64,000 bases of DNA from Periweissella cryptocerci. Lineage in GTDB: Bacteria > Bacillota > Bacilli > Lactobacillales > Lactobacillaceae. The stretch spans positions 2,956,652-3,020,651 of the forward strand of contig NZ_CP037940.1 of assembly GCF_004358325.1 (NCBI RefSeq), written 5' to 3'. The notes under the pieces were generated by a model that ran no database searches, was not told where the DNA came from, and worked only from the letters and a program-made list of their open reading frames with translations. Position 1 is the stretch's first letter; each line of letters starts with the position of its first letter. Made by a program: the position numbers and the translations under genes. Shown here piece after piece: positions 1 to 64,000 of the stretch.

Positions 1-702
1 TATGAACTTTCACTAAAAGCAACTTATCAGATGAGCCAAGATGAACGTGACGAAAAGAAGTTGCTGGAAGTTTATGGGATTGATGTGGTCAATATTAATC
101 CTGACAAATTGTCAGCTAAGAGTGAGGGTAATTTGGTGCATATGCTTGATAGAGAAAGCAGGCTAATTTCTAAAGTGTCCGAGGAGGAGTTTAAGGAATT
201 TGGTGACATCTACGGATTGCAACCTTCTGTACTAGGTCGCCGTAATCAGATTAATGAATTACATCGTTTGCGGCAAATAACTGAATATAAAGGACAGGTT
301 CGAGATAAAAATATTTTGCTAAAAAACATGGATAAAGATTCTTTGAATGCTAAACGGATCCGTGGTGAAATTGGTGGAATTTTCAATAATTTGAAAGTCT
401 TGTACGCTGGCGGGGCTGCTACTGATGTTGAGCGTGAGCGAGTTTTAGTAGTTGCGAATTATTCAAATACTCGTCACCGTAAGGAGCTACGTGCTGAACG
501 GAATAACAACGGTTTAAGGCTGTCTGGTTCTTTTTTGAGTAGTGTTCGTACATTTATTGCTTTAGCTTCAAAAGAGCGTCAGGTTGCAATTTTGAAGCGT
601 CCAATTTCTTTTGATTCTGATTTTGATTCTGATGAAATTGAGTTGCAACTTGAGGAGCGTAAACGTGAGCAAGATATGAAACAGACTAATTTGAATATTT
701 AG
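1..702 (+). CDS. C-terminal part of an unrecognised conjugation-region protein (cut by window edge)
   Basis: The reading frame is open from base 1 and continues through a Met codon at 31, so the gene probably begins upstream of the window. The visible part is hydrophilic and rich in Lys, Arg and Glu. It has a short basic stretch (HRKELRAERNNN, around residues 157-168 of the Met-31 product) and an acidic, Asp/Ser-rich stretch before a charged C terminus. There is no membrane segment. Position at the head of a run of small genes in a conjugative element would suit the tail of a relaxase or other DNA-processing protein, but no catalytic motif is visible, so this is only a guess from context. Confidence 0.55.
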   Translation, partial: YELSLKATYQMSQDERDEKKLLEVYGIDVVNINPDKLSAKSEGNLVHMLDRESRLISKVSEEEFKEFGDIYGLQPSVLGRRNQINELHRLRQITEYKGQVRDKNILLKNMDKDSLNAKRIRGEIGGIFNNLKVLYAGGAATDVERERVLVVANYSNTRHRKELRAERNNNGLRLSGSFLSSVRTFIALASKERQVAILKRPISFDSDFDSDEIELQLEERKREQDMKQTNLNI

Positions 703-732
703 CATTAACACAAGGAAAAAGGTGAAACAGTA

Positions 733-1053
733 ATGGTTGATAAGATGATTTTAGAGATTATTATATTGGTGTTATTAATAATTTTGGAATTAATTATTTT
801 TTTTGCAGTAACTAAAATGGTCTATATTAGTTCTAAGAAATTGAGTAGTAGGCGTGAAATCTCGGAAAATAAATTCAAGTCGCTAGTAAGTACAGGTAAG
901 TCAGAAATCCCAGAACGCGAAAAATTTATTTTTCAGTATGGGTATGAGAGGGCTTTGTACGATGTTGGTTTGGAAAATAAGATGAGTTACCGAAAAAATG
1001 AAGATGTGACACCTTATGATGGCGCTAATGGAGAAATAGATAATGAAATATAA
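733..1053 (+). CDS. Small single-pass membrane protein
   Basis: 106 residues. One strongly hydrophobic segment lies at about residues 5-30 (Ile/Leu/Val-rich), followed by a basic patch (SSKKLSSRR) and a soluble, charged tail. This suggests an N-out anchor with a cytoplasmic C-terminal domain. A ribosome binding site (aaaggtga) lies about 8 bases before the ATG. The 3' end overlaps the next gene by 11 bases, which indicates translational coupling in one operon with the genes on both sides. The family is not recognised; small membrane proteins of this kind are common in Gram-positive conjugation operons. Confidence 0.65.
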   Translation: MVDKMILEIIILVLLIILELIIFFAVTKMVYISSKKLSSRREISENKFKSLVSTGKSEIPEREKFIFQYGYERALYDVGLENKMSYRKNEDVTPYDGANGEIDNEI

Positions 1054-1309
1054 GTATATTAAAGTCAATGATTTAGAAATCGTATTAAAGGAAAATCTTA
1101 CCTTTAAGCATATTGATTTATATCGTTCTGTTGCCAATGATATTATGCGTGAAGTGAATTCATACTTTGCGAATAACAAGGTGCATATAAAAAATGAAAG
1201 TCATTTGATTGAAATAGCTAATTCATTGCAAGCTGCACATTTGAATTTAGCCGAGGCAGATACTAAACGTTGGGCTGCCGTCGGGGCATTTCATCGGTTG
1301 ATTGATTAA
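1043..1309 (+). CDS. Small hypothetical protein
   Basis: 88 residues, soluble and mostly helical by inspection, with no signal peptide or membrane segment. It starts inside the end of the preceding gene (11-base overlap), so it is probably translationally coupled. Its stop codon lies just before the ribosome binding site of the next gene. The family is not recognised. Operon position is the only clue, pointing to an accessory conjugation or plasmid maintenance role. Confidence 0.6.
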   Translation: MKYKYIKVNDLEIVLKENLTFKHIDLYRSVANDIMREVNSYFANNKVHIKNESHLIEIANSLQAAHLNLAEADTKRWAAVGAFHRLID

Positions 1310-1326
1310 TGAATTGGAGGTGCGTT

Positions 1327-1575
1327 ATGAAAGAGGAATTAATATTTATTGTTCGATTGGATAATGGGAAGTGGTTCAGTTTTATTAATGATGATGGTAC
1401 TGAGGATTTTATGTGTGCAGCTATTAAACGTACGTATGATGAAGCAGTTAGTTTAGTTAACTTGGTTGGTGGTGAAATCTATAGAATTCCATGCCCAGTG
1501 TTAACTGTGAATGCACACAAAAGTAGTTCTGATGAGTTACTCATGAATGAGAGTAAGGCATTGGGAAAAGCATGA
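1327..1575 (+). CDS. Small hypothetical protein
   Basis: 82 residues from ATG 1327. An in-frame ATG exists at 1309, but 1327 is preferred because a strong ribosome binding site (ttggaggtg) ends about 7 bases before it. The protein looks like a small alpha/beta domain (FIVRLDNGKWFSFI...). No catalytic motif is visible. It overlaps the following gene by four bases (ATGA), typical of coupled operon genes. Function unknown. Confidence 0.6.
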   Translation: MKEELIFIVRLDNGKWFSFINDDGTEDFMCAAIKRTYDEAVSLVNLVGGEIYRIPCPVLTVNAHKSSSDELLMNESKALGKA

Positions 1576-1754
1576 TTATAGCGGTGTGGATTTGTTTTAC
1601 TTTTCTTTTACTAGTGTTGATTGCTTTGTCTGCTGTAAATTTTATTGAAAACAAGATTATCAGAGTTGTTGCTCTCGTACTAGTATTAGTTCTTGCTTGG
1701 GTTATTAAAGATATTATTAGTTCTATTATCGTTACAAATATTAAGTCATGGTAA
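1572..1754 (+). CDS. Small two-helix membrane protein
   Basis: 60 residues, almost wholly hydrophobic. Two membrane segments are apparent (about residues 3-22 and 32-53), separated by the short charged loop NFIENKIIR. It starts within the stop of the preceding gene (ATGA overlap) and is the last gene of this small operon before the res-like site. Function unknown. Confidence 0.6.
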   Translation: MIIAVWICFTFLLLVLIALSAVNFIENKIIRVVALVLVLVLAWVIKDIISSIIVTNIKSW

Positions 1755-1767
1755 GAAGAATGACTGT

Positions 1768-1850
1768 GTGCATTATGGGTATACCGTTAATGCTCATTTT
1801 GGAAAGGTGATATACCAGGCATAGCAATTGTGCACTAAGGGTGTGCAATA
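1768..1850 (+). other. Candidate resolution site (res) for the adjacent serine resolvase
   Basis: A 28-bp imperfect palindrome at 1768-1795 has outer half-sites GTGCATTA and TAATGCTC around a central TATA. Its length and AT core match site I of Tn3-type res loci, where strand exchange occurs. Two more copies of the half-site follow as GTGCACTA (1830-1837) and GTGCAATA (1843-1850), as expected for accessory resolvase binding sites. The locus lies directly upstream of the resolvase gene, its usual place, so it would also serve for autoregulation. That it is functional is inferred. Confidence 0.6.
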
Positions 1851-1890
1851 TCGAAATTGTTTAATCAGTAGATGAGGTTGGTTAAAGTGT

Positions 1891-2487
1891 ATGAAAATTG
1901 GTTATGCTCGTGTTAGTTCTGACGGTCAAAATCTTGATCGTCAAATTGCCGCATTAACTGAAGCTGGTGTTGAAAAATTATTTGTAGAGAAGTTGTCTGG
2001 TGCGAGTTTTGAAAATCGTAAAGAATTTCAAAAAGCAATTGATTATTTACGTGAAGGTGATTTTTTAGTTGTTGAAGCATTGGACAGGCTTGGACGCAAT
2101 TATGACGATGATAAATTTGTTATTGAGTTGCTCGATAAGAAAAAAGTTGGGCTAATTGTAACTAGTATGCCAATTCTTAATCAAGAGATTGGTGATCCGT
2201 CAATGCAAAAATTTATTCGAGATATGATTTTCCAAATGTTAGCGTGGATAGCAGAGCGTGAAAGAACAGAAAGTAAGCGTCGACAAGCGCAAGGCATTGC
2301 GATTGCTAAAGCGGAAGGGGTTTATAAGGGGAAAGTTCCTGAGTATTCTGCAAATGCTAAGAATTTGGCTAAACGTGCAGTATATAATCAAGTGAAATAT
2401 CAATTAAGCATAGGATTATCTGTTTCTGAAATCGCTAGGTCAGTTGGTATAACTCGTCATACTGTGTATGAAATAAAAAAGAGATGA
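1891..2487 (+). CDS. Serine resolvase/invertase (Tn3 resolvase family)
   Basis: 198 residues, normal length for a small serine recombinase. The N-terminal catalytic domain begins MKIGYARVSS, with the catalytic Ser at residue 9 and the family Arg-rich LDRLGRN motif near residue 68. Conserved regions with ERERTESKRRQ, the long E helix, follow. The C terminus is a helix-turn-helix (SVSEIARSVGITRHTVYEI) that binds the half-sites. It would act on the res-like site immediately upstream to resolve plasmid multimers or cointegrates. It overlaps the next gene by four bases, which is unusual for a resolvase and suggests co-expression. Confidence 0.93.
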   Translation: MKIGYARVSSDGQNLDRQIAALTEAGVEKLFVEKLSGASFENRKEFQKAIDYLREGDFLVVEALDRLGRNYDDDKFVIELLDKKKVGLIVTSMPILNQEIGDPSMQKFIRDMIFQMLAWIAERERTESKRRQAQGIAIAKAEGVYKGKVPEYSANAKNLAKRAVYNQVKYQLSIGLSVSEIARSVGITRHTVYEIKKR

Positions 2488-3029
2488 ACCGGCATTTTAA
2501 AGCCGGTGATGTAAGCAAGCAGCGTGAATGGCAGAAAATAGTTGAAAGAATAGAGGGCATTACGATTAATAAGAAATTTTTACAATTGCTTAGCAGAGTA
2601 AATTATCAAATTGGAGATGATAAAGTTTTACTGTCGAACGTAATAAATGTGTTCTTGCAGATTGCTCGGTGGTCGGTATTGTTGTATGGCGTTCCAGGAG
2701 CGATAAGTTCTTTACTGATTTTGAACCTAAGTGCTAATGTAAATGTACAAAGTGTCACTGCTACGATTGTTTCCATGTTGAATATGGGCGCGGTTTTCGT
2801 TTTGATGATTTATGCTGCTTTGATATTAATAGAGGTCAATTTAAATGGTCATTTTTCTGGGAAATGGCTGATTACTGTGGTTAATATCATAGTGGTGCGA
2901 GTTAGTAGTGGGTTGATTACAAATAGCGTTAGTTCGGTAAATAGTCTTGCGTTACAAGGATTGCCTTACTTTGTTGCATATGTAGTATTGTTGATTTTTG
3001 CACGTAGAATTGGTAAAAGACAAGGATGA
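2484..3029 (+). CDS. Multi-pass membrane protein coupled to the resolvase
   Basis: 181 residues with a charged N terminus (about 55 residues), then four hydrophobic segments at about 58-80, 92-118, 128-148 and 158-176, and a basic C terminus (RRIGKRQG). It begins in the stop codon of the resolvase gene (ATGA), so the two are translated together. The family is not recognised. After its stop, another frame stays open to 3081 (about 18 residues ending IAYGI) and could be a remnant or a frameshifted tail; this is weak evidence. Confidence 0.6.
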   Translation: MNRHFKAGDVSKQREWQKIVERIEGITINKKFLQLLSRVNYQIGDDKVLLSNVINVFLQIARWSVLLYGVPGAISSLLILNLSANVNVQSVTATIVSMLNMGAVFVLMIYAALILIEVNLNGHFSGKWLITVVNIIVVRVSSGLITNSVSSVNSLALQGLPYFVAYVVLLIFARRIGKRQG

Positions 3030-3097
3030 ACCAAAAATTCCTTTTGGAGAAACTGTTGAAGTGATTGCTTACGGTATTTAAAAATAGTTCATCATAG

Positions 3098-3147
3098 AAA
3101 AATAAGACTCAAGATTTCTTTTTTTGAAACTTTGAGTCTTATTTTTT
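3098..3147. terminator. Bidirectional intrinsic terminator
   Basis: A long hairpin with stem AAATAAGACTCAA pairing with TTGAGTCTTATTT, flanked by A-rich sequence on the left and a T tract on the right. It ends the resolvase operon. The rest of the 3030-3332 gap holds no convincing gene; it contains the likely promoter and ribosome binding site (gagaggggaatt) of the integrase. Confidence 0.85.
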
Positions 3148-3332
3148 ATGTATACACTGGTTTCATCATTAATTGTAAATCAGAGTAAATGAAGTTATGT
3201 TTCAATTTCGTATTATAAAAATCTTATGAACGCTTGTTTTTAAAAAATGGAAGCGCTATAATTATTTTCGTTGTTTTTTGATATGTTTATCGTTGCATAA
3301 ATAAAAAATGATGAAGAAGAGAGGGGAATTAA

Positions 3333-4472
3333 ATGATTTTGTATCGTAAATATTTAGAAGATTATTCGGTAATGTGGGAATTTCTGGAAATTGATTGTGA
3401 TGACAGTTTAGGTAAATTAACGTATCAACGTAATTGGCGCAAAGGGTACGCTACTAGAGCACAAGCCGTTGAGGCAAGTCGCAAAATTGTTGATCGTAAT
3501 GTTCCTGTTACGTCAGCAGTTTATTTCTCAGATTTAGTACGTTTATGGTTTGAGGATTATGCAAAAAAGGTAAAAGGAAGTACTGTATTGAGGGCTAAGT
3601 CGATGTTTGAATGTCACTTTCTATTATCTCGAATGCTTGGAGATTTTAAAGTATCTGAAATTTCAGAAAGTGAAATAAAGCGAGTCATTGAAGTGCTAAT
3701 CAGTGAAGTGACCAAATACAAGCGTTGTATTTATTATTTATCTCAAGTTTTTAAATTTGCCCTCGAAAAAGAAATTTGCAATGAGAATCCAGTTGCAGCT
3801 ATTTATGTTCCTGGTGAAGTTACAACTAATAAAGTGGTATCTCCACACTGTGAGAATTTTTGGGAGATGGAAGATTTGAATAAATTCATGAAGATTATTC
3901 AGCCAAAAGATTTGTGGAAACTTGATAGAAGATTTGTGTATTTTAGATTATTAGCTTACACAGGTATGCGGAATGGCGAACTGATTGCATTATCCTGGAA
4001 TGACATTGATCCGATTCGTCACGAAATATTCATCCATAAGAGTGCATCACGCGACCAAGACGGAAAACAAATAATTAGTGATACTACGAAAACTCCATCT
4101 GGAACAAGAATTATTAGTATTGATTCAGAGACAAGTTCTATTCTGGCAGCGTACCGTACACTTGTATGCCCAAAGTCATTTGATGAATTTATTATTCCTA
4201 ATTCTGTTGGCAATATGTTGAGTTTGACGCGTCCAGATACCTGGTTGCGGCGAATTATCCGACGTTATAAGTTGAAACCAATATCAATTCACGGATTCAG
4301 ACACACGTTTGCAACGTTAGCGTTTGACGCTGGAATACGTGTTGAAGAAATACAAGAACAGCTTGGTCATTCGGATTCAAAAACTACGGTACAAACATAT
4401 ATTCATATAACAAACCGAGCTAGAAAAAGACGTATAAATAGATTTCATGAATATTTACGCTTGGGAAAATAG
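3333..4472 (+). CDS. Tyrosine recombinase, phage integrase family
   Basis: 379 residues, typical of Gram-positive phage/ICE integrases. An N-terminal arm-binding-like region (residues 1-50) is followed by a SAM-like core-binding domain (about 60-155). The catalytic domain has Arg 213 (GMRNGEL), His 320-x-x-Arg 323 (HGFRHTFATLAF), the second His in LGHSDSKTT, and the nucleophile Tyr 356. All catalytic residues are present, so it should be active. No excisionase or clear attachment site is visible nearby. The gene stands alone between terminators. It may be the relic or working integrase of a smaller element inserted here, or serve the whole element. Confidence 0.92.
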   Translation: MILYRKYLEDYSVMWEFLEIDCDDSLGKLTYQRNWRKGYATRAQAVEASRKIVDRNVPVTSAVYFSDLVRLWFEDYAKKVKGSTVLRAKSMFECHFLLSRMLGDFKVSEISESEIKRVIEVLISEVTKYKRCIYYLSQVFKFALEKEICNENPVAAIYVPGEVTTNKVVSPHCENFWEMEDLNKFMKIIQPKDLWKLDRRFVYFRLLAYTGMRNGELIALSWNDIDPIRHEIFIHKSASRDQDGKQIISDTTKTPSGTRIISIDSETSSILAAYRTLVCPKSFDEFIIPNSVGNMLSLTRPDTWLRRIIRRYKLKPISIHGFRHTFATLAFDAGIRVEEIQEQLGHSDSKTTVQTYIHITNRARKRRINRFHEYLRLGK

Positions 4473-4591
4473 AAAATAATGAATGCGTAGTATAATAAAC
4501 ATATAACCTTGTAGAAAAGTAAACAGGTCGTGTTGACGAGATAATAGAACTTATAATCAAGATTACAGTTGAAAATGAGGTAATTTGAAAA
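4473..4591 (+). promoter_or_regulatory. Intergenic region with a likely promoter for the secreted-protein gene
   Basis: It contains a TATAAT hexamer near 4551-4556 and a TTGACG about 13 bp upstream, which is short spacing. A moderate ribosome binding site (atgaggtaa) precedes the ATG at 4592. The core elements are plausible but not decisive. No box of the conjugation-promoter type is present. Confidence 0.35.
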
Positions 4592-5290
4592 ATGAAGAAA
4601 CTCAGTAAGGTAATGTTAGCTTTAGTTGTCAGTTTAAGTATCGCACCAGCAGCGCTTACTCCAGTGAACGCATCGACAATGCCTGACGTACACAAAATAA
4701 CAAGTGTGCCCAAGGCATTCCGAGGTACGTGGTACAAGTATGGTTATATTGATAATGAACAAACAGGTGTATCTCACAACGGTTATATAAAAGCGAAAGT
4801 AAGCGCTAAGAAATTTGATTACTCAAAATACACAAAGAAGTTTTCACCTATGGCACTTACTGATGCTGGGTCAGAGTGGCAATTCATGCCATATAAAACC
4901 AGTGGAAAAGGGATTAAATCAAATACCATTTATCTACTAAATGGTCAGGGTATTCAAGTTGTTCGAGCACTCAAGGTAAACGGACAAAAAGTGATGATCG
5001 TTAATAGTGAGCAAGCGCACTCAACAACGCTCACCATTTATGCCAAATCAAAGAACGTCAAATTGATAAAGAAAAGTGTTGAAAGCGTAAATCCATTTGG
5101 AATGGGAATTGATTCTAAGAATGATGCAAAAAAACAACGCAAAGACTATATCAAGATGAATAAAATAATCAAGAAATATATGGGTAAATCATTGCACCTA
5201 GCGAAGCTTAATCACTTTGGTGTAACCATAAGATATTACACAGCGATTGATTACGTCAAATATAACAGTAACTACATTCCATATTTATAA
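4592..5290 (+). CDS. Secreted protein of unknown function
   Basis: 232 residues with a clear Sec signal peptide: KK start, hydrophobic core at about 7-22, and cleavage near the VNA-ST junction around residue 28. The mature part is Lys- and Tyr-rich (YIKAKVSAKKFDYSKYTKKF) and resembles the many small secreted or wall-associated proteins of lactobacilli. No enzyme motif is seen. It is monocistronic, followed by a strong terminator at 5350. It uses GATGC at its Asp-Ala pairs, unlike the conjugation genes, which may mean a different origin. Confidence 0.8.
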   Translation: MKKLSKVMLALVVSLSIAPAALTPVNASTMPDVHKITSVPKAFRGTWYKYGYIDNEQTGVSHNGYIKAKVSAKKFDYSKYTKKFSPMALTDAGSEWQFMPYKTSGKGIKSNTIYLLNGQGIQVVRALKVNGQKVMIVNSEQAHSTTLTIYAKSKNVKLIKKSVESVNPFGMGIDSKNDAKKQRKDYIKMNKIIKKYMGKSLHLAKLNHFGVTIRYYTAIDYVKYNSNYIPYL

Positions 5291-5349
5291 CCATGGTAAT
5301 AACTGTTTGTATATCTACGCGCCAAGTATTCATGTGTTTAGGAAAATAG

Positions 5350-5386
5350 AAAAAAGCTGCCAAGTAATTGTTGGCAGCTTTTTTTG
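5350..5386 (+). terminator. Intrinsic terminator
   Basis: A near-perfect hairpin (AAAAAGCTGCCAA, loop, TTGGCAGCTTTTT) followed by a T run. It ends the 4592 gene and, given the A-rich left arm, may work in both directions. Confidence 0.88.
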
Positions 5387-5571
5387 ATTTTTACACATAG
5401 TATATTCGCCAATCCCTTGAGAATATAGGGATTGACTATTTTATGGTTAATACAGGATCAATTGCAATTAAAAATAGAAATTTAGTGTCTGCTAAAGCAT
5501 ACTAGCACCATAGCATTAAGCAGTGAATTAGCGCAATTATGTCTAATTATAGAAATTAATTTTACAGATGT
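5387..5571. other. Intergenic, no gene seen
   Basis: AT-rich sequence without a convincing reading frame, ribosome binding site or repeat on either strand. It separates the terminator from the next promoter. Confidence 0.5.
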
Positions 5572-5600
5572 TTGACAAAGTGAATTATAAACTGTATCGT
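5572..5600 (+). promoter_or_regulatory. Sigma-A type promoter
   Basis: A consensus TTGACA at 5572-5577, a 17-bp spacer, and TATCGT at 5595-5600. It would produce a leader of about 105 nt for the 5713 gene. The leader carries three TCCACA(A/T)T copies at about 9-bp spacing (5612, 5621, 5630) and a small hairpin (ACTTCT-GGTG-AGAAGT). Confidence 0.6.
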
Positions 5601-5712
5601 TGCACACAAGTTCCACAATCTCCACATTTTCCACATTCAGTTTAAGGGCTGGTATCCCTTTCCACTTACAACTTCTGGTGAGAAGTTCATCCCAAATATA
5701 GGGGGGATTTAT

Positions 5713-6540
5713 ATGTACTTAGATAAAAAGTTACGTGTAAGTATTGCAACCATTTCAGCGTTAACCATTGGGAGTGTTGTAGTTCCATCCGTAGTATCTG
5801 CTGAACAAGTATCTCAGAATTCGGGGAACTATCAAGTTGGACAAGTAGTTTCAAGCGATTCAGATGTTATCGGTAGTTCTCACGTCACTGTTTTAGATAC
5901 TGATAAAAATGCACAATTTGAGGGGATTGTTGCTAATAATCCAATTCTTAAACAAGCGAATAAATCGGATGTTCCTCAAGGAATTCAAGAGATTGCTGCG
6001 AATGACGACCAAACAGCATATGCTGCAACGAATGAATTGTGGGATAATCTTCAAGTGGCATTAAATGATTTAACAGCGTCATCTAGTTATTCCAACTCGT
6101 CTGATAAAGCGAAAGCAAATCAAATTCAATCACTATTAACAAAATATGATGGTGCAGAGGTATCATATGAATTTGCTGATAATGTAGGTGATACTCGTGT
6201 ATTAACAGTTGAAGGATTTTATGAAAAAATCACAAAAGGCGGCGTGAACGATTTCGCTTCAAGCAAGAAAGCGTTACCTAAATTACGTTCGTATTATGGA
6301 CGTATAGAGATTGCTGGTGCTGAAGGGGTTGGTCTTGGCGCAGCCTCAGGTCCTATTGGAGCGCTTTTACTTGTTAGTGGTAGTACAGTTTTAATTGAAC
6401 GAGCTAACGCCGCGCAATCTGATATAAAGGCATGGATTGCGAAAGGTTCATCAAAAGGCGGGGCGCGCATCACGGTAACTGACGAGTTTCCAATTTCGTC
6501 CTTGAAGTCAATTAAACAAGCAAAAATTAAAAAGTTGTGA
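5713..6540 (+). CDS. Secreted protein, bacteriocin-like candidate
   Basis: 275 residues. A Sec signal peptide (KK...hydrophobic core...VVSA-E) is cleaved near residue 30. The middle is polar and helical. The C-terminal quarter contains a Gly-rich hydrophobic stretch (GVGLGAASGPIGALLLVSG, about 205-223) followed by a basic tail ending KQAKIKKL. An exported protein with a hydrophobic, membrane-seeking segment and a tiny membrane-protein gene 6 bases downstream suggests a toxin/immunity pair, but this is inference; no known bacteriocin motif was recognised. A strong ribosome binding site (aggggggat) supports the start. A similar SGPxG hydrophobic segment recurs in the secreted protein at 46765. 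Confidence 0.78.
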   Translation: MYLDKKLRVSIATISALTIGSVVVPSVVSAEQVSQNSGNYQVGQVVSSDSDVIGSSHVTVLDTDKNAQFEGIVANNPILKQANKSDVPQGIQEIAANDDQTAYAATNELWDNLQVALNDLTASSSYSNSSDKAKANQIQSLLTKYDGAEVSYEFADNVGDTRVLTVEGFYEKITKGGVNDFASSKKALPKLRSYYGRIEIAGAEGVGLGAASGPIGALLLVSGSTVLIERANAAQSDIKAWIAKGSSKGGARITVTDEFPISSLKSIKQAKIKKL

Positions 6541-6546
6541 TTGTTT

Positions 6547-6717
6547 ATGATAATTGCGCTGATTATACTATTCATTGAATGGTTGGTTTCAGGTTGGATG
6601 TTGCTACGAGATAAGTATAAAAATACGGTCTGGCCTAACCCTAAAGTCACATTTTTAGGGAGTTCAGTTGGTTTGATAGTTGTGTTAATTCAATGCATTC
6701 ATTTATACTGGATTTAA
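6547..6717 (+). CDS. Small two-helix membrane protein, possible immunity partner
   Basis: 56 residues from ATG 6547 (a TTG at 6541 is possible). Two hydrophobic helices (about 2-20 and 36-54) are linked by the basic loop LLRDKYKNTVWPNPK. The gene begins 6 bases after the stop of the secreted 5713 protein, so it is surely cotranscribed. Size, topology and position are those of many bacteriocin immunity proteins; function is inferred from context only. No internal ribosome binding site is strong, which suggests coupling to the upstream gene. Confidence 0.6.
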   Translation: MIIALIILFIEWLVSGWMLLRDKYKNTVWPNPKVTFLGSSVGLIVVLIQCIHLYWI

Positions 6718-6753
6718 CATAACGTTCCTTATTTCACTAAGATAATAAAAGGA

Positions 6754-6781
6754 AGTCATTCGTAAGTGAATGGCTTTTTTT
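6754..6781 (+). terminator. Intrinsic terminator
   Basis: Stem AGTCATTC/GAATGGCT with a six-base loop and a T7 tract. It ends the 5713-6717 operon and insulates the conjugation-type promoter just downstream. Confidence 0.85.
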
Positions 6782-6801
6782 GCTGGGTATTTATTCAAGA
6801 A

Positions 6802-6839
6802 TACTGTTAAAAATCTATTGAACTGTATTTTAGTAAGAT
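6802..6839 (+). promoter_or_regulatory. Conjugation-box promoter for the TOPRIM gene
   Basis: Box TACTGTTAAAAA (6802-6813), 20 bp, then TAAGAT (6834-6839) as -10. The start codon lies 58 bases after the box. One of eleven copies of this arrangement in the window. Confidence 0.65.
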
Positions 6840-6871
6840 TAATGATAATACATCTACATGGGAGCCTGCTT

Positions 6872-8218
6872 ATGAAAGACGATAAATTATCGATTGAAGT
6901 AAGTTCAATTAGAGAACTTAAAGAGCTGACAAACAGTTTTAAAATGAGAAATAAAGGTAGTCAAATTCATTATTACGATGAACATGGACTTGCGAGCAGT
7001 CAGCCAGTTGGTACTAAATTTATTTTATCCATTAATGGTGAAAAAATGAATGTACGAACGTTGACACCTAGTGATTCAACAAAATTAAACTATCAAGCAA
7101 ATGAGAGTACGAAAATAGCTAATCGAAATGCTGAATTTGAAGCTTTTTTAGATGATAAAGGCATTGAACATAGCCTTTTTTCAATTGGTCGATGGGTTTT
7201 GATTGATCAAGTTAATCATCATGGATTACGGTTTGATGAATCTGTTGGTTATTATTCTTCGATGAGTCATGATGGTGAGTTTGGAGGAGTTAAAAATTTC
7301 ATCCGAGATTACTATAAGGTTTCTGATGAAAAAGCAATTAAAGAGTATAAGGAATGGCTTTCGGATTTTAAACCAGAAAGTCAGGTTGATGTACCATTTA
7401 AAAAAAGTAATGTTTTTTCATTATCAAAACTTGATTTAGTTCTTGGCAAAAAGGATGTTATTGATACTTACTTGGTTGAAGAACGTAAGATTAGTCAAAA
7501 GTTAGTTGATGATTTATATGGTGCTAATTTAATTAGTGTTGATACAAAGAACAATATAGATTTTTTGTGGTATGACCATGATGGTAGTCAAATTGTTGGT
7601 GCTGATAAACAAGGTACTGTGAAGAATTATAAGAAGTTTCCCGAACATGGTAATTTTAAAGGAATTGCCAGTGGTTCTGCTAAAGGTTATGGATTTAAGT
7701 TTCGACATAATGGGGGCGATGAAGTTTTAGTAATAACCGAATCACCGATTGATTTAATTAGTTATTATCAAGTGAATGATGATATGTTTAACGAAAAATC
7801 TTCAGTTACAATGTTGTCTACTAGTGGTGTATTAAAACTGTTGAATCGTACTGAACGCAGTGGGAAAGTTGAATTTAACGGTGTCTTACCTACTTTTCTT
7901 CGTGATAGCGGTAAATTGCCACAAAAGATAATTATCGGTTTTGATAACGATGATGAGGGTTTAAGTGCAGTTGATTCTTTTCTACAGAATGCGGAAGTTT
8001 TGTTACAGAATACGGATGTTGAAGTTCATTTACCTATTGAAGGTAAGGATTGGAATGAAGAATTACAATCAGGTGCTAGCGGGCGTGTTGTATATACTGC
8101 TAATGGATTCGAGTTAGCACGTCGTGGCGGTGCCTATGTTCCTACGGTTGTTAGTTTTAATGATGATAAAGATATTTCAAGGAAAAACAGTAGTATTGGT
8201 CGGGGAAAAACTAGATAA
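6872..8218 (+). CDS. TOPRIM-domain protein (DUF3991-like), plasmid primase/nuclease type
   Basis: 448 residues from ATG 6872. The frame is open upstream to 6770, but that part spans the promoter box and a GGGAG ribosome binding site sits 7 bases before 6872. The C-terminal half carries the TOPRIM signature: Glu 290 in VITESPIDL and the DxD pair in GFDNDDEG (Asp 358, Asp 360), the Mg-binding residues of primases and topoisomerases. The upstream part (HSLFSIGRWVLIDQ, GGVKNFIRDYY) resembles the DUF3991 region found with TOPRIM in conjugative elements of Firmicutes. Likely role: priming or processing of transferred single-stranded DNA in the recipient. Single-gene transcription unit. Confidence 0.85.
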   Translation: MKDDKLSIEVSSIRELKELTNSFKMRNKGSQIHYYDEHGLASSQPVGTKFILSINGEKMNVRTLTPSDSTKLNYQANESTKIANRNAEFEAFLDDKGIEHSLFSIGRWVLIDQVNHHGLRFDESVGYYSSMSHDGEFGGVKNFIRDYYKVSDEKAIKEYKEWLSDFKPESQVDVPFKKSNVFSLSKLDLVLGKKDVIDTYLVEERKISQKLVDDLYGANLISVDTKNNIDFLWYDHDGSQIVGADKQGTVKNYKKFPEHGNFKGIASGSAKGYGFKFRHNGGDEVLVITESPIDLISYYQVNDDMFNEKSSVTMLSTSGVLKLLNRTERSGKVEFNGVLPTFLRDSGKLPQKIIIGFDNDDEGLSAVDSFLQNAEVLLQNTDVEVHLPIEGKDWNEELQSGASGRVVYTANGFELARRGGAYVPTVVSFNDDKDISRKNSSIGRGKTR

Positions 8219-8225
8219 ATGTTGT

Positions 8226-8262
8226 AAATATGACTTTCTGAATATGATTGTCATATTTTTTT
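8226..8262 (+). terminator. Intrinsic terminator (TATGAC family)
   Basis: Stem AAATATGAC/GTCATATTT followed by T7. It ends the TOPRIM unit and lies 9 bases before the next box. Confidence 0.85.
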
Positions 8263-8271
8263 GTGCCGAAA

Positions 8272-8309
8272 TACTGTTAAAACTGTAATAAAAAAAAGTG
8301 CTTTATTCT
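8272..8309 (+). promoter_or_regulatory. Conjugation-box promoter
   Basis: Box TACTGTTAAAAC (8272-8283), 20 bp, TATTCT (8304-8309). It drives the three-gene unit 8349-10471. Confidence 0.7.
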
Positions 8310-8348
8310 TAACTCAGGGAAAAAGGAAAGTATACGAGGATATTAGTG

Positions 8349-9062
8349 ATGGATAAATTGAACGCGTTTTTGGATAGAGCAGTTACTTTGTTTACGGCAG
8401 ATAAGGCTATTACTTGCGATTTACGGTGTTATTTGGCTGCAAGTGGTTTTAGTTTGATGGGCAGTGATCAAGTTAACAAAATTTGGCTAAAGCACTCTGT
8501 AAATGGTGTGGTAGGTACTTATGATGTTAAAAATGTTGATTTGTTAATTGCTAAATTGATTGATTATCTTCATTCTGTTAAATCATTCGGTAAAAACATT
8601 TTGTTATCAGATTTATCGTATTTTGAAATATATGAAAAATCTATTGGAGAAATTGTTGAACAGGAGACTAACGAATTTAGTGATTCATTATTTTTAAGTC
8701 CTGATGATTTACTTTATTACGATGTAAAGGCGTTTTTTTATGGAACACTTGAAAATCGTTTAGTAGATTCTGATTTTAAATCATTTGTTGTTATGCTGGC
8801 AAGCAATGGCATTAGATATGTGGTTGAGCATGGTTTAATAGACGATTTTGAAACTGAGCCTGATGTAATTGATTTTTTTGAAAGGCATTCAAAAATGATT
8901 TTGAATAAGTTCAATATTCAAAAACAAGAACTAACTGACCTAGATAAGGTGAATTTAGGGAAAGTTGCCTTTGTATCGGAATGTATACCGATTGTAGAGT
9001 CATTTATTCAGTTACTTGATTCTCGAAAAACTGATTTAGCAATTGGAAAACAATTTATTTGA
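8349..9062 (+). CDS. Hypothetical conjugation-region protein
   Basis: 237 residues from ATG 8349; GTG 8346 directly before it is an alternative. A ribosome binding site (cgagga) lies about 9 bases upstream. It is soluble, acidic and helical, with no signal peptide, membrane helix or catalytic motif noticed. First gene of an operon with two others of the conjugation region, and controlled by a conjugation-box promoter, so a transfer-related role is likely. The family is not recognised. Confidence 0.7.
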   Translation: MDKLNAFLDRAVTLFTADKAITCDLRCYLAASGFSLMGSDQVNKIWLKHSVNGVVGTYDVKNVDLLIAKLIDYLHSVKSFGKNILLSDLSYFEIYEKSIGEIVEQETNEFSDSLFLSPDDLLYYDVKAFFYGTLENRLVDSDFKSFVVMLASNGIRYVVEHGLIDDFETEPDVIDFFERHSKMILNKFNIQKQELTDLDKVNLGKVAFVSECIPIVESFIQLLDSRKTDLAIGKQFI

Positions 9063-9088
9063 TGACAGAAAGGAGTTGTTGTTAACGA

Positions 9089-9385
9089 ATGACTATTAAA
9101 GATGATTTTAAAGCCCAAGCGATGTTGATTAATGATATGTCGTGGAGTATACGCCGTAGTTACGGTAAACCTGTTGAATATAGTGAGAATACTCGCTACA
9201 ACGTAGTTAGTTTGATTGAACGTAGTGAATATCCAGAATATTTTGTGGATTATGGTGATTTAGACGCTCTGAAAAACTATCAAGACGCGCACTCTGATGA
9301 TATTGAATTTGACGCACCGTTTATTCGTGGATGGCAGTTTGATTTAGCAGCTAAATTTCAGGTTGATGGTGAAAAATTGAGTTAG
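9089..9385 (+). CDS. Small hypothetical protein
   Basis: 98 residues, soluble and acidic, aromatic-rich (YPEYFVDYGDL). An AAAGGAG ribosome binding site lies about 14 bases before the ATG, somewhat far. It lies 26 bases after the previous gene and 12 before the next, so it is the middle gene of a three-gene operon. Function unknown. Confidence 0.65.
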   Translation: MTIKDDFKAQAMLINDMSWSIRRSYGKPVEYSENTRYNVVSLIERSEYPEYFVDYGDLDALKNYQDAHSDDIEFDAPFIRGWQFDLAAKFQVDGEKLS

Positions 9386-9397
9386 AGGGGTGAACGT

Positions 9398-10471
9398 ATG
9401 GCGTATAACTCGTATCGTAAAAGGTCATTTAATGTTAGTAAGAACCAAGCTAGAGAATATGCTTCAGAGCTGGAAGAAATATCAACATATTTTAGAAATA
9501 CAACGGTTGATATTTCGTCGCATTTGGATTCTGTTTATTTTATGTTTAATCAAGAGACTGGTTTAGATCGACGTACTAAAGCAAAGAATTTTGATGGCTG
9601 GAGCGTCCGCCTATCGAATCATAGTTATGATAATCAGTATCACTCTTTGAACCGTGCTAATCATGTAATCAATATTAAGTCATCTAAGCTTGATTTCATT
9701 GAAAAATACAAAAATGTAAACAATACTTTGACAACAATTTTTGAAACATTGCAACAAAATGGAATTGATTTATGTGACGTTAATTTCATTAATTATGCTA
9801 ATAATGTTTCGGTTAAATTGTCTAATAGAAAAACGCTTAAAACACTTGTTAATTTAGAAACCATAGAAAGAGAAAAAAAGGTGGAAAAAATGGCTGAAGA
9901 AAAGGTAAATGCCCGTGATTATACTTTCGCACCAGTAAGTGCAAACACGGTTGGTGAAATGATTATTACGGATATTAAGCAGCGTCCGTCCAAGGCAAAA
10001 GGTAATCGGGAATTTCTTGCAACTCAATATACGTTCCGCAATGATATTGAACAGAAATATGCTCATGGGGCTGGTATGAATTTTTCTGACCGTACATGGG
10101 CAGCCAACGACGGTAGTTTGAAGGCGGGATATGATCACTTGAATGATATTGCCGACGCGGCTGGTTTGCTAGGCGACAAGAAAATCACTAATCTTGAAGA
10201 AGCTAAGGAAGTTCTTTTGAATCAACCGCTCAAAATTAAAGTGGCGTTACGAAAGGATTATACTGACCATGAAAATATAGAACATTTTTCAAATGCGGTA
10301 TGGGCAAAAAATGTTTCACCAACTGATAAACCGGTTGTCGAACATGATTTTGAGCAACGCGCTAAGGTTCGTGCTGAAAAAAAAGCTCAAGCTTCTCAAG
10401 TAGAGACAGAAACTAAATCGAAAGAACAAGTTGTTGAAGTTCATAAAAACAAGGGCGGTATTTCTCGTTAA
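9398..10471 (+). CDS. Two-part protein with a C-terminal ssDNA-binding-like (DUF669-like) domain
   Basis: 357 residues. Residues 1-160 form a Tyr/Asn-rich basic region of unknown fold. Residues 165-325 (ANTVGEMIITDIKQRPSKAKG... NREFLATQYTF...) look like the phage DUF669-type single-stranded DNA-binding fold; the remainder is a charged low-complexity tail. An internal ribosome binding site (aaaggtgg) sits 5 bases before an in-frame ATG at 9890 (MAEEKVNARDY), so a 193-residue C-terminal protein may be made separately. The fold assignment is by eye and tentative. Transfer operons often carry an SSB-like protein to coat incoming DNA. Confidence 0.72.
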   Translation: MAYNSYRKRSFNVSKNQAREYASELEEISTYFRNTTVDISSHLDSVYFMFNQETGLDRRTKAKNFDGWSVRLSNHSYDNQYHSLNRANHVINIKSSKLDFIEKYKNVNNTLTTIFETLQQNGIDLCDVNFINYANNVSVKLSNRKTLKTLVNLETIEREKKVEKMAEEKVNARDYTFAPVSANTVGEMIITDIKQRPSKAKGNREFLATQYTFRNDIEQKYAHGAGMNFSDRTWAANDGSLKAGYDHLNDIADAAGLLGDKKITNLEEAKEVLLNQPLKIKVALRKDYTDHENIEHFSNAVWAKNVSPTDKPVVEHDFEQRAKVRAEKKAQASQVETETKSKEQVVEVHKNKGGISR

Positions 10472-10523
10472 AGATTTATGTACTTTCGAACTGTATGAAA
10501 AAGAGAATACGAAAAAACGCAAA

Positions 10524-10561
10524 AAATATGACAATTGTATTCAATTTGTCATATTTTTTTT
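10524..10561 (+). terminator. Intrinsic terminator (TATGACAA family)
   Basis: Stem AAATATGACAA/TTGTCATATTT with T8. It ends the 8349-10471 operon. Confidence 0.88.
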
Positions 10562-10569
10562 GCCGTTTT

Positions 10570-10607
10570 TACTGTTAAAACCGGTTTCTTCAAGTTTCGT
10601 CGATACT
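10570..10607 (+). promoter_or_regulatory. Conjugation-box promoter
   Basis: Box TACTGTTAAAAC (10570-10581), 20 bp, GATACT (10602-10607). It lies inside the apparent upstream extension of the giant reading frame, which argues that this extension is not translated. Confidence 0.7.
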
Positions 10608-10637
10608 TTATATATAAATAGATTACGAGGTGTAGAC

Positions 10638-13600
10638 ATGGAAAAAACGGTTGATAACACTACGGATACAGGATTTATTGCTAGTGACGATTATTATTCT
10701 ATTTTTAAAAAGAATTTGGGATTTGGTACAAAGAATGAACCAAGTAACTTCACGGTGAACGAAAATAATCCATATCCAAATCAGCTTGAAAAAGCGGTGC
10801 TATGGATGACAAAGAATCAAGAGTATACCACACAAGAATTAAGTGAGGCTGTGAATGAATTAGTTGTGAATGCTTCTATTGAGCAGAAACTTGTTAAATT
10901 AGATGTTGGTGTTGTTGACGTTGTACGTACTTTGTCTAGTGGACGAACTGTTAATAATAAAATGCTAACCATTAATGGTGTTGAGACAAATACTTCGGTT
11001 AAAGATATTTTGGGTGATATTGATGGTTTTGATATATCTGATTTTGCGTTTTATTGTGAATCTGATGAAGCAAAGCCTAAGAAATTTGTAAGGCGTGATG
11101 GTTCTGAACGTGTTGATAATGTATTTGGAAGTGTTCAAATTGTTTCTTTAAAAAATGATATTAAAGATAATGATTCTGGGGAGTACATGTTACGCCAGTT
11201 TTTTCCAACTATAGAGTCTGGTGACAAACCTTGGATAAGCTCTTGGAACGTTCACAACGCAAATCGTTTAGTTGCTATTAATAATCTGTATAAAGTTACT
11301 AAGAAAAGGTTTGAGGAAAAGGGCGGTGCTATTGATGTTGCTGGACTAGAACGTAATTTGGCTTCACCGTTTGATACTGAAATTCATAAAATTGAAGTTG
11401 CTAGAAATGAATTGGCTGACGGAACTCGTCCTTTGAGTGATTATTTTGTATTGCAGCAAGGTTCTTTTGTTAATAACCGTCTTTCTCTTGATGATTTTTA
11501 TGAAAATGGTGGCTTTTCATCTGATACATCAATTGTTTCGGCTGCTTTAGCATGTTCCAAGTTATATGTTAGTGGTGGAAAAGGTAAACCAATTTTAATT
11601 GATGAAGATGTTATTCAAAAAATAAAAAAAGTCCGAGATGAAAGTATTAATGGTTTGGACGAAATTAGTGAAATGACTCCTGAAAAAGAACAAGGTAGTA
11701 TTGCTTTTTTGTTTAAGGATAGGCTAAAACGGCATTCTTATGGGAAGTCCACGAAATTTGACACATTATATTATAACGCCAAGGGCTGGCGTGCTGGTGT
11801 GAGTGTTCCTCGCTATGGCGTTGTATATGCTCTTGACTCTTTTAAAGCACAGTATGATGAGTTTTTAAATTACAAGTTAATGAATGATTATGAAAAAGAG
11901 CTGGATTCTGATTATGCTAAGCCGTTTATGACTAAGAAAAACATCAATAAGTCAACTCAAGCAGCGATGGAAAATTCATCATTTTATCAAAATGGGTTTA
12001 AATATGTCGAGTTTGATAATGATGTTGATTTAGGTAGTATAGGTACCATTGAAGCGGAATGGGCTAATTATTTTTATAGTTTTCCTGAAGTACCGTTTGA
12101 GCAACCAGATATTAGATTCCGAAAGCTAGGTAATTATCGGTCAGCAGGTATTTTCTTTCCCGGTGCTAATTCAATTGCTATTGATGGTAATAGTATTTAT
12201 TCACTTACGCATGAATATGCTCACTATTTGGACTATCATTTCAAGCCAGGTAAAAATTTGTCTATGGACGATGATTTTATGAAAATTGTTGATACGTATA
12301 GAAATAGGATTGATGAGCTTGATCATGATAGTTATGTGTATAAACATAAAGGGTATTTCTCAACGCCTACTGAAGTTTTTGCTAGAGCTTTTGAGCTATA
12401 TAAGAAAAGCCAAGAAAACGATGATAAAAATATGTTTTTGGCTCCTCAAAAAACTTATGACAATGAAACTGATTATCAATTGTTGAACAATGGGTTGAAA
12501 GAACTTGCCTTTGCGTACTTTGATAAAGTTGGTTTGAATATCGGTAAGGAATCTATTGAAAAAGAAATGGCGAATAATGGTGTTGAGCAGTTAGAGGCAA
12601 GCAAGATTACTCAGACAAACGAGGGCACAAAAAAAGTCCAACAACCTACGTTGCCAGACTCTTCTTTACAGCTTTTTAGTTTAACGTGGATAACTTCGCC
12701 CCTTAAAACCTCCACACAGAATGATGAGTTTTTGTTTAGTGAGAGCTACTCAAATCATACAAATCAAACTCTCCCTTTAACTAAAAGTATAGCAGATTTT
12801 GACAAACCTAACAATAAGCTCCAATTGAAACTGGGATTGAAATTAGCGAGTTATAAGTTACCAAAAGAATATTTAGATGAGCGCGAACAAGAAAATACAG
12901 AACTAGAAAATAATAAGAATAACAAACGTCCATACTTAACGAATTTATTGTTTCAAAACAGTGAAGTGACAATGTTCATTCCAGGCTCTACCAAAAGAGA
13001 TTTTTATGCAAAAAAAGATGGTCGTGATGTTTTCCAATTTGCAGCTCCTCAAAACAACGCTCCTGACTCTTATTTTGATTTTTCAAAAGCTTTGGTTGTT
13101 CCCAATGATGTTGATTTTGAACTGACTAACGGAAATGTATTACCGATAGAACAATTTAAATATTTACAGGATAATAGAAGTCGTTTTGTATTACAGTTTA
13201 TGAATTCCATGAACGATATTCATCAAGCGTATATTCATCATGAAGATGAAAATGTACAGAATCATAGCAAATATCAGCGTGTTTCACTTTTCCAACAAGC
13301 TAACTTATTGGGGTGGGACGTTGAGAGACGCAAAATAGATGAAGGACTGGATTTAAGTGAATCATTAAGTGCAGTTAATCAAGTTTTAAGTCCAGATACT
13401 AATTTGGTTTGGCAATTGGGAGGTGAAAAACCAATGAATGTGGCACCTGATAATGATTTAGATAATTCTGGTATAGAAGAAACTGAGCATGAAGTTAGCG
13501 AAGGTCTTTATAGTGCGTTACGCAACATTGGTACTGAGCAAGTTTTAAATGTTGCCGGAGTAGGTTCCGTAAAATATTTAGCCGTTTTTGGTCATGATGA

Positions 13601-16600
13601 CGCTGTTATTTCTGTTACTAGTGGCTTTGACGATGGTCGTGCACGGTCTTTTAATGGACGCATAGTTTTTGATAATAAATCGTCAAAATACCGATTAGAA
13701 ACGGATTCAAGGCAAGCCGATGATTTTGTTTTAGTAAGCAATTATCTTGGACTTAAAGAAATTGTTGAAAGTTCAGATTTCCTTAGCGCATATGTTAATT
13801 CTTGGAATGAGTATCGCCGTAACGCGAACGCTAGGAATGGTCTTGTTGCCGACGATGGCATTTTGGATAGTTCCGCTATTCGGCTTGAACAGGTCGATAT
13901 ACCCGGTGAGAAGTTAGCAAATTTTCAAGATATATCTTTTCATGACAAGTTTAGTTCAATTGATTCGGTTGTTGAGTACGAGTTATTGAAAAACAGAGAA
14001 GGAACTGAAACAAAAAGCATTATTGATCTGTTGTCTGAACAATCTAGCATGGGTGATAGTGAATTAGGTACTTTAATTAAGTCGATGGTGGATGATTATT
14101 ATGATTATCCCACAGGTGATGTTTTTATCCATGTTTCTGAGAATGGTATGCAAGTTACTTCGTCATCTGCGTTACTTTCTTCTGAACATGTTTCCTGGAA
14201 CCATGTAGGAGCGGTTGCTAACAAATTATTGACCGATAAAGGGCTAGTTTATCAGCCTGAACAAGTGATTCAAAATGGTTATGCAGCGGATTCCAGTGAT
14301 GATAATGTAGACGCAAGAAAAGACGTTTTGGAGTCTGGTCATAATGCCTATCTCGCCAGTGAGACGTTTAAAGATGAGTTCCAAAAAGTGGTTGAGAGTG
14401 GTAATGCTTCAACATTTAAGATGGCAACTCAAGAAAATGAAGTAACAATATCACCAAATTTTAAATTTAATGGTGATGTTACCTATAATGTTTCAATTGG
14501 TGATAGTAATATTCGGATAAATGTAAATCAAGATTTTGCAGTGAATTATCAGGTTTTTTTAGACCATAATTGGCAGGAGCATGATGAATTTTTAACATTT
14601 GGAATTTCACATTATTTGACTACTAATGAGTTTAAGGCAAGTTTTGTTAATAGTTGGAATTCTTGGAGAAAAGCTGAAAATATCAGCGGAGGACGTGATG
14701 AAAATGATGGATTATATCCAGAATATGTAGATTCATATCCGATTAAAAAAGTTACTGATGGTTGGCTTAGAGAGAAGTTTAGCACTGATACGAAACTAAA
14801 ATTAGCAATGCTTGTTCATAATAATCCTAGTTTAAGCGATTCAGAAATTGGACAAAGTTTAGCAAATGAGTGTAATAAAGAAAAAATTCATTTAGCTGGA
14901 TCAAAAGAAGATGCAATTTATGGTATTTCTAGTGAGGAAAGTTATGATGTTGTAATCGGTGTTGACGGACTACATTTTGCAGCTACAACTGCTGAAGTAC
15001 CTAACTCTTTTCTTTCTTGGGATGAGATTGGTGGGCAATTGAAAAATTTAATCATTAATAATGAATATTTTGTCGATTATCTTGGAAAAAATGAAACTTC
15101 GGAATTTAAAAAATTATTAGTTGGAAGTATAGATGGAACGCTTGATACAGTATCAGAAGATTTAAATAAGCGATTGCAGAATGAAAATTTACGGTCATTG
15201 AGTGTTCCAATTAAATATGACAATGGGATTAGTTTAACTTCAGATTTATTGTTTAAGAATACAATTTTCTGGGATGAAAAGAAAAGCTGTGATTTTGTGG
15301 TTCATCAAGATGTTGATGGTAAAGATATTGTTATTATGAGTGGAAATTATGATTCGCTAGGTGTTAATACTGCGAGTCAAATAAAGGGGTTGTTAGAAGC
15401 TGCGTATTATACTTTTAATCCTACTTCTGATTCTAAAGTTGAGGAAGTGGAGCAGATTGAAGATACTCATGATAACTCAACAAATGAAATTAGTGATGAT
15501 TTACCAGTTTCAAATTTAAATACCGAAAACTTTATTGCCTCTAAAATTGACAATGATGATTCTAAATCATTGTTTTTACATGGTTATTTGCAAAACCGTA
15601 AAGGGGTCATTAGCATTCTTGATCGAGTAATTGTTACTGATAATTTGGGGCAAGAGAAGATATACAATGCAGATGATAATCGTTTTAGTGCAGATGAGTT
15701 GGCTATGATGGATAAAAAATATGTGCGTTGGGCTACTGTATATAATTATGATGGTATTGAGAAACTTGAGTATAATGTTGCACATCGTGAATATGAGTTG
15801 CAACAAAAATGGCATAAAGGTGACTTAAATCCTAAATTTTATGAAGAAAACAATTTAAATGTGTTTTCACCCGTTACAGAAGTGGCTTCTAACGTTGTTA
15901 AACAAAATGAGAGTGTAATTACCCCAAATGATACTAAACCTTCAGAAAATGAAAAAGAGATGGCTATTTCAGTTGATGATGGGATTAGCAATGATGTTTC
16001 GGCAAACAATGTAACTCAGTATTGGTATGAATTAATGCAGCGTCCAGTTGGATTAGGTGCGCAACCCAAAGGATTTATTGCTAAAAATGATGATAAGAAC
16101 GATAAGTACGGAGCTGTTGCGTACTCAAATAAACTTGATTTAAACGAAATTGCTAATTATGACTTGAAATATATTGGAAGTGGAAGTGATTATGATTCTG
16201 CTGTGGCAAATTCAAATATTAGTGATTTAAATGATAAAGTGCTAAATATACTGTCATTTTTGAATGAGGAACAATGGGATTTATGTTTTGACGCACTTGA
16301 TGTGATTCATGATGACCCTAATCGTGTTGATAAAGTTACTGCTGGGTTTATGGAAATTGCTAAAGAACAAGGTGAGCCCATTAGTACTTTGTTGAGTGAT
16401 TATTTGGAATTAAATGAATTACCGCTAGATGAAAAGGTGGTTAATTCACTTCAAAAATATGAACAAACTGGAAACTATCATTTTGTTGATTTAGCCAATG
16501 AGTATAGTTATGGTGGGTTAGTTAAGTACTCCGATAATTTAATCGGTTTAGATAAATGTGATAAGGTAATGAAGAAAAAAGTGCAAGCTGTTCTTGAAGA

Positions 16601-16889
16601 ATTTATTGCTACTGAAGTTAAACCTGGTATTACGGTTGGCAGTATTATTAAAAAGAATAACTTGCAAATTGATGTTACTCCTCAACAAGATGATTATAAA
16701 TTGCAAACATTAGAGCACTTCATGAATGCCGTAAAAAAGTCTAAAGTTGATGTTACTAGTGAAGAATTGAAAAATTTAAAAAATTGGTACTTGAGTGGAA
16801 ATAAAAATGTTGATGGTTTAGGTAATGTGTTTAGTGATATTCCAAGTTTGGGTAATGCTAAGCAAAAGCTTGAAGGTAAAAGACGCTAA
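10638..16889 (+). CDS. Giant polyvalent-type protein with a zincin (HEYAH) domain
   Basis: 2083 residues from ATG 10638, chosen because a ribosome binding site (cgaggtg) precedes it and the promoter box lies just upstream; the frame is open further back to 10431. A metallopeptidase-like motif HEYAH at about 525-529, with a downstream Glu in TEVFARAFE, resembles the zincin domain of large polyvalent proteins of conjugative elements. A module of about 270 residues occurs twice (about 961-1235 and 1243-1480; shared VNSWN and D(S)E(I/L)G motifs). Near 1794-1815 the YWYELMQRPVGLGAQPKGF region resembles domains seen at the C termini of element-borne anti-restriction or helicase fusions. There is no signal peptide. 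Such proteins are thought to be delivered with DNA to protect it; that is inference here. Confidence 0.8.
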   Translation: MEKTVDNTTDTGFIASDDYYSIFKKNLGFGTKNEPSNFTVNENNPYPNQLEKAVLWMTKNQEYTTQELSEAVNELVVNASIEQKLVKLDVGVVDVVRTLSSGRTVNNKMLTINGVETNTSVKDILGDIDGFDISDFAFYCESDEAKPKKFVRRDGSERVDNVFGSVQIVSLKNDIKDNDSGEYMLRQFFPTIESGDKPWISSWNVHNANRLVAINNLYKVTKKRFEEKGGAIDVAGLERNLASPFDTEIHKIEVARNELADGTRPLSDYFVLQQGSFVNNRLSLDDFYENGGFSSDTSIVSAALACSKLYVSGGKGKPILIDEDVIQKIKKVRDESINGLDEISEMTPEKEQGSIAFLFKDRLKRHSYGKSTKFDTLYYNAKGWRAGVSVPRYGVVYALDSFKAQYDEFLNYKLMNDYEKELDSDYAKPFMTKKNINKSTQAAMENSSFYQNGFKYVEFDNDVDLGSIGTIEAEWANYFYSFPEVPFEQPDIRFRKLGNYRSAGIFFPGANSIAIDGNSIYSLTHEYAHYLDYHFKPGKNLSMDDDFMKIVDTYRNRIDELDHDSYVYKHKGYFSTPTEVFARAFELYKKSQENDDKNMFLAPQKTYDNETDYQLLNNGLKELAFAYFDKVGLNIGKESIEKEMANNGVEQLEASKITQTNEGTKKVQQPTLPDSSLQLFSLTWITSPLKTSTQNDEFLFSESYSNHTNQTLPLTKSIADFDKPNNKLQLKLGLKLASYKLPKEYLDEREQENTELENNKNNKRPYLTNLLFQNSEVTMFIPGSTKRDFYAKKDGRDVFQFAAPQNNAPDSYFDFSKALVVPNDVDFELTNGNVLPIEQFKYLQDNRSRFVLQFMNSMNDIHQAYIHHEDENVQNHSKYQRVSLFQQANLLGWDVERRKIDEGLDLSESLSAVNQVLSPDTNLVWQLGGEKPMNVAPDNDLDNSGIEETEHEVSEGLYSALRNIGTEQVLNVAGVGSVKYLAVFGHDDAVISVTSGFDDGRARSFNGRIVFDNKSSKYRLETDSRQADDFVLVSNYLGLKEIVESSDFLSAYVNSWNEYRRNANARNGLVADDGILDSSAIRLEQVDIPGEKLANFQDISFHDKFSSIDSVVEYELLKNREGTETKSIIDLLSEQSSMGDSELGTLIKSMVDDYYDYPTGDVFIHVSENGMQVTSSSALLSSEHVSWNHVGAVANKLLTDKGLVYQPEQVIQNGYAADSSDDNVDARKDVLESGHNAYLASETFKDEFQKVVESGNASTFKMATQENEVTISPNFKFNGDVTYNVSIGDSNIRINVNQDFAVNYQVFLDHNWQEHDEFLTFGISHYLTTNEFKASFVNSWNSWRKAENISGGRDENDGLYPEYVDSYPIKKVTDGWLREKFSTDTKLKLAMLVHNNPSLSDSEIGQSLANECNKEKIHLAGSKEDAIYGISSEESYDVVIGVDGLHFAATTAEVPNSFLSWDEIGGQLKNLIINNEYFVDYLGKNETSEFKKLLVGSIDGTLDTVSEDLNKRLQNENLRSLSVPIKYDNGISLTSDLLFKNTIFWDEKKSCDFVVHQDVDGKDIVIMSGNYDSLGVNTASQIKGLLEAAYYTFNPTSDSKVEEVEQIEDTHDNSTNEISDDLPVSNLNTENFIASKIDNDDSKSLFLHGYLQNRKGVISILDRVIVTDNLGQEKIYNADDNRFSADELAMMDKKYVRWATVYNYDGIEKLEYNVAHREYELQQKWHKGDLNPKFYEENNLNVFSPVTEVASNVVKQNESVITPNDTKPSENEKEMAISVDDGISNDVSANNVTQYWYELMQRPVGLGAQPKGFIAKNDDKNDKYGAVAYSNKLDLNEIANYDLKYIGSGSDYDSAVANSNISDLNDKVLNILSFLNEEQWDLCFDALDVIHDDPNRVDKVTAGFMEIAKEQGEPISTLLSDYLELNELPLDEKVVNSLQKYEQTGNYHFVDLANEYSYGGLVKYSDNLIGLDKCDKVMKKKVQAVLEEFIATEVKPGITVGSIIKKNNLQIDVTPQQDDYKLQTLEHFMNAVKKSKVDVTSEELKNLKNWYLSGNKNVDGLGNVFSDIPSLGNAKQKLEGKRR

Positions 16890-16899
16890 ATATGAATAT

Positions 16900-16937
16900 G
16901 GTGTGTTGAATTTTAGAAATTCAGCACACCTTTTTTT
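16900..16937 (+). terminator. Intrinsic terminator
   Basis: A 14-bp stem (GGTGTGTTGAATTT pairing with AAATTCAGCACACC, one G-T pair) and a T7 tract. Unrelated in sequence to the TATGACAA family. Confidence 0.88.
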
Positions 16938-16974
16938 GTTGGTTTCATACTTTTTTCAACGGTTTCTATCGTAG

Positions 16975-17012
16975 TACTCTTATATCCGTTAATAATATGT
17001 TGATGTCATACT
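16975..17012 (+). promoter_or_regulatory. Conjugation-box promoter (divergent copy)
   Basis: Box TACTCTTATATC (16975-16986), 20 bp, CATACT (17007-17012). It keeps TACTCTTA but not the AAAAC end. The start codon is 57 bases downstream, the same geometry as the other copies. Confidence 0.55.
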
Positions 17013-17043
17013 TTAATTTATAAATTTAGATTGGAGAATAAGT

Positions 17044-18816
17044 ATGAGTACAGTTATTTTGGCAGAAAAACCAGACCAAGCACAAAATATTGCGCTGGGA
17101 TTATTCGGGAAAATTACAAAAGTAGGAATCAATGTTTATTCTGGTTTTTCTGATATTTTGAACGATGATGTAAAAATTGTTCATGCTCAAGGTCATTTAT
17201 TTGGTTTAAAATCACCTGAAGAATATTTTAGTAATCTTGATAGTAATCATTGGCGGTTGAGTGATTTGCCTTTTTTCTTGCCTGACAATCCCAGTTTTCA
17301 ATATTCTGGATTTACATCTAAACAAAAGGATTGGTCAAAAAAATTGTATGAGTCAATAGCTAAGGAAGTTAGAGCTGCTTCTAATATTATTATCGCTACT
17401 GATCCAGACCGTGAAGGTGAGCATATTGCCTATTTAGTTTTAAATAGGATTGGCATTATGAAAAACAATAAACCAACGAAACCACTAAAAAGAGCGTGGT
17501 TTAATGATATGACTGCTCGTGAATTTCAACGTGCTTTTGCAAATTTGCGCGATTGGAAGGAAACGTATAATTTTCATATTGAGGCTTTAGCTCGCCAAAT
17601 TGCGGACTGGGAGTTTGGGTATAACTTGACTCGTGCTGTGACCCTCGGTCTGAGAAATCAAGAGCATTATGCACCTAAAAATACGGGTGGTTTTTCGATT
17701 GGGCGTGTTCAGACGCCTATTTTACAGTTAATTGGAATGCGTGAAAAACAGATTCAAGAGTATAAACCTATTAAACATTGGAGTATTAGCGCGATAGATA
17801 AGTCTGCGAATATTCAATTTAATAATTCTGTGCAATATGATTCATTTGATGAAGCTACTAAAGTATGTTCTGGTTTGGATGAAACTGCTAAGGTAGTCTC
17901 GGTTGAAACTATAAAAAAAACAAAAGCAGCTCCTAAATTATTGTCAATGGTTGAAGTGGAGCAATTGGCTGGTGAACGATGGGGTTATGCACCAATTGAA
18001 GTTGATGACCTTATTGAAAAGTTGTATTTGAAAAAGTTAATGTCATATCCGCGTGGTTCATCAAGATATATTACAGATGAAGTGTTCGCTTATTTGTTGG
18101 AACATTTAGATGACTATAAAAAAATGGTTGGATTAGAGTTTGACGCTGTGAATACTACTCCACGTAAGGAATATGTAGATAATTCTAAAGTCTCGGCTCA
18201 CTATGCACTCGTTCCTTCTGTAAATGTTATTGATTTATCTAAGTTACCAGATGATGAAGCGAATATTTTACGTTTAGTTACTGAAGCTACTTTGATGATG
18301 TTTGCTCCTGATTGGGAGTACGAGGAAACAACGGTCATTTTAGATAATGGGGTTGAGTTAAAGGCAACTGGTAAGGTGACAATTGCTCAAGGCTGGCGAG
18401 AATTTGATAAAACAAGTGTTGTCGATGTTGAAATGCCAAATTATTCGGTATCTAGTTATATTAATGTTTCGACTAAACTTGTTGAGGGCGTTAATACAAA
18501 ACCTAAGCGGTTAACGCAAGCGACTTTGGTTAAGGGACTCAAGAAGTTAAAGTTGGGAACTGAAGCAACCCGTTCTGAAATTATTAATCAATTGTTGAAT
18601 AAAAAACAATATTTGAAACTACAAAAAAAAGAACTTTTTTTAACCGATAAAGCGACGATTGTTCTTGAATTCATCCATGGGTCTATTGATGTTCCTACAA
18701 CAACTATGTGGGAAGAACAGCTTTGTTTGATTGGTGAAGGTAAAGCTAGTTTAGATTCATTTATTAAGATTGTTCGTGATGATATTAAAGAAAAAGTTGC
18801 TGAGTTTGCTGCTTAA
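17044..18816 (+). CDS. topB: DNA topoisomerase III (type IA)
   Basis: 590 residues. The N-terminal TOPRIM domain (MSTVILAEKPDQAQNIA; TDPDREGEHIAY with its DxDxE) is followed by the type IA body with the active-site Tyr 335 in MSYPRGSSRYI and the GRVQTPIL motif near residue 225. It is slightly shorter than chromosomal TopB and lacks a zinc-finger tail, as usual for plasmid-borne TraI/TrsI-like topoisomerases. Likely role: decatenation or processing of plasmid DNA in transfer and replication. First gene of a four-gene operon; the ribosome binding site ttggagaa fits the start. Confidence 0.95.
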   Translation: MSTVILAEKPDQAQNIALGLFGKITKVGINVYSGFSDILNDDVKIVHAQGHLFGLKSPEEYFSNLDSNHWRLSDLPFFLPDNPSFQYSGFTSKQKDWSKKLYESIAKEVRAASNIIIATDPDREGEHIAYLVLNRIGIMKNNKPTKPLKRAWFNDMTAREFQRAFANLRDWKETYNFHIEALARQIADWEFGYNLTRAVTLGLRNQEHYAPKNTGGFSIGRVQTPILQLIGMREKQIQEYKPIKHWSISAIDKSANIQFNNSVQYDSFDEATKVCSGLDETAKVVSVETIKKTKAAPKLLSMVEVEQLAGERWGYAPIEVDDLIEKLYLKKLMSYPRGSSRYITDEVFAYLLEHLDDYKKMVGLEFDAVNTTPRKEYVDNSKVSAHYALVPSVNVIDLSKLPDDEANILRLVTEATLMMFAPDWEYEETTVILDNGVELKATGKVTIAQGWREFDKTSVVDVEMPNYSVSSYINVSTKLVEGVNTKPKRLTQATLVKGLKKLKLGTEATRSEIINQLLNKKQYLKLQKKELFLTDKATIVLEFIHGSIDVPTTTMWEEQLCLIGEGKASLDSFIKIVRDDIKEKVAEFAA

Positions 18817-18830
18817 ATTGGAGAGTGAAA

Positions 18831-19604
18831 ATGAAAAAAAGTTACGTTGAGTTTACTGGATGTGTATTATTAATGGATTCTAAGCCTATGATTAGTGATT
18901 TAGCGGATAAATATCAGGTAATCAAGGTTCAACCTGAATATATTTTGCCTCGAATTGTTGATGATACAGAGGTTAATGACGCAGTTAGCGTTATTGTAAA
19001 AGGTAATGATTTTGTAAATAAATTAGATCAATTAGAAGAACGCGGATTAGTAGAAGTTCGTGGTGAACTTTATCTCAATCCTAAAGGTGAATTGGTTGTG
19101 ATTGCTTCTGATATTACTAAAGTTAACAGTAATGGTAGTTATGGGTTAATGGTTTCTGCGTTATCAAAATGGTATCGAGAAAATAAATATACTAGTGTCA
19201 GCGATGTTGACTATCCTGGGGTTAATGAAAAGGTGGTTGAAGAAAAAAATGTTAAGTCGCATACTGATTTGCTAAACAAAGACGTAGATGACGGTTATTT
19301 AGATGGATTTAAAGAAATGGTGAAATCAGCTTCACCAGACCCTGATTTGGATAAAACGGCTTTAATTGAGGATACAGTGTTAGCAAAACGGAAACACGAC
19401 TTTAATCCTAACGTAAAGGATGACGTTGTTGAGAAGCCAGTTAATGATGAACCTGTTGAAATCGAGCGTTCATCTGAAGTTCGCGAAAGCGTTGAAGCAA
19501 CTGATGATACTGATGTGGATAGTGGTGTTGATACTTTTGTACCTGAGAGCAAAAAATCAAATGAAGAAATATTGAATGTTTTTGACGATGAGGATGATAT
19601 GTAA
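18831..19604 (+). CDS. OB-fold-like protein with acidic tail (SSB-like candidate)
   Basis: 257 residues from ATG 18831 (ribosome binding site ttggag 8 bases upstream; GTG 18825 in frame is less likely). Residues 1-115 are beta-rich (YVEFTGCVLLMDSKP... LVEVRGELYLNPKGELVVIASDI), reminiscent of an OB fold. The rest is a disordered, acidic region ending FDDEDDM, like the protein-interaction tips of SSB proteins, though without the classical final Phe. It lies 14 bases after topB. Role inferred: single-stranded DNA binding or topoisomerase partner. Confidence 0.65.
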   Translation: MKKSYVEFTGCVLLMDSKPMISDLADKYQVIKVQPEYILPRIVDDTEVNDAVSVIVKGNDFVNKLDQLEERGLVEVRGELYLNPKGELVVIASDITKVNSNGSYGLMVSALSKWYRENKYTSVSDVDYPGVNEKVVEEKNVKSHTDLLNKDVDDGYLDGFKEMVKSASPDPDLDKTALIEDTVLAKRKHDFNPNVKDDVVEKPVNDEPVEIERSSEVRESVEATDDTDVDSGVDTFVPESKKSNEEILNVFDDEDDM

Positions 19605-19780
19605 TGAAGAGACCATTAAAAAAAACGAACACTAATATCATGACTGGTCAACATTCTAAGTGGTTGCAAGCTATTCAATCTCATAATTTAGTGTCATATG
19701 TTAAATTTGGATCTAAGTGTGGTGTTGATGTTTATTCAGTGCCACTTGTTCATTGTCGTTTTGATCGTTCATTAAAGTAA
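19604..19780 (+). CDS. Small basic hypothetical protein
   Basis: 58 residues, starting at the ATG that overlaps the preceding stop by one base (TAATG), so it is probably translated by reinitiation. It is basic at the N terminus (MKRPLKKTN) and contains QHSKWLQAIQSH and two Cys. The gene ends 52 bases before the Clp-type gene. Family not recognised; support is the tight coupling and the length of the open frame. Confidence 0.5.
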   Translation: MKRPLKKTNTNIMTGQHSKWLQAIQSHNLVSYVKFGSKCGVDVYSVPLVHCRFDRSLK

Positions 19781-19832
19781 TTGGTATAGATATTATGTCA
19801 AAATCGCTCAAAATGACGGTAGGGGGTGAATA

Positions 19833-21629
19833 ATGGAGTATTTGAATAAGTATGGTACAAATATGAATGAGAAAGTAATAGCCAATCCAGAACGAGCTAA
19901 TGCAATTGGTCGAGACCGTGAGATTGATCAGGTTATTCATGATTTGACTCGTTGGACTAAAAACTCTCCATTATTGATTGGTGAAGCTGGTGTAGGTAAA
20001 ACAGCCTTGGTTAAGGGGTTGGTCAAACGTATTGTGCTGAATGATAGAGTTCCTGAAAGATTATTAAAAAAGACTGTTTATATGATTGAGTTATCTGTCT
20101 TGATGGATAAAAGTGATGGTGAGGATTTTACCTCAAAATTTAAACACATTATTCGTGAAGCAACTGATAACTTTGATTCGGTTATTCTATTTATTGATGA
20201 AATTCATACGATAGTTGGTACTGGTGGTAGTGTGGGTAGTGCTTTAGACGCTGGTAATATTATTAAACCGGCATTGGCTGAAGGCGAAATACAAATTATT
20301 GGTGCAACTACGATTGAAGAATATGAAGATTACATTGCTAAAGACGCGGCATTGCAACGTCGTTTTCAAACAATTAAACTAGATGAGCCAACTGTTAATC
20401 AAGCAATTGAAATATTGCAGGGTGTTAAGCCAAATTATGAACATTTTCATGGAGTAACATATACAGATGAGGCGATAATACAGGCAGTTAAATTGTCTAA
20501 ACGCTATATTCCAGATCGTTTTCTGCCCGATAAGGCGTTTGATTTGCTAGACGCCAGTGGTTCATTAGTTTCAGTAACACATGGTCAAGTAACAGAAACT
20601 GAGATTGCTTTAGTACTTGAGGAATCGACGGGTATTTCAGTTAGTTCAATTTTAAAAAATGATGTTTCTAGAGTTAGTGCATTGAGGAAGAAACTCAATG
20701 GACGTGTGAAAGGTCAAAAAGAGGCTATTGATGTCGTTGTTAGTGCTATTACTATTGCGCTGGCTGGCTTACAAGAGATGAATAAACCTTTAGGCTCGTT
20801 CATGTTTCTAGGTACCACTGGTGTTGGTAAAACAGAGCTTGCAAAAGCTTTAGCTGAAGCAATGTTTGATAGCGAGGATAATATGATTAGGTTTGATATG
20901 TCTGAATATTCTAAGCCTGAGGCAGCACGTTCTTTGCAATTTGATATGGCGGAAAAAGTACGTCATACTCCTTATTCGATCGTTTTGATTGATGAGATTG
21001 AAAAAGGTCATCGTTTGGCGCATGACTTGCTATTGCAAGTATTAGATGATGGACGGTTAGCTGATAAGCGTGGACGTGAAGTTTCTTTTAAGAATACCTA
21101 TGTGATTATTACTTCTAATTTGGGAGCAGAGCTTATTAGCGACCACTTAACATGGGAGAAAGGGACAGATGAAAGTTTTGACGCAATGATGGAAGAACAA
21201 TTGGGAGCAGAGTTTCGTGCTGAATTGATTAATCGAATTGATTATATAATTACGTTTAATCAACTTAAAAAGCCTGTTATTCGTGAAATTGCTAATAAGC
21301 AGCTTAACATTTTGCGCCAAGACTTATTACCTAGGTCAATTGATTTTCAATGGACGGAAGATTTAGAAAGTTTTTTAATGGATATTGGTTATGACCGTGA
21401 TAAGGGTGCTCGTCCACTAAAACGTGCAATGAATAGAGTTTTGAAAGATACGCTAGCGATTAAAGTATTACGGTTTAGTTCCGTTGAGAGAGAAATGCCT
21501 GTCAAATATCAGATTATTGCGGATGTGACTGGTGAGGCACCTTCTGATGCTGACAGATATGGTTCTCGTGAGGTTGTTTTTTCAACAAGGGAAATTCGTT
21601 TGGATAGTATTAATAATTTCGGAAAGTGA
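19833..21629 (+). CDS. Clp-type double AAA+ ATPase, plasmid-encoded and shortened
   Basis: 598 residues with two ATPase modules: Walker A GEAGVGKT (about 52-59) with Walker B FIDEIHT, and a second Walker A GTTGVGKT (about 330-337) with LIDEIEKG. Arg fingers and sensor regions are recognisable (RRFQTIKL, NRIDYI). It lacks the N-terminal Clp_N repeats and has almost no coiled middle domain, so it is 200 or more residues shorter than ClpC or ClpB. A ClpP-binding loop is not evident. Fourth gene of the topB operon. It may unfold or remodel relaxosome or secretion proteins, or act as a chaperone after transfer (inference). Confidence 0.9.
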   Translation: MEYLNKYGTNMNEKVIANPERANAIGRDREIDQVIHDLTRWTKNSPLLIGEAGVGKTALVKGLVKRIVLNDRVPERLLKKTVYMIELSVLMDKSDGEDFTSKFKHIIREATDNFDSVILFIDEIHTIVGTGGSVGSALDAGNIIKPALAEGEIQIIGATTIEEYEDYIAKDAALQRRFQTIKLDEPTVNQAIEILQGVKPNYEHFHGVTYTDEAIIQAVKLSKRYIPDRFLPDKAFDLLDASGSLVSVTHGQVTETEIALVLEESTGISVSSILKNDVSRVSALRKKLNGRVKGQKEAIDVVVSAITIALAGLQEMNKPLGSFMFLGTTGVGKTELAKALAEAMFDSEDNMIRFDMSEYSKPEAARSLQFDMAEKVRHTPYSIVLIDEIEKGHRLAHDLLLQVLDDGRLADKRGREVSFKNTYVIITSNLGAELISDHLTWEKGTDESFDAMMEEQLGAEFRAELINRIDYIITFNQLKKPVIREIANKQLNILRQDLLPRSIDFQWTEDLESFLMDIGYDRDKGARPLKRAMNRVLKDTLAIKVLRFSSVEREMPVKYQIIADVTGEAPSDADRYGSREVVFSTREIRLDSINNFGK

Positions 21630-21692
21630 CGCGCATGATTTACCGGAAAATATATGATAAAAATAAGTGAAATGACGGATAATAAACATCTG

Positions 21693-21730
21693 AAAGTATG
21701 ACAAAAGGAATACTCTTGTCATACTTTTTT
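21693..21730 (+). terminator. Intrinsic terminator (TATGACAA family)
   Basis: Stem AAAGTATGACAA/TTGTCATACTTT with T6, nine bases before the next box. Confidence 0.88.
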
Positions 21731-21738
21731 ATTTGAAA

Positions 21739-21776
21739 TACTGTTGAAACAGCTACAACTCTATAGATGAGATTAT
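21739..21776 (+). promoter_or_regulatory. Conjugation-box promoter
   Basis: Box TACTGTTGAAAC (21739-21750), 20 bp, GATTAT (21771-21776). The start codon is 66 bases after the box. Confidence 0.65.
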
Positions 21777-21816
21777 TGTTTTATGTTAAAAATTGATTCG
21801 ATATGGAGACTAATAT

Positions 21817-24800
21817 ATGGCTGAGAGTAATTATTTAAAAGAAGAATTGCAGTTGAAAGAAAATGTTAATTATTTGTTTGAAGTGAAGAATGGTGATGGT
21901 GTTAAAAATGTTGACCCGGTTAAATTTCCAGATGGTACAACTGTTTCTTTGGCACTAGTTGATTACAATCAATTAAATGTGGCAGAACAAGAATTAGCTT
22001 CTGAGAATAATTCTAGTATCGCGTATTCAGATGATAAGTATCTGTTGGTTGCAATTTACGATAATGCTAATCATGAGGTATTTCACAATGCTCCGATTGT
22101 GATTAATCGTGAGGTGGTTAATACTTTTCTCGATGTGTATAAGCCTGAAATTGATAAAGTACGTGGTGTGGTCAATGTACCCAACACTTTGATTTTCGAT
22201 AAAGATGGGAAGTTAACTTCTGATTATGAGCATGCAGTTAATACGATGTTGGAATCAATTCATGCGTTACCTCGTAATGAATCAACTAAGGTTAATATTG
22301 CTCGTAAATTAGCTGATGATGTTGAAAATTATGGTGGCATGCAACGGAGTTATGGTGTAATTGACGCTGCGCTTAATGCGGCAAATGTGATTAATGCTGG
22401 AAAAAGTTGGGGTGATATTTCTGCTTCTGAATTGGTTGGAATGAGGACAAATTATGATAATAGCCAAGTTTTAAAGCGCGATGAAATTGAGTCGGCTTAT
22501 AATTCTTTGAATATTGCACTTGAAGATCATGATGGCAAACTTGATGGTTTGCGTCTTTCAAAAGAGGAGCAGATTTTACGTGACGCCGGTCTTTTTTTTG
22601 ATGATGGCATTGGTAGTATTTTGAAGTCTCCACAAACTGATAGCGTATGGCAAATTTATACTGATTCAACTGATGATGTTCCTAATCGCGTTTACTATTC
22701 GCCTTTAGCTTTTTCAAGCCAAGATGATGTACCTTTAGAGGTGATTGGTGATGATAGTGATAATTTGAAAATTATTACTAAAAAAGATATACAAGAAGCT
22801 GCCGCAATGGCAATTGAGACGCTTAGTGACCGTGACCGTGTGTATATTGGTGCTGATAATCGTGCTGAACTTAGTATGCATTACTTAGCGGGTTTGAGTA
22901 CTTCAGAAGTGACTGATGATTTAAGTGATTTAGCTTGGAGTAGCAGTATTGATAATGGATTTAAGGATGTTTTGACTCAATTTGATAATAATGATTTTGT
23001 AGATACTGTGATTAGTGCTGGGAAAAGGAAATTGAATGATTCTGCAATGGCACAAAAATATAGGATTGGTTATTATCCTGTTACAGAAGGTCGTTTATCT
23101 GAAGATTTAAATTATATCAAAGTGTCGGGGCAACAAATTCATGATTATATTAAGTTTAATAACAATTTCGGTAAATTAGAGACGGTGTATGACGTTCTTT
23201 ACGATTTACCTTTTGATGGTTATCGAACGATGAATCAGTGGTATACAGATATGGTTGCTAGTTCTGAAGGAGCTATTAAACCAGTCCGTGTGAAGGATAT
23301 TACCGATGATTTTTCGAGTGCTAAATTAGACGCTTTTGCAAACGTTATCCCTGGATTTGATCGTAGTGAATATGAAACAGATGTATGGCAGACGCTGTAT
23401 GGTGTTTCAGATGAAGATAACTCTCGTGTTAAGGTTATTCGACGTACTGTGTGGAATAAGGGCGATATTAAAGGTTTTCAAGAAACGTATGATAATGTTT
23501 CTGAATTACTTGAAATGGATAGCTTTAAGCCTTCTTTGGACGCTGAACAAGCGGTACTTGGGGAGAATAGTGACGCGAAAGCGCACTTGATTGCATTGGA
23601 TGTTAATGTAGCCGCTGAAGAATTGGGTGAGGAGCTTTTTGAAGGTGATGAGGGCTTACTGAACATAGTATCTCCGTTACAAAAAAAGTATTCTGATGTT
23701 GATTTTTCAGATTTAGATTTTTCGGCAATTTTAAAACAATTAGATAGTGGTAGCTTCCCAATTGGTACAAACCGTGAAGGTGATAATTTCTTTTTGAAAT
23801 TTGATGAAGATGGTATGGATCAAGATGTGATTGCTATCGTTGATAAAAATGGTGATTTTGCTGTTCAAACGGTTAATAGTCCTTATGGTGATGTAGGTTA
23901 TCCAATGAATGTTCGTAGTGATATTCATGATGAAATTGCAAGTGAATATGATGAGGATACTCTATATCAAGATAAAAACTCTGATATTAAAAATTTGATT
24001 TATTATGATTGGATGAATACAGCTAAGGAATTAGCGAATGCTAATAATATTGGAATTCAAGAGCAAACAATTTCTGAATTGGCTAAAATTGATTCACAGA
24101 AGAATGTTTCAGATGTTGAAAAATCTGATATTAGTGGTCAATTAAATTCTGCTAGTTCTATGGCTGAAGCATTATACGATGGTTCTGTAATTGAAATTTT
24201 GAATTCTGAAAGTGGTTTGCGTACACAATTACGATTAAGTGCGGATTCACGTCTTAATGCTAAACAACAAGGTCGTCAATTTAGTGGGCTGTATGATGTT
24301 GACGGTGAAGATAATTATGTAGTTTCTTGTGATTACCGTACTGATTCTAGTGGTGTTTGGCAGCATGGTTATAACAATGTTTGGAGTAGTAGTTTGAGTC
24401 GTGATGATTTTGTTTCTGATTCTATTCAAGCTGATGGGTTCATATCTGACCTGGTAGGATCAGATTCATATGATTTGGCACTTAGTTCATTGGTCATTAA
24501 GGATATTGGACTCTCTGATAGTAATTGGAAACAAGACCTTGTTAATATGCACATGATTAATCAGCATAGTGCGTTATTAGTGGATAATTCAAAATCATTT
24601 GAAAAAATTCGTTCTAATGCTGGCATGTATTTAAAAAGTCACGTAAAAATCGAACCTATGCAAACCGTTGGACGACAAGTGAGCGAAATAGCGGAGATGG
24701 TTACTGATTTACGTATTAATATTGATTCTGTAACTGGTCATATTGTGGTTGCTTTTGCTCCTGAGTTAGAATTTGATAGCTTTGAAGAATTGATTAGTTC

Positions 24801-26421
24801 TGATAAGTTCGCTAAGTATGTTGCAGAGTCTGTTGTTGATGAGGAATGTAAATCTTATTTTGATAAAAATGGTTTGAGTAATGATGTTGATGTTGATTCG
24901 GAACATTATGCAGATTTTATTGAATATAAAAAATCATGTCTTGTTTCAATTCCGCAATTATCAATGAATAATGCGGATTTAAAAAATATGTTTAACATTC
25001 CAACAACAAACGATAATGAAAAAATACAAACAGTTGAAAATGTTATTGGTAATAGTGATTGTTCAAAAATCATTGAAAAGAAAATTGAAGCGATGAATGA
25101 ACTACCGGTGTACACATTTGATCAACATAATAACGAATATATTTCTGAAAAACTTGGTGATTTATTATCAGGTAATGGATATTCTTTGAGTGTTGCTGAT
25201 AAAGATGGTCAATGTGTTTTGAAATTAAGTAATGAACTTGAAGAAGATTCAACTGAAACATATCACGATAATGTTGTTGATATGTTATCTGAAATTGCTG
25301 GTCAAGATAGTGAAGATTATATTGGCATTGATATGTTCCGGCAGTTTAACTTTAGTGGCATTACTAATGATTTTGGTAATCCCGATGTAACTAGTTCAAT
25401 GCTTGAGAAAGCACAAGAAACTGCATTCGTCCCTTATCGAAGTCAGTATGACGAGGTTCAGTTTGTGTATTTTGATTCAGAGCTAGATAAACCGCAAGTG
25501 GTAGTATTTGACTTAAATGAAATTGCTCGTTTTAAACGTTACTTTGACGATAAGTCACCAAACATTAAGACTTTTATTGATGAAGTGAAAGAAAGCAATG
25601 ACAGTATTGTCAATATTTTGGCATGGTCAAGTAAATGGAATGGTATAGCTATTAGTGGTCATGATATTGATTCTGCTGATTCATTAAAAAAACAATTAGA
25701 CGTTGTTTATAATGAATTACCCGGGCTTGATAAGACAATGTTTCTCATTGATGAAGATACATTTAATCCGATTAATGGGATTCCAGTACCGAAAATATAT
25801 CGTGAGATTGATGGTCAATATGAACAATACTTGAGTGTCGAGGATATGGTATTACATGATGATATGATTCAAAAATCTATTATTAATCATCAAGTCGAAA
25901 TTGATAAACCATTTAATGATTTGGTTGAAAAGGTTCAAACTGAGTATAAAAATGTTGTTGTTGGTAATAGTGCAGCTACACTTGCATTAGAAAATGGTCA
26001 ACAATTCTACGTTGAACAGAATTTTCCAAATGGTACTAAGGCAGTTGTAACGCTAATCCCGTATGAAAACCTATCAAATGATGAAAAAAAGCTCGTTAAA
26101 GGTAAAGAAGATGAATTGATTGGTAAAACTGTAATATATGGAAGTCATGGCGACGTGATAGCAACTACACCAACTGTTCCGCTAACTAAAGACTTAGTGG
26201 ATGGTTATTACGCTAATATGCTGTCATATTTGGAAACCAATACTGGTTATAAGTCGTATCCAGTAGGAGACATGCTTCAAGAAAAAATTGCAGATGTACG
26301 TAAACATATTATTCCTTCTGTCGGCACAGTAGAAGATATTGATAAAAAAGTAATAGTTACAGATAAACATTTGGATGATTCAGGCGACAAATTAAACCGC
26401 AACGGGATTAAGGGACGCTAA
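21817..26421 (+). CDS. Very large hypothetical protein (1534 residues) of the transfer region
   Basis: 1534 residues, Asp/Ser-rich and acidic, with no signal peptide, membrane helix or known enzyme motif found by eye. The N terminus (about 20-110) and C terminus (about 1390-1480) seem to share a module with FP(D/N)GT, a predicted strand pair and a P-x-(V/L)-(I/T) turn, suggesting duplicated terminal domains. It is monocistronic with its own box promoter and terminator, like the giant protein at 10638, and shows the same composition. By analogy it may be a second polyvalent-type protein; function unknown. Confidence 0.75.
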   Translation: MAESNYLKEELQLKENVNYLFEVKNGDGVKNVDPVKFPDGTTVSLALVDYNQLNVAEQELASENNSSIAYSDDKYLLVAIYDNANHEVFHNAPIVINREVVNTFLDVYKPEIDKVRGVVNVPNTLIFDKDGKLTSDYEHAVNTMLESIHALPRNESTKVNIARKLADDVENYGGMQRSYGVIDAALNAANVINAGKSWGDISASELVGMRTNYDNSQVLKRDEIESAYNSLNIALEDHDGKLDGLRLSKEEQILRDAGLFFDDGIGSILKSPQTDSVWQIYTDSTDDVPNRVYYSPLAFSSQDDVPLEVIGDDSDNLKIITKKDIQEAAAMAIETLSDRDRVYIGADNRAELSMHYLAGLSTSEVTDDLSDLAWSSSIDNGFKDVLTQFDNNDFVDTVISAGKRKLNDSAMAQKYRIGYYPVTEGRLSEDLNYIKVSGQQIHDYIKFNNNFGKLETVYDVLYDLPFDGYRTMNQWYTDMVASSEGAIKPVRVKDITDDFSSAKLDAFANVIPGFDRSEYETDVWQTLYGVSDEDNSRVKVIRRTVWNKGDIKGFQETYDNVSELLEMDSFKPSLDAEQAVLGENSDAKAHLIALDVNVAAEELGEELFEGDEGLLNIVSPLQKKYSDVDFSDLDFSAILKQLDSGSFPIGTNREGDNFFLKFDEDGMDQDVIAIVDKNGDFAVQTVNSPYGDVGYPMNVRSDIHDEIASEYDEDTLYQDKNSDIKNLIYYDWMNTAKELANANNIGIQEQTISELAKIDSQKNVSDVEKSDISGQLNSASSMAEALYDGSVIEILNSESGLRTQLRLSADSRLNAKQQGRQFSGLYDVDGEDNYVVSCDYRTDSSGVWQHGYNNVWSSSLSRDDFVSDSIQADGFISDLVGSDSYDLALSSLVIKDIGLSDSNWKQDLVNMHMINQHSALLVDNSKSFEKIRSNAGMYLKSHVKIEPMQTVGRQVSEIAEMVTDLRINIDSVTGHIVVAFAPELEFDSFEELISSDKFAKYVAESVVDEECKSYFDKNGLSNDVDVDSEHYADFIEYKKSCLVSIPQLSMNNADLKNMFNIPTTNDNEKIQTVENVIGNSDCSKIIEKKIEAMNELPVYTFDQHNNEYISEKLGDLLSGNGYSLSVADKDGQCVLKLSNELEEDSTETYHDNVVDMLSEIAGQDSEDYIGIDMFRQFNFSGITNDFGNPDVTSSMLEKAQETAFVPYRSQYDEVQFVYFDSELDKPQVVVFDLNEIARFKRYFDDKSPNIKTFIDEVKESNDSIVNILAWSSKWNGIAISGHDIDSADSLKKQLDVVYNELPGLDKTMFLIDEDTFNPINGIPVPKIYREIDGQYEQYLSVEDMVLHDDMIQKSIINHQVEIDKPFNDLVEKVQTEYKNVVVGNSAATLALENGQQFYVEQNFPNGTKAVVTLIPYENLSNDEKKLVKGKEDELIGKTVIYGSHGDVIATTPTVPLTKDLVDGYYANMLSYLETNTGYKSYPVGDMLQEKIADVRKHIIPSVGTVEDIDKKVIVTDKHLDDSGDKLNRNGIKGR

Positions 26422-26484
26422 TCAGCCTAAAATAGGTTTATTATCAGCATTTGAGCTGACGGTAATAAGAATTGAATATGGAAA

Positions 26485-26521
26485 AAATATGACAACTGGC
26501 TGACGGCTGTCATATTTTTTT
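26485..26521 (+). terminator. Intrinsic terminator (TATGACA family)
   Basis: Stem AAATATGACA/TGTCATATTT with a T7 tract. It ends the 1534-residue gene. Confidence 0.87.
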
Positions 26522-26531
26522 ATGCGCAAAT

Positions 26532-26569
26532 TACTGTTAAAACTGCTCTGCTCTAATTACGGTCATCAT
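26532..26569 (+). promoter_or_regulatory. Conjugation-box promoter
   Basis: Box TACTGTTAAAAC (26532-26543), 20 bp, CATCAT (26564-26569). A TATAAA at 26572-26577 is an alternative -10. Confidence 0.62.
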
Positions 26570-26600
26570 TGTATAAAAGAAATACAAGGAGGACGAGATT

Positions 26601-29045
26601 TTGTTTAATTATTCTAATTTTTTTAATTTGTTAGCTAGCGCTAGTTCGCCGCCAAGTGCTAGTGATTGGACAGATACGGCTAACAAAGGTCTTGCATATC
26701 TTTTTGGGATAGGCGATGGAAAACCATCAGGTGCGGTGGTTGATTTTTACGAACAATGGAATGGTTACTTAAATTTTAGTAGCGGTTTTTTTAGTATTTT
26801 TAGAAAGCTTTTAGGGATACTTGCGATTGGTTTGTGGGAATTGGTATCGGCGATAGAAAGTGCATTTAATGCACTTTTTAAATTAACTGGTTTTACTGAT
26901 ATTACACAGATAACAGAGTTCAATTCTTGGTACTCCTATTTTTGGGCGTTTGGCTTAGTACTTGGATTGTTTATTTTAGTTATGATGATAGCTTTCAGTG
27001 TGTTCGGTAAACCCTTGAAATATAAAAGCATACTTCAAAACTTGGTAATTGGGTGTCTTGTATGTACTGTGTTGCCAACCACAGTGAACTCAGTAATTTC
27101 TGCTGTTGGAACTGACGCAGTTAATTTTTCAAAGTCTGGTTCTAGTTTAGCTGACCAGGTTGTTTTGCAGAATGTGACGGACATGGTTGTTGTTGCGGGT
27201 AACAATTGGAAAGTTTATGACAATGGAAATCTTATTAGTCCTGACTTGATTGATGGTCAAGTTGCTATACAACCTGATCAAAATCTTGAAACTAATAATA
27301 AAGCTGGTGTTACTGATTCAAGTGATGTTTTAGCTTTACTTCAGCAGTCTGGTGATTTAATTTCCAATAGTGGTGATAACAATATGGTTGGAATGATTAA
27401 TAAAAAGCATGATTCCGCTGGTGCACCGTTTGCAAATGCTTATAAAGCGGGTATGGGGGCGATTAAAAATCCAACAACTATGACAAACGAAGGAACGATG
27501 AAATTTACTAAAATTTTTGATTCGTATTATCCTAGATACAAAATCAATTGGATTGGTATTTACGCTCAATTAATTATTTTTGCAGTTTTCTTTGTGTCGA
27601 TGGGAATTAGGTTGGTAAAATCACTGTTTAATATTGTTGTTATTGAAATTGTAGCTCCAATTGCTTTGTTTCTTGATACTCGTGATAACCGGCACTTGAA
27701 AGAAATTACAACTCAAATATTGGGCGCAATAGCTTCAATTTGGGGTGAAATTTTAGTCATTCGTATTTTGAATCAATTTTTCTCAGTTGCACCTGGTATG
27801 ATAGCAGGTCAAGCTAACCTCGGGATTATTGGTAATTTGTTCGTTACAATTATGCTTTATGCGGGTGGTATATTAGCTGCATTCCAAGGCGTTTCATATA
27901 TTGAAAAACTTACTGGTGTAAGTCAATCACAAGGTGAGTCTCTAGCTGGAACGATGGCTGGTGCCGGCTTGTTAATGCGAGGTGGTGGTTCAGTTATGAC
28001 GGCTACTAGCAGCATTGCTAATTCAGTTTCTCGTGGAGCGTCTAATATTGCTAAGGGAATTGGTGGAGCATTTCAAGCTGCTAAATCTCCTGGGCAGACT
28101 GCTAAGGCAGTTGCTGGTGGTATTAAGGACTCTGCTACTGCTCCTTTTAAGGAGGGGGCTGAGTCGGTTAGAAATTGGGGTTCGGGATCTGAAGGTGGAA
28201 TTGATACTAGTGCACCAGGTGAGGCTACTGTAGCTGATGGTGTTACCAACGTAGCTAGTGATACTGCTGGTAACGAAAATAGCCAAAGCAATACTCAGAA
28301 TAATAATGAAAATCAAAATAATGATGTTGATGAAAATGCACAAAACAGTGCTACTGATTCTAATACGCTTAATCGTGAGACTAAGGAAGAACAACAAAAT
28401 GGGGTTCAACCTGAAAGCGAAACGAATGGAGAGGGTCAAGCTACTGGAATTAAAGATGACAGAAATAGTAGTGATGTAAATCAACCAAGTAATGCAATTA
28501 ATTCGGGAATCCAAGGAAAACCCGAAAATATGGGTATTCCAAGTAGTGAAAATGGACAGTTTAATCGAAATTCGCAATCTGATTCTGGCAACATGCCTAA
28601 CAGTAACCAAACTGATTTTAATTCTAAAACATCTCAATCGCCTAATAACCTTTCAGGTAATAACGGTAAGGGTGGGATTAGTGATTCTGATAAAAATCTG
28701 AATTCAGGTCGTGAAGGTATTTCGACTCAACGTGGTAATAACTCGAATGCAAGCCGTAATAGCGGAATTAGATCTGAACGTGGTAGTATTCAATCGCAAC
28801 AAGCTTCATACGATAGTTTGAGACACAATTCGGGCTCGTCCATTGACCGTTCAAGTTCAATTAAATCTAGTTCTAGTTACATTGATCATAGTCCAAGTTC
28901 AGTTCAAAACCATCGACCTATAGGTGAAGGTATGCGAAATGTTGGTATGTCACTTCAAAATCAAAGCCAGAATTTTAATAAAATGTCCCAAGGGACACAT
29001 ATTCAAGGTGAAAATGAACTGATGGAACATCAAGATGAAGATTAA
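26601..29045 (+). CDS. VirB6/TrbL-like polytopic channel subunit of the type IV secretion system
   Basis: 814 residues from TTG 26601, which follows a strong ribosome binding site (aaggagg). Hydrophobic segments lie at about 70-92, 110-135, 148-168, 315-338, 345-360, 370-392 and 405-430, the polytopic pattern of VirB6/TrsL proteins, with a large extracellular loop at about 175-310. Residues 450-814 are a hydrophilic Asn/Ser/Gln-rich tail of low complexity, probably cytoplasmic and disordered. VirB6 forms part of the inner-membrane DNA path. Single-gene unit, next to the pilin-like gene unit. Confidence 0.82.
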   Translation: MFNYSNFFNLLASASSPPSASDWTDTANKGLAYLFGIGDGKPSGAVVDFYEQWNGYLNFSSGFFSIFRKLLGILAIGLWELVSAIESAFNALFKLTGFTDITQITEFNSWYSYFWAFGLVLGLFILVMMIAFSVFGKPLKYKSILQNLVIGCLVCTVLPTTVNSVISAVGTDAVNFSKSGSSLADQVVLQNVTDMVVVAGNNWKVYDNGNLISPDLIDGQVAIQPDQNLETNNKAGVTDSSDVLALLQQSGDLISNSGDNNMVGMINKKHDSAGAPFANAYKAGMGAIKNPTTMTNEGTMKFTKIFDSYYPRYKINWIGIYAQLIIFAVFFVSMGIRLVKSLFNIVVIEIVAPIALFLDTRDNRHLKEITTQILGAIASIWGEILVIRILNQFFSVAPGMIAGQANLGIIGNLFVTIMLYAGGILAAFQGVSYIEKLTGVSQSQGESLAGTMAGAGLLMRGGGSVMTATSSIANSVSRGASNIAKGIGGAFQAAKSPGQTAKAVAGGIKDSATAPFKEGAESVRNWGSGSEGGIDTSAPGEATVADGVTNVASDTAGNENSQSNTQNNNENQNNDVDENAQNSATDSNTLNRETKEEQQNGVQPESETNGEGQATGIKDDRNSSDVNQPSNAINSGIQGKPENMGIPSSENGQFNRNSQSDSGNMPNSNQTDFNSKTSQSPNNLSGNNGKGGISDSDKNLNSGREGISTQRGNNSNASRNSGIRSERGSIQSQQASYDSLRHNSGSSIDRSSSIKSSSSYIDHSPSSVQNHRPIGEGMRNVGMSLQNQSQNFNKMSQGTHIQGENELMEHQDED

Positions 29046-29063
29046 TAAAAAATAGATTTTTTT

Positions 29064-29097
29064 AAAGACGAAATATGAATAATATTCGTCTTTTTTT
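29064..29097 (+). terminator. Intrinsic terminator
   Basis: Hairpin AAAGACGAA...TTCGTCTTT followed by T7, ending the VirB6-like gene. Confidence 0.85.
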
Positions 29098-29138
29098 GTC
29101 TATACAATTCATGGTTTCTTCAATGGTTTTGGCACCAA

Positions 29139-29176
29139 TACTCTTAAAACTAGCCTCCTAATAAATCTCTTAAAGT
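29139..29176 (+). promoter_or_regulatory. Conjugation-box promoter
   Basis: Box TACTCTTAAAAC (29139-29150), 20 bp, TAAAGT (29171-29176). The distance to the start codon (84 bases) is longer than in most copies. Confidence 0.65.
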
Positions 29177-29234
29177 TAATTTAACGGTTACTCAACCAAC
29201 CGAATAAAATTTTCAAGAATTGGAGGAAAAGGGC

Positions 29235-29537
29235 ATGTTAGATATTATTACTTCAACACTATTCTCAAAGTTTCCTGAATTGAGTCAACATATTTTGGCG
29301 AGCGATCCGTTCACAAAAACTACGACTTTGTTGCAAACGTGGACAGGTCGCGCTCAAGTTATTTTAACCGTTGGTTCAGTGTTAGCTGCGGTTGTAACCG
29401 CAATTGTCTATATATTTTCAGGCGACGAAGGTAAGCGTAAAGTTCGGAAACACTGGTTAGCTATTGCCGTAGCTATTATCGTTGGATTTAGCGCGGCAGT
29501 CGCAATCTCATTCTTACAAACACAAGTTTCGTCTTGA
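29235..29537 (+). CDS. VirB2/CagC-like pilin-type subunit
   Basis: 100 residues from ATG 29235 (ribosome binding site ttggaggaaa; the frame extends back only to a TTG). Two hydrophobic helices lie at about 38-62 (VILTVGSVLAAVVTAIVYIF) and 74-95 (LAIAVAIIVGFSAAVAISFL), with a short basic loop GDEGKRKVRKHW between them. This is the VirB2/CagC topology: two helices hairpinned in the membrane. No classical signal peptide cleavage site is obvious. It lies after the VirB6-like gene and before a large coiled-coil membrane protein and sortase, so it is most likely a channel or pilus-like subunit. Confidence 0.78.
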   Translation: MLDIITSTLFSKFPELSQHILASDPFTKTTTLLQTWTGRAQVILTVGSVLAAVVTAIVYIFSGDEGKRKVRKHWLAIAVAIIVGFSAAVAISFLQTQVSS

Positions 29538-29582
29538 TTAATAATCAAGTATAAGTTTCAAATTTTTCAATCTCGATATTTT

Positions 29583-29603
29583 ATGACCTTATACTAAGGT
29601 CAT
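29583..29603 (+). other. Perfect hairpin upstream of the tRNA-like element
   Basis: ATGACCTTA-TAC-TAAGGTCAT: a nine-base perfect stem with a three-base loop, ending two bases before the tRNA-like 5' end. It is not followed by a T tract, so it is not a normal terminator. It could be a processing or stabilising structure after the pilin-type gene. Confidence 0.5.
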
Positions 29604-29605
29604 TT

Positions 29606-29707
29606 GCAAACATAGCTCAATGGTAGAGCGTCAATGTTCTTTTTTCAAAATGGTCTTTCCCTGATTCCATTTCTTTTGAGAACTAGGTTCGATTCCTGGT
29701 GTTTGCG
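29606..29707 (+). ncRNA. tRNA-like element with abnormal anticodon region
   Basis: The acceptor stem is perfect over seven pairs (GCAAACA 29606-29612 with TGTTTGC 29700-29706). The D arm is intact (GCTC, loop AATGGTA, GAGC; 29615-29629). The T arm is CTAGG, loop TTCGATT, CCTGG (29683-29699). Between them lie 53 nt instead of about 23. No standard five-pair anticodon stem with a seven-base loop could be found; possible pairings are GTTCT/AGAAC and CAAAA/TTTTG. No CCA is encoded. It may be a degenerate plasmid tRNA, or a tRNA mimic recognised by RNase P or RNase Z that cuts the operon mRNA between the pilin-type and the 29753 genes. Confidence 0.6.
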
Positions 29708-29752
29708 TTATAAATTTTAATTTTGTACGAATAGATAGTTTGGAGGAATGTT

Positions 29753-32173
29753 ATGAGCAAGGGTGTAGCAATTAACGACCGATTCTTTTTTAAGATTGGG
29801 TCTGGTATGTGGAGTGGTTTAACTGAAAAAAAAGTAAATAATTTAACGGATGAAGAAGTTAAAGCTGTAGTACTTGAAGCCAATGATGTTCAGCGACAAG
29901 CTAATTTAACACCAATGGATGATTCTAGTCCGTATATTGGTATTGCTGCATTAGAATCATTTATTGGCGTGTTGCGTAAACGTTTTTTACCCAATAAAAC
30001 TATTATTTTAAAAAATTTATCAATTGTTGAGAATTATACGGTTAAAGGTGTACATAAACGTTCTTTCCGTCCAGAATTGGTTTTTGAACTGTTGGACGTG
30101 GAAATTAATAGCGATTTTGTAAATTTAACTAAAACAATTTTTGAGAGTTTATTTAATCTTGACGCTTCTAATTATGATTACGACACTCGATTAGAAGAAG
30201 CTCAGGATATTGAAAAATCATTAGTTGCTAGTATGGGGTCTAGTTACCCAATTGTTGAGTATCCAAGTTTAGAAATCTTCAATCGTGATATTGAGAAGAA
30301 TAATATTGAATTGTATTATTCGTTGGGTGTACATGGTGATTCAATTGATGATGAAGAATATAATCGTAATGATTATTCGGCTGACGTCACTGATAGCACT
30401 GTAACGAATTCTAATCCATTAGCAGATAATGACACCGAAAGTGATTTAAATGCTCGTAGCGATTCTAATAGTAGTTCTCACGACGATTCTGATGATGAAG
30501 ATAATATTTTTGACCTTGTTCCTGAAACTCCGTCTGTTTCTGCCGAAAAAATAAGTGTGGTGTTAGATGATAAAGAAGCGGGAAGTACGAAAGTTGGTAA
30601 ATCATTGAGTTTACCGGTGAAGGACATAAAGTTAATTGATCCTTTAGTTCATAATGTTACTTTGAATTTTAAGAAGTTTGAGATTGATGATTCTGATTTA
30701 AGTAAATACAGCCCTGGGGCTGATGGTGCAATGGACGCACTTTTAAATGAACGTAAGAAGCAGTTAAACGTTGTCATTAGTCAAGCTGAAGAAATTGCTA
30801 CTGTTGAAATTATTAAGAACTTAGCTGCTCAACGAAAGACTTTTGAAGATAATTTGTCTAATAAAATTACTGATATGTTAGCTAAAAATGAATTTTATGA
30901 TGTATTGCAAAAACAAATTTCTGAAGAGTCAAAAGATGAGATTGCAAGACGTTCTAATGCTGCTAATCAAGCATTTATGAATGAGCTTGCTGAACAGACG
31001 GCTATTGAAGATGACCGTCACAAACAGGCTATTGCAAAGTTAAAACAAGTTGCGGATTCATCAATTCAGATTAGTAACGATAAAATAATTGCTGATGTTA
31101 ATCACTCAATGGCAGATGAGTTTAAAAAGCGTGAAGCCCAAAAGCTGAAAGAAAATGCTGATTTAGAGGCTGATTTAACTCAGGAAAGTCGGAAATATGC
31201 TGACCAAGCTATTATAAAAAATCGAACTGCACTTGTTAGTTCGTTTGAAGCTAGTTCCAGTGATTTGTATAAAAAGTTGAATAATGACTTGCAAGATTTT
31301 TCTTCACAGGTTCATGAAAATGAAGCTGGGGCTATTAGTAACCGACGTTTTGAACTTGACGCGCGTCAGCGCATTGAAGAATTTCAAAAGTATGTAGCTG
31401 ATGTGCGGCAAAAATCTGATGACCTGGTATCGAAAAATCAGAAACAAGCTGACCGTATTGCTGAACTTGAAGCTGAAAAAGCCGATTGGTTACGTACTAA
31501 AATGAGTTTGGACAAGTCAAATAGCGGTGAAGGAGTTCTTAAAGATTCAATTGGTTTATTAACTGCTACGACATTAGCAAATTTACAAAAAGATGAAACA
31601 TCTAATATATCTCAAGATACTAATTCAGTTCAAACGAGGGCAAAGCAGTTTCATGTGAAAAATTGGCAAAAGGTTAGTATGGGCGCTGTCTTATTATTGT
31701 TGATTGGTGGTGGTATTGGTGTTAAGTCTGCAATTGATACTAGTAACAAGCAACATCAAGTTGCCCTGACCAAAAACAAGAAACAATTAAACCTTCTTCA
31801 AAAAGCACAATCAGATATGAGTAAACAAGCTTCTAGTACTAAAGCAGAACTTGACGATACAAAAGCTAATTATGACAAAGCTCAATCAAAAGTATCTGAT
31901 TTAACAGATGAGTTAAAAAAATCTAAGGAAAAACCGCCAGTTGTAACGTCAGATGAGAATAAGTTTACGGCATTGGATCAAAGTCTTGAGGCTGGTTCTA
32001 CGGTTATCTATGAACGCAAATTCGCTGGCAAAGATTTGGTTACTGAATCGCGTACTTTGGCTGTAGGCAAGCTTTTTTTAGATACTGGTGCAACTACTTC
32101 AGCAAAAATGGTTGCGTATACGAATGAAGGTCACAACACTCAGTTGCTGAATCTCATAGACTCAAAAAAATAG
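29753..32173 (+). CDS. Large coiled-coil membrane protein of the transfer operon
   Basis: 806 residues. N-terminal globular region (1-200), acidic Asp/Ser linker (about 210-250), long coiled coil (about 310-580; heptad-rich with many Ala, Glu, Lys and Gln), one membrane helix at about 642-662 (MGAVLLLLIGGGIGVKSAI), a second short coiled coil (about 670-715) and a C-terminal extracytoplasmic domain. The ribosome binding site ttggaggaatgtt supports the start. This topology, with a cytoplasmic coiled coil tethered to the membrane, would suit a scaffold of the secretion channel. Family not recognised. It lies between the tRNA-like element and the sortase. Confidence 0.78.
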   Translation: MSKGVAINDRFFFKIGSGMWSGLTEKKVNNLTDEEVKAVVLEANDVQRQANLTPMDDSSPYIGIAALESFIGVLRKRFLPNKTIILKNLSIVENYTVKGVHKRSFRPELVFELLDVEINSDFVNLTKTIFESLFNLDASNYDYDTRLEEAQDIEKSLVASMGSSYPIVEYPSLEIFNRDIEKNNIELYYSLGVHGDSIDDEEYNRNDYSADVTDSTVTNSNPLADNDTESDLNARSDSNSSSHDDSDDEDNIFDLVPETPSVSAEKISVVLDDKEAGSTKVGKSLSLPVKDIKLIDPLVHNVTLNFKKFEIDDSDLSKYSPGADGAMDALLNERKKQLNVVISQAEEIATVEIIKNLAAQRKTFEDNLSNKITDMLAKNEFYDVLQKQISEESKDEIARRSNAANQAFMNELAEQTAIEDDRHKQAIAKLKQVADSSIQISNDKIIADVNHSMADEFKKREAQKLKENADLEADLTQESRKYADQAIIKNRTALVSSFEASSSDLYKKLNNDLQDFSSQVHENEAGAISNRRFELDARQRIEEFQKYVADVRQKSDDLVSKNQKQADRIAELEAEKADWLRTKMSLDKSNSGEGVLKDSIGLLTATTLANLQKDETSNISQDTNSVQTRAKQFHVKNWQKVSMGAVLLLLIGGGIGVKSAIDTSNKQHQVALTKNKKQLNLLQKAQSDMSKQASSTKAELDDTKANYDKAQSKVSDLTDELKKSKEKPPVVTSDENKFTALDQSLEAGSTVIYERKFAGKDLVTESRTLAVGKLFLDTGATTSAKMVAYTNEGHNTQLLNLIDSKK

Positions 32174-32190
32174 AATGTTGAGGTGAGATT

Positions 32191-33009
32191 ATGTTTTTTC
32201 AAAGCTCAAAACAAACAAGAATGGGAACACGAGGCATACGTATTAAATCTCGACGAAGGAGGCGCTTAATTCCAATTATTGTTGCCGTATTGTTGGTGAT
32301 TTTTGCTGGAATATCAACTGTGTGGTCATTACATCCTGAGTACTTTCAAGGTCGGTTAAATCAAAGTATTGTAATGGCTGAAGCTAAACGTCATCCTTTT
32401 GTGAGTGAAGGAAAGGGTAAATATCTAACTAACGTTGATATGCCAACATGGGGAGAATTAGGTAAACTTCGCAAGGACGATTCTGGTTTACGGTTGCGCG
32501 CATATATAGCTGTTCCAAAATTACGAATTGAATTACCAATTTATCAGGGAACTACTAAGTACACCCTGGCAATGGGCGCTGGTACAATGAAAGGAAAGCA
32601 CGATGGGATATTAAATGAAGCTGATGTTCTAGGTGCCTCTAACTATGCGCTTTCTGGACATAATATGGCTGATTACCTGACTTATTTTAGTCCATTTCAA
32701 CGACATATTATGGGAACGTCCCTCGAGGGGTTCAATATATATGTAACAGATGGGAAGTATGTATATAAATATAAACATACGGCAAAATATATTGTTAATA
32801 ATGATGGTGAAGCTAGTGAGTGGATTAAGAATACGAAAGCGACAGATATTAATCCAGTTATTACCCTGGTAACGTGCTTTGAACAGGCACCATACTGGAC
32901 ACACGCACGTAAACGAATTATTATCCGTGGTGACTTTTTGAAAAAGTATGATTTAAATAAGCAAAATGCAAAAAAGCTTTTTAACATTTCACCTGATTTG
33001 GTGAAATAA
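32191..33009 (+). CDS. srtA: Class A-type sortase
   Basis: 272 residues. Basic N terminus (RRRRR), one membrane anchor at about 29-48, then the sortase fold: His 157 in SGHNM, catalytic Cys 229 in TLVTCFE, and an Arg-rich strand HARKRIIIRG with the catalytic Arg. This is a class A pattern with an N-terminal anchor. It is 17 bases after the preceding gene. Its likely substrate is the LANTG-ending adhesin at 39825, so the element carries its own surface-anchoring enzyme. Confidence 0.93.
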   Translation: MFFQSSKQTRMGTRGIRIKSRRRRRLIPIIVAVLLVIFAGISTVWSLHPEYFQGRLNQSIVMAEAKRHPFVSEGKGKYLTNVDMPTWGELGKLRKDDSGLRLRAYIAVPKLRIELPIYQGTTKYTLAMGAGTMKGKHDGILNEADVLGASNYALSGHNMADYLTYFSPFQRHIMGTSLEGFNIYVTDGKYVYKYKHTAKYIVNNDGEASEWIKNTKATDINPVITLVTCFEQAPYWTHARKRIIIRGDFLKKYDLNKQNAKKLFNISPDLVK

Positions 33010-33049
33010 ATAAGATGTGCTGCTGATAGAAAGAATATTATTGTATGGC

Positions 33050-33087
33050 AAAAGTATGCTAATTGTATTTTGATTAGCATACTTTTT
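33050..33087 (+). terminator. Intrinsic terminator (related hairpin family)
   Basis: Stem AAAAGTATGCTAAT/ATTAGCATACTTTT, T5. A compensated variant of the TATGACAA hairpins: both arms changed together. Confidence 0.88.
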
Positions 33088-33096
33088 GTTTGGAAA

Positions 33097-33134
33097 TACT
33101 GTTAAAACAGGTGCACTTCGTAATATGAGAATAT
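33097..33134 (+). promoter_or_regulatory. Conjugation-box promoter
   Basis: Box TACTGTTAAAAC (33097-33108), 20 bp, GAATAT (33129-33134). It drives the multi-HTH regulator and perhaps the Fic module behind it. Confidence 0.68.
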
Positions 33135-33174
33135 TTGATATTTGAAACAATAAAATTAATTAAGTGGTGGAAAC

Positions 33175-33822
33175 ATGTCAAATTCTCATATTACAAAAGA
33201 ACTGCTTGAATATTTGAATGAGCAGGATTTTACGTATCAACAAATAGCCGATTTTTTAAATACTGAACGATCAAAAATTGGTGCACTAATGGTGACGTAT
33301 GAAGTACATGGTGCGGATACTCTTTTTTCAAAGGTGGAATTGGAAAAATTTCATCGTATGGTTTTCTTGAATAGTTCAAGTCAAGCGATTGCTAAGGAGT
33401 TTGGACTTTCAACTTTTGTCATACGTCAACGTATTAAATCGTTAAAGTTGCGATCGAATGCTAAGCTTGATTCAGTAGTTTTCTCTAATCAGATTATGAA
33501 ACGTATCACGGAGGGCGCTGGTATCAATAAAATAGCACTTGAATTAAACGTTTCAAATATGCGCGTGTTTAGATTTTTGATTAAGGAAAAGGTTATTCGT
33601 GACCACCCTTTAGTGATTACAGATGAGGATGCAGATTTTGAGTTACTACAAGAGGCAGTTGTACTTGAGCTAACTCGTAATAATTATTCATTCGTTGTCA
33701 TTAGTGTTGATAAATTACGTGAGATGTTACGTGCCGATAGTAATGTAGGTGAGATGGCTGCCTATTTTAATACTAGTCAAGCACGTATTCGGGCAGTTAT
33801 TCGAGCATATAAGTTGGGTTAG
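33175..33822 (+). CDS. Multi-helix-turn-helix DNA-binding protein
   Basis: 215 residues containing four helix-turn-helix-like units: QQIADFLNTERSKIGALM (about 22-40), QAIAKEFGLSTFVIRQRI (about 73-90), NKIALELNVSNMRVFRFL (about 120-137) and GEMAAYFNTSQARIRAVI (about 194-211). There is no catalytic or sensor domain. Such an array suggests binding to an extended DNA site. Because the gene lies behind a copy of the conjugation box, it is a candidate regulator of the eleven-box regulon with autocontrol. That link is inference; it could also serve replication or oriT binding. Confidence 0.75.
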   Translation: MSNSHITKELLEYLNEQDFTYQQIADFLNTERSKIGALMVTYEVHGADTLFSKVELEKFHRMVFLNSSSQAIAKEFGLSTFVIRQRIKSLKLRSNAKLDSVVFSNQIMKRITEGAGINKIALELNVSNMRVFRFLIKEKVIRDHPLVITDEDADFELLQEAVVLELTRNNYSFVVISVDKLREMLRADSNVGEMAAYFNTSQARIRAVIRAYKLG

Positions 33823-33952
33823 AATAATATGGAAAAAGTATTCCGTTTGGCTGGTAAAAGAAAGCGTTAGAGGAATTAAATCGAAGTATTGTAATTTGAC
33901 TGCATTTTATAAGTATACGGAGTATAATATACTTATAGGGTGGTGTAAAATT

Positions 33953-34159
33953 ATGAGAAAGAAAATTAGCAAAAATGGTACTTCAGCTACGATAACATTG
34001 TCTCCAGACGAATTACGCGTTTTAGGCGTGCAGATTGGGGATTCAGTTAGTTTAGTTGAAGAAGTGGACGGGTTACATATTTTAAAAGTGAGTCCTGCTG
34101 AAGATATGACCTGGGATGAAAAAATGAAAATACTGAAGGGGCTAAGTACAAAAAAATGA
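33953..34159 (+). CDS. AbrB/MazE-type antitoxin
   Basis: 68 residues from ATG 33953. A swapped-hairpin AbrB motif is visible: MRKKISKNGTSATITLSPDE... LGVQIGDSVSLVEE. The C-terminal half (EDMTWDEKMKILKGL) would contact a toxin. It overlaps the following Fic gene by four bases. The upstream sequence has palindromic AT-rich stretches (AAGTATAC...TATAATATACTTAT, 33912-33937), suited to autorepression. A MazE-like protein next to a Fic rather than a MazF toxin is a less common pairing. Confidence 0.8.
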   Translation: MRKKISKNGTSATITLSPDELRVLGVQIGDSVSLVEEVDGLHILKVSPAEDMTWDEKMKILKGLSTKK

Positions 34160-34953
34160 CTATTACGCGTGGTGAGTTTCAAGACATCGTTGCAGAAACA
34201 AATATTTTAAAACCAGAATATGCTTTAAATACGCTTGTCCGTATGGCTCATCACTCAAGCGCAATTGAAGGAAATACGTTATCGCTGAGTGATACTATTT
34301 CTGTGCTTGTTGATGAAATGACTCCTAACGGATCGAAGTCTTTACGTGAGTTGTATGAAGTTGCTAATCACCGTGAGGCGATGGGAGATGTGTTGAATAA
34401 GATTGCTTCTGGTGAACCTATGGATTTGAATTTTATTAAATTAATTCAGTTTGATTTGGTAAATCATATTCGTGATGACGCTGGTGAGTTTAAGACGCAG
34501 CAAAATATCGTGTTGGGAGCGAATTTTATACCTGCCACTCCCGGTGAGACCCCATTTCGGTTAATGCAGTGGGTTGATAATTATAATTACCAGTTAGAAA
34601 ATGTTAGTGATGAGTTTTTTCCAAGCGTAGTTGCTCAACAGCATATTGATTTTGAAAAAATTCATCCATTCCCCGATGGAAATGGGCGAACAGGTAGAAT
34701 GTTATTACTTTACGCAACTTTGAAAAGACTTCAAAATCCTGTAATTATAGAAGTGAATCAAAGAAACGAATATATCAATTTATTGAAAAATGAAGATTCT
34801 GAAAATTTAGGCAAAATGATTGTTAACTCCGTTATTAATGAATCAATAATTAAATCTAGTTTTGATTTACCACAACAAGGTGTTAACAATACGTTGAATA
34901 ATAATGAACATTTCAGTGGTACAAAAGCTAGCTCCAAAAAGCCTAAAAGGTAA
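34156..34953 (+). CDS. Fic-family AMP transferase (Fic 1)
   Basis: 265 residues. The Fic core motif HPFPDGNGRTGR is complete at about 170-181 (catalytic His 170, Asp for Mg, GNGR for the phosphates). An N-terminal inhibitory helix motif SSAIEGN (about 34-40, Glu 38) makes it class II, self-inhibited. Such enzymes transfer AMP from ATP to target proteins. It is coupled to the AbrB/MazE-type antitoxin (four-base overlap), so the pair is a candidate toxin-antitoxin or host-modulating module. Confidence 0.92.
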   Translation: MTITRGEFQDIVAETNILKPEYALNTLVRMAHHSSAIEGNTLSLSDTISVLVDEMTPNGSKSLRELYEVANHREAMGDVLNKIASGEPMDLNFIKLIQFDLVNHIRDDAGEFKTQQNIVLGANFIPATPGETPFRLMQWVDNYNYQLENVSDEFFPSVVAQQHIDFEKIHPFPDGNGRTGRMLLLYATLKRLQNPVIIEVNQRNEYINLLKNEDSENLGKMIVNSVINESIIKSSFDLPQQGVNNTLNNNEHFSGTKASSKKPKR

Positions 34954-35045
34954 CAATAATTTATAGGTTGACTCATGAAAAATAGGTTTTTCTATTATAC
35001 ATTTCTGCACTACTGGCGCAGTCGATAGAATGAAAGCGGTGCAAC

Positions 35046-35903
35046 TTGGTTGATTATACTCAAATTGATAAGTTAAAGGTACAAATGTATTCGTATCGTT
35101 CTTTAGATTCTGAACAAGCTAAGATTGTTTGGCAAAATTACCGGGTTGAGGAATCTCACGCCTCAACATGGCTTGAAGGAAACACACTAACTTTAAGTGA
35201 AACGAGAGTAGCTTTAGAACAAGGAATTACAATTTCGGAAAAACCAATCAAAGACTATTTAGAAGTTGTTAATTTTAGTCAAGCGTTAGATTATATGGCG
35301 GAGTTAGCTACTAATCCAGATGAAGTGTTTAATGAACAAATAATAAAAGATATTAATCGGTTGGTTTATAAATCGACAGAAAAGCCTGGTGAGACGGCTG
35401 GACAATATCGTGATGTGCCAGTTGTCGTCGGGTTTCATACACCGCCTGCACCAATCCTTGTGCCCGATTTAATGCGTAGCTTTGTCGAATGGGTTAATAC
35501 AGATGGTCAAAAATTACATTCTGTTGAATTAGCTAGTGAGATACATCAGCGGTTTGTTACGATACATCCTTTTGTCAATGGTAATGGACGTACTGCTCGG
35601 CTGCTGATGAATTTTCAGTTAACTAAATCGGGGTATTTACCTATCTCGATTAAACCTGATGAAGCTTCGCGAAAATTGTACAACGACACCTTGTATATGA
35701 CGCAAGCCACAGAAAATGCAAGTCATGAGCCAATGAATCAGTTGGTTGCTAACATCGTTGAGGATACATTACGTGAGCGCGTTGAACTGTTAAGTAGGTA
35801 TGACGCTAATTTTGAAGTTAACCGTAAAGAACGTGAAGAACGTGAAAAACGATTAAGTAGATTTATTGGTAAAAAAAATTCCAAAAAGGATATGCACCGG
35901 TGA
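35046..35903 (+). CDS. Second Fic-family protein (Fic 2) with a changed core motif
   Basis: 285 residues from TTG 35046 (GCGGTG ribosome binding site upstream). The Fic core is HPFVNGNGRTAR (about 174-185): catalytic His present, but the usual Asp/Glu before GNGR is Asn, so Mg coordination and AMP transfer may be altered. The inhibitory helix motif STWLEGN (about 40-46) is present. Similar to Fic 1 in layout but clearly diverged in sequence. It lies 92 bases after Fic 1 and could be in the same transcript. The C-terminal tail is strongly charged (REREKR repeats). Confidence 0.9.
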   Translation: MVDYTQIDKLKVQMYSYRSLDSEQAKIVWQNYRVEESHASTWLEGNTLTLSETRVALEQGITISEKPIKDYLEVVNFSQALDYMAELATNPDEVFNEQIIKDINRLVYKSTEKPGETAGQYRDVPVVVGFHTPPAPILVPDLMRSFVEWVNTDGQKLHSVELASEIHQRFVTIHPFVNGNGRTARLLMNFQLTKSGYLPISIKPDEASRKLYNDTLYMTQATENASHEPMNQLVANIVEDTLRERVELLSRYDANFEVNRKEREEREKRLSRFIGKKNSKKDMHR

Positions 35904-35954
35904 ACCTTATTTTTAAAACAAAATAAGCAGTTTGGCTGATTATGCTCATCTGCA

Positions 35955-36013
35955 AGTAAGGAAAAAGTATGACAATTGTATTCTACTAGGAGTACGGTTG
36001 TCATACTTTTTTG
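35955..36013 (+). terminator. Intrinsic terminator (TATGACAA family)
   Basis: Stem AAAAAGTATGACAA...TTGTCATACTTTTTT with a loop containing GTATTC and a partial inner stem. It ends the Fic region transcript. Confidence 0.85.
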
Positions 36014-36202
36014 TTTGTTTACTTATAATAATGTTGAAGCATCGCTTATACAACATGAGTATTTTTGGAATTCAAAAGTGGTGCATTCTGAACTATCAAA
36101 AATGGGCTACTGTTAGTTTAACAGTGACACAAACTAACAAGGGATTTGATTTAGATTAATATTCTAAAGTTGCTCGTTAAAACTATTTGTTATAGTATTT
36201 TG

Positions 36203-36222
36203 CTATACTAATATGCGTATAG
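36203..36222 (+). promoter_or_regulatory. Probable operator of the XRE regulator
   Basis: Inverted repeat CTATAC-N8-GTATAG, with a related half TATAGTA at 36191. It lies 23 bases before the start codon and overlaps the likely promoter, as expected for autorepression by a Cro/CI-type protein. Confidence 0.5.
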
Positions 36223-36244
36223 TAGAAAGGCGATTATTGCACCT

Positions 36245-36640
36245 ATGAACAAAAATTTAGATTTAGGAAAAAATATTAAGTACCTTCGTGAAAAGAGAGA
36301 ATTAACACAAGAACAACTAGGAGACGAACTTGGTTATTCTGGTCAAACAATTTCCAATTGGGAAAACGTTGTTAAGGTTCCAAGAAGGAAAACACTAAAA
36401 AAATTAGCGCAATTCTTTCAAATTGAAGTTATTCAATTAACATCTAAGCAAATGTTTGAATCAGAACTACTCATGCCTTTAACAGAATCTCAGTTAGAAA
36501 TTGCCAGAATGATTATTCCAAACAATACTCAAACTGAAATGCGATTAGACATTGCCAGAATGATTGATCCAAACGCTAGTCCTGAAGAATTAGAGCGTCT
36601 CAAGGCTGCGATTGTAACATTTCATGCTAAATATGGATGA
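36245..36640 (+). CDS. XRE (Cro/CI) family transcriptional regulator
   Basis: 131 residues. The N-terminal HTH_3 domain is clear: LGKNIKYLREKRELTQEQLGDELGYSGQTISNWEN (about 7-40). The C-terminal part contains two similar short units (LEIARMIIPNNT and LDIARMIDPNAS), perhaps a dimerisation element. It has its own promoter region with a dyad operator and no conjugation box. It might repress the conjugation promoters or the neighbouring secreted-protein genes. The last codons lie in a segment that recurs at two other places (36629, 38068, 39498). Confidence 0.9.
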   Translation: MNKNLDLGKNIKYLREKRELTQEQLGDELGYSGQTISNWENVVKVPRRKTLKKLAQFFQIEVIQLTSKQMFESELLMPLTESQLEIARMIIPNNTQTEMRLDIARMIDPNASPEELERLKAAIVTFHAKYG

Positions 36641-36800
36641 ATTCAGAGAAAAATATTACTATTTGCTGCAAATAATATGACAAAAATAAGCCGAATTTGA
36701 GTTTTTAGTCTACTTTTGGATAGTTGTTATCCATCTAAAAGTAAGTAAAAAGTATGACAATTGTATTCTACTAAGAGTGCGGTTGTCATACTTTTTTGTT
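36629..36800. repeat. Repeated segment, copy 1 of 3
   Basis: Starts in the end of the XRE gene (AATATGGATGAATTCAGAG) and runs through AATATTACTATTTGCTGCAA and a TCATCTAAAA-type stretch into a TATGACAA hairpin. Copy 2 is very similar over the first 60 bases, copy 3 more diverged. The three copies flank the two paralogous secreted-protein genes, as left by tandem duplication. Confidence 0.75.
36745..36800. terminator. TATGACAA-family terminator between convergent genes
   Basis: AAAAAGTATGACAA paired with TTGTCATACTTTTTT. A-rich on the left and T-rich on the right, so it can end both the XRE transcript and the minus-strand secreted-protein gene. Confidence 0.85.
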
Positions 36801-36814
36801 TGTTCTTAAAGTTA

Positions 36815-37936
36815 TCAACTAAAGGTACTTACTTGAATGTCGCTTGCAGGGAGCCACCCACTAGTGAGGATTTCAACACCAGTTCGATTAACTCCTGTAT
36901 TGCCAGGTATTGTGGCGTAATAGTAAATAGCCGTGTGCCCATCTGGTGTAACAAAACGTGCTTTACCAGTAATGCTATAAATATAAACATTGCGCTTGGT
37001 AGTAATGTTACCAGGGGTTCCAATCTCAAAAGTATAGGCGCAATCTTTTATTTTTGTACCTTCTACAAGTTGGAAATTATTTGAAGAACCTACTTGGTTA
37101 TAAAAATTTGATTTTGAACTAGAACCAGTAAAATCGTAATCTGTGCCTGCTCCATCGCTAACACCACCCATTCCGTACTGTACTGTTGAAAATGATTTCA
37201 GACGTGCTTGTGCTTGCGTATACCAATGACCAGTTTTGTTAATCACAGTTGTGTAAATTTTTGAAGAATTTACATAAAAAGGAGTCGCAGTTGATTGAAC
37301 CGCATTTAAGTCAAGCGTAGGAATATTATTATCATGAAATGAAGCCCTGCGAATACCATTGAATAGCATTTTTCCGGTTTGCATACTTTCCATCTGTTTT
37401 TGAGTTAAGTGCATATATGGAATATCACCAAATTGATCAGGTGTAAGCAATTTGTTTGTAATTTTAATTTTTTCAGCATAGGGAACTTTGCTGTCATCAG
37501 CCAACAAAGCACTTAATTGGGGCGTTGCACCTGTTGGCTTTTTCCAGGCATTATATTTTCCATTGGAAAGTTTGTTTTTGGCAACATAGCCCAATGATTT
37601 TTTACCTTTCTTAATGAGGTAGTAAGTTGTCTTGAGTCCTTTTTTGTTCATTAAGACAACACGTTTCTTAGAAGATAGGGTTGTTTTGTTGAATTTCTTA
37701 ACTTTATAGACTTTCTTTAAAGTCACATGTTTCTTGATATGCTTACCAGAAAACTTGTAGATATTTCCTGACGCATTTTTAACGTGATAGTATTTTTTCT
37801 TTTGCTTAGTTATTTTAACAACGTGTGTGTACCGTGTGGCAGCTTCTGAAGTAGATTGCGTAGTGGCTAACATGCCACCAAGCATTAAACTAGTTACTAG
37901 TGCCAACATGGTTAATTTTTTAATTGAGACTCTCAT
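36815..37936 (-). CDS. Secreted protein, paralogue A
   Basis: 373 residues. Signal peptide (MRVSIKKL, hydrophobic core, cleavage near SEA-AT about residue 32). Residues 33-135 are very basic and Tyr-rich (KITKQKKKYYHVKN... VLMNKKGLKTTYYLIKKGKK), like SLAP or wall-binding repeats of lactobacilli. The C-terminal domain (about 150-373) is of unknown fold with conserved HLTQ and NGIRRASFHDNN stretches. It is nearly identical to paralogue B for the first 150 or so residues, then diverges. A ribosome binding site (aaggagaaaaatc) precedes the ATG. Probably a surface or secreted factor; function unknown. Confidence 0.82.
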   Translation of the reverse strand: MRVSIKKLTMLALVTSLMLGGMLATTQSTSEAATRYTHVVKITKQKKKYYHVKNASGNIYKFSGKHIKKHVTLKKVYKVKKFNKTTLSSKKRVVLMNKKGLKTTYYLIKKGKKSLGYVAKNKLSNGKYNAWKKPTGATPQLSALLADDSKVPYAEKIKITNKLLTPDQFGDIPYMHLTQKQMESMQTGKMLFNGIRRASFHDNNIPTLDLNAVQSTATPFYVNSSKIYTTVINKTGHWYTQAQARLKSFSTVQYGMGGVSDGAGTDYDFTGSSSKSNFYNQVGSSNNFQLVEGTKIKDCAYTFEIGTPGNITTKRNVYIYSITGKARFVTPDGHTAIYYYATIPGNTGVNRTGVEILTSGWLPASDIQVSTFS

Positions 37937-38067
37937 GATTTTTCTCCTTTACTGTATTAATTTAGATAGCTCGATTTTATGAGATTATGTGCACTCTTAT
38001 CTCCATCTACATTTTACTTCTAATCCATTGGTATTACTGGATTAAGAGCTTACAGCTCAACGAGTAA

Positions 38068-38245
38068 TATGGATAAATTCAGAGAAAAATATTACTATTT
38101 GCTGCAAATAATATGACAAAAATAAGTTTTATTTGAATTTTTCAGTCTACTTCTTGATTGTTGTTCTTCATCTAAAAATAAGAAAAAAGTATGACAACTG
38201 TATTTTCTGAATAATACAATTGTCATACTTTCTTATTTATTCCTA
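38068..38245. repeat. Repeated segment, copy 2 of 3
   Basis: Begins AATATGGATAAATTCAGAG and is nearly identical to copy 1 through the AAATATTACTATTTGCTGC stretch. It ends in the TATGACAA-type hairpin at 38185-38240. It separates the two paralogues. Confidence 0.75.
38185..38240. terminator. TATGACAA-family terminator
   Basis: AAAAAAGTATGACAA...TTGTCATACTTTCTT with an inner GTATT/AATAC stem. It ends paralogue B on the minus strand. Confidence 0.82.
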
Positions 38246-38251
38246 AAGTCA

Positions 38252-39370
38252 TTAACTAAAGGTGCCTACTTCAATGTTTTTTGCTGGTAGCCAGCCACTA
38301 GTTTGTATATCTTTTCCTGTCCCATTAATCCCTGTATTTCCAGGAATTGTCACATAGTAATAAATTTCTGTATTTCCATCTGGCGTAACAAATCGTGCTT
38401 TACTTGTAATGCTATAAATATAAACGTCATGCCTAATAGTGAAATGACCTGGGGTACCTAGCTGGTCAGTGTAAACACAATCTTTAACCATTGCGCCTTC
38501 AACAAGTTGAAAGTTATTTGATGTACCAATTTGGTTATAGAATATAGCTTTTGAGATTGAGCCAGTGAAAATATAATCTGTACCTGATCCATTACCTATA
38601 AATATTCCATATTGAGTTGTTGAAAATGACTTTAAGCTTGCTTGTGCTTGGGTATACCAATGTCCAGTTGCTTTAACCGTAGTCGTGTAAATTTTTGAAG
38701 AATTTACATAAAAAGGTGTTGACGTTGATTGAGTCGCATTTAAGTCAAGTGTAGGAATATTATTATCATGAAATGAAGCTCGACGAATACCATTGAACAG
38801 CATTTTCCCGGTTTGCATACATTCCATCTGATTTTGAGTTAAGTGCATATATGGAATGTCACCAAATTTATCAGGTGTAAGCAATTTGTTGGTAATTTTA
38901 ACTTTTTCAGCATAGGGAACTTTGCTGTCATCAGCCAACAAAGCACTTAATTGGGGCGTTGCACCTGTTGGCTTTTTCCAGGCATTATATTTTCCACTGG
39001 AAAGTTTGTTTTTGGCAACATAGCCCAATGATTTTTTACCTTTCTTAATGAGGTAGTAAGTTGTCTTGAGCCCTTTTTTGTTCATTAAGACAACACGTTT
39101 CTTAGAAGATAGGGTTGTTTTGTTGAATTTCTTAACTTTATAGACTTTCTTTAAAGTCACATGTTTCTTGATATGCTTACCAGAAAACTTGTAGATATTT
39201 CCTGACGCATTTTTAACGTGATAGTATTTTTTCTTTTGCTTAGTTATTTTAACAACGTGTGTGTACCGTGTGGCAGCTTCTGAAGTAGATTGCGTAGTGG
39301 CTAACATGCCACCAAGCATTAAACTAGTTACTAGTGCCAACATGGTTAATTTTTTTATTGAGACTCTCAT
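38252..39370 (-). CDS. Secreted protein, paralogue B
   Basis: 372 residues, same architecture as paralogue A: signal peptide, basic Tyr/Lys-rich region, unknown C-terminal domain. The first 150 or so residues and the DNA upstream of the start are almost identical to paralogue A, while the C-terminal half has many substitutions (for example IFIGNGSGTDY for MGGVSDGAGTDY). This pattern suggests a recent duplication or gene conversion of the 5' half, or selection for divergence in the exposed part. Confidence 0.82.
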   Translation of the reverse strand: MRVSIKKLTMLALVTSLMLGGMLATTQSTSEAATRYTHVVKITKQKKKYYHVKNASGNIYKFSGKHIKKHVTLKKVYKVKKFNKTTLSSKKRVVLMNKKGLKTTYYLIKKGKKSLGYVAKNKLSSGKYNAWKKPTGATPQLSALLADDSKVPYAEKVKITNKLLTPDKFGDIPYMHLTQNQMECMQTGKMLFNGIRRASFHDNNIPTLDLNATQSTSTPFYVNSSKIYTTTVKATGHWYTQAQASLKSFSTTQYGIFIGNGSGTDYIFTGSISKAIFYNQIGTSNNFQLVEGAMVKDCVYTDQLGTPGHFTIRHDVYIYSITSKARFVTPDGNTEIYYYVTIPGNTGINGTGKDIQTSGWLPAKNIEVGTFS

Positions 39371-39497
39371 GATTTTTCTCCTTTACTGTATTAATTTAAA
39401 TAGCTCGATTTTATGAGATTATGCGTACTTTTATCTCCATCTATATTATACCGCTAACCCCTTGATATTACTGAGGTTAGAGCTTGTTTCTCAGCAA

Positions 39498-39690
39498 GAA
39501 ATATGGATAAATACAGCAGGAAATATTACTTTTTGCTGAATAGAATCTGGTAAATGTGAGCCGTTTAGGGGTAGATTTGCTGTTTTTTTAATTTGTTTTT
39601 TGGTCGTTGATATATTGTTTTATTCATCTGAAAATCAGTAAAAAGTATGACAATAGTATTCAGTAAAGAATATTATTGTCATACTTTTTT
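39498..39690. repeat. Repeated segment, copy 3 of 3 (diverged)
   Basis: Begins AATATGGATAAATACAGCAG and keeps AATATTACTTTTTGCTGAA and the TATGACAA hairpin, but the middle differs from copies 1 and 2. It marks the right border of the duplicated block. Confidence 0.6.
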
Positions 39691-39692
39691 TC
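39639..39692 (+). terminator. TATGACAA-family terminator upstream of the adhesin promoter
   Basis: AAAAAGTATGACAATA/TATTGTCATACTTTTT with an inner ATTC/GAAT stem and a T run. It shields the next conjugation-box promoter from upstream transcription. Confidence 0.85.
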
Positions 39693-39699
39693 CTTTTAA

Positions 39700-39737
39700 T
39701 ACTGTTAAACCTTTCGAATTTTCGCCTATGCGAATAT
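39700..39737 (+). promoter_or_regulatory. Conjugation-box promoter of the adhesin
   Basis: Box TACTGTTAAACC (39700-39711), 20 bp, GAATAT (39732-39737). The leader is longer than usual (113 bases from box to start), so an extra element or second promoter may lie in 39740-39820. Confidence 0.62.
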
Positions 39738-39824
39738 ATATATATACTCTGTTTTTTAGTTGTAAATCAGTTGTTGACGTTTGATATAAATAGTGTTTAG
39801 ACACTAGAAAGAGAGATAGATGAT

Positions 39825-42800
39825 ATGAGTAAATTGAATAGAAAAGAGAAATGGATTAAGCGATTAAAAAGAATTGCTTTGGGAGTGGGCTTAATAGGGA
39901 CAATCGGGTTAGCAGGGCTAAGTCCTGGTATTTCTCCTGATAATGTATTTGCCGGTAATATTGATTCTGATCAGTACATGCCCACTGGTACAACTGATTA
40001 TGGTGGAGTTTCACTAGTTCCGAATGGTGGAACTATTGAGGTACCACTCAATATTCATAAGTTAATCAAAATTTCCAATTCTCATTTAACTGGGTTAAGT
40101 GTAAGCTCGTCTGGAAGTATTGCGACTCAATATAATCTTAAGCAAATGGTAAACGGTGATGACGCCGACGGTTATGGATTTTATTTTTCTAAGAGTGATG
40201 AACAGAATAATCCATCTTTATCAGCAACTCAACTCCCAACGATGATTTATTCAACGGATCAAATTGATTTAGATGGTAAACAAATAGATGTTGTAATTTC
40301 TATTACCTCGGCAACGTTTGATTCTCAAAGTAATTTTGTTGATGGTGGAATTATCTCCTTTCGTAAAAATTTATTAGGTGTTAACCAATCTGGTTTCTCA
40401 AGTGTTAGTTTTAGTTATAGTATGGTTACTCACGGAACGAATAATGCACCTAATCTTGATTCAACATCGGCAACTTATCTTGAATTAACTGATATTGATT
40501 CGAGTCAGGCAGTTAATTTTGGAGCTGGAACATCTGATAATGTAGTGATGATTACAAAAGACCCACGGACTTCAATGGATTATTATGGTCGTCAAATTGA
40601 TGGTGTTAGTATCGGTAAAGACACTAGTGGACGTTATTGGTTTGTTGCTGGAAATAATATGGATTTAGATACTCGTCCTGTTGATAGTGTATTTGCGATG
40701 TTTAAACCTGGTAATTTCGCATTTAGTGGAACATGGTATAAACACTATGACACAATTGAACTAACAACAGGTGCTAATTCAGGTAATACTTATCCTTATA
40801 CAAATTCGGTGGTTGCCGCTGGTCAACAAGATACTATTACAAATGCTGTAAGCCAAGGATATTCTGGACGTGAGTATCTTGGGTTCGGTTCGGTAGCCAA
40901 TTACGATTTAGTTGTAGGAAATCCAGTTCCTGCACCAACAAAAACTGTTACTGATTCTGATGAAACAGCGGTACAAACGAATTCTTTACCGACAATTCGT
41001 GCTGCTCAGACATATGATGTTTCTGTTTCAATTCCTGATGATGTTTGGGATTTAGATAACTTCATATTACGCGATACTATTGATCCGATGTGGAATGTAA
41101 CTGGCGCTCGTGTTGTTGCAAGTCATGCCGGTAATCCAGATGAAACAGGTTCTGATTTATTCGATGTTACTGATAGTTCAGGAACGGCAGGTAACAGGTT
41201 GTTTAATAACGCTACTATTACTAAGAATAGTAACGGTTCAACTTCAGTTTCAGCGTCTATTAATAGTTCAGTTACAAATGGCTCAATGGGTTCTGGTTTG
41301 ATTTCTTTTCAAAATCGCGCTTACCACCTGTTAATTGATGTAACTCCTAACCCAGATTATGCATTAGCACATATGGGTGATAATGGTTGGATTTATCCTC
41401 ATTCAAGCAATGACACGGTAAGTACGACTGGTGGAAATTATACTAGTGGTAACAACTTACAAATTTTTGACCAAGGTTCTATTTATATTAACTACTCCGG
41501 TGCTGCTGAGTCTGGTGAAGATTCAGATGATAATTCGGGTAATTTACGTACTCGATATACAGCAACTACTCGTACACGTATTCCATTGATTAATGTAACA
41601 GTTAACAAGACTGGGACTGTCTTTGGTAATGCAATGCCAAGTAGTTTTTATAGCGTGTTAGATGCCGTTTTCCAGTTATATCGTTCAAATTCTAGTACAA
41701 CTGTTGGTAACACGTTTGCTACCGACGTAGGCGGTCATGCGACTAGTCAAAGAGTTCCAATGGACGCATATGATGTTAAAGAAATTTCTACTGCTCATGG
41801 TTTTATTTTAAATAGTGGTTGGGTGGGTAAAATTAGTTTAACTACGTCAAGTGATTCAAATAATAATATTTCAATTGACATGAAAAACGATGAACAATTT
41901 GGTAGTTTTAGTTTCCAAAAAACTGACCGCGATAAGAATGCAGTTAGCTCTGCGGGTGCTGGGTCATTAGATGGTGCGACATATACTTTGCGTCGTTTGT
42001 ACGATGGTAAGACATGGACATTAACCACGCACGATGGTGGTAAGTTTAGTTCGAGTGATTTAGGTCTGTATGACGCTACTCACTTTGAAATTGCTGATTA
42101 CTCATTGACTGAAACTAAAGCTTCTAAGGGCTACTTGGTTGATTCAACACCAGTTAACTTTAGCGTCACATATGCTGGTATGAATGCTAGTGTGGCTGTT
42201 AATGCAACCGCCCGTGATTCCGAATTGATTATTCGTAATGATATTACGATTCATAAAAATGCGGATGGTTCAACTACCGTGGTTGATGGTCAACAACCAA
42301 TTCCGGGATACGATGATGATGAATACAATGATTCAATTCAACAACGGCTACAAGGAATTGAGTTTAAAGCTACTTTGACGGATGGAACAGGGTACAACAA
42401 GACTACTGGTACGGTTACTTCAAAAGCTGGTGATGGTAATGTTTGGTACTCAAGTTTATCTGATGTGAATGGTAATGCAGTATTCAAAGATTTACCATTT
42501 GGGCACTATACGATTTCAGAAGAAGCTACCAAACAAGATGGTTCTAAAAATATTCCTGATGGCTTTATGGCTATGAAACCATTCACTGTATATGTTTCTG
42601 AAGATAAAAAGAATGGGACTACTGATAGTGACGGTGCTTCTACTCGTGCAAATGGATATTCATTTGATGTAGACGATGACCGGCTTAAATGGCCAATTAA
42701 GGTAAATAAAGTCGATAGTCAAACTGGTAAAGTAATTCCGTTCGCTAATACTGAATTTAATATCTTAGATTTAAAATCAGGTAAGCTGCTGGAAATGAAT

Positions 42801-45800
42801 GTTCCAAATAAAACTGATAAGACGACATCATTTAAAACTAATGAAGAAGGGTATTTCTATACGACTGAACCTTTGGATTATGGTGTCGATCGTTATCAAT
42901 TGATTGAAGTTCATACCCCTTATGGTTATAACTTAGCTTCTGAACCAATGACAGTTTCAGTTGATAAGATTGATTACTCTGATGGTAAAGATTATATGGA
43001 ATTTAACTTTGCCGATGACCCGCAACCTGGTCAACTTGATATTACTAAGGTGGTTAGGACAGCTACAGGAATTGGTGAACAAAAGAGTGATTTAGGTACG
43101 TTCATGGGTCTTGATTATTCAGAAGTTCCAGGAGTTGGCTATGACTTCATGTTACAAGCTCGTGACGATGTGATTACTCCTGATGGTACAACTCGTGTTA
43201 AAAAGGGACAGTATGTTTCTGTTGATGGTACTGGTGTAGATGATAAGTCTGATGGACTTGTTTTAACCTCTGGTGAAGATGGAAAAGTAAGTACTGGTAC
43301 TATTCTATATATTGGTGATTACACATTAATCGAAACTAAAGCACCTTTAGGAGTTACAATTGCAGATCCTTGGGACTTCTCAGTCACTTATGGTGGTGAG
43401 ACAGTTAAGGCAACCTACTATGAAACGACTGTTCATGACGATGTACAATTATTGAATATTGTAGGTCATAAAGCAGAACAAGTAATTAACGGTTACGATA
43501 AGGACGGTAAACCTGAAATTGCGGTGCAAGACGCTACAGACGGTCAGATTTTCGCCGTTCGTAATGCTGACGACTTCAGTTTGATGGGTGCTACTGTTAA
43601 AGCTGATACCACATTGGCTTTAGCTCAAGTAAATGGTGGTAAGTTTGAATTTGATACATTTTTACCTGCTGGAAAGTACTATGTTCAAGAAGTTGATTCT
43701 GGTTCAAAGCATGTATTGAATCCAAATAAGTACTTCTTTACTTACACACCTAAAAATAATGATAATACTCAAAGCTTCCAAATTTATGCAAATGGATTTA
43801 AGCAAGACAAGGGTTCTGAAACAGATGATGACGCAGCACCCGAAGCTGAAACGCCAACTGACGGTGAAGTAACTGCAAATGAAGTTGTTACGGATAATGA
43901 TGACGCGGTTATTAAGCAAGATGAAATTACTGATGATTCTGTTTCAGATACTGATATTCTTAATAACTTGTTCTTAACTGATGTTCCATTCAACAAGTTA
44001 AATCAAGTTATTAATGATGATTTGTATACTGGTAGTGATAACTATATTGCTGGTGCTGGTGCGGTATTTGAACTTCGTGATTCAGCTTCTGGTAAAGTTA
44101 TTCAAACGGTAACAACAGATAAAAATGGTAATGCTACGTGGAAGCAATTAGGTGTCGGTGAATACCTGATGAATGAAACAAAATCAAGTGATGTAACTCA
44201 TGCAATTAATACAGATGTATATGCTATCAACGTTCAAAAGGGGGCTACTACAATTTCGGTAAACAGTAAGCAAGTAGGCTCGATTGACAATACTAATTTG
44301 TATAACGCTTATGTTACTGAACAACTACCGCCTGTTGAAGATACTGATACGACAGTTGACGATGAAGCAACTGATGATAATACGGCGGTTGATACAACTT
44401 CTACTTCAGCTGATACTGAAGATAGTTCAAAAGAAGTAGCAACTGTTAAAACTGTTGCTGAAGCTCAACCAACCGGTAGTGCATTCACAGTAAGTGATCC
44501 AATTACCGATTTACCTAAACCTGGAGTTGACAAGTATATCGACACTGTTGGTGAACATGTTAAGACCACGCAAGACGATGTTGATCAAAATGTAAACTTT
44601 GTGATTTCTGGTCAATTACCTTTACTTGATAATGCTAAGAATTTAACTGATGTGCATTTGAAAGACAACCTTGAAGAAGCTTACACTTTCGTTAAAGTTG
44701 ATAAGGTTGTTGACGTTACTGATAACAATAAAGATGTAATAAGTCTTGGTAAAATCACTGCTCCAAAGGGCAAATTTGGCGGTACTGTTGATTGGGCTGC
44801 TAATGACTCAAGTCAATTTAATGGTCATATTTTGGCAATGCACTTAACTGTTACAGTTAATAGTCATGTATTCCAACATAAATATTTGGATAGTAAAACT
44901 GGTGATTATGTTGTACCAAATGTGGGTATTTTACACTTTAATGGTGGTGATTTAGATTCTAATGCTAATACAACTGCTAACGCACATGACCTTGTTACAC
45001 CACCTGTTGATGTTCATGTTCGTATGCCTGGCATTGATAAGAGTATTGTTTCTGAAAATAACAAGTTAGTTAAGGATAAGGCAGTTCAACACACTGATGT
45101 AATTCAGTACATGGTTGACGCTTACTATCCGTTTGCTCATAACGGACTTTTCAATAATGTCACTATTTATGACAATGTAGTTGACGCTTTGATTCCGCAA
45201 GAGATTACTAAGGTTACATTGGTTGATGATAAAAACAATGAAACTGACGTAACCAAGCAATGGACACAAAGCATTGAAAAGAAAGTTGCCGGAACTGTTA
45301 AAGTAACTGCTAAGAAACCGACTGATTGGGCTGGTAAACATGTGCGCATGTACTTTACAGCCACACTTTCGGCTCATGCGACGGATTCTAAGTACTGGAA
45401 TAAGAAAAAGAATGAGTACGTAATTCCTAATGTGGGTCATATGACTTACAACAATAAGGACGCTGATTCTAATGCAAACGCGACTACTAAGACACCTGGT
45501 ACTGATTTGACTAGTGCAAAGGTAAATGTTCATTTGAAACAACCAAAAGCGTCAGTAGCTAAGTTCTGGGTTGACGCTCATGGACGTAAGAAAAAGAGTC
45601 TAAATGTTCGCTTGGGAGATAAATTGACTGCTTTGATTATTGGTCATGTTCCTAGTGTTAATGATTTGAAGAATGTTGAAATTAACGATCAATTTGAAGA
45701 AGCATTTACTCCAACGGGTGAAGTTAAAGTAGAAGTTGATGGTAAGAACGTTACCAAAGAATTTACCGCTAAAATTGAGAAGAAAGCTGGTGGCTTTGCT

Positions 45801-46148
45801 TCAGTGAAAGCCAAAGATTCTCAGAAGTGGGCTGGTAAGTCTATAGATGTATACTTCAATGTAACTTTGAATAAGAATTACATGCAGAAAAAGTATCGTG
45901 ATAAGGATAAAAATGGTTACACGATTCCGAATGTAGGTCATTTATTATTCAACTCACAATCTTTAGATTCTAATGCAAAAGCTGACCATAATTTGACCTC
46001 AAATAAAATTGTTGTTCACGTTGATGGTGAACGGCTTGCTAACACTGGTTTCATTGCTTCAGGACGTTGGTTGTTTGTTCTTATGGCAATTGTGTTTACC
46101 GGTTTAGCAGCTTTAGCTGGCTACAAGGCATACAAGATTAAAAGATAG
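39825..46148 (+). CDS. Giant sortase-anchored adhesin with CnaB/SpaA-like repeats
   Basis: 2107 residues. Long signal peptide (basic KEKWIKRLKRIALG, hydrophobic core, cleavage near FAG-N about 44). The N-terminal ligand-binding-like region (about 45-580) is followed by several CnaB/SpaA-type domains (about 590-1370; typical starts VNKTG, FQKTDRD, VNKVDSQTGK). Three related C-terminal isopeptide-type domains (about 1560-2060) share VPNVGH/L...DSNA motifs. The wall signal LANTG lies at about 2071-2075, followed by a hydrophobic helix and KIKR tail. It would be anchored by the sortase at 32191. Likely role: cell-cell contact in mating, comparable to aggregation substances of other Gram-positive plasmids. 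Confidence 0.93.
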   Translation: MSKLNRKEKWIKRLKRIALGVGLIGTIGLAGLSPGISPDNVFAGNIDSDQYMPTGTTDYGGVSLVPNGGTIEVPLNIHKLIKISNSHLTGLSVSSSGSIATQYNLKQMVNGDDADGYGFYFSKSDEQNNPSLSATQLPTMIYSTDQIDLDGKQIDVVISITSATFDSQSNFVDGGIISFRKNLLGVNQSGFSSVSFSYSMVTHGTNNAPNLDSTSATYLELTDIDSSQAVNFGAGTSDNVVMITKDPRTSMDYYGRQIDGVSIGKDTSGRYWFVAGNNMDLDTRPVDSVFAMFKPGNFAFSGTWYKHYDTIELTTGANSGNTYPYTNSVVAAGQQDTITNAVSQGYSGREYLGFGSVANYDLVVGNPVPAPTKTVTDSDETAVQTNSLPTIRAAQTYDVSVSIPDDVWDLDNFILRDTIDPMWNVTGARVVASHAGNPDETGSDLFDVTDSSGTAGNRLFNNATITKNSNGSTSVSASINSSVTNGSMGSGLISFQNRAYHLLIDVTPNPDYALAHMGDNGWIYPHSSNDTVSTTGGNYTSGNNLQIFDQGSIYINYSGAAESGEDSDDNSGNLRTRYTATTRTRIPLINVTVNKTGTVFGNAMPSSFYSVLDAVFQLYRSNSSTTVGNTFATDVGGHATSQRVPMDAYDVKEISTAHGFILNSGWVGKISLTTSSDSNNNISIDMKNDEQFGSFSFQKTDRDKNAVSSAGAGSLDGATYTLRRLYDGKTWTLTTHDGGKFSSSDLGLYDATHFEIADYSLTETKASKGYLVDSTPVNFSVTYAGMNASVAVNATARDSELIIRNDITIHKNADGSTTVVDGQQPIPGYDDDEYNDSIQQRLQGIEFKATLTDGTGYNKTTGTVTSKAGDGNVWYSSLSDVNGNAVFKDLPFGHYTISEEATKQDGSKNIPDGFMAMKPFTVYVSEDKKNGTTDSDGASTRANGYSFDVDDDRLKWPIKVNKVDSQTGKVIPFANTEFNILDLKSGKLLEMNVPNKTDKTTSFKTNEEGYFYTTEPLDYGVDRYQLIEVHTPYGYNLASEPMTVSVDKIDYSDGKDYMEFNFADDPQPGQLDITKVVRTATGIGEQKSDLGTFMGLDYSEVPGVGYDFMLQARDDVITPDGTTRVKKGQYVSVDGTGVDDKSDGLVLTSGEDGKVSTGTILYIGDYTLIETKAPLGVTIADPWDFSVTYGGETVKATYYETTVHDDVQLLNIVGHKAEQVINGYDKDGKPEIAVQDATDGQIFAVRNADDFSLMGATVKADTTLALAQVNGGKFEFDTFLPAGKYYVQEVDSGSKHVLNPNKYFFTYTPKNNDNTQSFQIYANGFKQDKGSETDDDAAPEAETPTDGEVTANEVVTDNDDAVIKQDEITDDSVSDTDILNNLFLTDVPFNKLNQVINDDLYTGSDNYIAGAGAVFELRDSASGKVIQTVTTDKNGNATWKQLGVGEYLMNETKSSDVTHAINTDVYAINVQKGATTISVNSKQVGSIDNTNLYNAYVTEQLPPVEDTDTTVDDEATDDNTAVDTTSTSADTEDSSKEVATVKTVAEAQPTGSAFTVSDPITDLPKPGVDKYIDTVGEHVKTTQDDVDQNVNFVISGQLPLLDNAKNLTDVHLKDNLEEAYTFVKVDKVVDVTDNNKDVISLGKITAPKGKFGGTVDWAANDSSQFNGHILAMHLTVTVNSHVFQHKYLDSKTGDYVVPNVGILHFNGGDLDSNANTTANAHDLVTPPVDVHVRMPGIDKSIVSENNKLVKDKAVQHTDVIQYMVDAYYPFAHNGLFNNVTIYDNVVDALIPQEITKVTLVDDKNNETDVTKQWTQSIEKKVAGTVKVTAKKPTDWAGKHVRMYFTATLSAHATDSKYWNKKKNEYVIPNVGHMTYNNKDADSNANATTKTPGTDLTSAKVNVHLKQPKASVAKFWVDAHGRKKKSLNVRLGDKLTALIIGHVPSVNDLKNVEINDQFEEAFTPTGEVKVEVDGKNVTKEFTAKIEKKAGGFASVKAKDSQKWAGKSIDVYFNVTLNKNYMQKKYRDKDKNGYTIPNVGHLLFNSQSLDSNAKADHNLTSNKIVVHVDGERLANTGFIASGRWLFVLMAIVFTGLAALAGYKAYKIKR

Positions 46149-46164
46149 TAGTGAAAGTCACAAA

Positions 46165-46195
46165 AATTGCTCACATATTTATTATGTGAGTATAC
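46165..46195 (+). terminator. Hairpin after the adhesin gene
   Basis: Stem CTCACATA/TATGTGAG with a five-base loop, 20 or so bases after the stop. It lacks a clear T tract, so it may be a weak terminator or mRNA end stabiliser. Confidence 0.5.
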
Positions 46196-46261
46196 ATATG
46201 CCCAAATTATTCAATGGTAAATCCATTGCGGTAATCCTTGAATCCCGTGGGAGAGTAAGGA

Positions 46262-46278
46262 TAGTGTGGTATAATTGA
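46262..46278 (+). promoter_or_regulatory. Extended -10 promoter of the HU gene
   Basis: TGTGG followed directly by TATAAT, about 30 bases before the start; no good -35 at 17 bp. Ordinary type, without the conjugation box. Confidence 0.5.
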
Positions 46279-46303
46279 TATATTAAACAATAGGAGAATT
46301 TGA

Positions 46304-46582
46304 ATGGCTAATAAACAAGATTTAATTAAAGATGTTGCTGGAGAAACTGGTTTAACGAAGAAAGACTCAGCAATTGTTGTTGACGCTGTATTGAATGGAA
46401 TCATTGATTTTCTAGGGCAGGGACAAGGGCTACTGCTTGTCGGCTTTGGTAATTTTGAAGTTAAGGAGCGGGCTGCTCGTAAGGGTCGCAATCCACGAAC
46501 CGGAGCTGAAATCGAGATTGCTGCTACAACAGTACCAGTATTTAAACCCGGTAAGATTTTAAAAGAAGCAGTAAAAAATTAA
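46304..46582 (+). CDS. hup: HU-type histone-like DNA-binding protein
   Basis: 92 residues, full length for HU. The family signature is evident: [42 protein letters not shown] (DNA-binding arm) and the end [13 protein letters not shown] bends DNA and organises it, and plasmid-borne HU can lessen the fitness effect of a large plasmid or help recombination and relaxosome assembly. Monocistronic with its own promoter and terminator. Confidence 0.95.
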
Positions 46583-46596
46583 TCGAATAAAATGAA

Positions 46597-46642
46597 GCTT
46601 GCCACAGTTGGGATTGTATTCTACTATGACAAGTTTTTTTTA
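46597..46642 (+). terminator. Terminator, diverged member of the TATGACAA family
   Basis: CTTGCCACAG...TATGACAAGTTTTTTTT: imperfect stem with GTATTCTACT in the loop, as in the family members near 35970 and 36760. T8 tract. It ends the HU gene. Confidence 0.7.
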
Positions 46643-46764
46643 TAAATAAAAATTGATTGAGTGGGGGTACTTGAAATGCATTTGTTATTGTTTAATAATA
46701 TAAATTGAAAACTTGTACTATGGAAGTTACAGGCTCGTTTATGTATCATTTGGGGGATTTTAAT

Positions 46765-47265
46765 TTGAAAAAAATGAATATTATTTCGGCTTTTTGTCTT
46801 GTTATCATGCTACTGTTGAGTGTATTTGTACCAACGGTTGCTAGTGCTGATTCGGTAACACATAATAGTCAACCTAATAAGGTGGGGACTTTGACTTTTA
46901 TCGTGGCTACAAAAAAAGGAAATGGTGATGGGACAAGCGTCACATACATGAAGAAGAAGGCAGTTCTCAAACAACTTGCAAAAATGGACAAATCTCATAA
47001 TTGGTTACATTATGCTGACAACCCAATTGGTGATGGTTTACTTGGATATGCGGCAAAACTAATTACTAAATCAGGTCCTTGGGGTTTTATTGCTACGGCT
47101 ACGGCATGGAGCATAAGTCAGATTGTCGATAGACAAAAAGATTGGTGGAAAGATTCAGCAATCTTGATTTTGCGTGGTAAAATTAAGGCTGTAAAGTGTG
47201 TTTATAAACCAAACATTTATGGTAATTATCCTGCTGCTTGGGTTACATGGTCTCGTGTTAAATAG
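46765..47265 (+). CDS. Secreted protein, second bacteriocin-like candidate
   Basis: 166 residues from TTG 46765, chosen because a strong TGGGGGA site lies about 8 bases upstream; ATG 46774 is an alternative. Sec signal peptide with cleavage near ASA-DS (about 32). The mature protein is basic and contains a hydrophobic segment with SGPWGFIATATAW, comparable in place and motif to SGPIGALLLVSG of the 5713 protein, then a Trp-rich stretch (KDWW) and a basic end. A 66-residue membrane protein follows 26 bases downstream. A toxin/immunity role is inferred from layout only. Confidence 0.72.
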   Translation: MKKMNIISAFCLVIMLLLSVFVPTVASADSVTHNSQPNKVGTLTFIVATKKGNGDGTSVTYMKKKAVLKQLAKMDKSHNWLHYADNPIGDGLLGYAAKLITKSGPWGFIATATAWSISQIVDRQKDWWKDSAILILRGKIKAVKCVYKPNIYGNYPAAWVTWSRVK

Positions 47266-47291
47266 TAAAATAATTTGGTTAGGAATTTGTT

Positions 47292-47492
47292 ATGAAAAAA
47301 TATCGGAGATTGATTTTAGTTCTTATACTCGCAATTGTTTTTGTCGTTAACAAAGAATATTTCTTTGGATCATTTCTGTATGCTGGCAAACTTGGCGCTT
47401 TTTTAACAAGTACTATTGGTAGTTTTATTGTCATGCTTGCTTTTACTGGTTTAGGTGTATTGTCATATCCCAAAAAAGATAAAAGAGATTAA
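47292..47492 (+). CDS. Small two-helix membrane protein, possible immunity partner
   Basis: 66 residues: basic start (MKKYRR), helices at about 6-20 and 35-58, charged end KKDKRD. The ribosome binding site ttaggaa is about 7 bases before the ATG. Arrangement behind a secreted protein repeats that at 5713/6547. Family not recognised. Confidence 0.6.
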   Translation: MKKYRRLILVLILAIVFVVNKEYFFGSFLYAGKLGAFLTSTIGSFIVMLAFTGLGVLSYPKKDKRD

Positions 47493-47520
47493 TAAAAGAG
47501 ATTTACAGTGTTTTGTGGGT

Positions 47521-47570
47521 AAAAAATATGATAAAAGTATTCGTAACGGAATATTTTTATCATATTTTTT
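47521..47570 (+). terminator. Intrinsic terminator (TATGA family)
   Basis: AAAAAATATGATAAAA/TTTTATCATATTTTTT, with inner GTATTC/GGAATAT pairing. A compensated variant of the TATGACAA family. Confidence 0.87.
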
Positions 47571-47579
47571 TTGCAGTAA

Positions 47580-47617
47580 TACTCTTAAACCCGCGATATG
47601 AAAGGTCATAGTACGCT
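47580..47617 (+). promoter_or_regulatory. Conjugation-box promoter of the coupling-protein gene
   Basis: Box TACTCTTAAACC (47580-47591), 20 bp, TACGCT (47612-47617). The start codon lies 68 bases after the box. Confidence 0.66.
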
Positions 47618-47659
47618 TAATGTTATTAAAAATATTAAACATGAAAGTGGGTGAGAAAG

Positions 47660-50644
47660 ATGAACGGGTTGAGAGACGAACTTACTGAAAGACCTTCCAA
47701 AGTACCTGATTTTATAAAAATGAATAATCCAAAAGTGAGAATTAGTCTGTATATTGTCATGGCAGTGTTTTCTTTACTGTTTTCACTTTACTTGGTAACT
47801 GTCATAGTTCAATTAAGTCATTTGAATATTTTTAATTGGTTTATTCCAAAAAATGTATCGGGAGCTTTAAATTCAAGTACTAATTTTTCATTTAGTCACG
47901 TGTTCTCGTTGTTTGGTTTTGTGAATTTTAGTTTACTTGTTTCAAAACACGTAATAATTGTGGTGATGTTAGCTTTATTAATTGAGAGTGCAGCACTTGT
48001 TTTTACTCGAAAAACATTTACTGCAACCGGTGATATGAATTATAACGAGTATGGTAATTCAAGAACGGCAACTCCTGAAGAAGTAAAAGAACAATATGTA
48101 GAAATTGATGATATGGCTAGTTCGCTAAAATATCGTCCTGATGACACTTTTGCTGGTTATGGTGGTGTCCCTGTCATGCACGAGTTAGTGCATAATCGGT
48201 TGGGTGAGAAACTTGCTAAGTCAATGGGAGTAACTGATGATTTTAAAGGATTTGTTTTCCAAAATACTTTGAATTCTTCAAAGATTTTTAAATCAAAATC
48301 CCCTGCGCCAGGGAAATATTTTATTGATCAAGATACGGTTAATACAATTGTTATTGGTATTACACGGTCGGGTAAAGGTGAAATGTTTGTAAACATTCTT
48401 GTCGATATACTCTCAAGGGCGCAGAAACAAGCTTCTATCGTCGTTACTGACCCCAAGGGTGAATTATACCGAATGTCATATAAAACGCTTAGAATGCGCA
48501 ATTACAACGTTCAGGTGTTGAATTTGCTTAATATGCCGTTTTCAATGTCTTACAATCCATTACAAGTGGCTATTGATTATGCCAGAAAAGGATACGTTGA
48601 TGAAACTCAAGAAGCGGTTAATGCCGTAGCGACTTCAATCTATGAGAAACCTGGGGCTAGCAAAAGTGGAAATGACGCCTTTTGGATTAATTCCTCAAAG
48701 AATTTGTTAAGTGCTTTGATTTTGGCACTGATTGATATTGCTAGAAGAAAAGAAAAGGACTTAGGCTCATTCCCCGAAAAAAAGGATTTAGACGATTGCT
48801 GGAAGGATGTAACGCTATACAATGCATATAAAATGTTGACTGTTTTAGGTGAAGAAAAAGATACCCCTGAAGGAGCTGACGAAAGTAAGTCAAAGTTATC
48901 AATTTATTTTGAGAAGTTTCAAAAACTGCCAAAAGATGATTTTAGGTCTATGGCATATGATAATTTCCAACAATCGAACTTCGCCGGTGATGAAACGGCT
49001 GGTTCAATTTATTCTAGTGCATTGGAAGGCTTGCGTTTATTTTCTCAGACCGGTATTGCTCGATTGACTAGTAAGAATTCGATTGATTTTAAGGATTTGG
49101 GTTTTCCAAGACGTTTTTCAATTCATTTTCCTACCTCCAAAGATGGTATCTCTGTAAAAAATAAAAGCTGTGATGTTACTTTTTTCGATGATGAAGGTAA
49201 TGAGGTTTCAAGTGGAAAACGGCTTGTTGACCAAGCAGGTTGGCTAACTTATGAAATTAAAGAGTTTTTACCAGACAATTTTACGGTTACAGTTATTTTT
49301 AAAAATCGTGTATCTACTGACTTAGTTTATAAATTTGAAGGGTCAAAAATTTATGAGATGGCGGGTTTCAGGAAAGCAAAATTAGATGAATTTTCAGATA
49401 TTCCTGTGCTTGATTTTGTTGATTTAAATTTATCTAATCAATTGGATATGCCAATGGATAAACATCCTGACAGTTATGAAATAAGATATTCTGATAAACC
49501 AACAGCGTTGTTTTTGGTTATGCCTCCACAGAAAGCGGATTACAACATTCTTGGATCGTTCATTGTTGATCAGGCATTTAACCAGAACTATGAATTAGCA
49601 TTAAACTCGGGCGGTAAATTGCATAATAGAATTCATTTTATTCTTGATGAATTTGGTAATTTACCACCGATAAATGCGATGGCAACAAAGGTATCAATTG
49701 GTTTAGGTCAAGGTATTCTGTTTAATATTATTATTCAGAATATGGAACAGTTGGAAACGGTCTACTCTAAAGAGAACAGTCAAACAATTATGTCAAATGC
49801 TGCTAATTTGTTTTATATTTTGACGCAATCGACTGCGACGGCTGAAATGATGGTGAAGTTAGCTGGTAAGCGGACTGTTACTGTCAAAAATAGAAGTGCA
49901 ACGGCTGGACAATTACAGACGGTAAATGTTAGTGAAAGTCGAATTGGTCAAGATGTAATTGATGTTAATCAGTTTATGAATTTCAAAGTAGGTGAGATGT
50001 TTGTAAGTCGTTCTACGCACCGTCAAACGTTAAAACATAAAAATGTCCGTGCATACCCAATATATGACAAGGGAGAATATTCAATGCCGTCTCGTTGGAT
50101 GTTTTTAAATGATTTTTTTGATGAAAATACCAGGGTGGCTGATATTCCGGTTGAATCATTGCACCGGGATTTAAATTTATGGGGTGTAACTGAAGATTTT
50201 GGTGCGCAATATGCAAAGCTGAATTTTGAGGTTGCAACTTCGACTACACTTGAACAACACGCTGGGAACCATACTAGAAGTAGTTCAGTTAATATTCCAA
50301 TTTTGGGGAATAATGAGGCTGTCTCTAATCTCTTATCCGTTGAAGATGTACAACATACTAAATCGGATGAATTGTTGATAGATTTGAGTAAAATAAACGA
50401 TTCCAGTTATCAAGCTCAAGTTAAACAATCAGTTTTAATGGTATTCCCTGAAGAAACTACGGGATTGATTTCAGATAAACCAATGATTGATACAAATGGA
50501 AATATATCTCCGTATTGGAGCAATTTTTTGTCAAAAATAAAAACTGAATCGCTAATGAAACACAATTTTAAAAGTGATGTTTTATACGGAAAATTTGTTG
50601 AGCAGCTAAAACAAAGGAAAATTTATCCAAAACAAGTTGAATAA
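47660..50644 (+). CDS. virD4: VirD4/TraG-type coupling ATPase
   Basis: 994 residues from ATG 47660 (GTG 47651 in frame). Two N-terminal membrane helices (about 25-48 and 90-113), Walker A GITRSGKG at 233-240, TDPKGELYRM after it, and Walker B-like LDEFGNLPPI at about 663. It is much longer than typical VirD4 (550-650), owing to an insertion of a beta-rich domain (about 490-590, between the NTPase motifs) and a C-terminal extension (about 790-994). It recruits the relaxosome to the channel. Monocistronic, with its own box promoter and terminator. Confidence 0.93.
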   Translation: MNGLRDELTERPSKVPDFIKMNNPKVRISLYIVMAVFSLLFSLYLVTVIVQLSHLNIFNWFIPKNVSGALNSSTNFSFSHVFSLFGFVNFSLLVSKHVIIVVMLALLIESAALVFTRKTFTATGDMNYNEYGNSRTATPEEVKEQYVEIDDMASSLKYRPDDTFAGYGGVPVMHELVHNRLGEKLAKSMGVTDDFKGFVFQNTLNSSKIFKSKSPAPGKYFIDQDTVNTIVIGITRSGKGEMFVNILVDILSRAQKQASIVVTDPKGELYRMSYKTLRMRNYNVQVLNLLNMPFSMSYNPLQVAIDYARKGYVDETQEAVNAVATSIYEKPGASKSGNDAFWINSSKNLLSALILALIDIARRKEKDLGSFPEKKDLDDCWKDVTLYNAYKMLTVLGEEKDTPEGADESKSKLSIYFEKFQKLPKDDFRSMAYDNFQQSNFAGDETAGSIYSSALEGLRLFSQTGIARLTSKNSIDFKDLGFPRRFSIHFPTSKDGISVKNKSCDVTFFDDEGNEVSSGKRLVDQAGWLTYEIKEFLPDNFTVTVIFKNRVSTDLVYKFEGSKIYEMAGFRKAKLDEFSDIPVLDFVDLNLSNQLDMPMDKHPDSYEIRYSDKPTALFLVMPPQKADYNILGSFIVDQAFNQNYELALNSGGKLHNRIHFILDEFGNLPPINAMATKVSIGLGQGILFNIIIQNMEQLETVYSKENSQTIMSNAANLFYILTQSTATAEMMVKLAGKRTVTVKNRSATAGQLQTVNVSESRIGQDVIDVNQFMNFKVGEMFVSRSTHRQTLKHKNVRAYPIYDKGEYSMPSRWMFLNDFFDENTRVADIPVESLHRDLNLWGVTEDFGAQYAKLNFEVATSTTLEQHAGNHTRSSSVNIPILGNNEAVSNLLSVEDVQHTKSDELLIDLSKINDSSYQAQVKQSVLMVFPEETTGLISDKPMIDTNGNISPYWSNFLSKIKTESLMKHNFKSDVLYGKFVEQLKQRKIYPKQVE

Positions 50645-50771
50645 TTATATATCAGATTTTTTTCTAGGAAATATCGTACTGATAATTATGATTGGTGCGG
50701 TGCTTAGAACACGTAAAAGGAAATTAGGAACTATTAGTGACTGACCAGTTACTGCCTGGTAATGATAATAG

Positions 50772-50813
50772 AAAAGGAGCTTGCCGATGTTTCCATCGGT
50801 AAAGCTCCTTTTT
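50772..50813 (+). terminator. Intrinsic terminator
   Basis: AAAAGGAGCTT-GCCGATG/CATCGG-AAGCTCCTTTTT, a long G/C-containing stem with one bulge and a T5 tract. Confidence 0.88.
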
Positions 50814-50915
50814 GTGTTCAATTTATAATTCAGATTTAGCAGAATGGATTTGTTATGTTTAATTGTTCTTATATTCAAAGTTTCTGCAATAATTCTTCAC
50901 GTATTTTGAGGTTAG

Positions 50916-50953
50916 TACTCTTAAAACTTGATATGCATAATTCTTGATAAGGT
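50916..50953 (+). promoter_or_regulatory. Conjugation-box promoter of the VirB3-VirB4 operon
   Basis: Box TACTCTTAAAAC (50916-50927), 20 bp, TAAGGT (50948-50953). The start codon is 67 bases after the box. It drives eight genes, the longest unit in the window. Confidence 0.68.
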
Positions 50954-50994
50954 TAAGCTATCGCGGATATTACGGATAGGAGGTTTGTGTGTAA

Positions 50995-51296
50995 TGAGTA
51001 GAAACTCAAAAGTGGATTTTGGTGTTCAACCAATTAGAAGCCAAACAAAATTATTTATGTTTTTTGTAATTGATGTTGTTGTATTTGGTTTATTAACAGG
51101 AATTGTTTTATTATTCGCAAATTATTTTCCTTCGACTACACCTATACGGCATGCTTTGTTTATTATTTTAGGTTTGTGCCTTAACTTATGGTTAGTATGG
51201 CAGCCTTCTAAAAACAAAGGAAAACGAAACTATCAAACTCTCGAATACTTGATTCCCGTAATTCGTAGAAAAAGTCGATTTTTTAGATCGTACTAA
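50995..51296 (+). CDS. VirB3/TrsC/PrgI-like small membrane protein
   Basis: About 100 residues from ATG 50995 (ribosome binding site taggaggtttg; the frame is open back to 50928 across the promoter). Two adjacent membrane helices lie at about 20-42 and 50-68, followed by a basic tail (KNKGKRNYQTLEYLIPVIRRKSRF). This is the usual VirB3-like partner immediately upstream of the VirB4 genes, anchoring the ATPase to the channel. Assignment rests on topology and position. Confidence 0.75.
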
Positions 51297-51313
51297 AACT
51301 AAAGGAGTTCAAT

Positions 51314-51967
51314 ATGAATTTACATCTTAGTCTAAGGCGTGCTCACATTAATGCGAACAAGCATGATAAAAGTTTCAATGTTGAAACTGCTGCGGTACCA
51401 AGAGATTTAAAGAGTCAAGAAATGTATGATTTTTTAAATTATAAAAATATTACTAATGATGATAACCATTTTTTGGTAATGAAAGATAATACCTATGCAG
51501 AAATTGTTAAGGTGCGCGGAAACGGTTTGTTTAATATTTCTGCTGATTCGATGTTTCAACTTGTTGATGATTTTACCGATTTTTTAATTAGTTATAAGCC
51601 TAGTCTCCAATTTTTCAATAGTTCTTTCCCAACGGATACTGGTATTCAGCAGGCTAAGAAAAATCGTTTAATTACTGCTCTACTTCGGTCTGCTAATGAA
51701 ATTAGAACTTCCGAAGATAGGTTACTTTACAATTTTAGATTGCGTGGCGCTAAGGAAGAATTGTGGGCTTTACAACAGGCTGAAGGTGGTTTGCCTAATA
51801 TGGAATACATTATGGTTCTGTTTGGGAAAACAGCTAAAGAACTTGCTGACAATATTGATTTTGCTCATTCAATTGCCGGTGAAACATTGCGTTTTGATGT
51901 TTTATCATATGACAAAAAAATTGATGTTTTATATCGTGTTAACAATATGAATACGAGGCTTAAATGA
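51314..51967 (+). CDS. TrsD-like protein, companion of VirB4
   Basis: 217 residues, soluble, no Walker motif. Features such as DNHFLVMKDNTYAEIVKVRGNGLFNISADSMF and the FLISYKPSLQFFNSSFPTDT stretch resemble the N-terminal non-ATPase domain of VirB4 proteins. In staphylococcal and lactococcal tra/trs operons a protein of about this size (TrsD) sits in the same place between TrsC and TrsE, so this is likely its counterpart. It overlaps virB4 by four bases. Confidence 0.72.
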   Translation: MNLHLSLRRAHINANKHDKSFNVETAAVPRDLKSQEMYDFLNYKNITNDDNHFLVMKDNTYAEIVKVRGNGLFNISADSMFQLVDDFTDFLISYKPSLQFFNSSFPTDTGIQQAKKNRLITALLRSANEIRTSEDRLLYNFRLRGAKEELWALQQAEGGLPNMEYIMVLFGKTAKELADNIDFAHSIAGETLRFDVLSYDKKIDVLYRVNNMNTRLK

Positions 51968-53940
51968 TGATTACTAAAAGACAAAGGAAGCGATTAATTG
52001 ATGACGGTGCTGATCCCGAACTGTTAGGGAGGGTTCAGCCCCAGGGAAATATAATTATTGAAGATGATTTTGTTAAGGCTGGTGATGGATTTTATAAAGT
52101 GCTTCAAGTTTTGGAGTATCCCGCCGATGGATTATCTCACTTTTGGGGCAATTCATTAGTTGATAACAAAAATACTATTACTCAAATTTCTATCGGTACA
52201 GAAGATCAGCAAGAAATGGCTAAGGAAACTAAAAAGTCTGTTGATGAACGGACATTGCGGGTAAATGAAGCAAAATCTTTAGTTGAACGAGATGAAGCTG
52301 AAATTAGTCGTGATGATAGTCGTCGTGCCTATCAAGATATTAAAGCAAATAATATTCCAGCCAAAAGAGTTTATATTCGTATGTTTGTTTATGATCGGTC
52401 TCTTGAAGAATTGAACAAGCAAGTTAGTCGAATTATTGATCGATTATCTAAGTTTAAAATTCAATCTTTACGAGGTGAACAACTCTACGAATTTGAATCT
52501 AATTTTATGGATACTATGAACCAGGTTGATTTACTTAACAAGAGAAAAGGTACACCAATCTTAGCTACTGATTTAGGTGGTATTTACTGGTTTAACTTTA
52601 CTAACTGGAATGACCCTAATGGGTTTTATGCTGGTTTTACTCGTAAAAATGGTGCTGTTATTATTGATTTTTTACACCGCGATAACTTAGAACGTGATGG
52701 TCAAGTCAAGCGTACACGGTCGTTTATGGCGACTTTTGGTAATCCTCGTACAGGTAAGTCAACATTAGTGAAAAAATTCGTGAAGAATATGATAATTCGG
52801 AATCATTTTTTCCGCTGTTTTGATATTAAAAGTGAGTATCATACTTTAGCTGACGCTGCTGGTGGCACGATTCTTGATTTATCTGGTTCGCAAAATCGTG
52901 TGAACATGTTTGAAATTTTTCCGACTGCTGTTGTCTGGAATCGAACAACTAAAGAGTTTGAAGTCGATGAAATCTCTAGTTTTGCTAGCAATATTAATAA
53001 AATTAAGTCGATAGCTATCTTTCAGAATAAGTCGTTATCTGAGAACGATATAGTGCTCTTAGACAGAGTTTTAACCAACTTCTATATTAGAGAGAAGCTG
53101 TGGGCTAAAAATCCTAAGATGAACTTACAACACCGAATAACTGGGTTGCCACATGACCAATATCCAGTTCTTCACAATTTTGTGTCGTATATCAAAATGG
53201 TTGCGGAAACTTATGTTCAACGGAACAGACCTGGTGATGAGATTTCTTCAATAAGTCGGTTGACTAACACTTTTGAAATGATGTTATCAAAAGAGCCGGA
53301 TTTATTTGACGGTGCTACTACAATTCGCGATTTATCAGATACGAAGTTTGTTGTTTTTGATATTAATAACTTGAAATCTCATGGGATTGCTACTTTTAAT
53401 TCGCAAGTTTATTCAGCGTTGTTCTTAACCACTGCTGAAATTGTTAATAACGGTCAAAAATGGCGTCAATTAATACGTGAAAACAAAGCCACGATTGAAG
53501 ATGTTGAATGGTATTACATCAACGTTGAAGAATCACAACGTATTTTGAATCGTGATTTTATTGAAGGCGTTGAGACTTTTGCGGATTTGATGGAAATTAT
53601 GGCGCAAAACTTTGCTTCGTTAAGTATTCAAGCACCGACGATGAAGGACATGATTCCGGAGGGCATGATGACTAGTTTTGATCCAGTTGATAAACGGTAT
53701 ATGAATGCTATTTCTAAAATCATGGGAATGATGCAGTATGTGAACTTGTTTCAGTTGCCTGCTGATGATATGGATCGATTGACGCATATGTTCCGTAAGA
53801 CAGTGACGATTGATCAACTTGAGGTTGTGAGTGATTACAATCGCGGCGATGTGTTAACCATTATTCAGGGAGATAGAAATATTGAGTGGCATGTTCAATT
53901 GCTTGAAGGAGAAGATGAATTATTCGATGGGGGTATTTAA
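51964..53940 (+). CDS. virB4: VirB4/TrsE-type ATPase
   Basis: 658 residues. The N-terminal domain has a coiled stretch (about 85-125). Walker A GNPRTGKST begins at about residue 259; an FVVFDINNL-type Walker B region and the C-terminal VirB4 motif around INVEESQRIL follow. The length is right for TrsE. It energises assembly and substrate passage in the secretion channel. It overlaps the TrsD-like gene (ATGATG start in the stop) and is followed after a few bases by a small membrane protein, giving one continuous operon. Confidence 0.94.
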   Translation: MMITKRQRKRLIDDGADPELLGRVQPQGNIIIEDDFVKAGDGFYKVLQVLEYPADGLSHFWGNSLVDNKNTITQISIGTEDQQEMAKETKKSVDERTLRVNEAKSLVERDEAEISRDDSRRAYQDIKANNIPAKRVYIRMFVYDRSLEELNKQVSRIIDRLSKFKIQSLRGEQLYEFESNFMDTMNQVDLLNKRKGTPILATDLGGIYWFNFTNWNDPNGFYAGFTRKNGAVIIDFLHRDNLERDGQVKRTRSFMATFGNPRTGKSTLVKKFVKNMIIRNHFFRCFDIKSEYHTLADAAGGTILDLSGSQNRVNMFEIFPTAVVWNRTTKEFEVDEISSFASNINKIKSIAIFQNKSLSENDIVLLDRVLTNFYIREKLWAKNPKMNLQHRITGLPHDQYPVLHNFVSYIKMVAETYVQRNRPGDEISSISRLTNTFEMMLSKEPDLFDGATTIRDLSDTKFVVFDINNLKSHGIATFNSQVYSALFLTTAEIVNNGQKWRQLIRENKATIEDVEWYYINVEESQRILNRDFIEGVETFADLMEIMAQNFASLSIQAPTMKDMIPEGMMTSFDPVDKRYMNAISKIMGMMQYVNLFQLPADDMDRLTHMFRKTVTIDQLEVVSDYNRGDVLTIIQGDRNIEWHVQLLEGEDELFDGGI

Positions 53941-53944
53941 CGTG

Positions 53945-54175
53945 ATGAAAAAGAATAAGTTGACTCCTTCGATTTTCAACTTGAGCGGACGATATGACGT
54001 TTTGAAGTCGGAAACTGCTACTAAGATGGAACAATCAAAAAAAGAGCTTTCTGAAATTATTAATAAACGAGAGGCAACTGGTGAAGAAAGTACTAAGGTA
54101 TCGCGAAATTTTGTGTTGTTAATATTACTTTTCGGTGTATTAGCACTGGCAGCCTTACTGCTAGCATTTATGTAA
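53945..54175 (+). CDS. Small C-tail-anchored membrane protein
   Basis: 76 residues from ATG 53945 (GTG 53942 possible; the frame extends back into virB4). Hydrophilic and Lys/Glu-rich for about 50 residues, then a single C-terminal helix (NFVLLILLFGVLALAALLLAFM). This tail-anchored layout occurs among small components of Gram-positive transfer operons (TrsF-like position), but the family is not recognised. Confidence 0.65.
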   Translation: MKKNKLTPSIFNLSGRYDVLKSETATKMEQSKKELSEIINKREATGEESTKVSRNFVLLILLFGVLALAALLLAFM

Positions 54176-54192
54176 AGGAAAGGTGGAATTAT

Positions 54193-54483
54193 ATGTTTTA
54201 TCCTAATTTTGAATTAAACGGTGATGGTTTTATGCTCATTGGTGTTGTCACTTTTATTATAATCCGTGAGGATGTTGAGCCAAATTTGAAAACAGCTGTC
54301 GTTCAAGTCGGTGGTGAAACTGATGATATTATTTCTCAACAGGTTTCAATGCCTTTAGATTTGTATGAACTGAAAACTAAAGAACTTGGTTCGTTTAAAG
54401 ATCAAGTTATGCAATTTAACGGAGTGCTTAATGATAAAAATGAGTTGCTTGTCCTGGGGGTTGAAGCTTTAAAAATAGAATAG
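54193..54483 (+). CDS. Small hypothetical transfer protein
   Basis: 96 residues, with a beta-rich start (FMLIGVVTFIIIREDVEP) and a helical C-terminal half (LKTKELGSFKDQVMQF). No membrane segment or motif. The ribosome binding site aaggaaaggtgg lies about 8 bases upstream. It lies between the tail-anchored protein and the hydrolase in the secretion operon. Function unknown. Confidence 0.62.
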   Translation: MFYPNFELNGDGFMLIGVVTFIIIREDVEPNLKTAVVQVGGETDDIISQQVSMPLDLYELKTKELGSFKDQVMQFNGVLNDKNELLVLGVEALKIE

Positions 54484-54495
54484 GCGGTGTTTATA

Positions 54496-55650
54496 TTGAT
54501 AAATTTGATCAAAAAACATATTTTCATGTCAATATTTTCAGGTAGCACTATCCTCGTTATTTTGGGTGTTTTCTTAGTATTCATAGTAATTATGGGGCTG
54601 TCAGCCTCTAATGAAGATGATGGTAGTGACTGTGATGATTCTTCTACCTCTCAAAGTATAGTTTTACCTTCAGACGCTGATCAAGAAAAGACAGCCAAAG
54701 CTATATATGATTACTTAACCACTAATGATGGGTTTACTTCTGCTGGTGCTGCTGGTGCGATTGCAAATGCTCAACGTGAAAGTTCGTTTTCTTTGACTAG
54801 CATTAATACTTCCGGCGGTGTGGGGGGTCTTTTTCAATGGTCGTTTGGTGGTTCTCCAAATGGTAATCGAATGGTTGGCGGTGGTTTTATGAATCCAGAT
54901 GACCAGTCAACTTGGACATTTGATAATGAAATGAAGTTGATGAGTTGGGAATTTAAAAATGAAAGTCATGGTCAAGCGACACTGACTAAAGTTGCTCCAC
55001 AAACAGATCCCGAACAAGCTGCGTTGGATTGGTCTCAGTATTATGAAGGTGTTTTGTTGAATGATCCGCAGACAAAACCTGATGAAATTAAAAACAGTGC
55101 TACCGCGTGGTATGTAAAGTTGGGTGGTTCAGATCCCATCACTGAAAGCACAGTGAATACAGCAACGTCTCCAGCTCCTGACGGTTCTGATGAGGATTCA
55201 AGTTCTGATGGTTGCTATGTTGATGGTGATTCGGCAGATGGTGGCGGAGATGTTGTAACTTTAGCAAAGGAATTAGCTAGTAATACTCCACCATACAGTT
55301 ATGTGTTAGGCGGTAATCCTGAAAATCTCAAGACTTCAGGCACAGATTGCTCTGGTTTTACCAGTTACGTGTGGAAACATGCTGCAAACGTTGTTTTGCC
55401 GCGCACCGCCCAACAGCAAGCTGACGCGTATGGAAAACTTGATAGAGATGACCTACAGCCAGGCGATTTGGTTTTCTATCACAATGGTTTTGGTAGCGAG
55501 TATATCGATCACGTAGCATTGTATATTGGTGATGGAAAAATAGCGCAAGAAGCCGATGAAAAAACAGGTTGTATCATTTCATCAATTGATGGTGGAGGAC
55601 ATTTTGAGTTTGGTGGACGAGTAAAGAAAGATAGTGGTGATAATGCGTAA
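54496..55650 (+). CDS. Transfer-associated cell-wall hydrolase (VirB1/TrsG-like: lysozyme plus NlpC/P60)
   Basis: 384 residues from TTG 54496 (GGCGGTG site six bases upstream; GTG 54487 is the alternative). Membrane anchor at about 14-35. A phage-tail-lysozyme-like domain (about 65-205: AIYDYLTTNDGFTSAGAAGAIANAQRESSF... GLFQWS) carries the likely catalytic Glu of QRESSF. An acidic linker leads to an NlpC/P60 peptidase (about 250-384) with the catalytic Cys in GTDCSGFTSYV and His in IDHVALYIGDG. It would open the peptidoglycan locally for the transfer channel, as TrsG or PrgK do. Confidence 0.93.
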   Translation: MINLIKKHIFMSIFSGSTILVILGVFLVFIVIMGLSASNEDDGSDCDDSSTSQSIVLPSDADQEKTAKAIYDYLTTNDGFTSAGAAGAIANAQRESSFSLTSINTSGGVGGLFQWSFGGSPNGNRMVGGGFMNPDDQSTWTFDNEMKLMSWEFKNESHGQATLTKVAPQTDPEQAALDWSQYYEGVLLNDPQTKPDEIKNSATAWYVKLGGSDPITESTVNTATSPAPDGSDEDSSSDGCYVDGDSADGGGDVVTLAKELASNTPPYSYVLGGNPENLKTSGTDCSGFTSYVWKHAANVVLPRTAQQQADAYGKLDRDDLQPGDLVFYHNGFGSEYIDHVALYIGDGKIAQEADEKTGCIISSIDGGGHFEFGGRVKKDSGDNA

Positions 55651-56203
55651 AAATGTGTGGATTATCATAGTGTTTATATTTTGTCTCGTACTATCCTTTT
55701 CAATTTTTAAAAATGTTGAAAAAGATAATGCAAATAGTGAATTAAATGGAAAAATTAGTAAATTATCTTTCAATAATCAAATATTGAAAGACAAACTACA
55801 AATTGCCCTAAATAATAACGATGAGAGCCAGTCTACGGCTGCTATGACTAATTGTACTAAAAAGGTTTTAAAGGGCATGTTGACCTTCTCTAAGGATACT
55901 AGAGTGGATAATTTTAAGGCAATTGAGTATTTAGTCTCGTCAAATGTTTATTCGCAATTTAAACCTATATCAATTGACGGTACTATGCCAGATATTTCTA
56001 GTGATTTAAAAACAATTGATATTTATCCCGCGACTCAGCAGGGTATGGTTATGAATGTGTATGTACAAGTTACTGTGTATTCATCAGTTGGGACTTCAGA
56101 GCCTAAACCGGCGAAGCGATTGTATCAGATACACTATAATGTTCGTCAAAATAAGATTGTAATGTTGAAGTATGTAACAGATGTTGAATGGCAAGATAAT
56201 TAA
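55643..56203 (+). CDS. VirB8/TcpC-like membrane protein (tentative)
   Basis: 186 residues from ATG 55643, overlapping the previous stop by eight bases. Basic start (MRKN), one membrane helix (about 4-22), short coiled coil (about 27-55), then an extracytoplasmic alpha/beta domain (VYSQFKPI... VMNVYVQVTVYSS... RLYQIHYNVRQNKIVMLKYV) that resembles the NTF2-like fold of VirB8. Position after the hydrolase in the secretion operon fits. The fold call is by eye. Confidence 0.65.
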   Translation: MRKNVWIIIVFIFCLVLSFSIFKNVEKDNANSELNGKISKLSFNNQILKDKLQIALNNNDESQSTAAMTNCTKKVLKGMLTFSKDTRVDNFKAIEYLVSSNVYSQFKPISIDGTMPDISSDLKTIDIYPATQQGMVMNVYVQVTVYSSVGTSEPKPAKRLYQIHYNVRQNKIVMLKYVTDVEWQDN

Positions 56204-56222
56204 AAATATTGGAGGTGGGTAT

Positions 56223-56477
56223 ATGCCTGGTAAAAATAAAACAGTAGACGATTTTGATCGTGAAATCGAGAAACATAAGTCCGAAATTCGCAAATTAAAT
56301 AAACAAAAGGAAGCATTATTAAATAAACAAGCTTTAGAGCTTGGTAAGAAATTTTTAAGTGTAGTACCTGGTGGGTTGAGTCCTGAAGATGCTTTTAGTT
56401 TGGTGGAAGGTACACTTTCATCAATGAATGAAAGTATGGAAACAAATACAGATTTAGCTGAAAACGGTCAAGAATGA
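56223..56477 (+). CDS. Small coiled-coil protein, last gene of the secretion operon
   Basis: 84 residues from ATG 56223, preceded by a strong site (ttggaggtggg). Residues 5-45 form a charged coiled coil (DDFDREIEKHKSEIRKLNKQKEALL), followed by a short Gly/Pro turn and an acidic tail. No catalytic motif. It might be an accessory relaxosome or channel factor; not recognised. Confidence 0.68.
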   Translation: MPGKNKTVDDFDREIEKHKSEIRKLNKQKEALLNKQALELGKKFLSVVPGGLSPEDAFSLVEGTLSSMNESMETNTDLAENGQE

Positions 56478-56593
56478 TTTTCATTTGGCACATACAATTA
56501 TGATATTCAGCAAACGTTTTCAGTTCGCTATGTTAAACATATTGTTGTACGCAATTCGTACAGTATCGTTTCGGAGTAAAAAATGTGTGGTCG

Positions 56594-56668
56594 AAAAGTA
56601 ATACAGCATTACTGTAAAAAAAGTAGTACCGCATTATTGGAAAAAAGTAATACTGTATCATTGTAAAA
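56594..56668. repeat. Three tandem 24-26 bp iteron-like repeats
   Basis: Copies begin at 56594, 56619 and 56643: AAAAGTAATACAGCATTACT, AAAAGTAGTACCGCATTATT and AAAAGTAATACTGTATCATT, each followed by (T/G)G(T/G)AAAA. Each copy is itself a dyad (AGTAAT...ATTACT). They lie next to the ParA/ParB-like genes, so they may be a centromere (parS) or replication iterons. The remainder of 56478-56727 is non-coding. Confidence 0.75.
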
Positions 56669-56712
56669 AAAGATAACCTCTGCTAAACTAATAGCAGAAG
56701 TTATCTTTAAAA
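56665..56712 (-). terminator. Minus-strand terminator
   Basis: Seventeen-base stem AAAGATAACCTCTGCTA/TAGCAGAAGTTATCTTT (one mismatch); read on the minus strand it runs into T7. It ends the small membrane-protein transcript. Confidence 0.85.
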
Positions 56713-56721
56713 AATGTTTGT

Positions 56722-56758
56722 TAGCGCTTAGTCTTTGGATGGGGTAAGCGCTTTTTTT
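56722..56758 (+). terminator. Plus-strand terminator overlapping the 3' end of the convergent gene
   Basis: AGCGCTTA/TAAGCGCT stem with T7 on the plus strand. The stop codon of the minus-strand gene lies inside the stem, so transcripts of the two strands overlap here. Confidence 0.8.
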
Positions 56759-56934
56759 GCGTCCTTAATTAATAAGCGCGCTTGCTTAAATGTTACTCTT
56801 ATCAAAAATACAATAACAAATAACATCAAGATAATTAACGCTGCATATATAAGGCTCATAAGCAAACTCCTTTCCCAACTAGGCGGATCAAGTGACCGCC
56901 ACGCTTCTAACAAACTTTGAAATAAAGCTGTCAT
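56728..56934 (-). CDS. Small membrane protein with two alternative starts; possible type I toxin or holin-like
   Basis: 68 residues from ATG 56934, which has an AAAGGAGG site at good distance. A second in-frame ATG at 56859 has its own AAAGGAG site and would give a 43-residue protein with one membrane helix (IYAALIILMLFVIVFLI) and a basic tail, the look of small plasmid toxins. Transcription from the left overlaps its 3' end between two opposed terminators, the layout of antisense-controlled (Fst/par-like) modules. Function is inferred from layout alone. Confidence 0.6.
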   Translation of the reverse strand: MTALFQSLLEAWRSLDPPSWERSLLMSLIYAALIILMLFVIVFLIRVTFKQARLLIKDAKKALTPSKD

Positions 56935-56965
56935 TGGTGCGTCCTCCTTTCGTTAGTAATTAGGA

Positions 56966-57001
56966 GAACTATGACAGTAGGTTAAACCATTTTCATAGTT
57001 C
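56966..57001. promoter_or_regulatory. Inverted repeat upstream of the small membrane-protein gene
   Basis: GAACTATGA-N18-TCATAGTTC with a nested palindrome GGTTAAACC (56980-56988). The segment ATTTTCATA (56989-56997) occurs again at 58256 and 58333 before parA, suggesting a common partition-protein or repressor site. Confidence 0.45.
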
Positions 57002-57045
57002 AACCATAAGGTAATAATACATGATTTTAAGTATTTTAGAAACAC

Positions 57046-57080
57046 AAAAAGCCAAACATTTAAACATGTTTGGCTTTTTT
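57046..57080. terminator. Bidirectional terminator of the partition operon
   Basis: AAAAAGCCAAACAT/ATGTTTGGCTTTTT hairpin with A and T tracts on each side, 24 bases after the stop of the ParB-like gene. Confidence 0.88.
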
Positions 57081-57103
57081 GCCGTGACGCTATGCTAAAC
57101 TTA

Positions 57104-57391
57104 TTAATTTTTTTCGTTTTTAGCTAATTCTTCTCTGGCTAATTCTTCAACGAGAAATTCAATAAAGGGAGACCGCTTCATGCCACGTTTGGCTGCCATT
57201 TCATCAATAACATTCATTACGGATGGACGTGCATTGAATGTATACTTTTTGCGTTCTTCAAAAATACGTTCTTGAGGTAAGCGCAATTCTAATGAGTTGG
57301 CTTCAACACCAAATTTTGACTCATGAAGGGGGACATTTTGCATTTGTTTTGCTTTCTTGTATGGTGCTAATTGTTCTTCTGGTGATTTCAT
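57104..57391 (-). CDS. ParB-like / RHH-type partition partner
   Basis: 95 residues, basic, with the C-terminal half FNARPSVMNVIDEMAAKRGMKRSPFIEFLVEELA resembling a ribbon-helix-helix DNA-binding fold. It lies 31 bases after parA on the same strand. In type Ib partition systems a small RHH protein of this size binds the centromere and stimulates ParA, so this is the likely partner. The site it binds may be the iteron-like repeats at 56594 or the ATTTTCATA sites. Confidence 0.75.
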   Translation of the reverse strand: MKSPEEQLAPYKKAKQMQNVPLHESKFGVEANSLELRLPQERIFEERKKYTFNARPSVMNVIDEMAAKRGMKRSPFIEFLVEELAREELAKNEKN

Positions 57392-57422
57392 TTTCTATTC
57401 CTCATTTTTCATATTAATTTGT

Positions 57423-58241
57423 CTATTCAGCAGCGTCAAGAACTTCAATCATTTTGTTATAAGCAATATCAGTTTCTTCCATCAATTTTTTATTTCTCTT
57501 TTTTAAACTAGGGTACATGTTCTTAAACTGTTCATTCGCACTAACATTGAATTTTTTTGAATTTTCAATGAGCGCGAATTTGGGAATAATCGTTAGGAGT
57601 ACATCTTTCTGTGTTTCAGCATACTCTTGTGTTCCCGTTTTTGAAAAATCAAATGCAGAACCAATATGATATAGTTTCCCGTTGATTGTACTTTCAAATT
57701 GTTTAGTATCTAGATTTATTTCAATCTTATTTTCTTTTAATAAATCAAATTGAGCTTCGTACTCTAATCTATCTTGTGCTCCGATTTTGTCTCCTGTTAT
57801 AAAATCAAAAATCACATCTGAAGTCATGGTTATTATTTTATTTAACGTCGTATCATTTGGGTGAGTATCAAAGAAGATATAGTCGAAGTCGAACCAATTG
57901 TATTCTTCAGTGGGTGTATATATCCAGTTAAGTAATTTTTTCTCCCATCCTGGCATTCCATTTAGGTGTTTATTTAATAATTCTCCGTTATTAACTGATC
58001 CAGGAATGATGAAGATATTTTTCTTTGGATTTTCTACTCTGACTGGTTTGTTATAAAAAATATCATTTGTCGTACCATGAACTTCTGTTGCTAGCCCAAA
58101 TCGTTTTGATAGTCCACGATTTTCGTCTAAGTCTAGTATTAGAACTTTTTTGTTTTGTAATGCTAATTTACCTGCCAAATTAAAAGCAGTTGTGGTCTTA
58201 CCCGAACCTCCTTTACTTGAAACAAACATTCCTGTTTTCAT
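57423..58241 (-). CDS. parA: ParA-type partition ATPase
   Basis: 272 residues. Deviant Walker A KGGSGKTT at residues 10-17 (SSKGGSGKTTTAFN), Walker A' region VLILDLDENRG, and a Walker B-like FIFFDTHPN near residue 125. Short type without an N-terminal HTH, as in type Ib ParA/Soj-like proteins. It drives plasmid segregation along the nucleoid. The site caggagaag precedes the ATG. The upstream gap carries two ATTTTCATAT direct repeats, probable operator or centromere elements. Confidence 0.92.
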   Translation of the reverse strand: MKTGMFVSSKGGSGKTTTAFNLAGKLALQNKKVLILDLDENRGLSKRFGLATEVHGTTNDIFYNKPVRVENPKKNIFIIPGSVNNGELLNKHLNGMPGWEKKLLNWIYTPTEEYNWFDFDYIFFDTHPNDTTLNKIITMTSDVIFDFITGDKIGAQDRLEYEAQFDLLKENKIEINLDTKQFESTINGKLYHIGSAFDFSKTGTQEYAETQKDVLLTIIPKFALIENSKKFNVSANEQFKNMYPSLKKRNKKLMEETDIAYNKMIEVLDAAE

Positions 58242-58484
58242 TTTTCTTCTCCTGTATTTTCATATGTTTATATGTCGAATAGCTGAAAAAATTAATATTC
58301 TCGGCGGTTTAAAGTAAGTTAATTGTATGACTATTTTCATATTTCAGGGAAATTAATTTTTTAAAGTATTTTCCGAAAAAAAGATTAAGAAAGTTTAAAG
58401 GAATTTGTTGAATTGCACCGAAATAGGCATATACTAACTTTCTGTTGTTTTAATTGGTTATCACAAGTGGAGGGTGTGAATTAT
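58242..58484. promoter_or_regulatory. Divergent region between parA and the Xer-type recombinase
   Basis: AT-rich, with ATTTTCATAT at 58256-58265 and 58333-58342. It should hold promoters for both genes; the exact hexamers are not clear. The recombinase frame is open back to 58413, but a good site (gtggaggg) supports the start at 58485. Confidence 0.45.
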
Positions 58485-59348
58485 ATGTGTTATACAAAGT
58501 TTTTGGATTATTTAAAAATTATGGGGTATTCACCACTTACCATTACTTCATATGGTTTTGATTTAAAGGAATTTGACCGTTTTATTGAGCATAAAGATTA
58601 TATTGACCGTGTAGGAATTCGCGAGTATTTAACGTTTTTGTATGACAAGGGATTGGCTAGTAGTACTATCCATCGTAAGGTTGCAGCAATTAAAGCGTTT
58701 TTAAAATTTGCTGAAAGTGCTCGTTCTGATGATGTTTTTGATGTTTTAGTAGGTATAAAAGTACACGCTAAATATCATTTGCCTAAAGTTATATATCAAG
58801 TTGACTTGGATCGAATTTTTGATTACTTGCCAACACAAGAGACTTTTAAAAATGGTTTGAGAGATGAGGCTTTGATTGAAGTATTGTATGGCACGGGTAT
58901 TCGTGTTGGTGAGCTTGTAAGTATGAAAATATCGAATGTTGACTACGCAAACCATCGCCTAAAAGTAATGGGCAAAGGCTCTAAAGAACGATATGTTCCA
59001 CTAGGTCGTAAGGCTGAATTTGCATTAAAAAGATATTGTTTTGAGGAACGGAATGAAAAAATACCAGCATTTAGCGATTACGTATTTCTTAATAGTTACG
59101 GTAGACGGTTAAGTTCGCAGCGTGCTGAGTTCATCGTAGCAGACATATGTGAAAAAGCTGGCGTGTCTAAACGTGTTTATCCTCACATGTTTAGACACAC
59201 GATGGCTACTAATTTGTTAGATAATGGCGCTGATTTGATAAGTATTAAGCAAATTTTGGGTCATTCTAGTGTATCAACGACTATGATTTATACACATGTT
59301 TCATCAAAATCGTTGTTAGATTCATATCATAAATTCTTCACTAGGTAA
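58485..59348 (+). CDS. Xer-type tyrosine recombinase
   Basis: 287 residues from ATG 58485. The SAM-like N-terminal domain (about 1-88) is followed by the catalytic domain with Arg 140 (GTGIRVGEL), His 234-x-x-Arg 237 (YPHMFRHTMATNLL), LGHSSVSTT and nucleophile Tyr 269 (MIYTHVS). Size and motifs are those of XerC/XerD-like enzymes rather than phage integrases. Possible roles: plasmid dimer resolution (a second system besides the serine resolvase) or element excision. A perfect inverted repeat and tandem repeats follow downstream and may be its target. Confidence 0.92.
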   Translation: MCYTKFLDYLKIMGYSPLTITSYGFDLKEFDRFIEHKDYIDRVGIREYLTFLYDKGLASSTIHRKVAAIKAFLKFAESARSDDVFDVLVGIKVHAKYHLPKVIYQVDLDRIFDYLPTQETFKNGLRDEALIEVLYGTGIRVGELVSMKISNVDYANHRLKVMGKGSKERYVPLGRKAEFALKRYCFEERNEKIPAFSDYVFLNSYGRRLSSQRAEFIVADICEKAGVSKRVYPHMFRHTMATNLLDNGADLISIKQILGHSSVSTTMIYTHVSSKSLLDSYHKFFTR

Positions 59349-59401
59349 AACTTTTTGCGCTTTTTAAAAACTTGGATAAATATACGAGAAGTTGCATTTT
59401 A

Positions 59402-59436
59402 TGATTTAATTGTGAATGGTGTTCACAATTAAATCA
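59402..59436. repeat. Perfect 15-bp inverted repeat
   Basis: TGATTTAATTGTGAA, five-base spacer TGGTG, TTCACAATTAAATCA. It lies 53 bases after the recombinase gene and has no T tract. A second dyad AATAATA-CACATGTGC-TATTATT follows at 59444-59466. Candidate recombination core or protein-binding site; terminator function is less likely. Confidence 0.65.
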
Positions 59437-59502
59437 TTTGCACAATAATACACATGTGCTATTATTATCTCAGGATTCAATTCAAGTATTGTTTATGACT
59501 TT

Positions 59503-59624
59503 TAACTATTGGTTATTATTGGTTATCATTGGTTATTATTGGCTGTTCTTGACTATTGGCTATTCTTGACTATTGACTGTTCTTGACTATTGACTGTTCT
59601 TGACTATTGGCTATTGGCTGTTCA
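59503..59624. repeat. Degenerate tandem repeats (TTGACTATTGACTGTTC type)
   Basis: About 120 bases built from a 17-bp unit TTGACTATTGACTGTTC and shorter variants (TTGGTTATTA, TTGGCTATTC). No coding potential. It resembles iteron or minisatellite DNA near a recombination site. Confidence 0.7.
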
Positions 59625-60102
59625 TAAATTAATATAAATAAACAACTGACATTAGGTTGCATTGTGCGTAACGAGTTTACGGCTCAATCCATACACCTAG
59701 TTTACATAATATATATTATTCAAAGATGTGGAAAGCGAAACATAAAAGTAAGGAACTATCCGTGTTCTTCACCTTTGCGCTAATTGTGTCCGTATTGCAA
59801 GCACTACTGATGTGCTGCCTTCCTAATCAGTTATTAAATATATCAATCTGTGGTGAAATTAGATCCGTAGTTACTTTTACGTGTACTCGCTCTGATAATA
59901 AATTTAGAGAATCTATACTATATCCTTAGTCAGCTTTTGATGATGCTGATCTAAACTAGCGGCATTGTTATTTTAACTATTAACACTTTAATCTAAAATG
60001 CGCATTAACTGTAAGCATTGCTCGGTAGCTCTGTTGTAGCATTCGTACTGACATTTCAGCGTGAACGCCTAAACAACGGCACTTTGTGGCTCAGAAATAC
60101 AA

Positions 60103-60141
60103 AAACAGCAACTACTAGACCTCAGTAGTTGCTGTTTTTTT
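60103..60141. terminator. Bidirectional terminator
   Basis: AACAGCAACTACT/AGTAGTTGCTGTT with flanking A and T tracts. It lies beyond the small membrane-protein gene, in the correct position to end leftward transcription. Confidence 0.87.
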
Positions 60142-60167
60142 GAAACATAATTGGTACTTTTTAAATA

Positions 60168-60332
60168 TTATAGTGTTGGAAACAAAAAGTGAATTGCAAC
60201 CAAGCCTAGTACTAACATTAGTGTGATTGCAACAACTTCACGCCATTGCAACAATACGCTGCCTTGGCGGCGAGCGATAAGCACACTAATGATTTCCAAT
60301 AAAATTACGGGGGCAATTATTCTTAATAACAT
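60168..60332 (-). CDS. Small membrane protein downstream of the thiamine operon
   Basis: 54 residues from ATG 60332 (TTGGAG and AGGGA sites upstream; a longer frame reaches 60398 but would include the promoter-like TATACT). Two hydrophobic helices (about 2-20 and 33-53) around the basic loop ARRQGSVLLQWREV. Function unknown. A TATACT hexamer at 60368-60373 with an upstream TTGATT may be its promoter. Separate from thiE by 113 bases. Confidence 0.55.
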   Translation of the reverse strand: MLLRIIAPVILLEIISVLIARRQGSVLLQWREVVAITLMLVLGLVAIHFLFPTL

Positions 60333-60445
60333 CAAATCCCTAATACTCCAATAAATGTGGTTTATTGAGTATAGCATGATTTTGCGCAAATCAAACATTA
60401 CACTTATGTTAAAACTAAGTTAAGTCTATTGCGGAAAATTGGCCG

Positions 60446-61132
60446 TTAAGCGAAAGCTGCTTTTATTTGGTTAACCCGTAATTTTAAATCAGCTTCATTA
60501 GCCTGGGTTAAAGCCGATATCATTGCGACACCGGCAATCCCTGTTGCGGCAATCTTGGCGACGTCTGGTACATTAATCCCGCCAATAGCGACAATTGGTA
60601 CATTAATCCCGCCAATAGCGACAATTGGTAAGTCAGTCTGATCTTGTAAGGCTAATAAGCCGGGAATCCCAATTGCGGGATCAGCATCGAGCTTGGTTTT
60701 AGTTGCATTGACTGGACCGCTGCCTAGATAATTAACACCAGTTAAATCGCCAGAATTTGCGAGCTGGGCGGGTGTGCTGACGGATAAGCCAACGAACATA
60801 CCCTGTTGCTTTGCCCGGCGGACCACCTGCTGAATTTGCGTGTCAGATTGACCAACATGGATGCCATCAGCACCGATCGCAATTGCCAATTCTAAATCAT
60901 CGTCAATGACTAGTGGGACGTGATATTGGCGCGTTAAGCTGCGCAGTTGCTGGGCAAGCGCCAGTTTTTCACCACGGGTTCGTTTGATTGGTCCCTTTTC
61001 GCGATACTGAAACATTGTGATACCGGCCTTTAGCGCCCGTTCGACGTAAGTGATTAAATCCTCACCAAGGGACATATTACTCGAACCTGCGACTAAATAC
61101 ACTTGTAACATCTGTGGTTCAAATTCAATCAT
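60446..61132 (-). CDS. thiE: Thiamine-phosphate synthase with a ten-residue internal duplication
   Basis: 228 residues from ATG 61132, which overlaps the thiD stop by eight bases and has GAGGTG upstream. ThiE joins HMP-PP and HET-P to give thiamine phosphate. TIM-barrel motifs are present: YLVAG, FQYREKG, DDDLELA, GADGIHVGQSD, and GLSVSTPAQL, YLGSGPV. The phosphate-binding loop PIVAIGGINVP is present twice in tandem because of an exact 30-bp duplication (60571-60600 and 60601-60630), adding ten residues to a normally conserved loop. Activity may be reduced, or only one copy may fold in place. Last gene of the operon. Confidence 0.93.
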   Translation of the reverse strand: MIEFEPQMLQVYLVAGSSNMSLGEDLITYVERALKAGITMFQYREKGPIKRTRGEKLALAQQLRSLTRQYHVPLVIDDDLELAIAIGADGIHVGQSDTQIQQVVRRAKQQGMFVGLSVSTPAQLANSGDLTGVNYLGSGPVNATKTKLDADPAIGIPGLLALQDQTDLPIVAIGGINVPIVAIGGINVPDVAKIAATGIAGVAMISALTQANEADLKLRVNQIKAAFA

Positions 61133-61934
61133 CTTGCACCTCAATCCAGTGGTTTAACGGGCCGTGTCCATGCCCGACAATAATTTCAGTACTAATTGTC
61201 GCTACTAAATATGCTTTGGCGAGCTGGATTGCTACTGGTAGTGATTTACCGAGCGCAAGTTGACTTGCGATTGCGGCGGCAAATGTATCACCAGTTCCAT
61301 GCGTGCGCTTAGTAGTAAACTTGCGGTCAGTCAACGTTAAGAACGTGCCATCGGCCATTAATACTACGTCAGTCAATTCAGCTTGTAGTAAGTGCCCGCC
61401 TTTGATGAGGACATTCTGCGCACCTTGTTTTTGTAACTTGTACGCGGCTTGCTGCATATCGGCGACACTATTAATTTGCATTTGCGTTAATACTTCGGCT
61501 TCGGGAATGTTCGGTGTGACCAGCGTTGCTAGCGGTAATAACTGGTCACGGACAGCTTCAATTGCGTCATCGGCAAGCAACTTTGCGCCCCCTTTGGCAA
61601 CCATCACTGGATCAACAACAATCGGGCCAAAATTATATTTGCGCAATTCTTGGGCTACTAACCGCACATGGGACGCATCGCCCAACATACCAGTTTTAAC
61701 CGCTTTAATCGCTAAATCATCTGCAATACTTGCAAATTGCTGGCTCACAAACGCTAGTGGCATTAACTCAACACCTTGCACGCCATATGTGTTTTGTGCG
61801 GTGACTGCAACTACAACCGTTGCTGGGTACACATGATGGGCAAATGCCGTCGCAACGTCTGCATTGATACCTGCACCCCCGCTTGAATCAATCCCAGCGA
61901 CGGTCAAAATTTGCGGAAATTGTTGTTCGTTCAT
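61125..61934 (-). CDS. thiD: Hydroxymethylpyrimidine (phosphate) kinase
   Basis: 269 residues, family length. The ribokinase-fold signature is clear: VAGIDSSGGAGINAD near the N terminus and the C-terminal GTGDTFAAAIAS with the catalytic Asp. It phosphorylates HMP and HMP-P to HMP-PP, the pyrimidine half of thiamine. It overlaps thiM by four bases and thiE by eight, which shows tight translational coupling. Confidence 0.95.
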   Translation of the reverse strand: MNEQQFPQILTVAGIDSSGGAGINADVATAFAHHVYPATVVVAVTAQNTYGVQGVELMPLAFVSQQFASIADDLAIKAVKTGMLGDASHVRLVAQELRKYNFGPIVVDPVMVAKGGAKLLADDAIEAVRDQLLPLATLVTPNIPEAEVLTQMQINSVADMQQAAYKLQKQGAQNVLIKGGHLLQAELTDVVLMADGTFLTLTDRKFTTKRTHGTGDTFAAAIASQLALGKSLPVAIQLAKAYLVATISTEIIVGHGHGPLNHWIEVQDD

Positions 61935-62728
61935 TTAACTAGCTCCCAATCACCAAATGCCTGTAATTTGCTTGGGGTCAATTGGTATAATTCATCGAGT
62001 AAATTAACGGCAAATGTGCCAGGTTTATTAGGGGCCGTCTGTGCGGCTAATTGGCCGGCAACACCCATTGCAAGGACTGCGGTAGCAACTGCATCAACAT
62101 GGTTTTCGTGAGGTAAAACAAAGGCACCAATCAGCGAAGACAACATATCTCCTGACCCGACGTTTGTAGCTAATAACGGCGTGTTGTTATTGATGACATA
62201 TGTCGTTTCACCATCAGTCACGACGTCTCGGGCCCCAGTTAGTGCGATAATGGCGCCGGTCTTGTGGGCAGCGGTTTTGGCAACTGTGACGACATCTATT
62301 TCACCAACCGCATCAATACCACGCGATTCAGCTGTGATATTAGCAAAATACGCAATTTCACTCGCGTTACCACGAATAATATCAATTTTGATTTTGCCGC
62401 GCAGTTCTTCGACTAATTTGCTGCGAAATGGGATATTTACGGCCACGGGATCAATGATTACTGGTCGTTGTAAACGGTTTGCTGCCGTACCTAAGGCAAC
62501 TAATTCGGGCATATCATAAGCTGAGCCTTTGCCGGTACCGAGATTCAATGTGACGGCGTTGGCGATTGTGACCATGTCATCGGCTTCTAACGGTTCGAGG
62601 CTCATAATTGGTGAACCGCCAATCACATTCACGGCATTGGCAACAATTTGGGGTGTTACAAAGTTGGCAAAAGTCACAACCACCGGATTGGCTGCCCGCA
62701 CGTTGTTCAAGATTTCGTAATTTAACAT
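61931..62728 (-). CDS. thiM: Hydroxyethylthiazole kinase
   Basis: 265 residues from ATG 62728, one base after the tenA stop, with GGAGG in the tenA end. The frame is open further upstream inside tenA, but that is not used. Motifs: NPVVVTFANFVTPQIVANA, GGSPIMSLEPLEADDMV and the catalytic region TNVGSGDMLSSLIGAF. It phosphorylates the thiazole alcohol HET, so the operon salvages both halves of thiamine. It overlaps thiD by four bases. Confidence 0.95.
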   Translation of the reverse strand: MLNYEILNNVRAANPVVVTFANFVTPQIVANAVNVIGGSPIMSLEPLEADDMVTIANAVTLNLGTGKGSAYDMPELVALGTAANRLQRPVIIDPVAVNIPFRSKLVEELRGKIKIDIIRGNASEIAYFANITAESRGIDAVGEIDVVTVAKTAAHKTGAIIALTGARDVVTDGETTYVINNNTPLLATNVGSGDMLSSLIGAFVLPHENHVDAVATAVLAMGVAGQLAAQTAPNKPGTFAVNLLDELYQLTPSKLQAFGDWELVK

Positions 62729-62729
62729 A

Positions 62730-63431
62730 TTAGATGGCCTCCGCTTGCTGATAGATTGTATTTTCAAAAGTCCAAGTTTCTTGGTGGTAGACGGCATCCC
62801 AGAAGCGCCATTCGTATTCACAGCTTTGTAAAAATACCGTTTGGATTGTTTGGCGTTGTGCGGTAGTTAAGGATGCGGCGTGAAAATCGAGAATGCTGAA
62901 TAATTCATCAGCTAATTCAGTCGTTAAGATTTCGGGATAGTCGCCGGCATAGACATGGAGCCATTTTTGTAATGCGGTTTCTTCGCCAACTTGTGGCGCT
63001 AACGTCTCACCAAAGACCCGATACGTCCATGCACACGGAATCAAAGCCGCGACTAGTGTGAGATAGTCATGCTGACCTGCCAATGCCAAATGGTTAAGAT
63101 AGGCGGTGGTCGTGGGATTGGCTTTTCCAAGATCCAACTCATCTAAACTAGTGCCAGCAGCTGATAGTAACCAGTTGTGGGCCACACTCTCGCCAGTTGT
63201 CACCGCAACTAAGGGCGCAAAAATTGCTTGTTCGGCAATGTTGTCAGTCATCGTAAATGCCTGCGCGAAGCCTTTATCGTATTCGCTCAAATAATGTTCA
63301 TCTTGTTGGACGTACGCAATTAAGCGGGCTGGTGAAATCGTACCAGCCACAACGTCTTGCAAAAATGGATGCGCTAAAATTGCATCGATAATCGGGTTAG
63401 CAGCTTCAATCAGTGAATCAGAAAATTTCAT
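62730..63431 (-). CDS. tenA: Aminopyrimidine aminohydrolase / thiaminase II family
   Basis: 233 residues, the size of TenA. The active-site Cys is present in LIPCAWTYRVFG and the Glu in CEYEWRFWDAVYHQETW, so it is of the catalytic Cys type. TenA hydrolyses degraded thiamine (aminomethyl-HMP) to HMP, feeding ThiD. First gene of the riboswitch-controlled operon. A good site (taggagacc) lies before the ATG. Confidence 0.94.
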   Translation of the reverse strand: MKFSDSLIEAANPIIDAILAHPFLQDVVAGTISPARLIAYVQQDEHYLSEYDKGFAQAFTMTDNIAEQAIFAPLVAVTTGESVAHNWLLSAAGTSLDELDLGKANPTTTAYLNHLALAGQHDYLTLVAALIPCAWTYRVFGETLAPQVGEETALQKWLHVYAGDYPEILTTELADELFSILDFHAASLTTAQRQTIQTVFLQSCEYEWRFWDAVYHQETWTFENTIYQQAEAI

Positions 63432-63485
63432 CGTGGTCTCCTATCTATTATGAAACAAGCGCAATTACATTTTGTAAATTGCCAT

Positions 63486-63520
63486 AAAAAAAGATGCTAA
63501 CCCGCGTATGAGTTAGCATC
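63486..63520 (-). terminator. Attenuator (intrinsic terminator) in the thiamine leader
   Basis: Minus-strand hairpin GATGCTAAC/GTTAGCATC followed by T7, between the riboswitch and tenA. The loop side ACGCG can pair with CGCGT in the riboswitch 3' part, giving a plausible antiterminator. Confidence 0.85.
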
Positions 63521-63540
63521 AAATAAGAGTTACTTTGATT

Positions 63541-63627
63541 AACCACTTTCCTACGCGAGTTTTAACTCAACAGGTTCAAGGGTCCCGGCCTAGCCGATCT
63601 CAGTGACGCATCGTCACACCCCTAGTG
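63541..63627 (-). ncRNA. TPP riboswitch (THI element)
   Basis: On the minus strand the leader contains CTAGGGGTG, the CTGAGA box (CACTGAGATC) and the GACCCTTGAACCTG core, the conserved parts of the TPP aptamer. It is upstream of tenA and followed by an attenuator. Binding of TPP should favour the terminator and switch off the operon. Confidence 0.95.
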
Positions 63628-63647
63628 AAATATTTGTATATGAGCAT

Positions 63648-63676
63648 AGAATAGCACGTCGCAAACTAATTGACAA
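63648..63676 (-). promoter_or_regulatory. Promoter of the thiamine operon
   Basis: On the minus strand TTGTCA (63676-63671), 17-bp spacer, TATTCT (63653-63648), about 20 bases before the riboswitch. Good sigma-A match. Confidence 0.75.
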
Positions 63677-63679
63677 CTA

Positions 63680-64000
63680 TCAATTTTGTGTCGTGTTTGG
63701 TATTTGCGTGTGGGACCACTACGTGTCTGGAAATTACTTGGCGCACCACGCTGGAAGCAAGACAATCCAGCCTGCAAGGCTAATCTAATCGCGTTAGGAT
63801 TAGATTCAGTATTTTGTGCAACAAAATGCTGGGATGTTTTGCGTTGCCGGTTCGCAGGCATAAGCATAGGCTATCCCCAGTCGCGGTGTAAAGGCTACGC
63901 CCGCCAAGCAATTAGCCACGAATAATGCTCAAACTAGCAAAAAACAGTCCTAAACAAATCAGTTATCGCGGATTTTGTGATGTGCTCATATAAGTACTTT
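63680..64000. other. No supported gene at the right edge
   Basis: Mixed composition with short open frames on both strands, none with a good start site or recognisable domain. It contains a dyad CTAATC...GATTAG around 63782-63805. Could be upstream region of a gene beyond the window or decayed sequence. Confidence 0.45.

Follow-up and report, generated by a model that had tools for sequence, protein, structure and literature searches.

The conjugative element in the window (the whole stretch of DNA analysed here, i.e., the last 64 kb of a genome of 3,020,651 bases contained in one contig and placed by its relatives in the Lactobacillaceae) carries eleven sites at which a box is followed at a fixed distance by a hexamer resembling a -10 element, and these sites are very probably the promoters of one element-wide transfer regulon. 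Our best explanation of the findings, which we regard as probable, is that the host sigma-A RNA polymerase would use a weak and sometimes extended -10 (nAnnnTT) at these sites, that an HTH activator encoded by the element would occupy the box (about -44 to -33) and touch the DNA again around a TTT at about -56 to -54 (numbering with +1 set 12 bp after the hexamer start), and that the bound activator would supply the recruitment otherwise given by a -35. Hairpins would insulate the units, sister elements follow the same geometry with other boxes, and the likeliest binder of the box would be the HTH protein encoded directly ahead of the MobL relaxase.

The Element and Its Transfer Machinery

The sequence-only reading had spoken of a plasmid-wide regulon; the element-wide part of this claim stands and the plasmid does not, since the 3.02-Mb genome is one contig and the element is embedded in it, flanked on either side by a copy of a recombinase-gene repeat (window positions -8684 to about -7826, and 58806 to about 59718). 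The duplicated part of the recombinase gene together with short repeats is perhaps the footprint of an integration. A pLS20-type conjugation module is present, with CD1115 VirD4, a p028 membrane protein, a DUF5592-like protein, VirB4 and the MobL relaxase, in which VirB4 and the DUF5592-like protein were identified by comparison with relatives. Other genes of the element encode a T4SS-pilin-like protein, a sortase, a SpaA adhesin, a topoisomerase and a DarA_C/LPD1 protein. The relaxase gene begins left of the window:

1..702, + strand: 3' end of the MobL relaxase gene

The closest VirB4 is 39% identical among 397 family genomes and about 37% identical among plasmids. Searches with VirD4 and the four-HTH protein in genome contigs and with VirB4 in viral contigs returned no close relatives of the element, and the pattern of terminator plus box had no match in viral contigs. 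Two further features of the window are a tandem pair of closely similar secreted-protein genes on the - strand (36815-39370; repeat families D1, 88%, and D2, 77%) and a TPP riboswitch ahead of thi genes (63531-63633, - strand).

Eleven Boxes and the Genes They Head

All eleven boxes and hexamers lie where the sequence-only reading had put them and all on one strand. The candidate promoters are as follows:

6802..6840, + strand: box promoter 1, TACTGTTAAAAA, N20, TAAGAT; ahead of a DUF3991/Toprim gene, ATG at 6872
8272..8310, + strand: box promoter 2, TACTGTTAAAAC, N20, TATTCT; ahead of genes 8349-10471, the last being DUF669
10570..10608, + strand: box promoter 3, TACTGTTAAAAC, N20, GATACT; ahead of gene 10638-16889 with LPD1 and DarA_C domains
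16975..17013, + strand: box promoter 4 (the weakest), TACTCTTATATC, N20, CATACT; ahead of DNA topoisomerase 17044-18816
21739..21777, + strand: box promoter 5, TACTGTTGAAAC, N20, GATTAT; ahead of the gene of a 1534-aa protein, 21817-26421
26532..26570, + strand: box promoter 6, TACTGTTAAAAC, N20, CATCAT; ahead of a pLS20_p028-family membrane protein, 26601-29045
29139..29177, + strand: box promoter 7, TACTCTTAAAAC, N20, TAAAGT; ahead of a T4SS-pilin-like gene 29220-29537, then 29753-32173 and sortase 32191-33009
33097..33135, + strand: box promoter 8, TACTGTTAAAAC, N20, GAATAT; ahead of the four-HTH protein 33175-33822
39700..39738, + strand: box promoter 9, TACTGTTAAACC, N20, GAATAT; ahead of a SpaA-domain adhesin, 39825-46148
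47580..47618, + strand: box promoter 10, TACTCTTAAACC, N20, TACGCT; ahead of the CD1115-family VirD4 coupling protein 47651-50644
50916..50954, + strand: box promoter 11, TACTCTTAAAAC, N20, TAAGGT; ahead of a DUF5592-like gene 50928-51296 and VirB4 51964-53940

The proposed consensus TACT[GC]TTAAAAC is followed strictly by six of the eleven boxes, with one departure in those at 6802, 21739, 39700 and 47580 and two in that at 16975. The spacing is as regular as had been claimed: the hexamer nAnnnT stands 20 bp past the box in 11/11 cases, against 0-4/11 at twelve adjoining offsets, and the start codon follows the end of the box after 56-68 nt in nine cases and after 84 and 113 nt in two. That every unit is of the conjugation type was claimed too broadly, since the boxes do head transfer units, but the one at 33097 stands ahead of a protein with about four HTH motifs, which is no classical transfer gene. 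Between the pilin-like gene and the gene at 29753 lies a tRNA-like sequence (29606-29707, + strand) with paired acceptor, D and T arms, whose anticodon arm is replaced by a long hairpin; it scores 45 bits with the Rfam tRNA model (fold z -2.95) and is not called by ARAGORN.

That the sites are an artefact of chance or of AT-richness is a reading to which we give practically no weight. The sequence is AT-rich, and the box at 16975 is no better than the best background site in the leave-one-out test; however, the pattern that takes in all eleven sites occurs 11 times on the + strand and 0 times on the - strand of the 64-kb window versus a mean of 0.13 and a maximum of 2 in 60 first-order Markov sequences searched on both strands, and with up to one mismatch there are no such sites elsewhere in 3 Mb. 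In the whole genome the 39-bp model with 0-1 mismatch finds nine places, all inside the element and all on the + strand. At two mismatches it finds 28 further places, two of which are box sites; these two-mismatch matches are background, the reversed control giving 48 at 0-2 mismatches. Leave-one-out scores with a position weight matrix (PWM) are 20.0-27.4 for ten of the boxes, and the box at 16975 is the weakest member because its 14.4 lies barely above the best non-site under the full matrix (14.3). Only this box is doubtful, and for the set as a whole the counts speak against chance. Across the 397 family genomes, the box pattern elsewhere never exceeds six per strand, the top other genomes over both strands being G010 (6/6), G045 (6/5) and G070 (6/4). 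The absence of further copies of the window box from its genome makes a host regulator less likely.

Architecture of the Proposed Promoters

There is good support for the suggestion that the box stands where a -35 would be expected, since matches to TTGACA at 16-18 bp from the hexamer number 0-2/6 in all eleven promoters and at most 1/6 in ten of them, compared with a random mean of 2.6 and a random frequency of 12% for one match or fewer. With the -10 kept, the -35 absent and a box at a fixed distance, the sequence has the pattern of activator-dependent sigma-A promoters. The hexamer 20 bp downstream of the box reads as a weak -10; it is directly followed by T (+38) in 10/11 boxes and preceded by TGn at the place of an extended -10 in 5/11 (P 0.001; 0-2 at the other 18 offsets examined). 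A free search of 100 bp gave sigma-A look-alikes with a score of 8.9 for box genes and 8.3 for non-box genes (P 0.047), so that those of the box genes are no poorer and the difference even goes the wrong way; several of the look-alikes of box genes sit in hairpins.

Conservation around the boxes extends over about 60 bp (among the box-region repeat pairs listed, the longest has 85 nt) and includes a TTT upstream, in which columns -12 and -11 relative to the box are T in 11/11 and column -10 in 10/11. In the four boxes without a hairpin the TTT is present at -12 to -10 in 4/4, whereas only 0.07% of random foursomes of window positions share any trinucleotide at any of 58 offsets. Box and TTT would occupy neighbouring turns of the helix, an arrangement that would fit an HTH protein touching the DNA at several points.

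We think it likely that the box is an activator site rather than a repressor site. As the operator of a repressor, it would keep the promoters closed in donors and allow a short burst of activity once the element has entered a new cell, in the manner of p576, for which the accessible part of the source describes one repressor on several establishment promoters (PMC8708921). We consider this improbable, since a strong promoter is needed for repression and these have no -35 at the right spacing, and since the units are mating-channel and adhesin genes and not establishment genes alone.

A hairpin with a shared stem ends 10-14 nt ahead of 7/11 boxes:

10521..10559, + strand: shared-stem hairpin, example, AAAAAATATGACA..TGTCATATTTTTT, before the box at 10570
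8226-8258, 21693-21727, 26482-26520, 33050-33086, 39640-39689 and 47521-47570, + strand: other shared-stem hairpins before boxes

The hairpins are probably terminators that insulate each unit. The eleven candidate promoters and the seven inter-unit hairpins speak against one large operon. In all there are ten hairpins between genes (8226-47570) with the common stem AAAAAGTATGACA/TGTCATACTTTTT, and it is odd that one terminator-like sequence is reused across one element.

Sister Elements and a Second Element in the Same Genome

When related loci were scanned with a PWM of the window box, no set of sites emerged; the relatives use other boxes. In sister elements from three other genera the pattern TGGCGAAAG[A/T]T, 20-21 bp, nAnnnT stands ahead of many of the same genes. 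This shared layout strengthens the case for an element-wide regulon. Exact TGGCGAAAG[AT]T occurs at 15 sites in five sisters (G022, G141, G288, G214, G313), and 14/15 have nAnnnT at 20 or 21 bp, a count that omits one minus-strand match of G313 in a coding region. When one mismatch is tolerated and all matches enter the count, the spacing is present in 47/67 matches in seven box-and-HTH sequences versus 4/22 in nine other conjugative elements; five of those seven sequences were picked because the box had already been seen there. With like sites collapsed, the same seven sequences (the five sisters, pMP118 and LROSRS0_p1) give 34/50.

Over the 397 genomes the TGGCGAAAG pattern has 0-6 matches each, and bare counts fail to single out the carriers: G141 (5), G022 (5+1), G288 (2+3) and G164 (4+1) are high, and G384 (2+4), G194 (2+3), G231 (0+4) and G386 (1+3, near-identical repeats) are equally high. 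Among the matches listed, the five of G141 fall inside 25 kb of the element contig, which again makes a host regulator less likely, and the matches in G384, G194 and G231 are dispersed.

A second element lies in the window's own genome at about 22-88 kb on the other strand (G000:C1, L033-L036), with a VirB4 that is 28% identical. Its box TTGTCCCAAAATTTTTCA occurs four times, exactly, and is followed after 28 bp by TAnnnT in 4/4 (TACACT, TATTCT, TATCTT, TATCTT); no further copy with up to one mismatch is found in the whole genome. Two of these boxes precede genes that by eye encode an adhesin and a pilin-like protein; the other two precede a DUF5592-like gene and a small gene that neighbours a DUF3991-type gene. 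A copy of the 4592 gene of the window, 87% identical, is also present in the second element.

Early counts of 8- and 12-mers had hinted at other boxes and were hard to read, the top 12-mer of the window reaching 12 versus 9-11 in shuffles. An unbiased search for a box plus spacing in 14 elements, with 12 simple pair-block shuffles each, rose above the shuffles for the window, G141, G288, G214, G313, L053 and G373 and not for the second element (whose 18-mer was found otherwise), G022, L051, L052, G105, G139 and G268. On inspection, the candidate sites of L053 looked like ribosome sites or coding sequence, and a candidate box of L052 failed too on follow-up. In G373 (L108-L109), G.TACTTTT, about 21 bp and TAnnnT before several genes are suggestive only of a possible further box. 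The same search showed [GCT]TAACCTCG, 15 bp, nAnnnT in 5/5 upstream regions of G313 (L040-L041). In the non-coding sequence of G214 (L043-L045) that entered the counts, the words GGGGTGAT and TATTCCCC occur about 20 times each and are perhaps a CRISPR array.

Candidate Regulators

The proteins that come into question as readers of the window's box are:

about -2061..-1372 (left of the window), + strand: 229-aa counterpart of the pre-relaxase HTH protein, two tandem HTHs by eye; ahead of MobL
33175..33822, + strand: four-HTH protein, 215 aa, about four HTH motifs by eye; under the box at 33097
36245..36640, + strand: XRE regulator; its upstream region has a half box GTTAAAAC (36176-36183), exactly 20 bp and TATACT, and a dyad (36109-36125)

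BLAST among the sister elements, inspected by eye, pointed to no HTH gene that they share in the vicinity of the transfer machinery. The relaxase operon has a recurring order, i.e., two small genes, an HTH protein and then MobL; the two small genes look ribbon-helix-helix-like by eye in the window element, and Pfam finds nothing in the one that was scanned. Homologs of the pre-relaxase HTH protein of G141 are present in 6/6 box-bearing genomes (G141, G164, G214, G313, G022, G288) and in 0/11 other carriers, the sample being 17 of 36 VirB4-positive genomes. The Fisher P of 8e-5 for this co-occurrence overstates the case because the box genomes form one VirB4 clade (five of the six being on the tree), so that it amounts to roughly one event. 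L051, whose VirB4 is 47-53% identical to that clade, lacks an HTH gene ahead of mobL, as judged by eye, and also lacks a box with the spacing; L052 and L053 have a gene at the HTH position, and no box was found in them.

A prediction set beforehand, that plasmids with the HTH protein carry the box, held on pMP118 of L. salivarius, where 9/11 matches have the spacing; in its 49-kb stretch the figure is 7/9, compared with a mean of 0.2 and a maximum of 1 in 40 shuffles. On the Furfurilactobacillus plasmid LROSRS0_p1 the spacing is present in 7/11. The two plasmids are only partly independent, since some sites of pMP118 are near copies of those of G022, and LROSRS0_p1 repeats those of G141. One box of pMP118 precedes the aux-HTH-mobL operon, as in G022, and the regulator may therefore activate its own operon.

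Among nine relatives of the pre-relaxase protein, 17 columns are invariant, and S104, T105, R107, H108 and K114 of these lie in or adjoin the recognition helix. A profile of five members (A1) matched sigma region 4 (2h27) at E 0.008, and that of nine (A3) at E 0.41; because the larger profile lost this match and Pfam offers an Xre-like HTH for the family too, we do not class the protein among the sigma factors. The predicted fold has a pLDDT of 62, with the HTH near 80, and Foldseek gave no match with E <= 0.001 in the PDB.

For the window element the corresponding protein is the one of 229 aa. Pfam finds no HTH in it, nor in the proteins of L052 and L053. The A2 profile (the 229-aa protein plus two plasmid relatives) matches the sister profile A1 with a probability of 83% and E 1e-5, most clearly N-terminally; A1 against the 229-aa protein alone is weak (probability 11%). 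The likely recognition helices of the 229-aa protein are unlike those of the sister proteins, just as its box is unlike theirs. No good box was seen at the relaxase operon of the window element itself. At the pre-relaxase place of the second element there is a 99-aa HTH-like gene. That the pre-relaxase HTH protein binds the box, and hence that the 229-aa protein would read the box of the window element, is in our view a good possibility that falls somewhat short of probable.

The main rival, which we hold to be rather unlikely, is the four-HTH protein, which would read the box and, being box-controlled itself, form an autocatalytic switch. It has its own box at 33097, about four HTH motifs can be made out in it by eye, and it gives weak HTH, sigma-r4 and tandem-HTH Cbp1 matches; a long asymmetric site is what a tandem array would be suited to read, and both the protein and the box set are unmatched elsewhere, a word-based search of 5.8 billion proteins giving no other match of the protein at E 0.001. 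However, BLAST (E 0.01) finds no relative in 13 other element stretches, though several share the geometry, and the predicted fold is unreadable (pLDDT 43). Kinship with Cbp1 was rejected as unspecific, that model also matching 8/14 control genomes. The four-HTH protein may be a second-tier regulator.

The XRE protein would control the boxes by binding TACTGTTA as a half site. Upstream of its gene the inverted repeat that had been noted at 36108 is indeed there, the dyad ACTGTTA-GTT-TAACAGT (36109-36125) being a perfect 7-bp inverted repeat that no result links to the boxes, and the half box is followed after 20 bp by TATACT. Yet 4/11 boxes read TACTCTTA, which breaks the half site, the boxes are no dyads, and the half box was spotted after the fact; a role of the XRE protein is thus very improbable.

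Relation to Known Systems and Implications

In layout the sites are like the MotA promoters of phage T4, the middle promoters in which the MotA box replaces the -35 and the -10 is kept; there the box lies near -30, and AsiA is needed. The plasmid pLS20 of Bacillus subtilis, which presumably shares MobL and CD1115 kinship with the window element, is alike in its p028-type machinery and in two small auxiliary genes ahead of the relaxase, as far as the accessible parts of the sources describe it. In the pLS20 family, EGeRS1 is a conserved structured region of 400-750 bp per operon, which the window boxes with about 60 bp do not match, and EGeRS2 is a strong sigma-A promoter with a ribbon-helix-helix repressor; the window boxes have no -35 at the right spacing. 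BisDC of ICEclc we take to be unrelated to the regulator candidates described here.

According to the accessible part of one source, pLS20 has conserved sequences before several operons, but these repeated sequences belong to establishment genes, and the genes for the first three transfer steps lie in one large operon (PMC8708921). The relaxase gene of pLS20 is described, again in part of a source, as translationally coupled to Aux2 (PMC5675868), which would leave no HTH gene between the two. ICEclc of Pseudomonas runs a transfer regulon with many promoters and a common motif under BisDC (PMC9286271, in its accessible part), so that the kind of system is already known. It is like the window element in its dispersed promoters, shared motif and joint switch-on by an element-encoded activator with a feedback loop, and unlike it in being Gram-negative and, in the portion seen of that source, in having no co-diverging private boxes described (PMC9286271). 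The accessible part of a review of Gram-positive conjugation describes no such regulon (PMC6540685), and a literature search with most subscription journals outside its reach found none of this type in lactobacilli or pLS20 relatives.

If the proposed regulon is real, one short scan would find the transfer regulon of a conjugative element together with a candidate master switch, and it would explain how scattered transfer units fire jointly with host genes untouched and how two elements share a cell without triggering each other. A wider and more tentative idea, whose chances we judge to be modest, is that in Lactobacillaceae conjugative elements a fast-diverging HTH family of the relaxosome operon, possibly sigma-region-4-like, replaces -35 recognition, and that box and recognition helix change together as a private code without cross-activation between co-resident elements. 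The large family of lactic acid bacteria plasmids would allow a direct test of such co-evolution. In G022 and G214 the box also stands ahead of an excisionase-like gene (by eye) adjoining the integrase, where it would couple excision to transfer.
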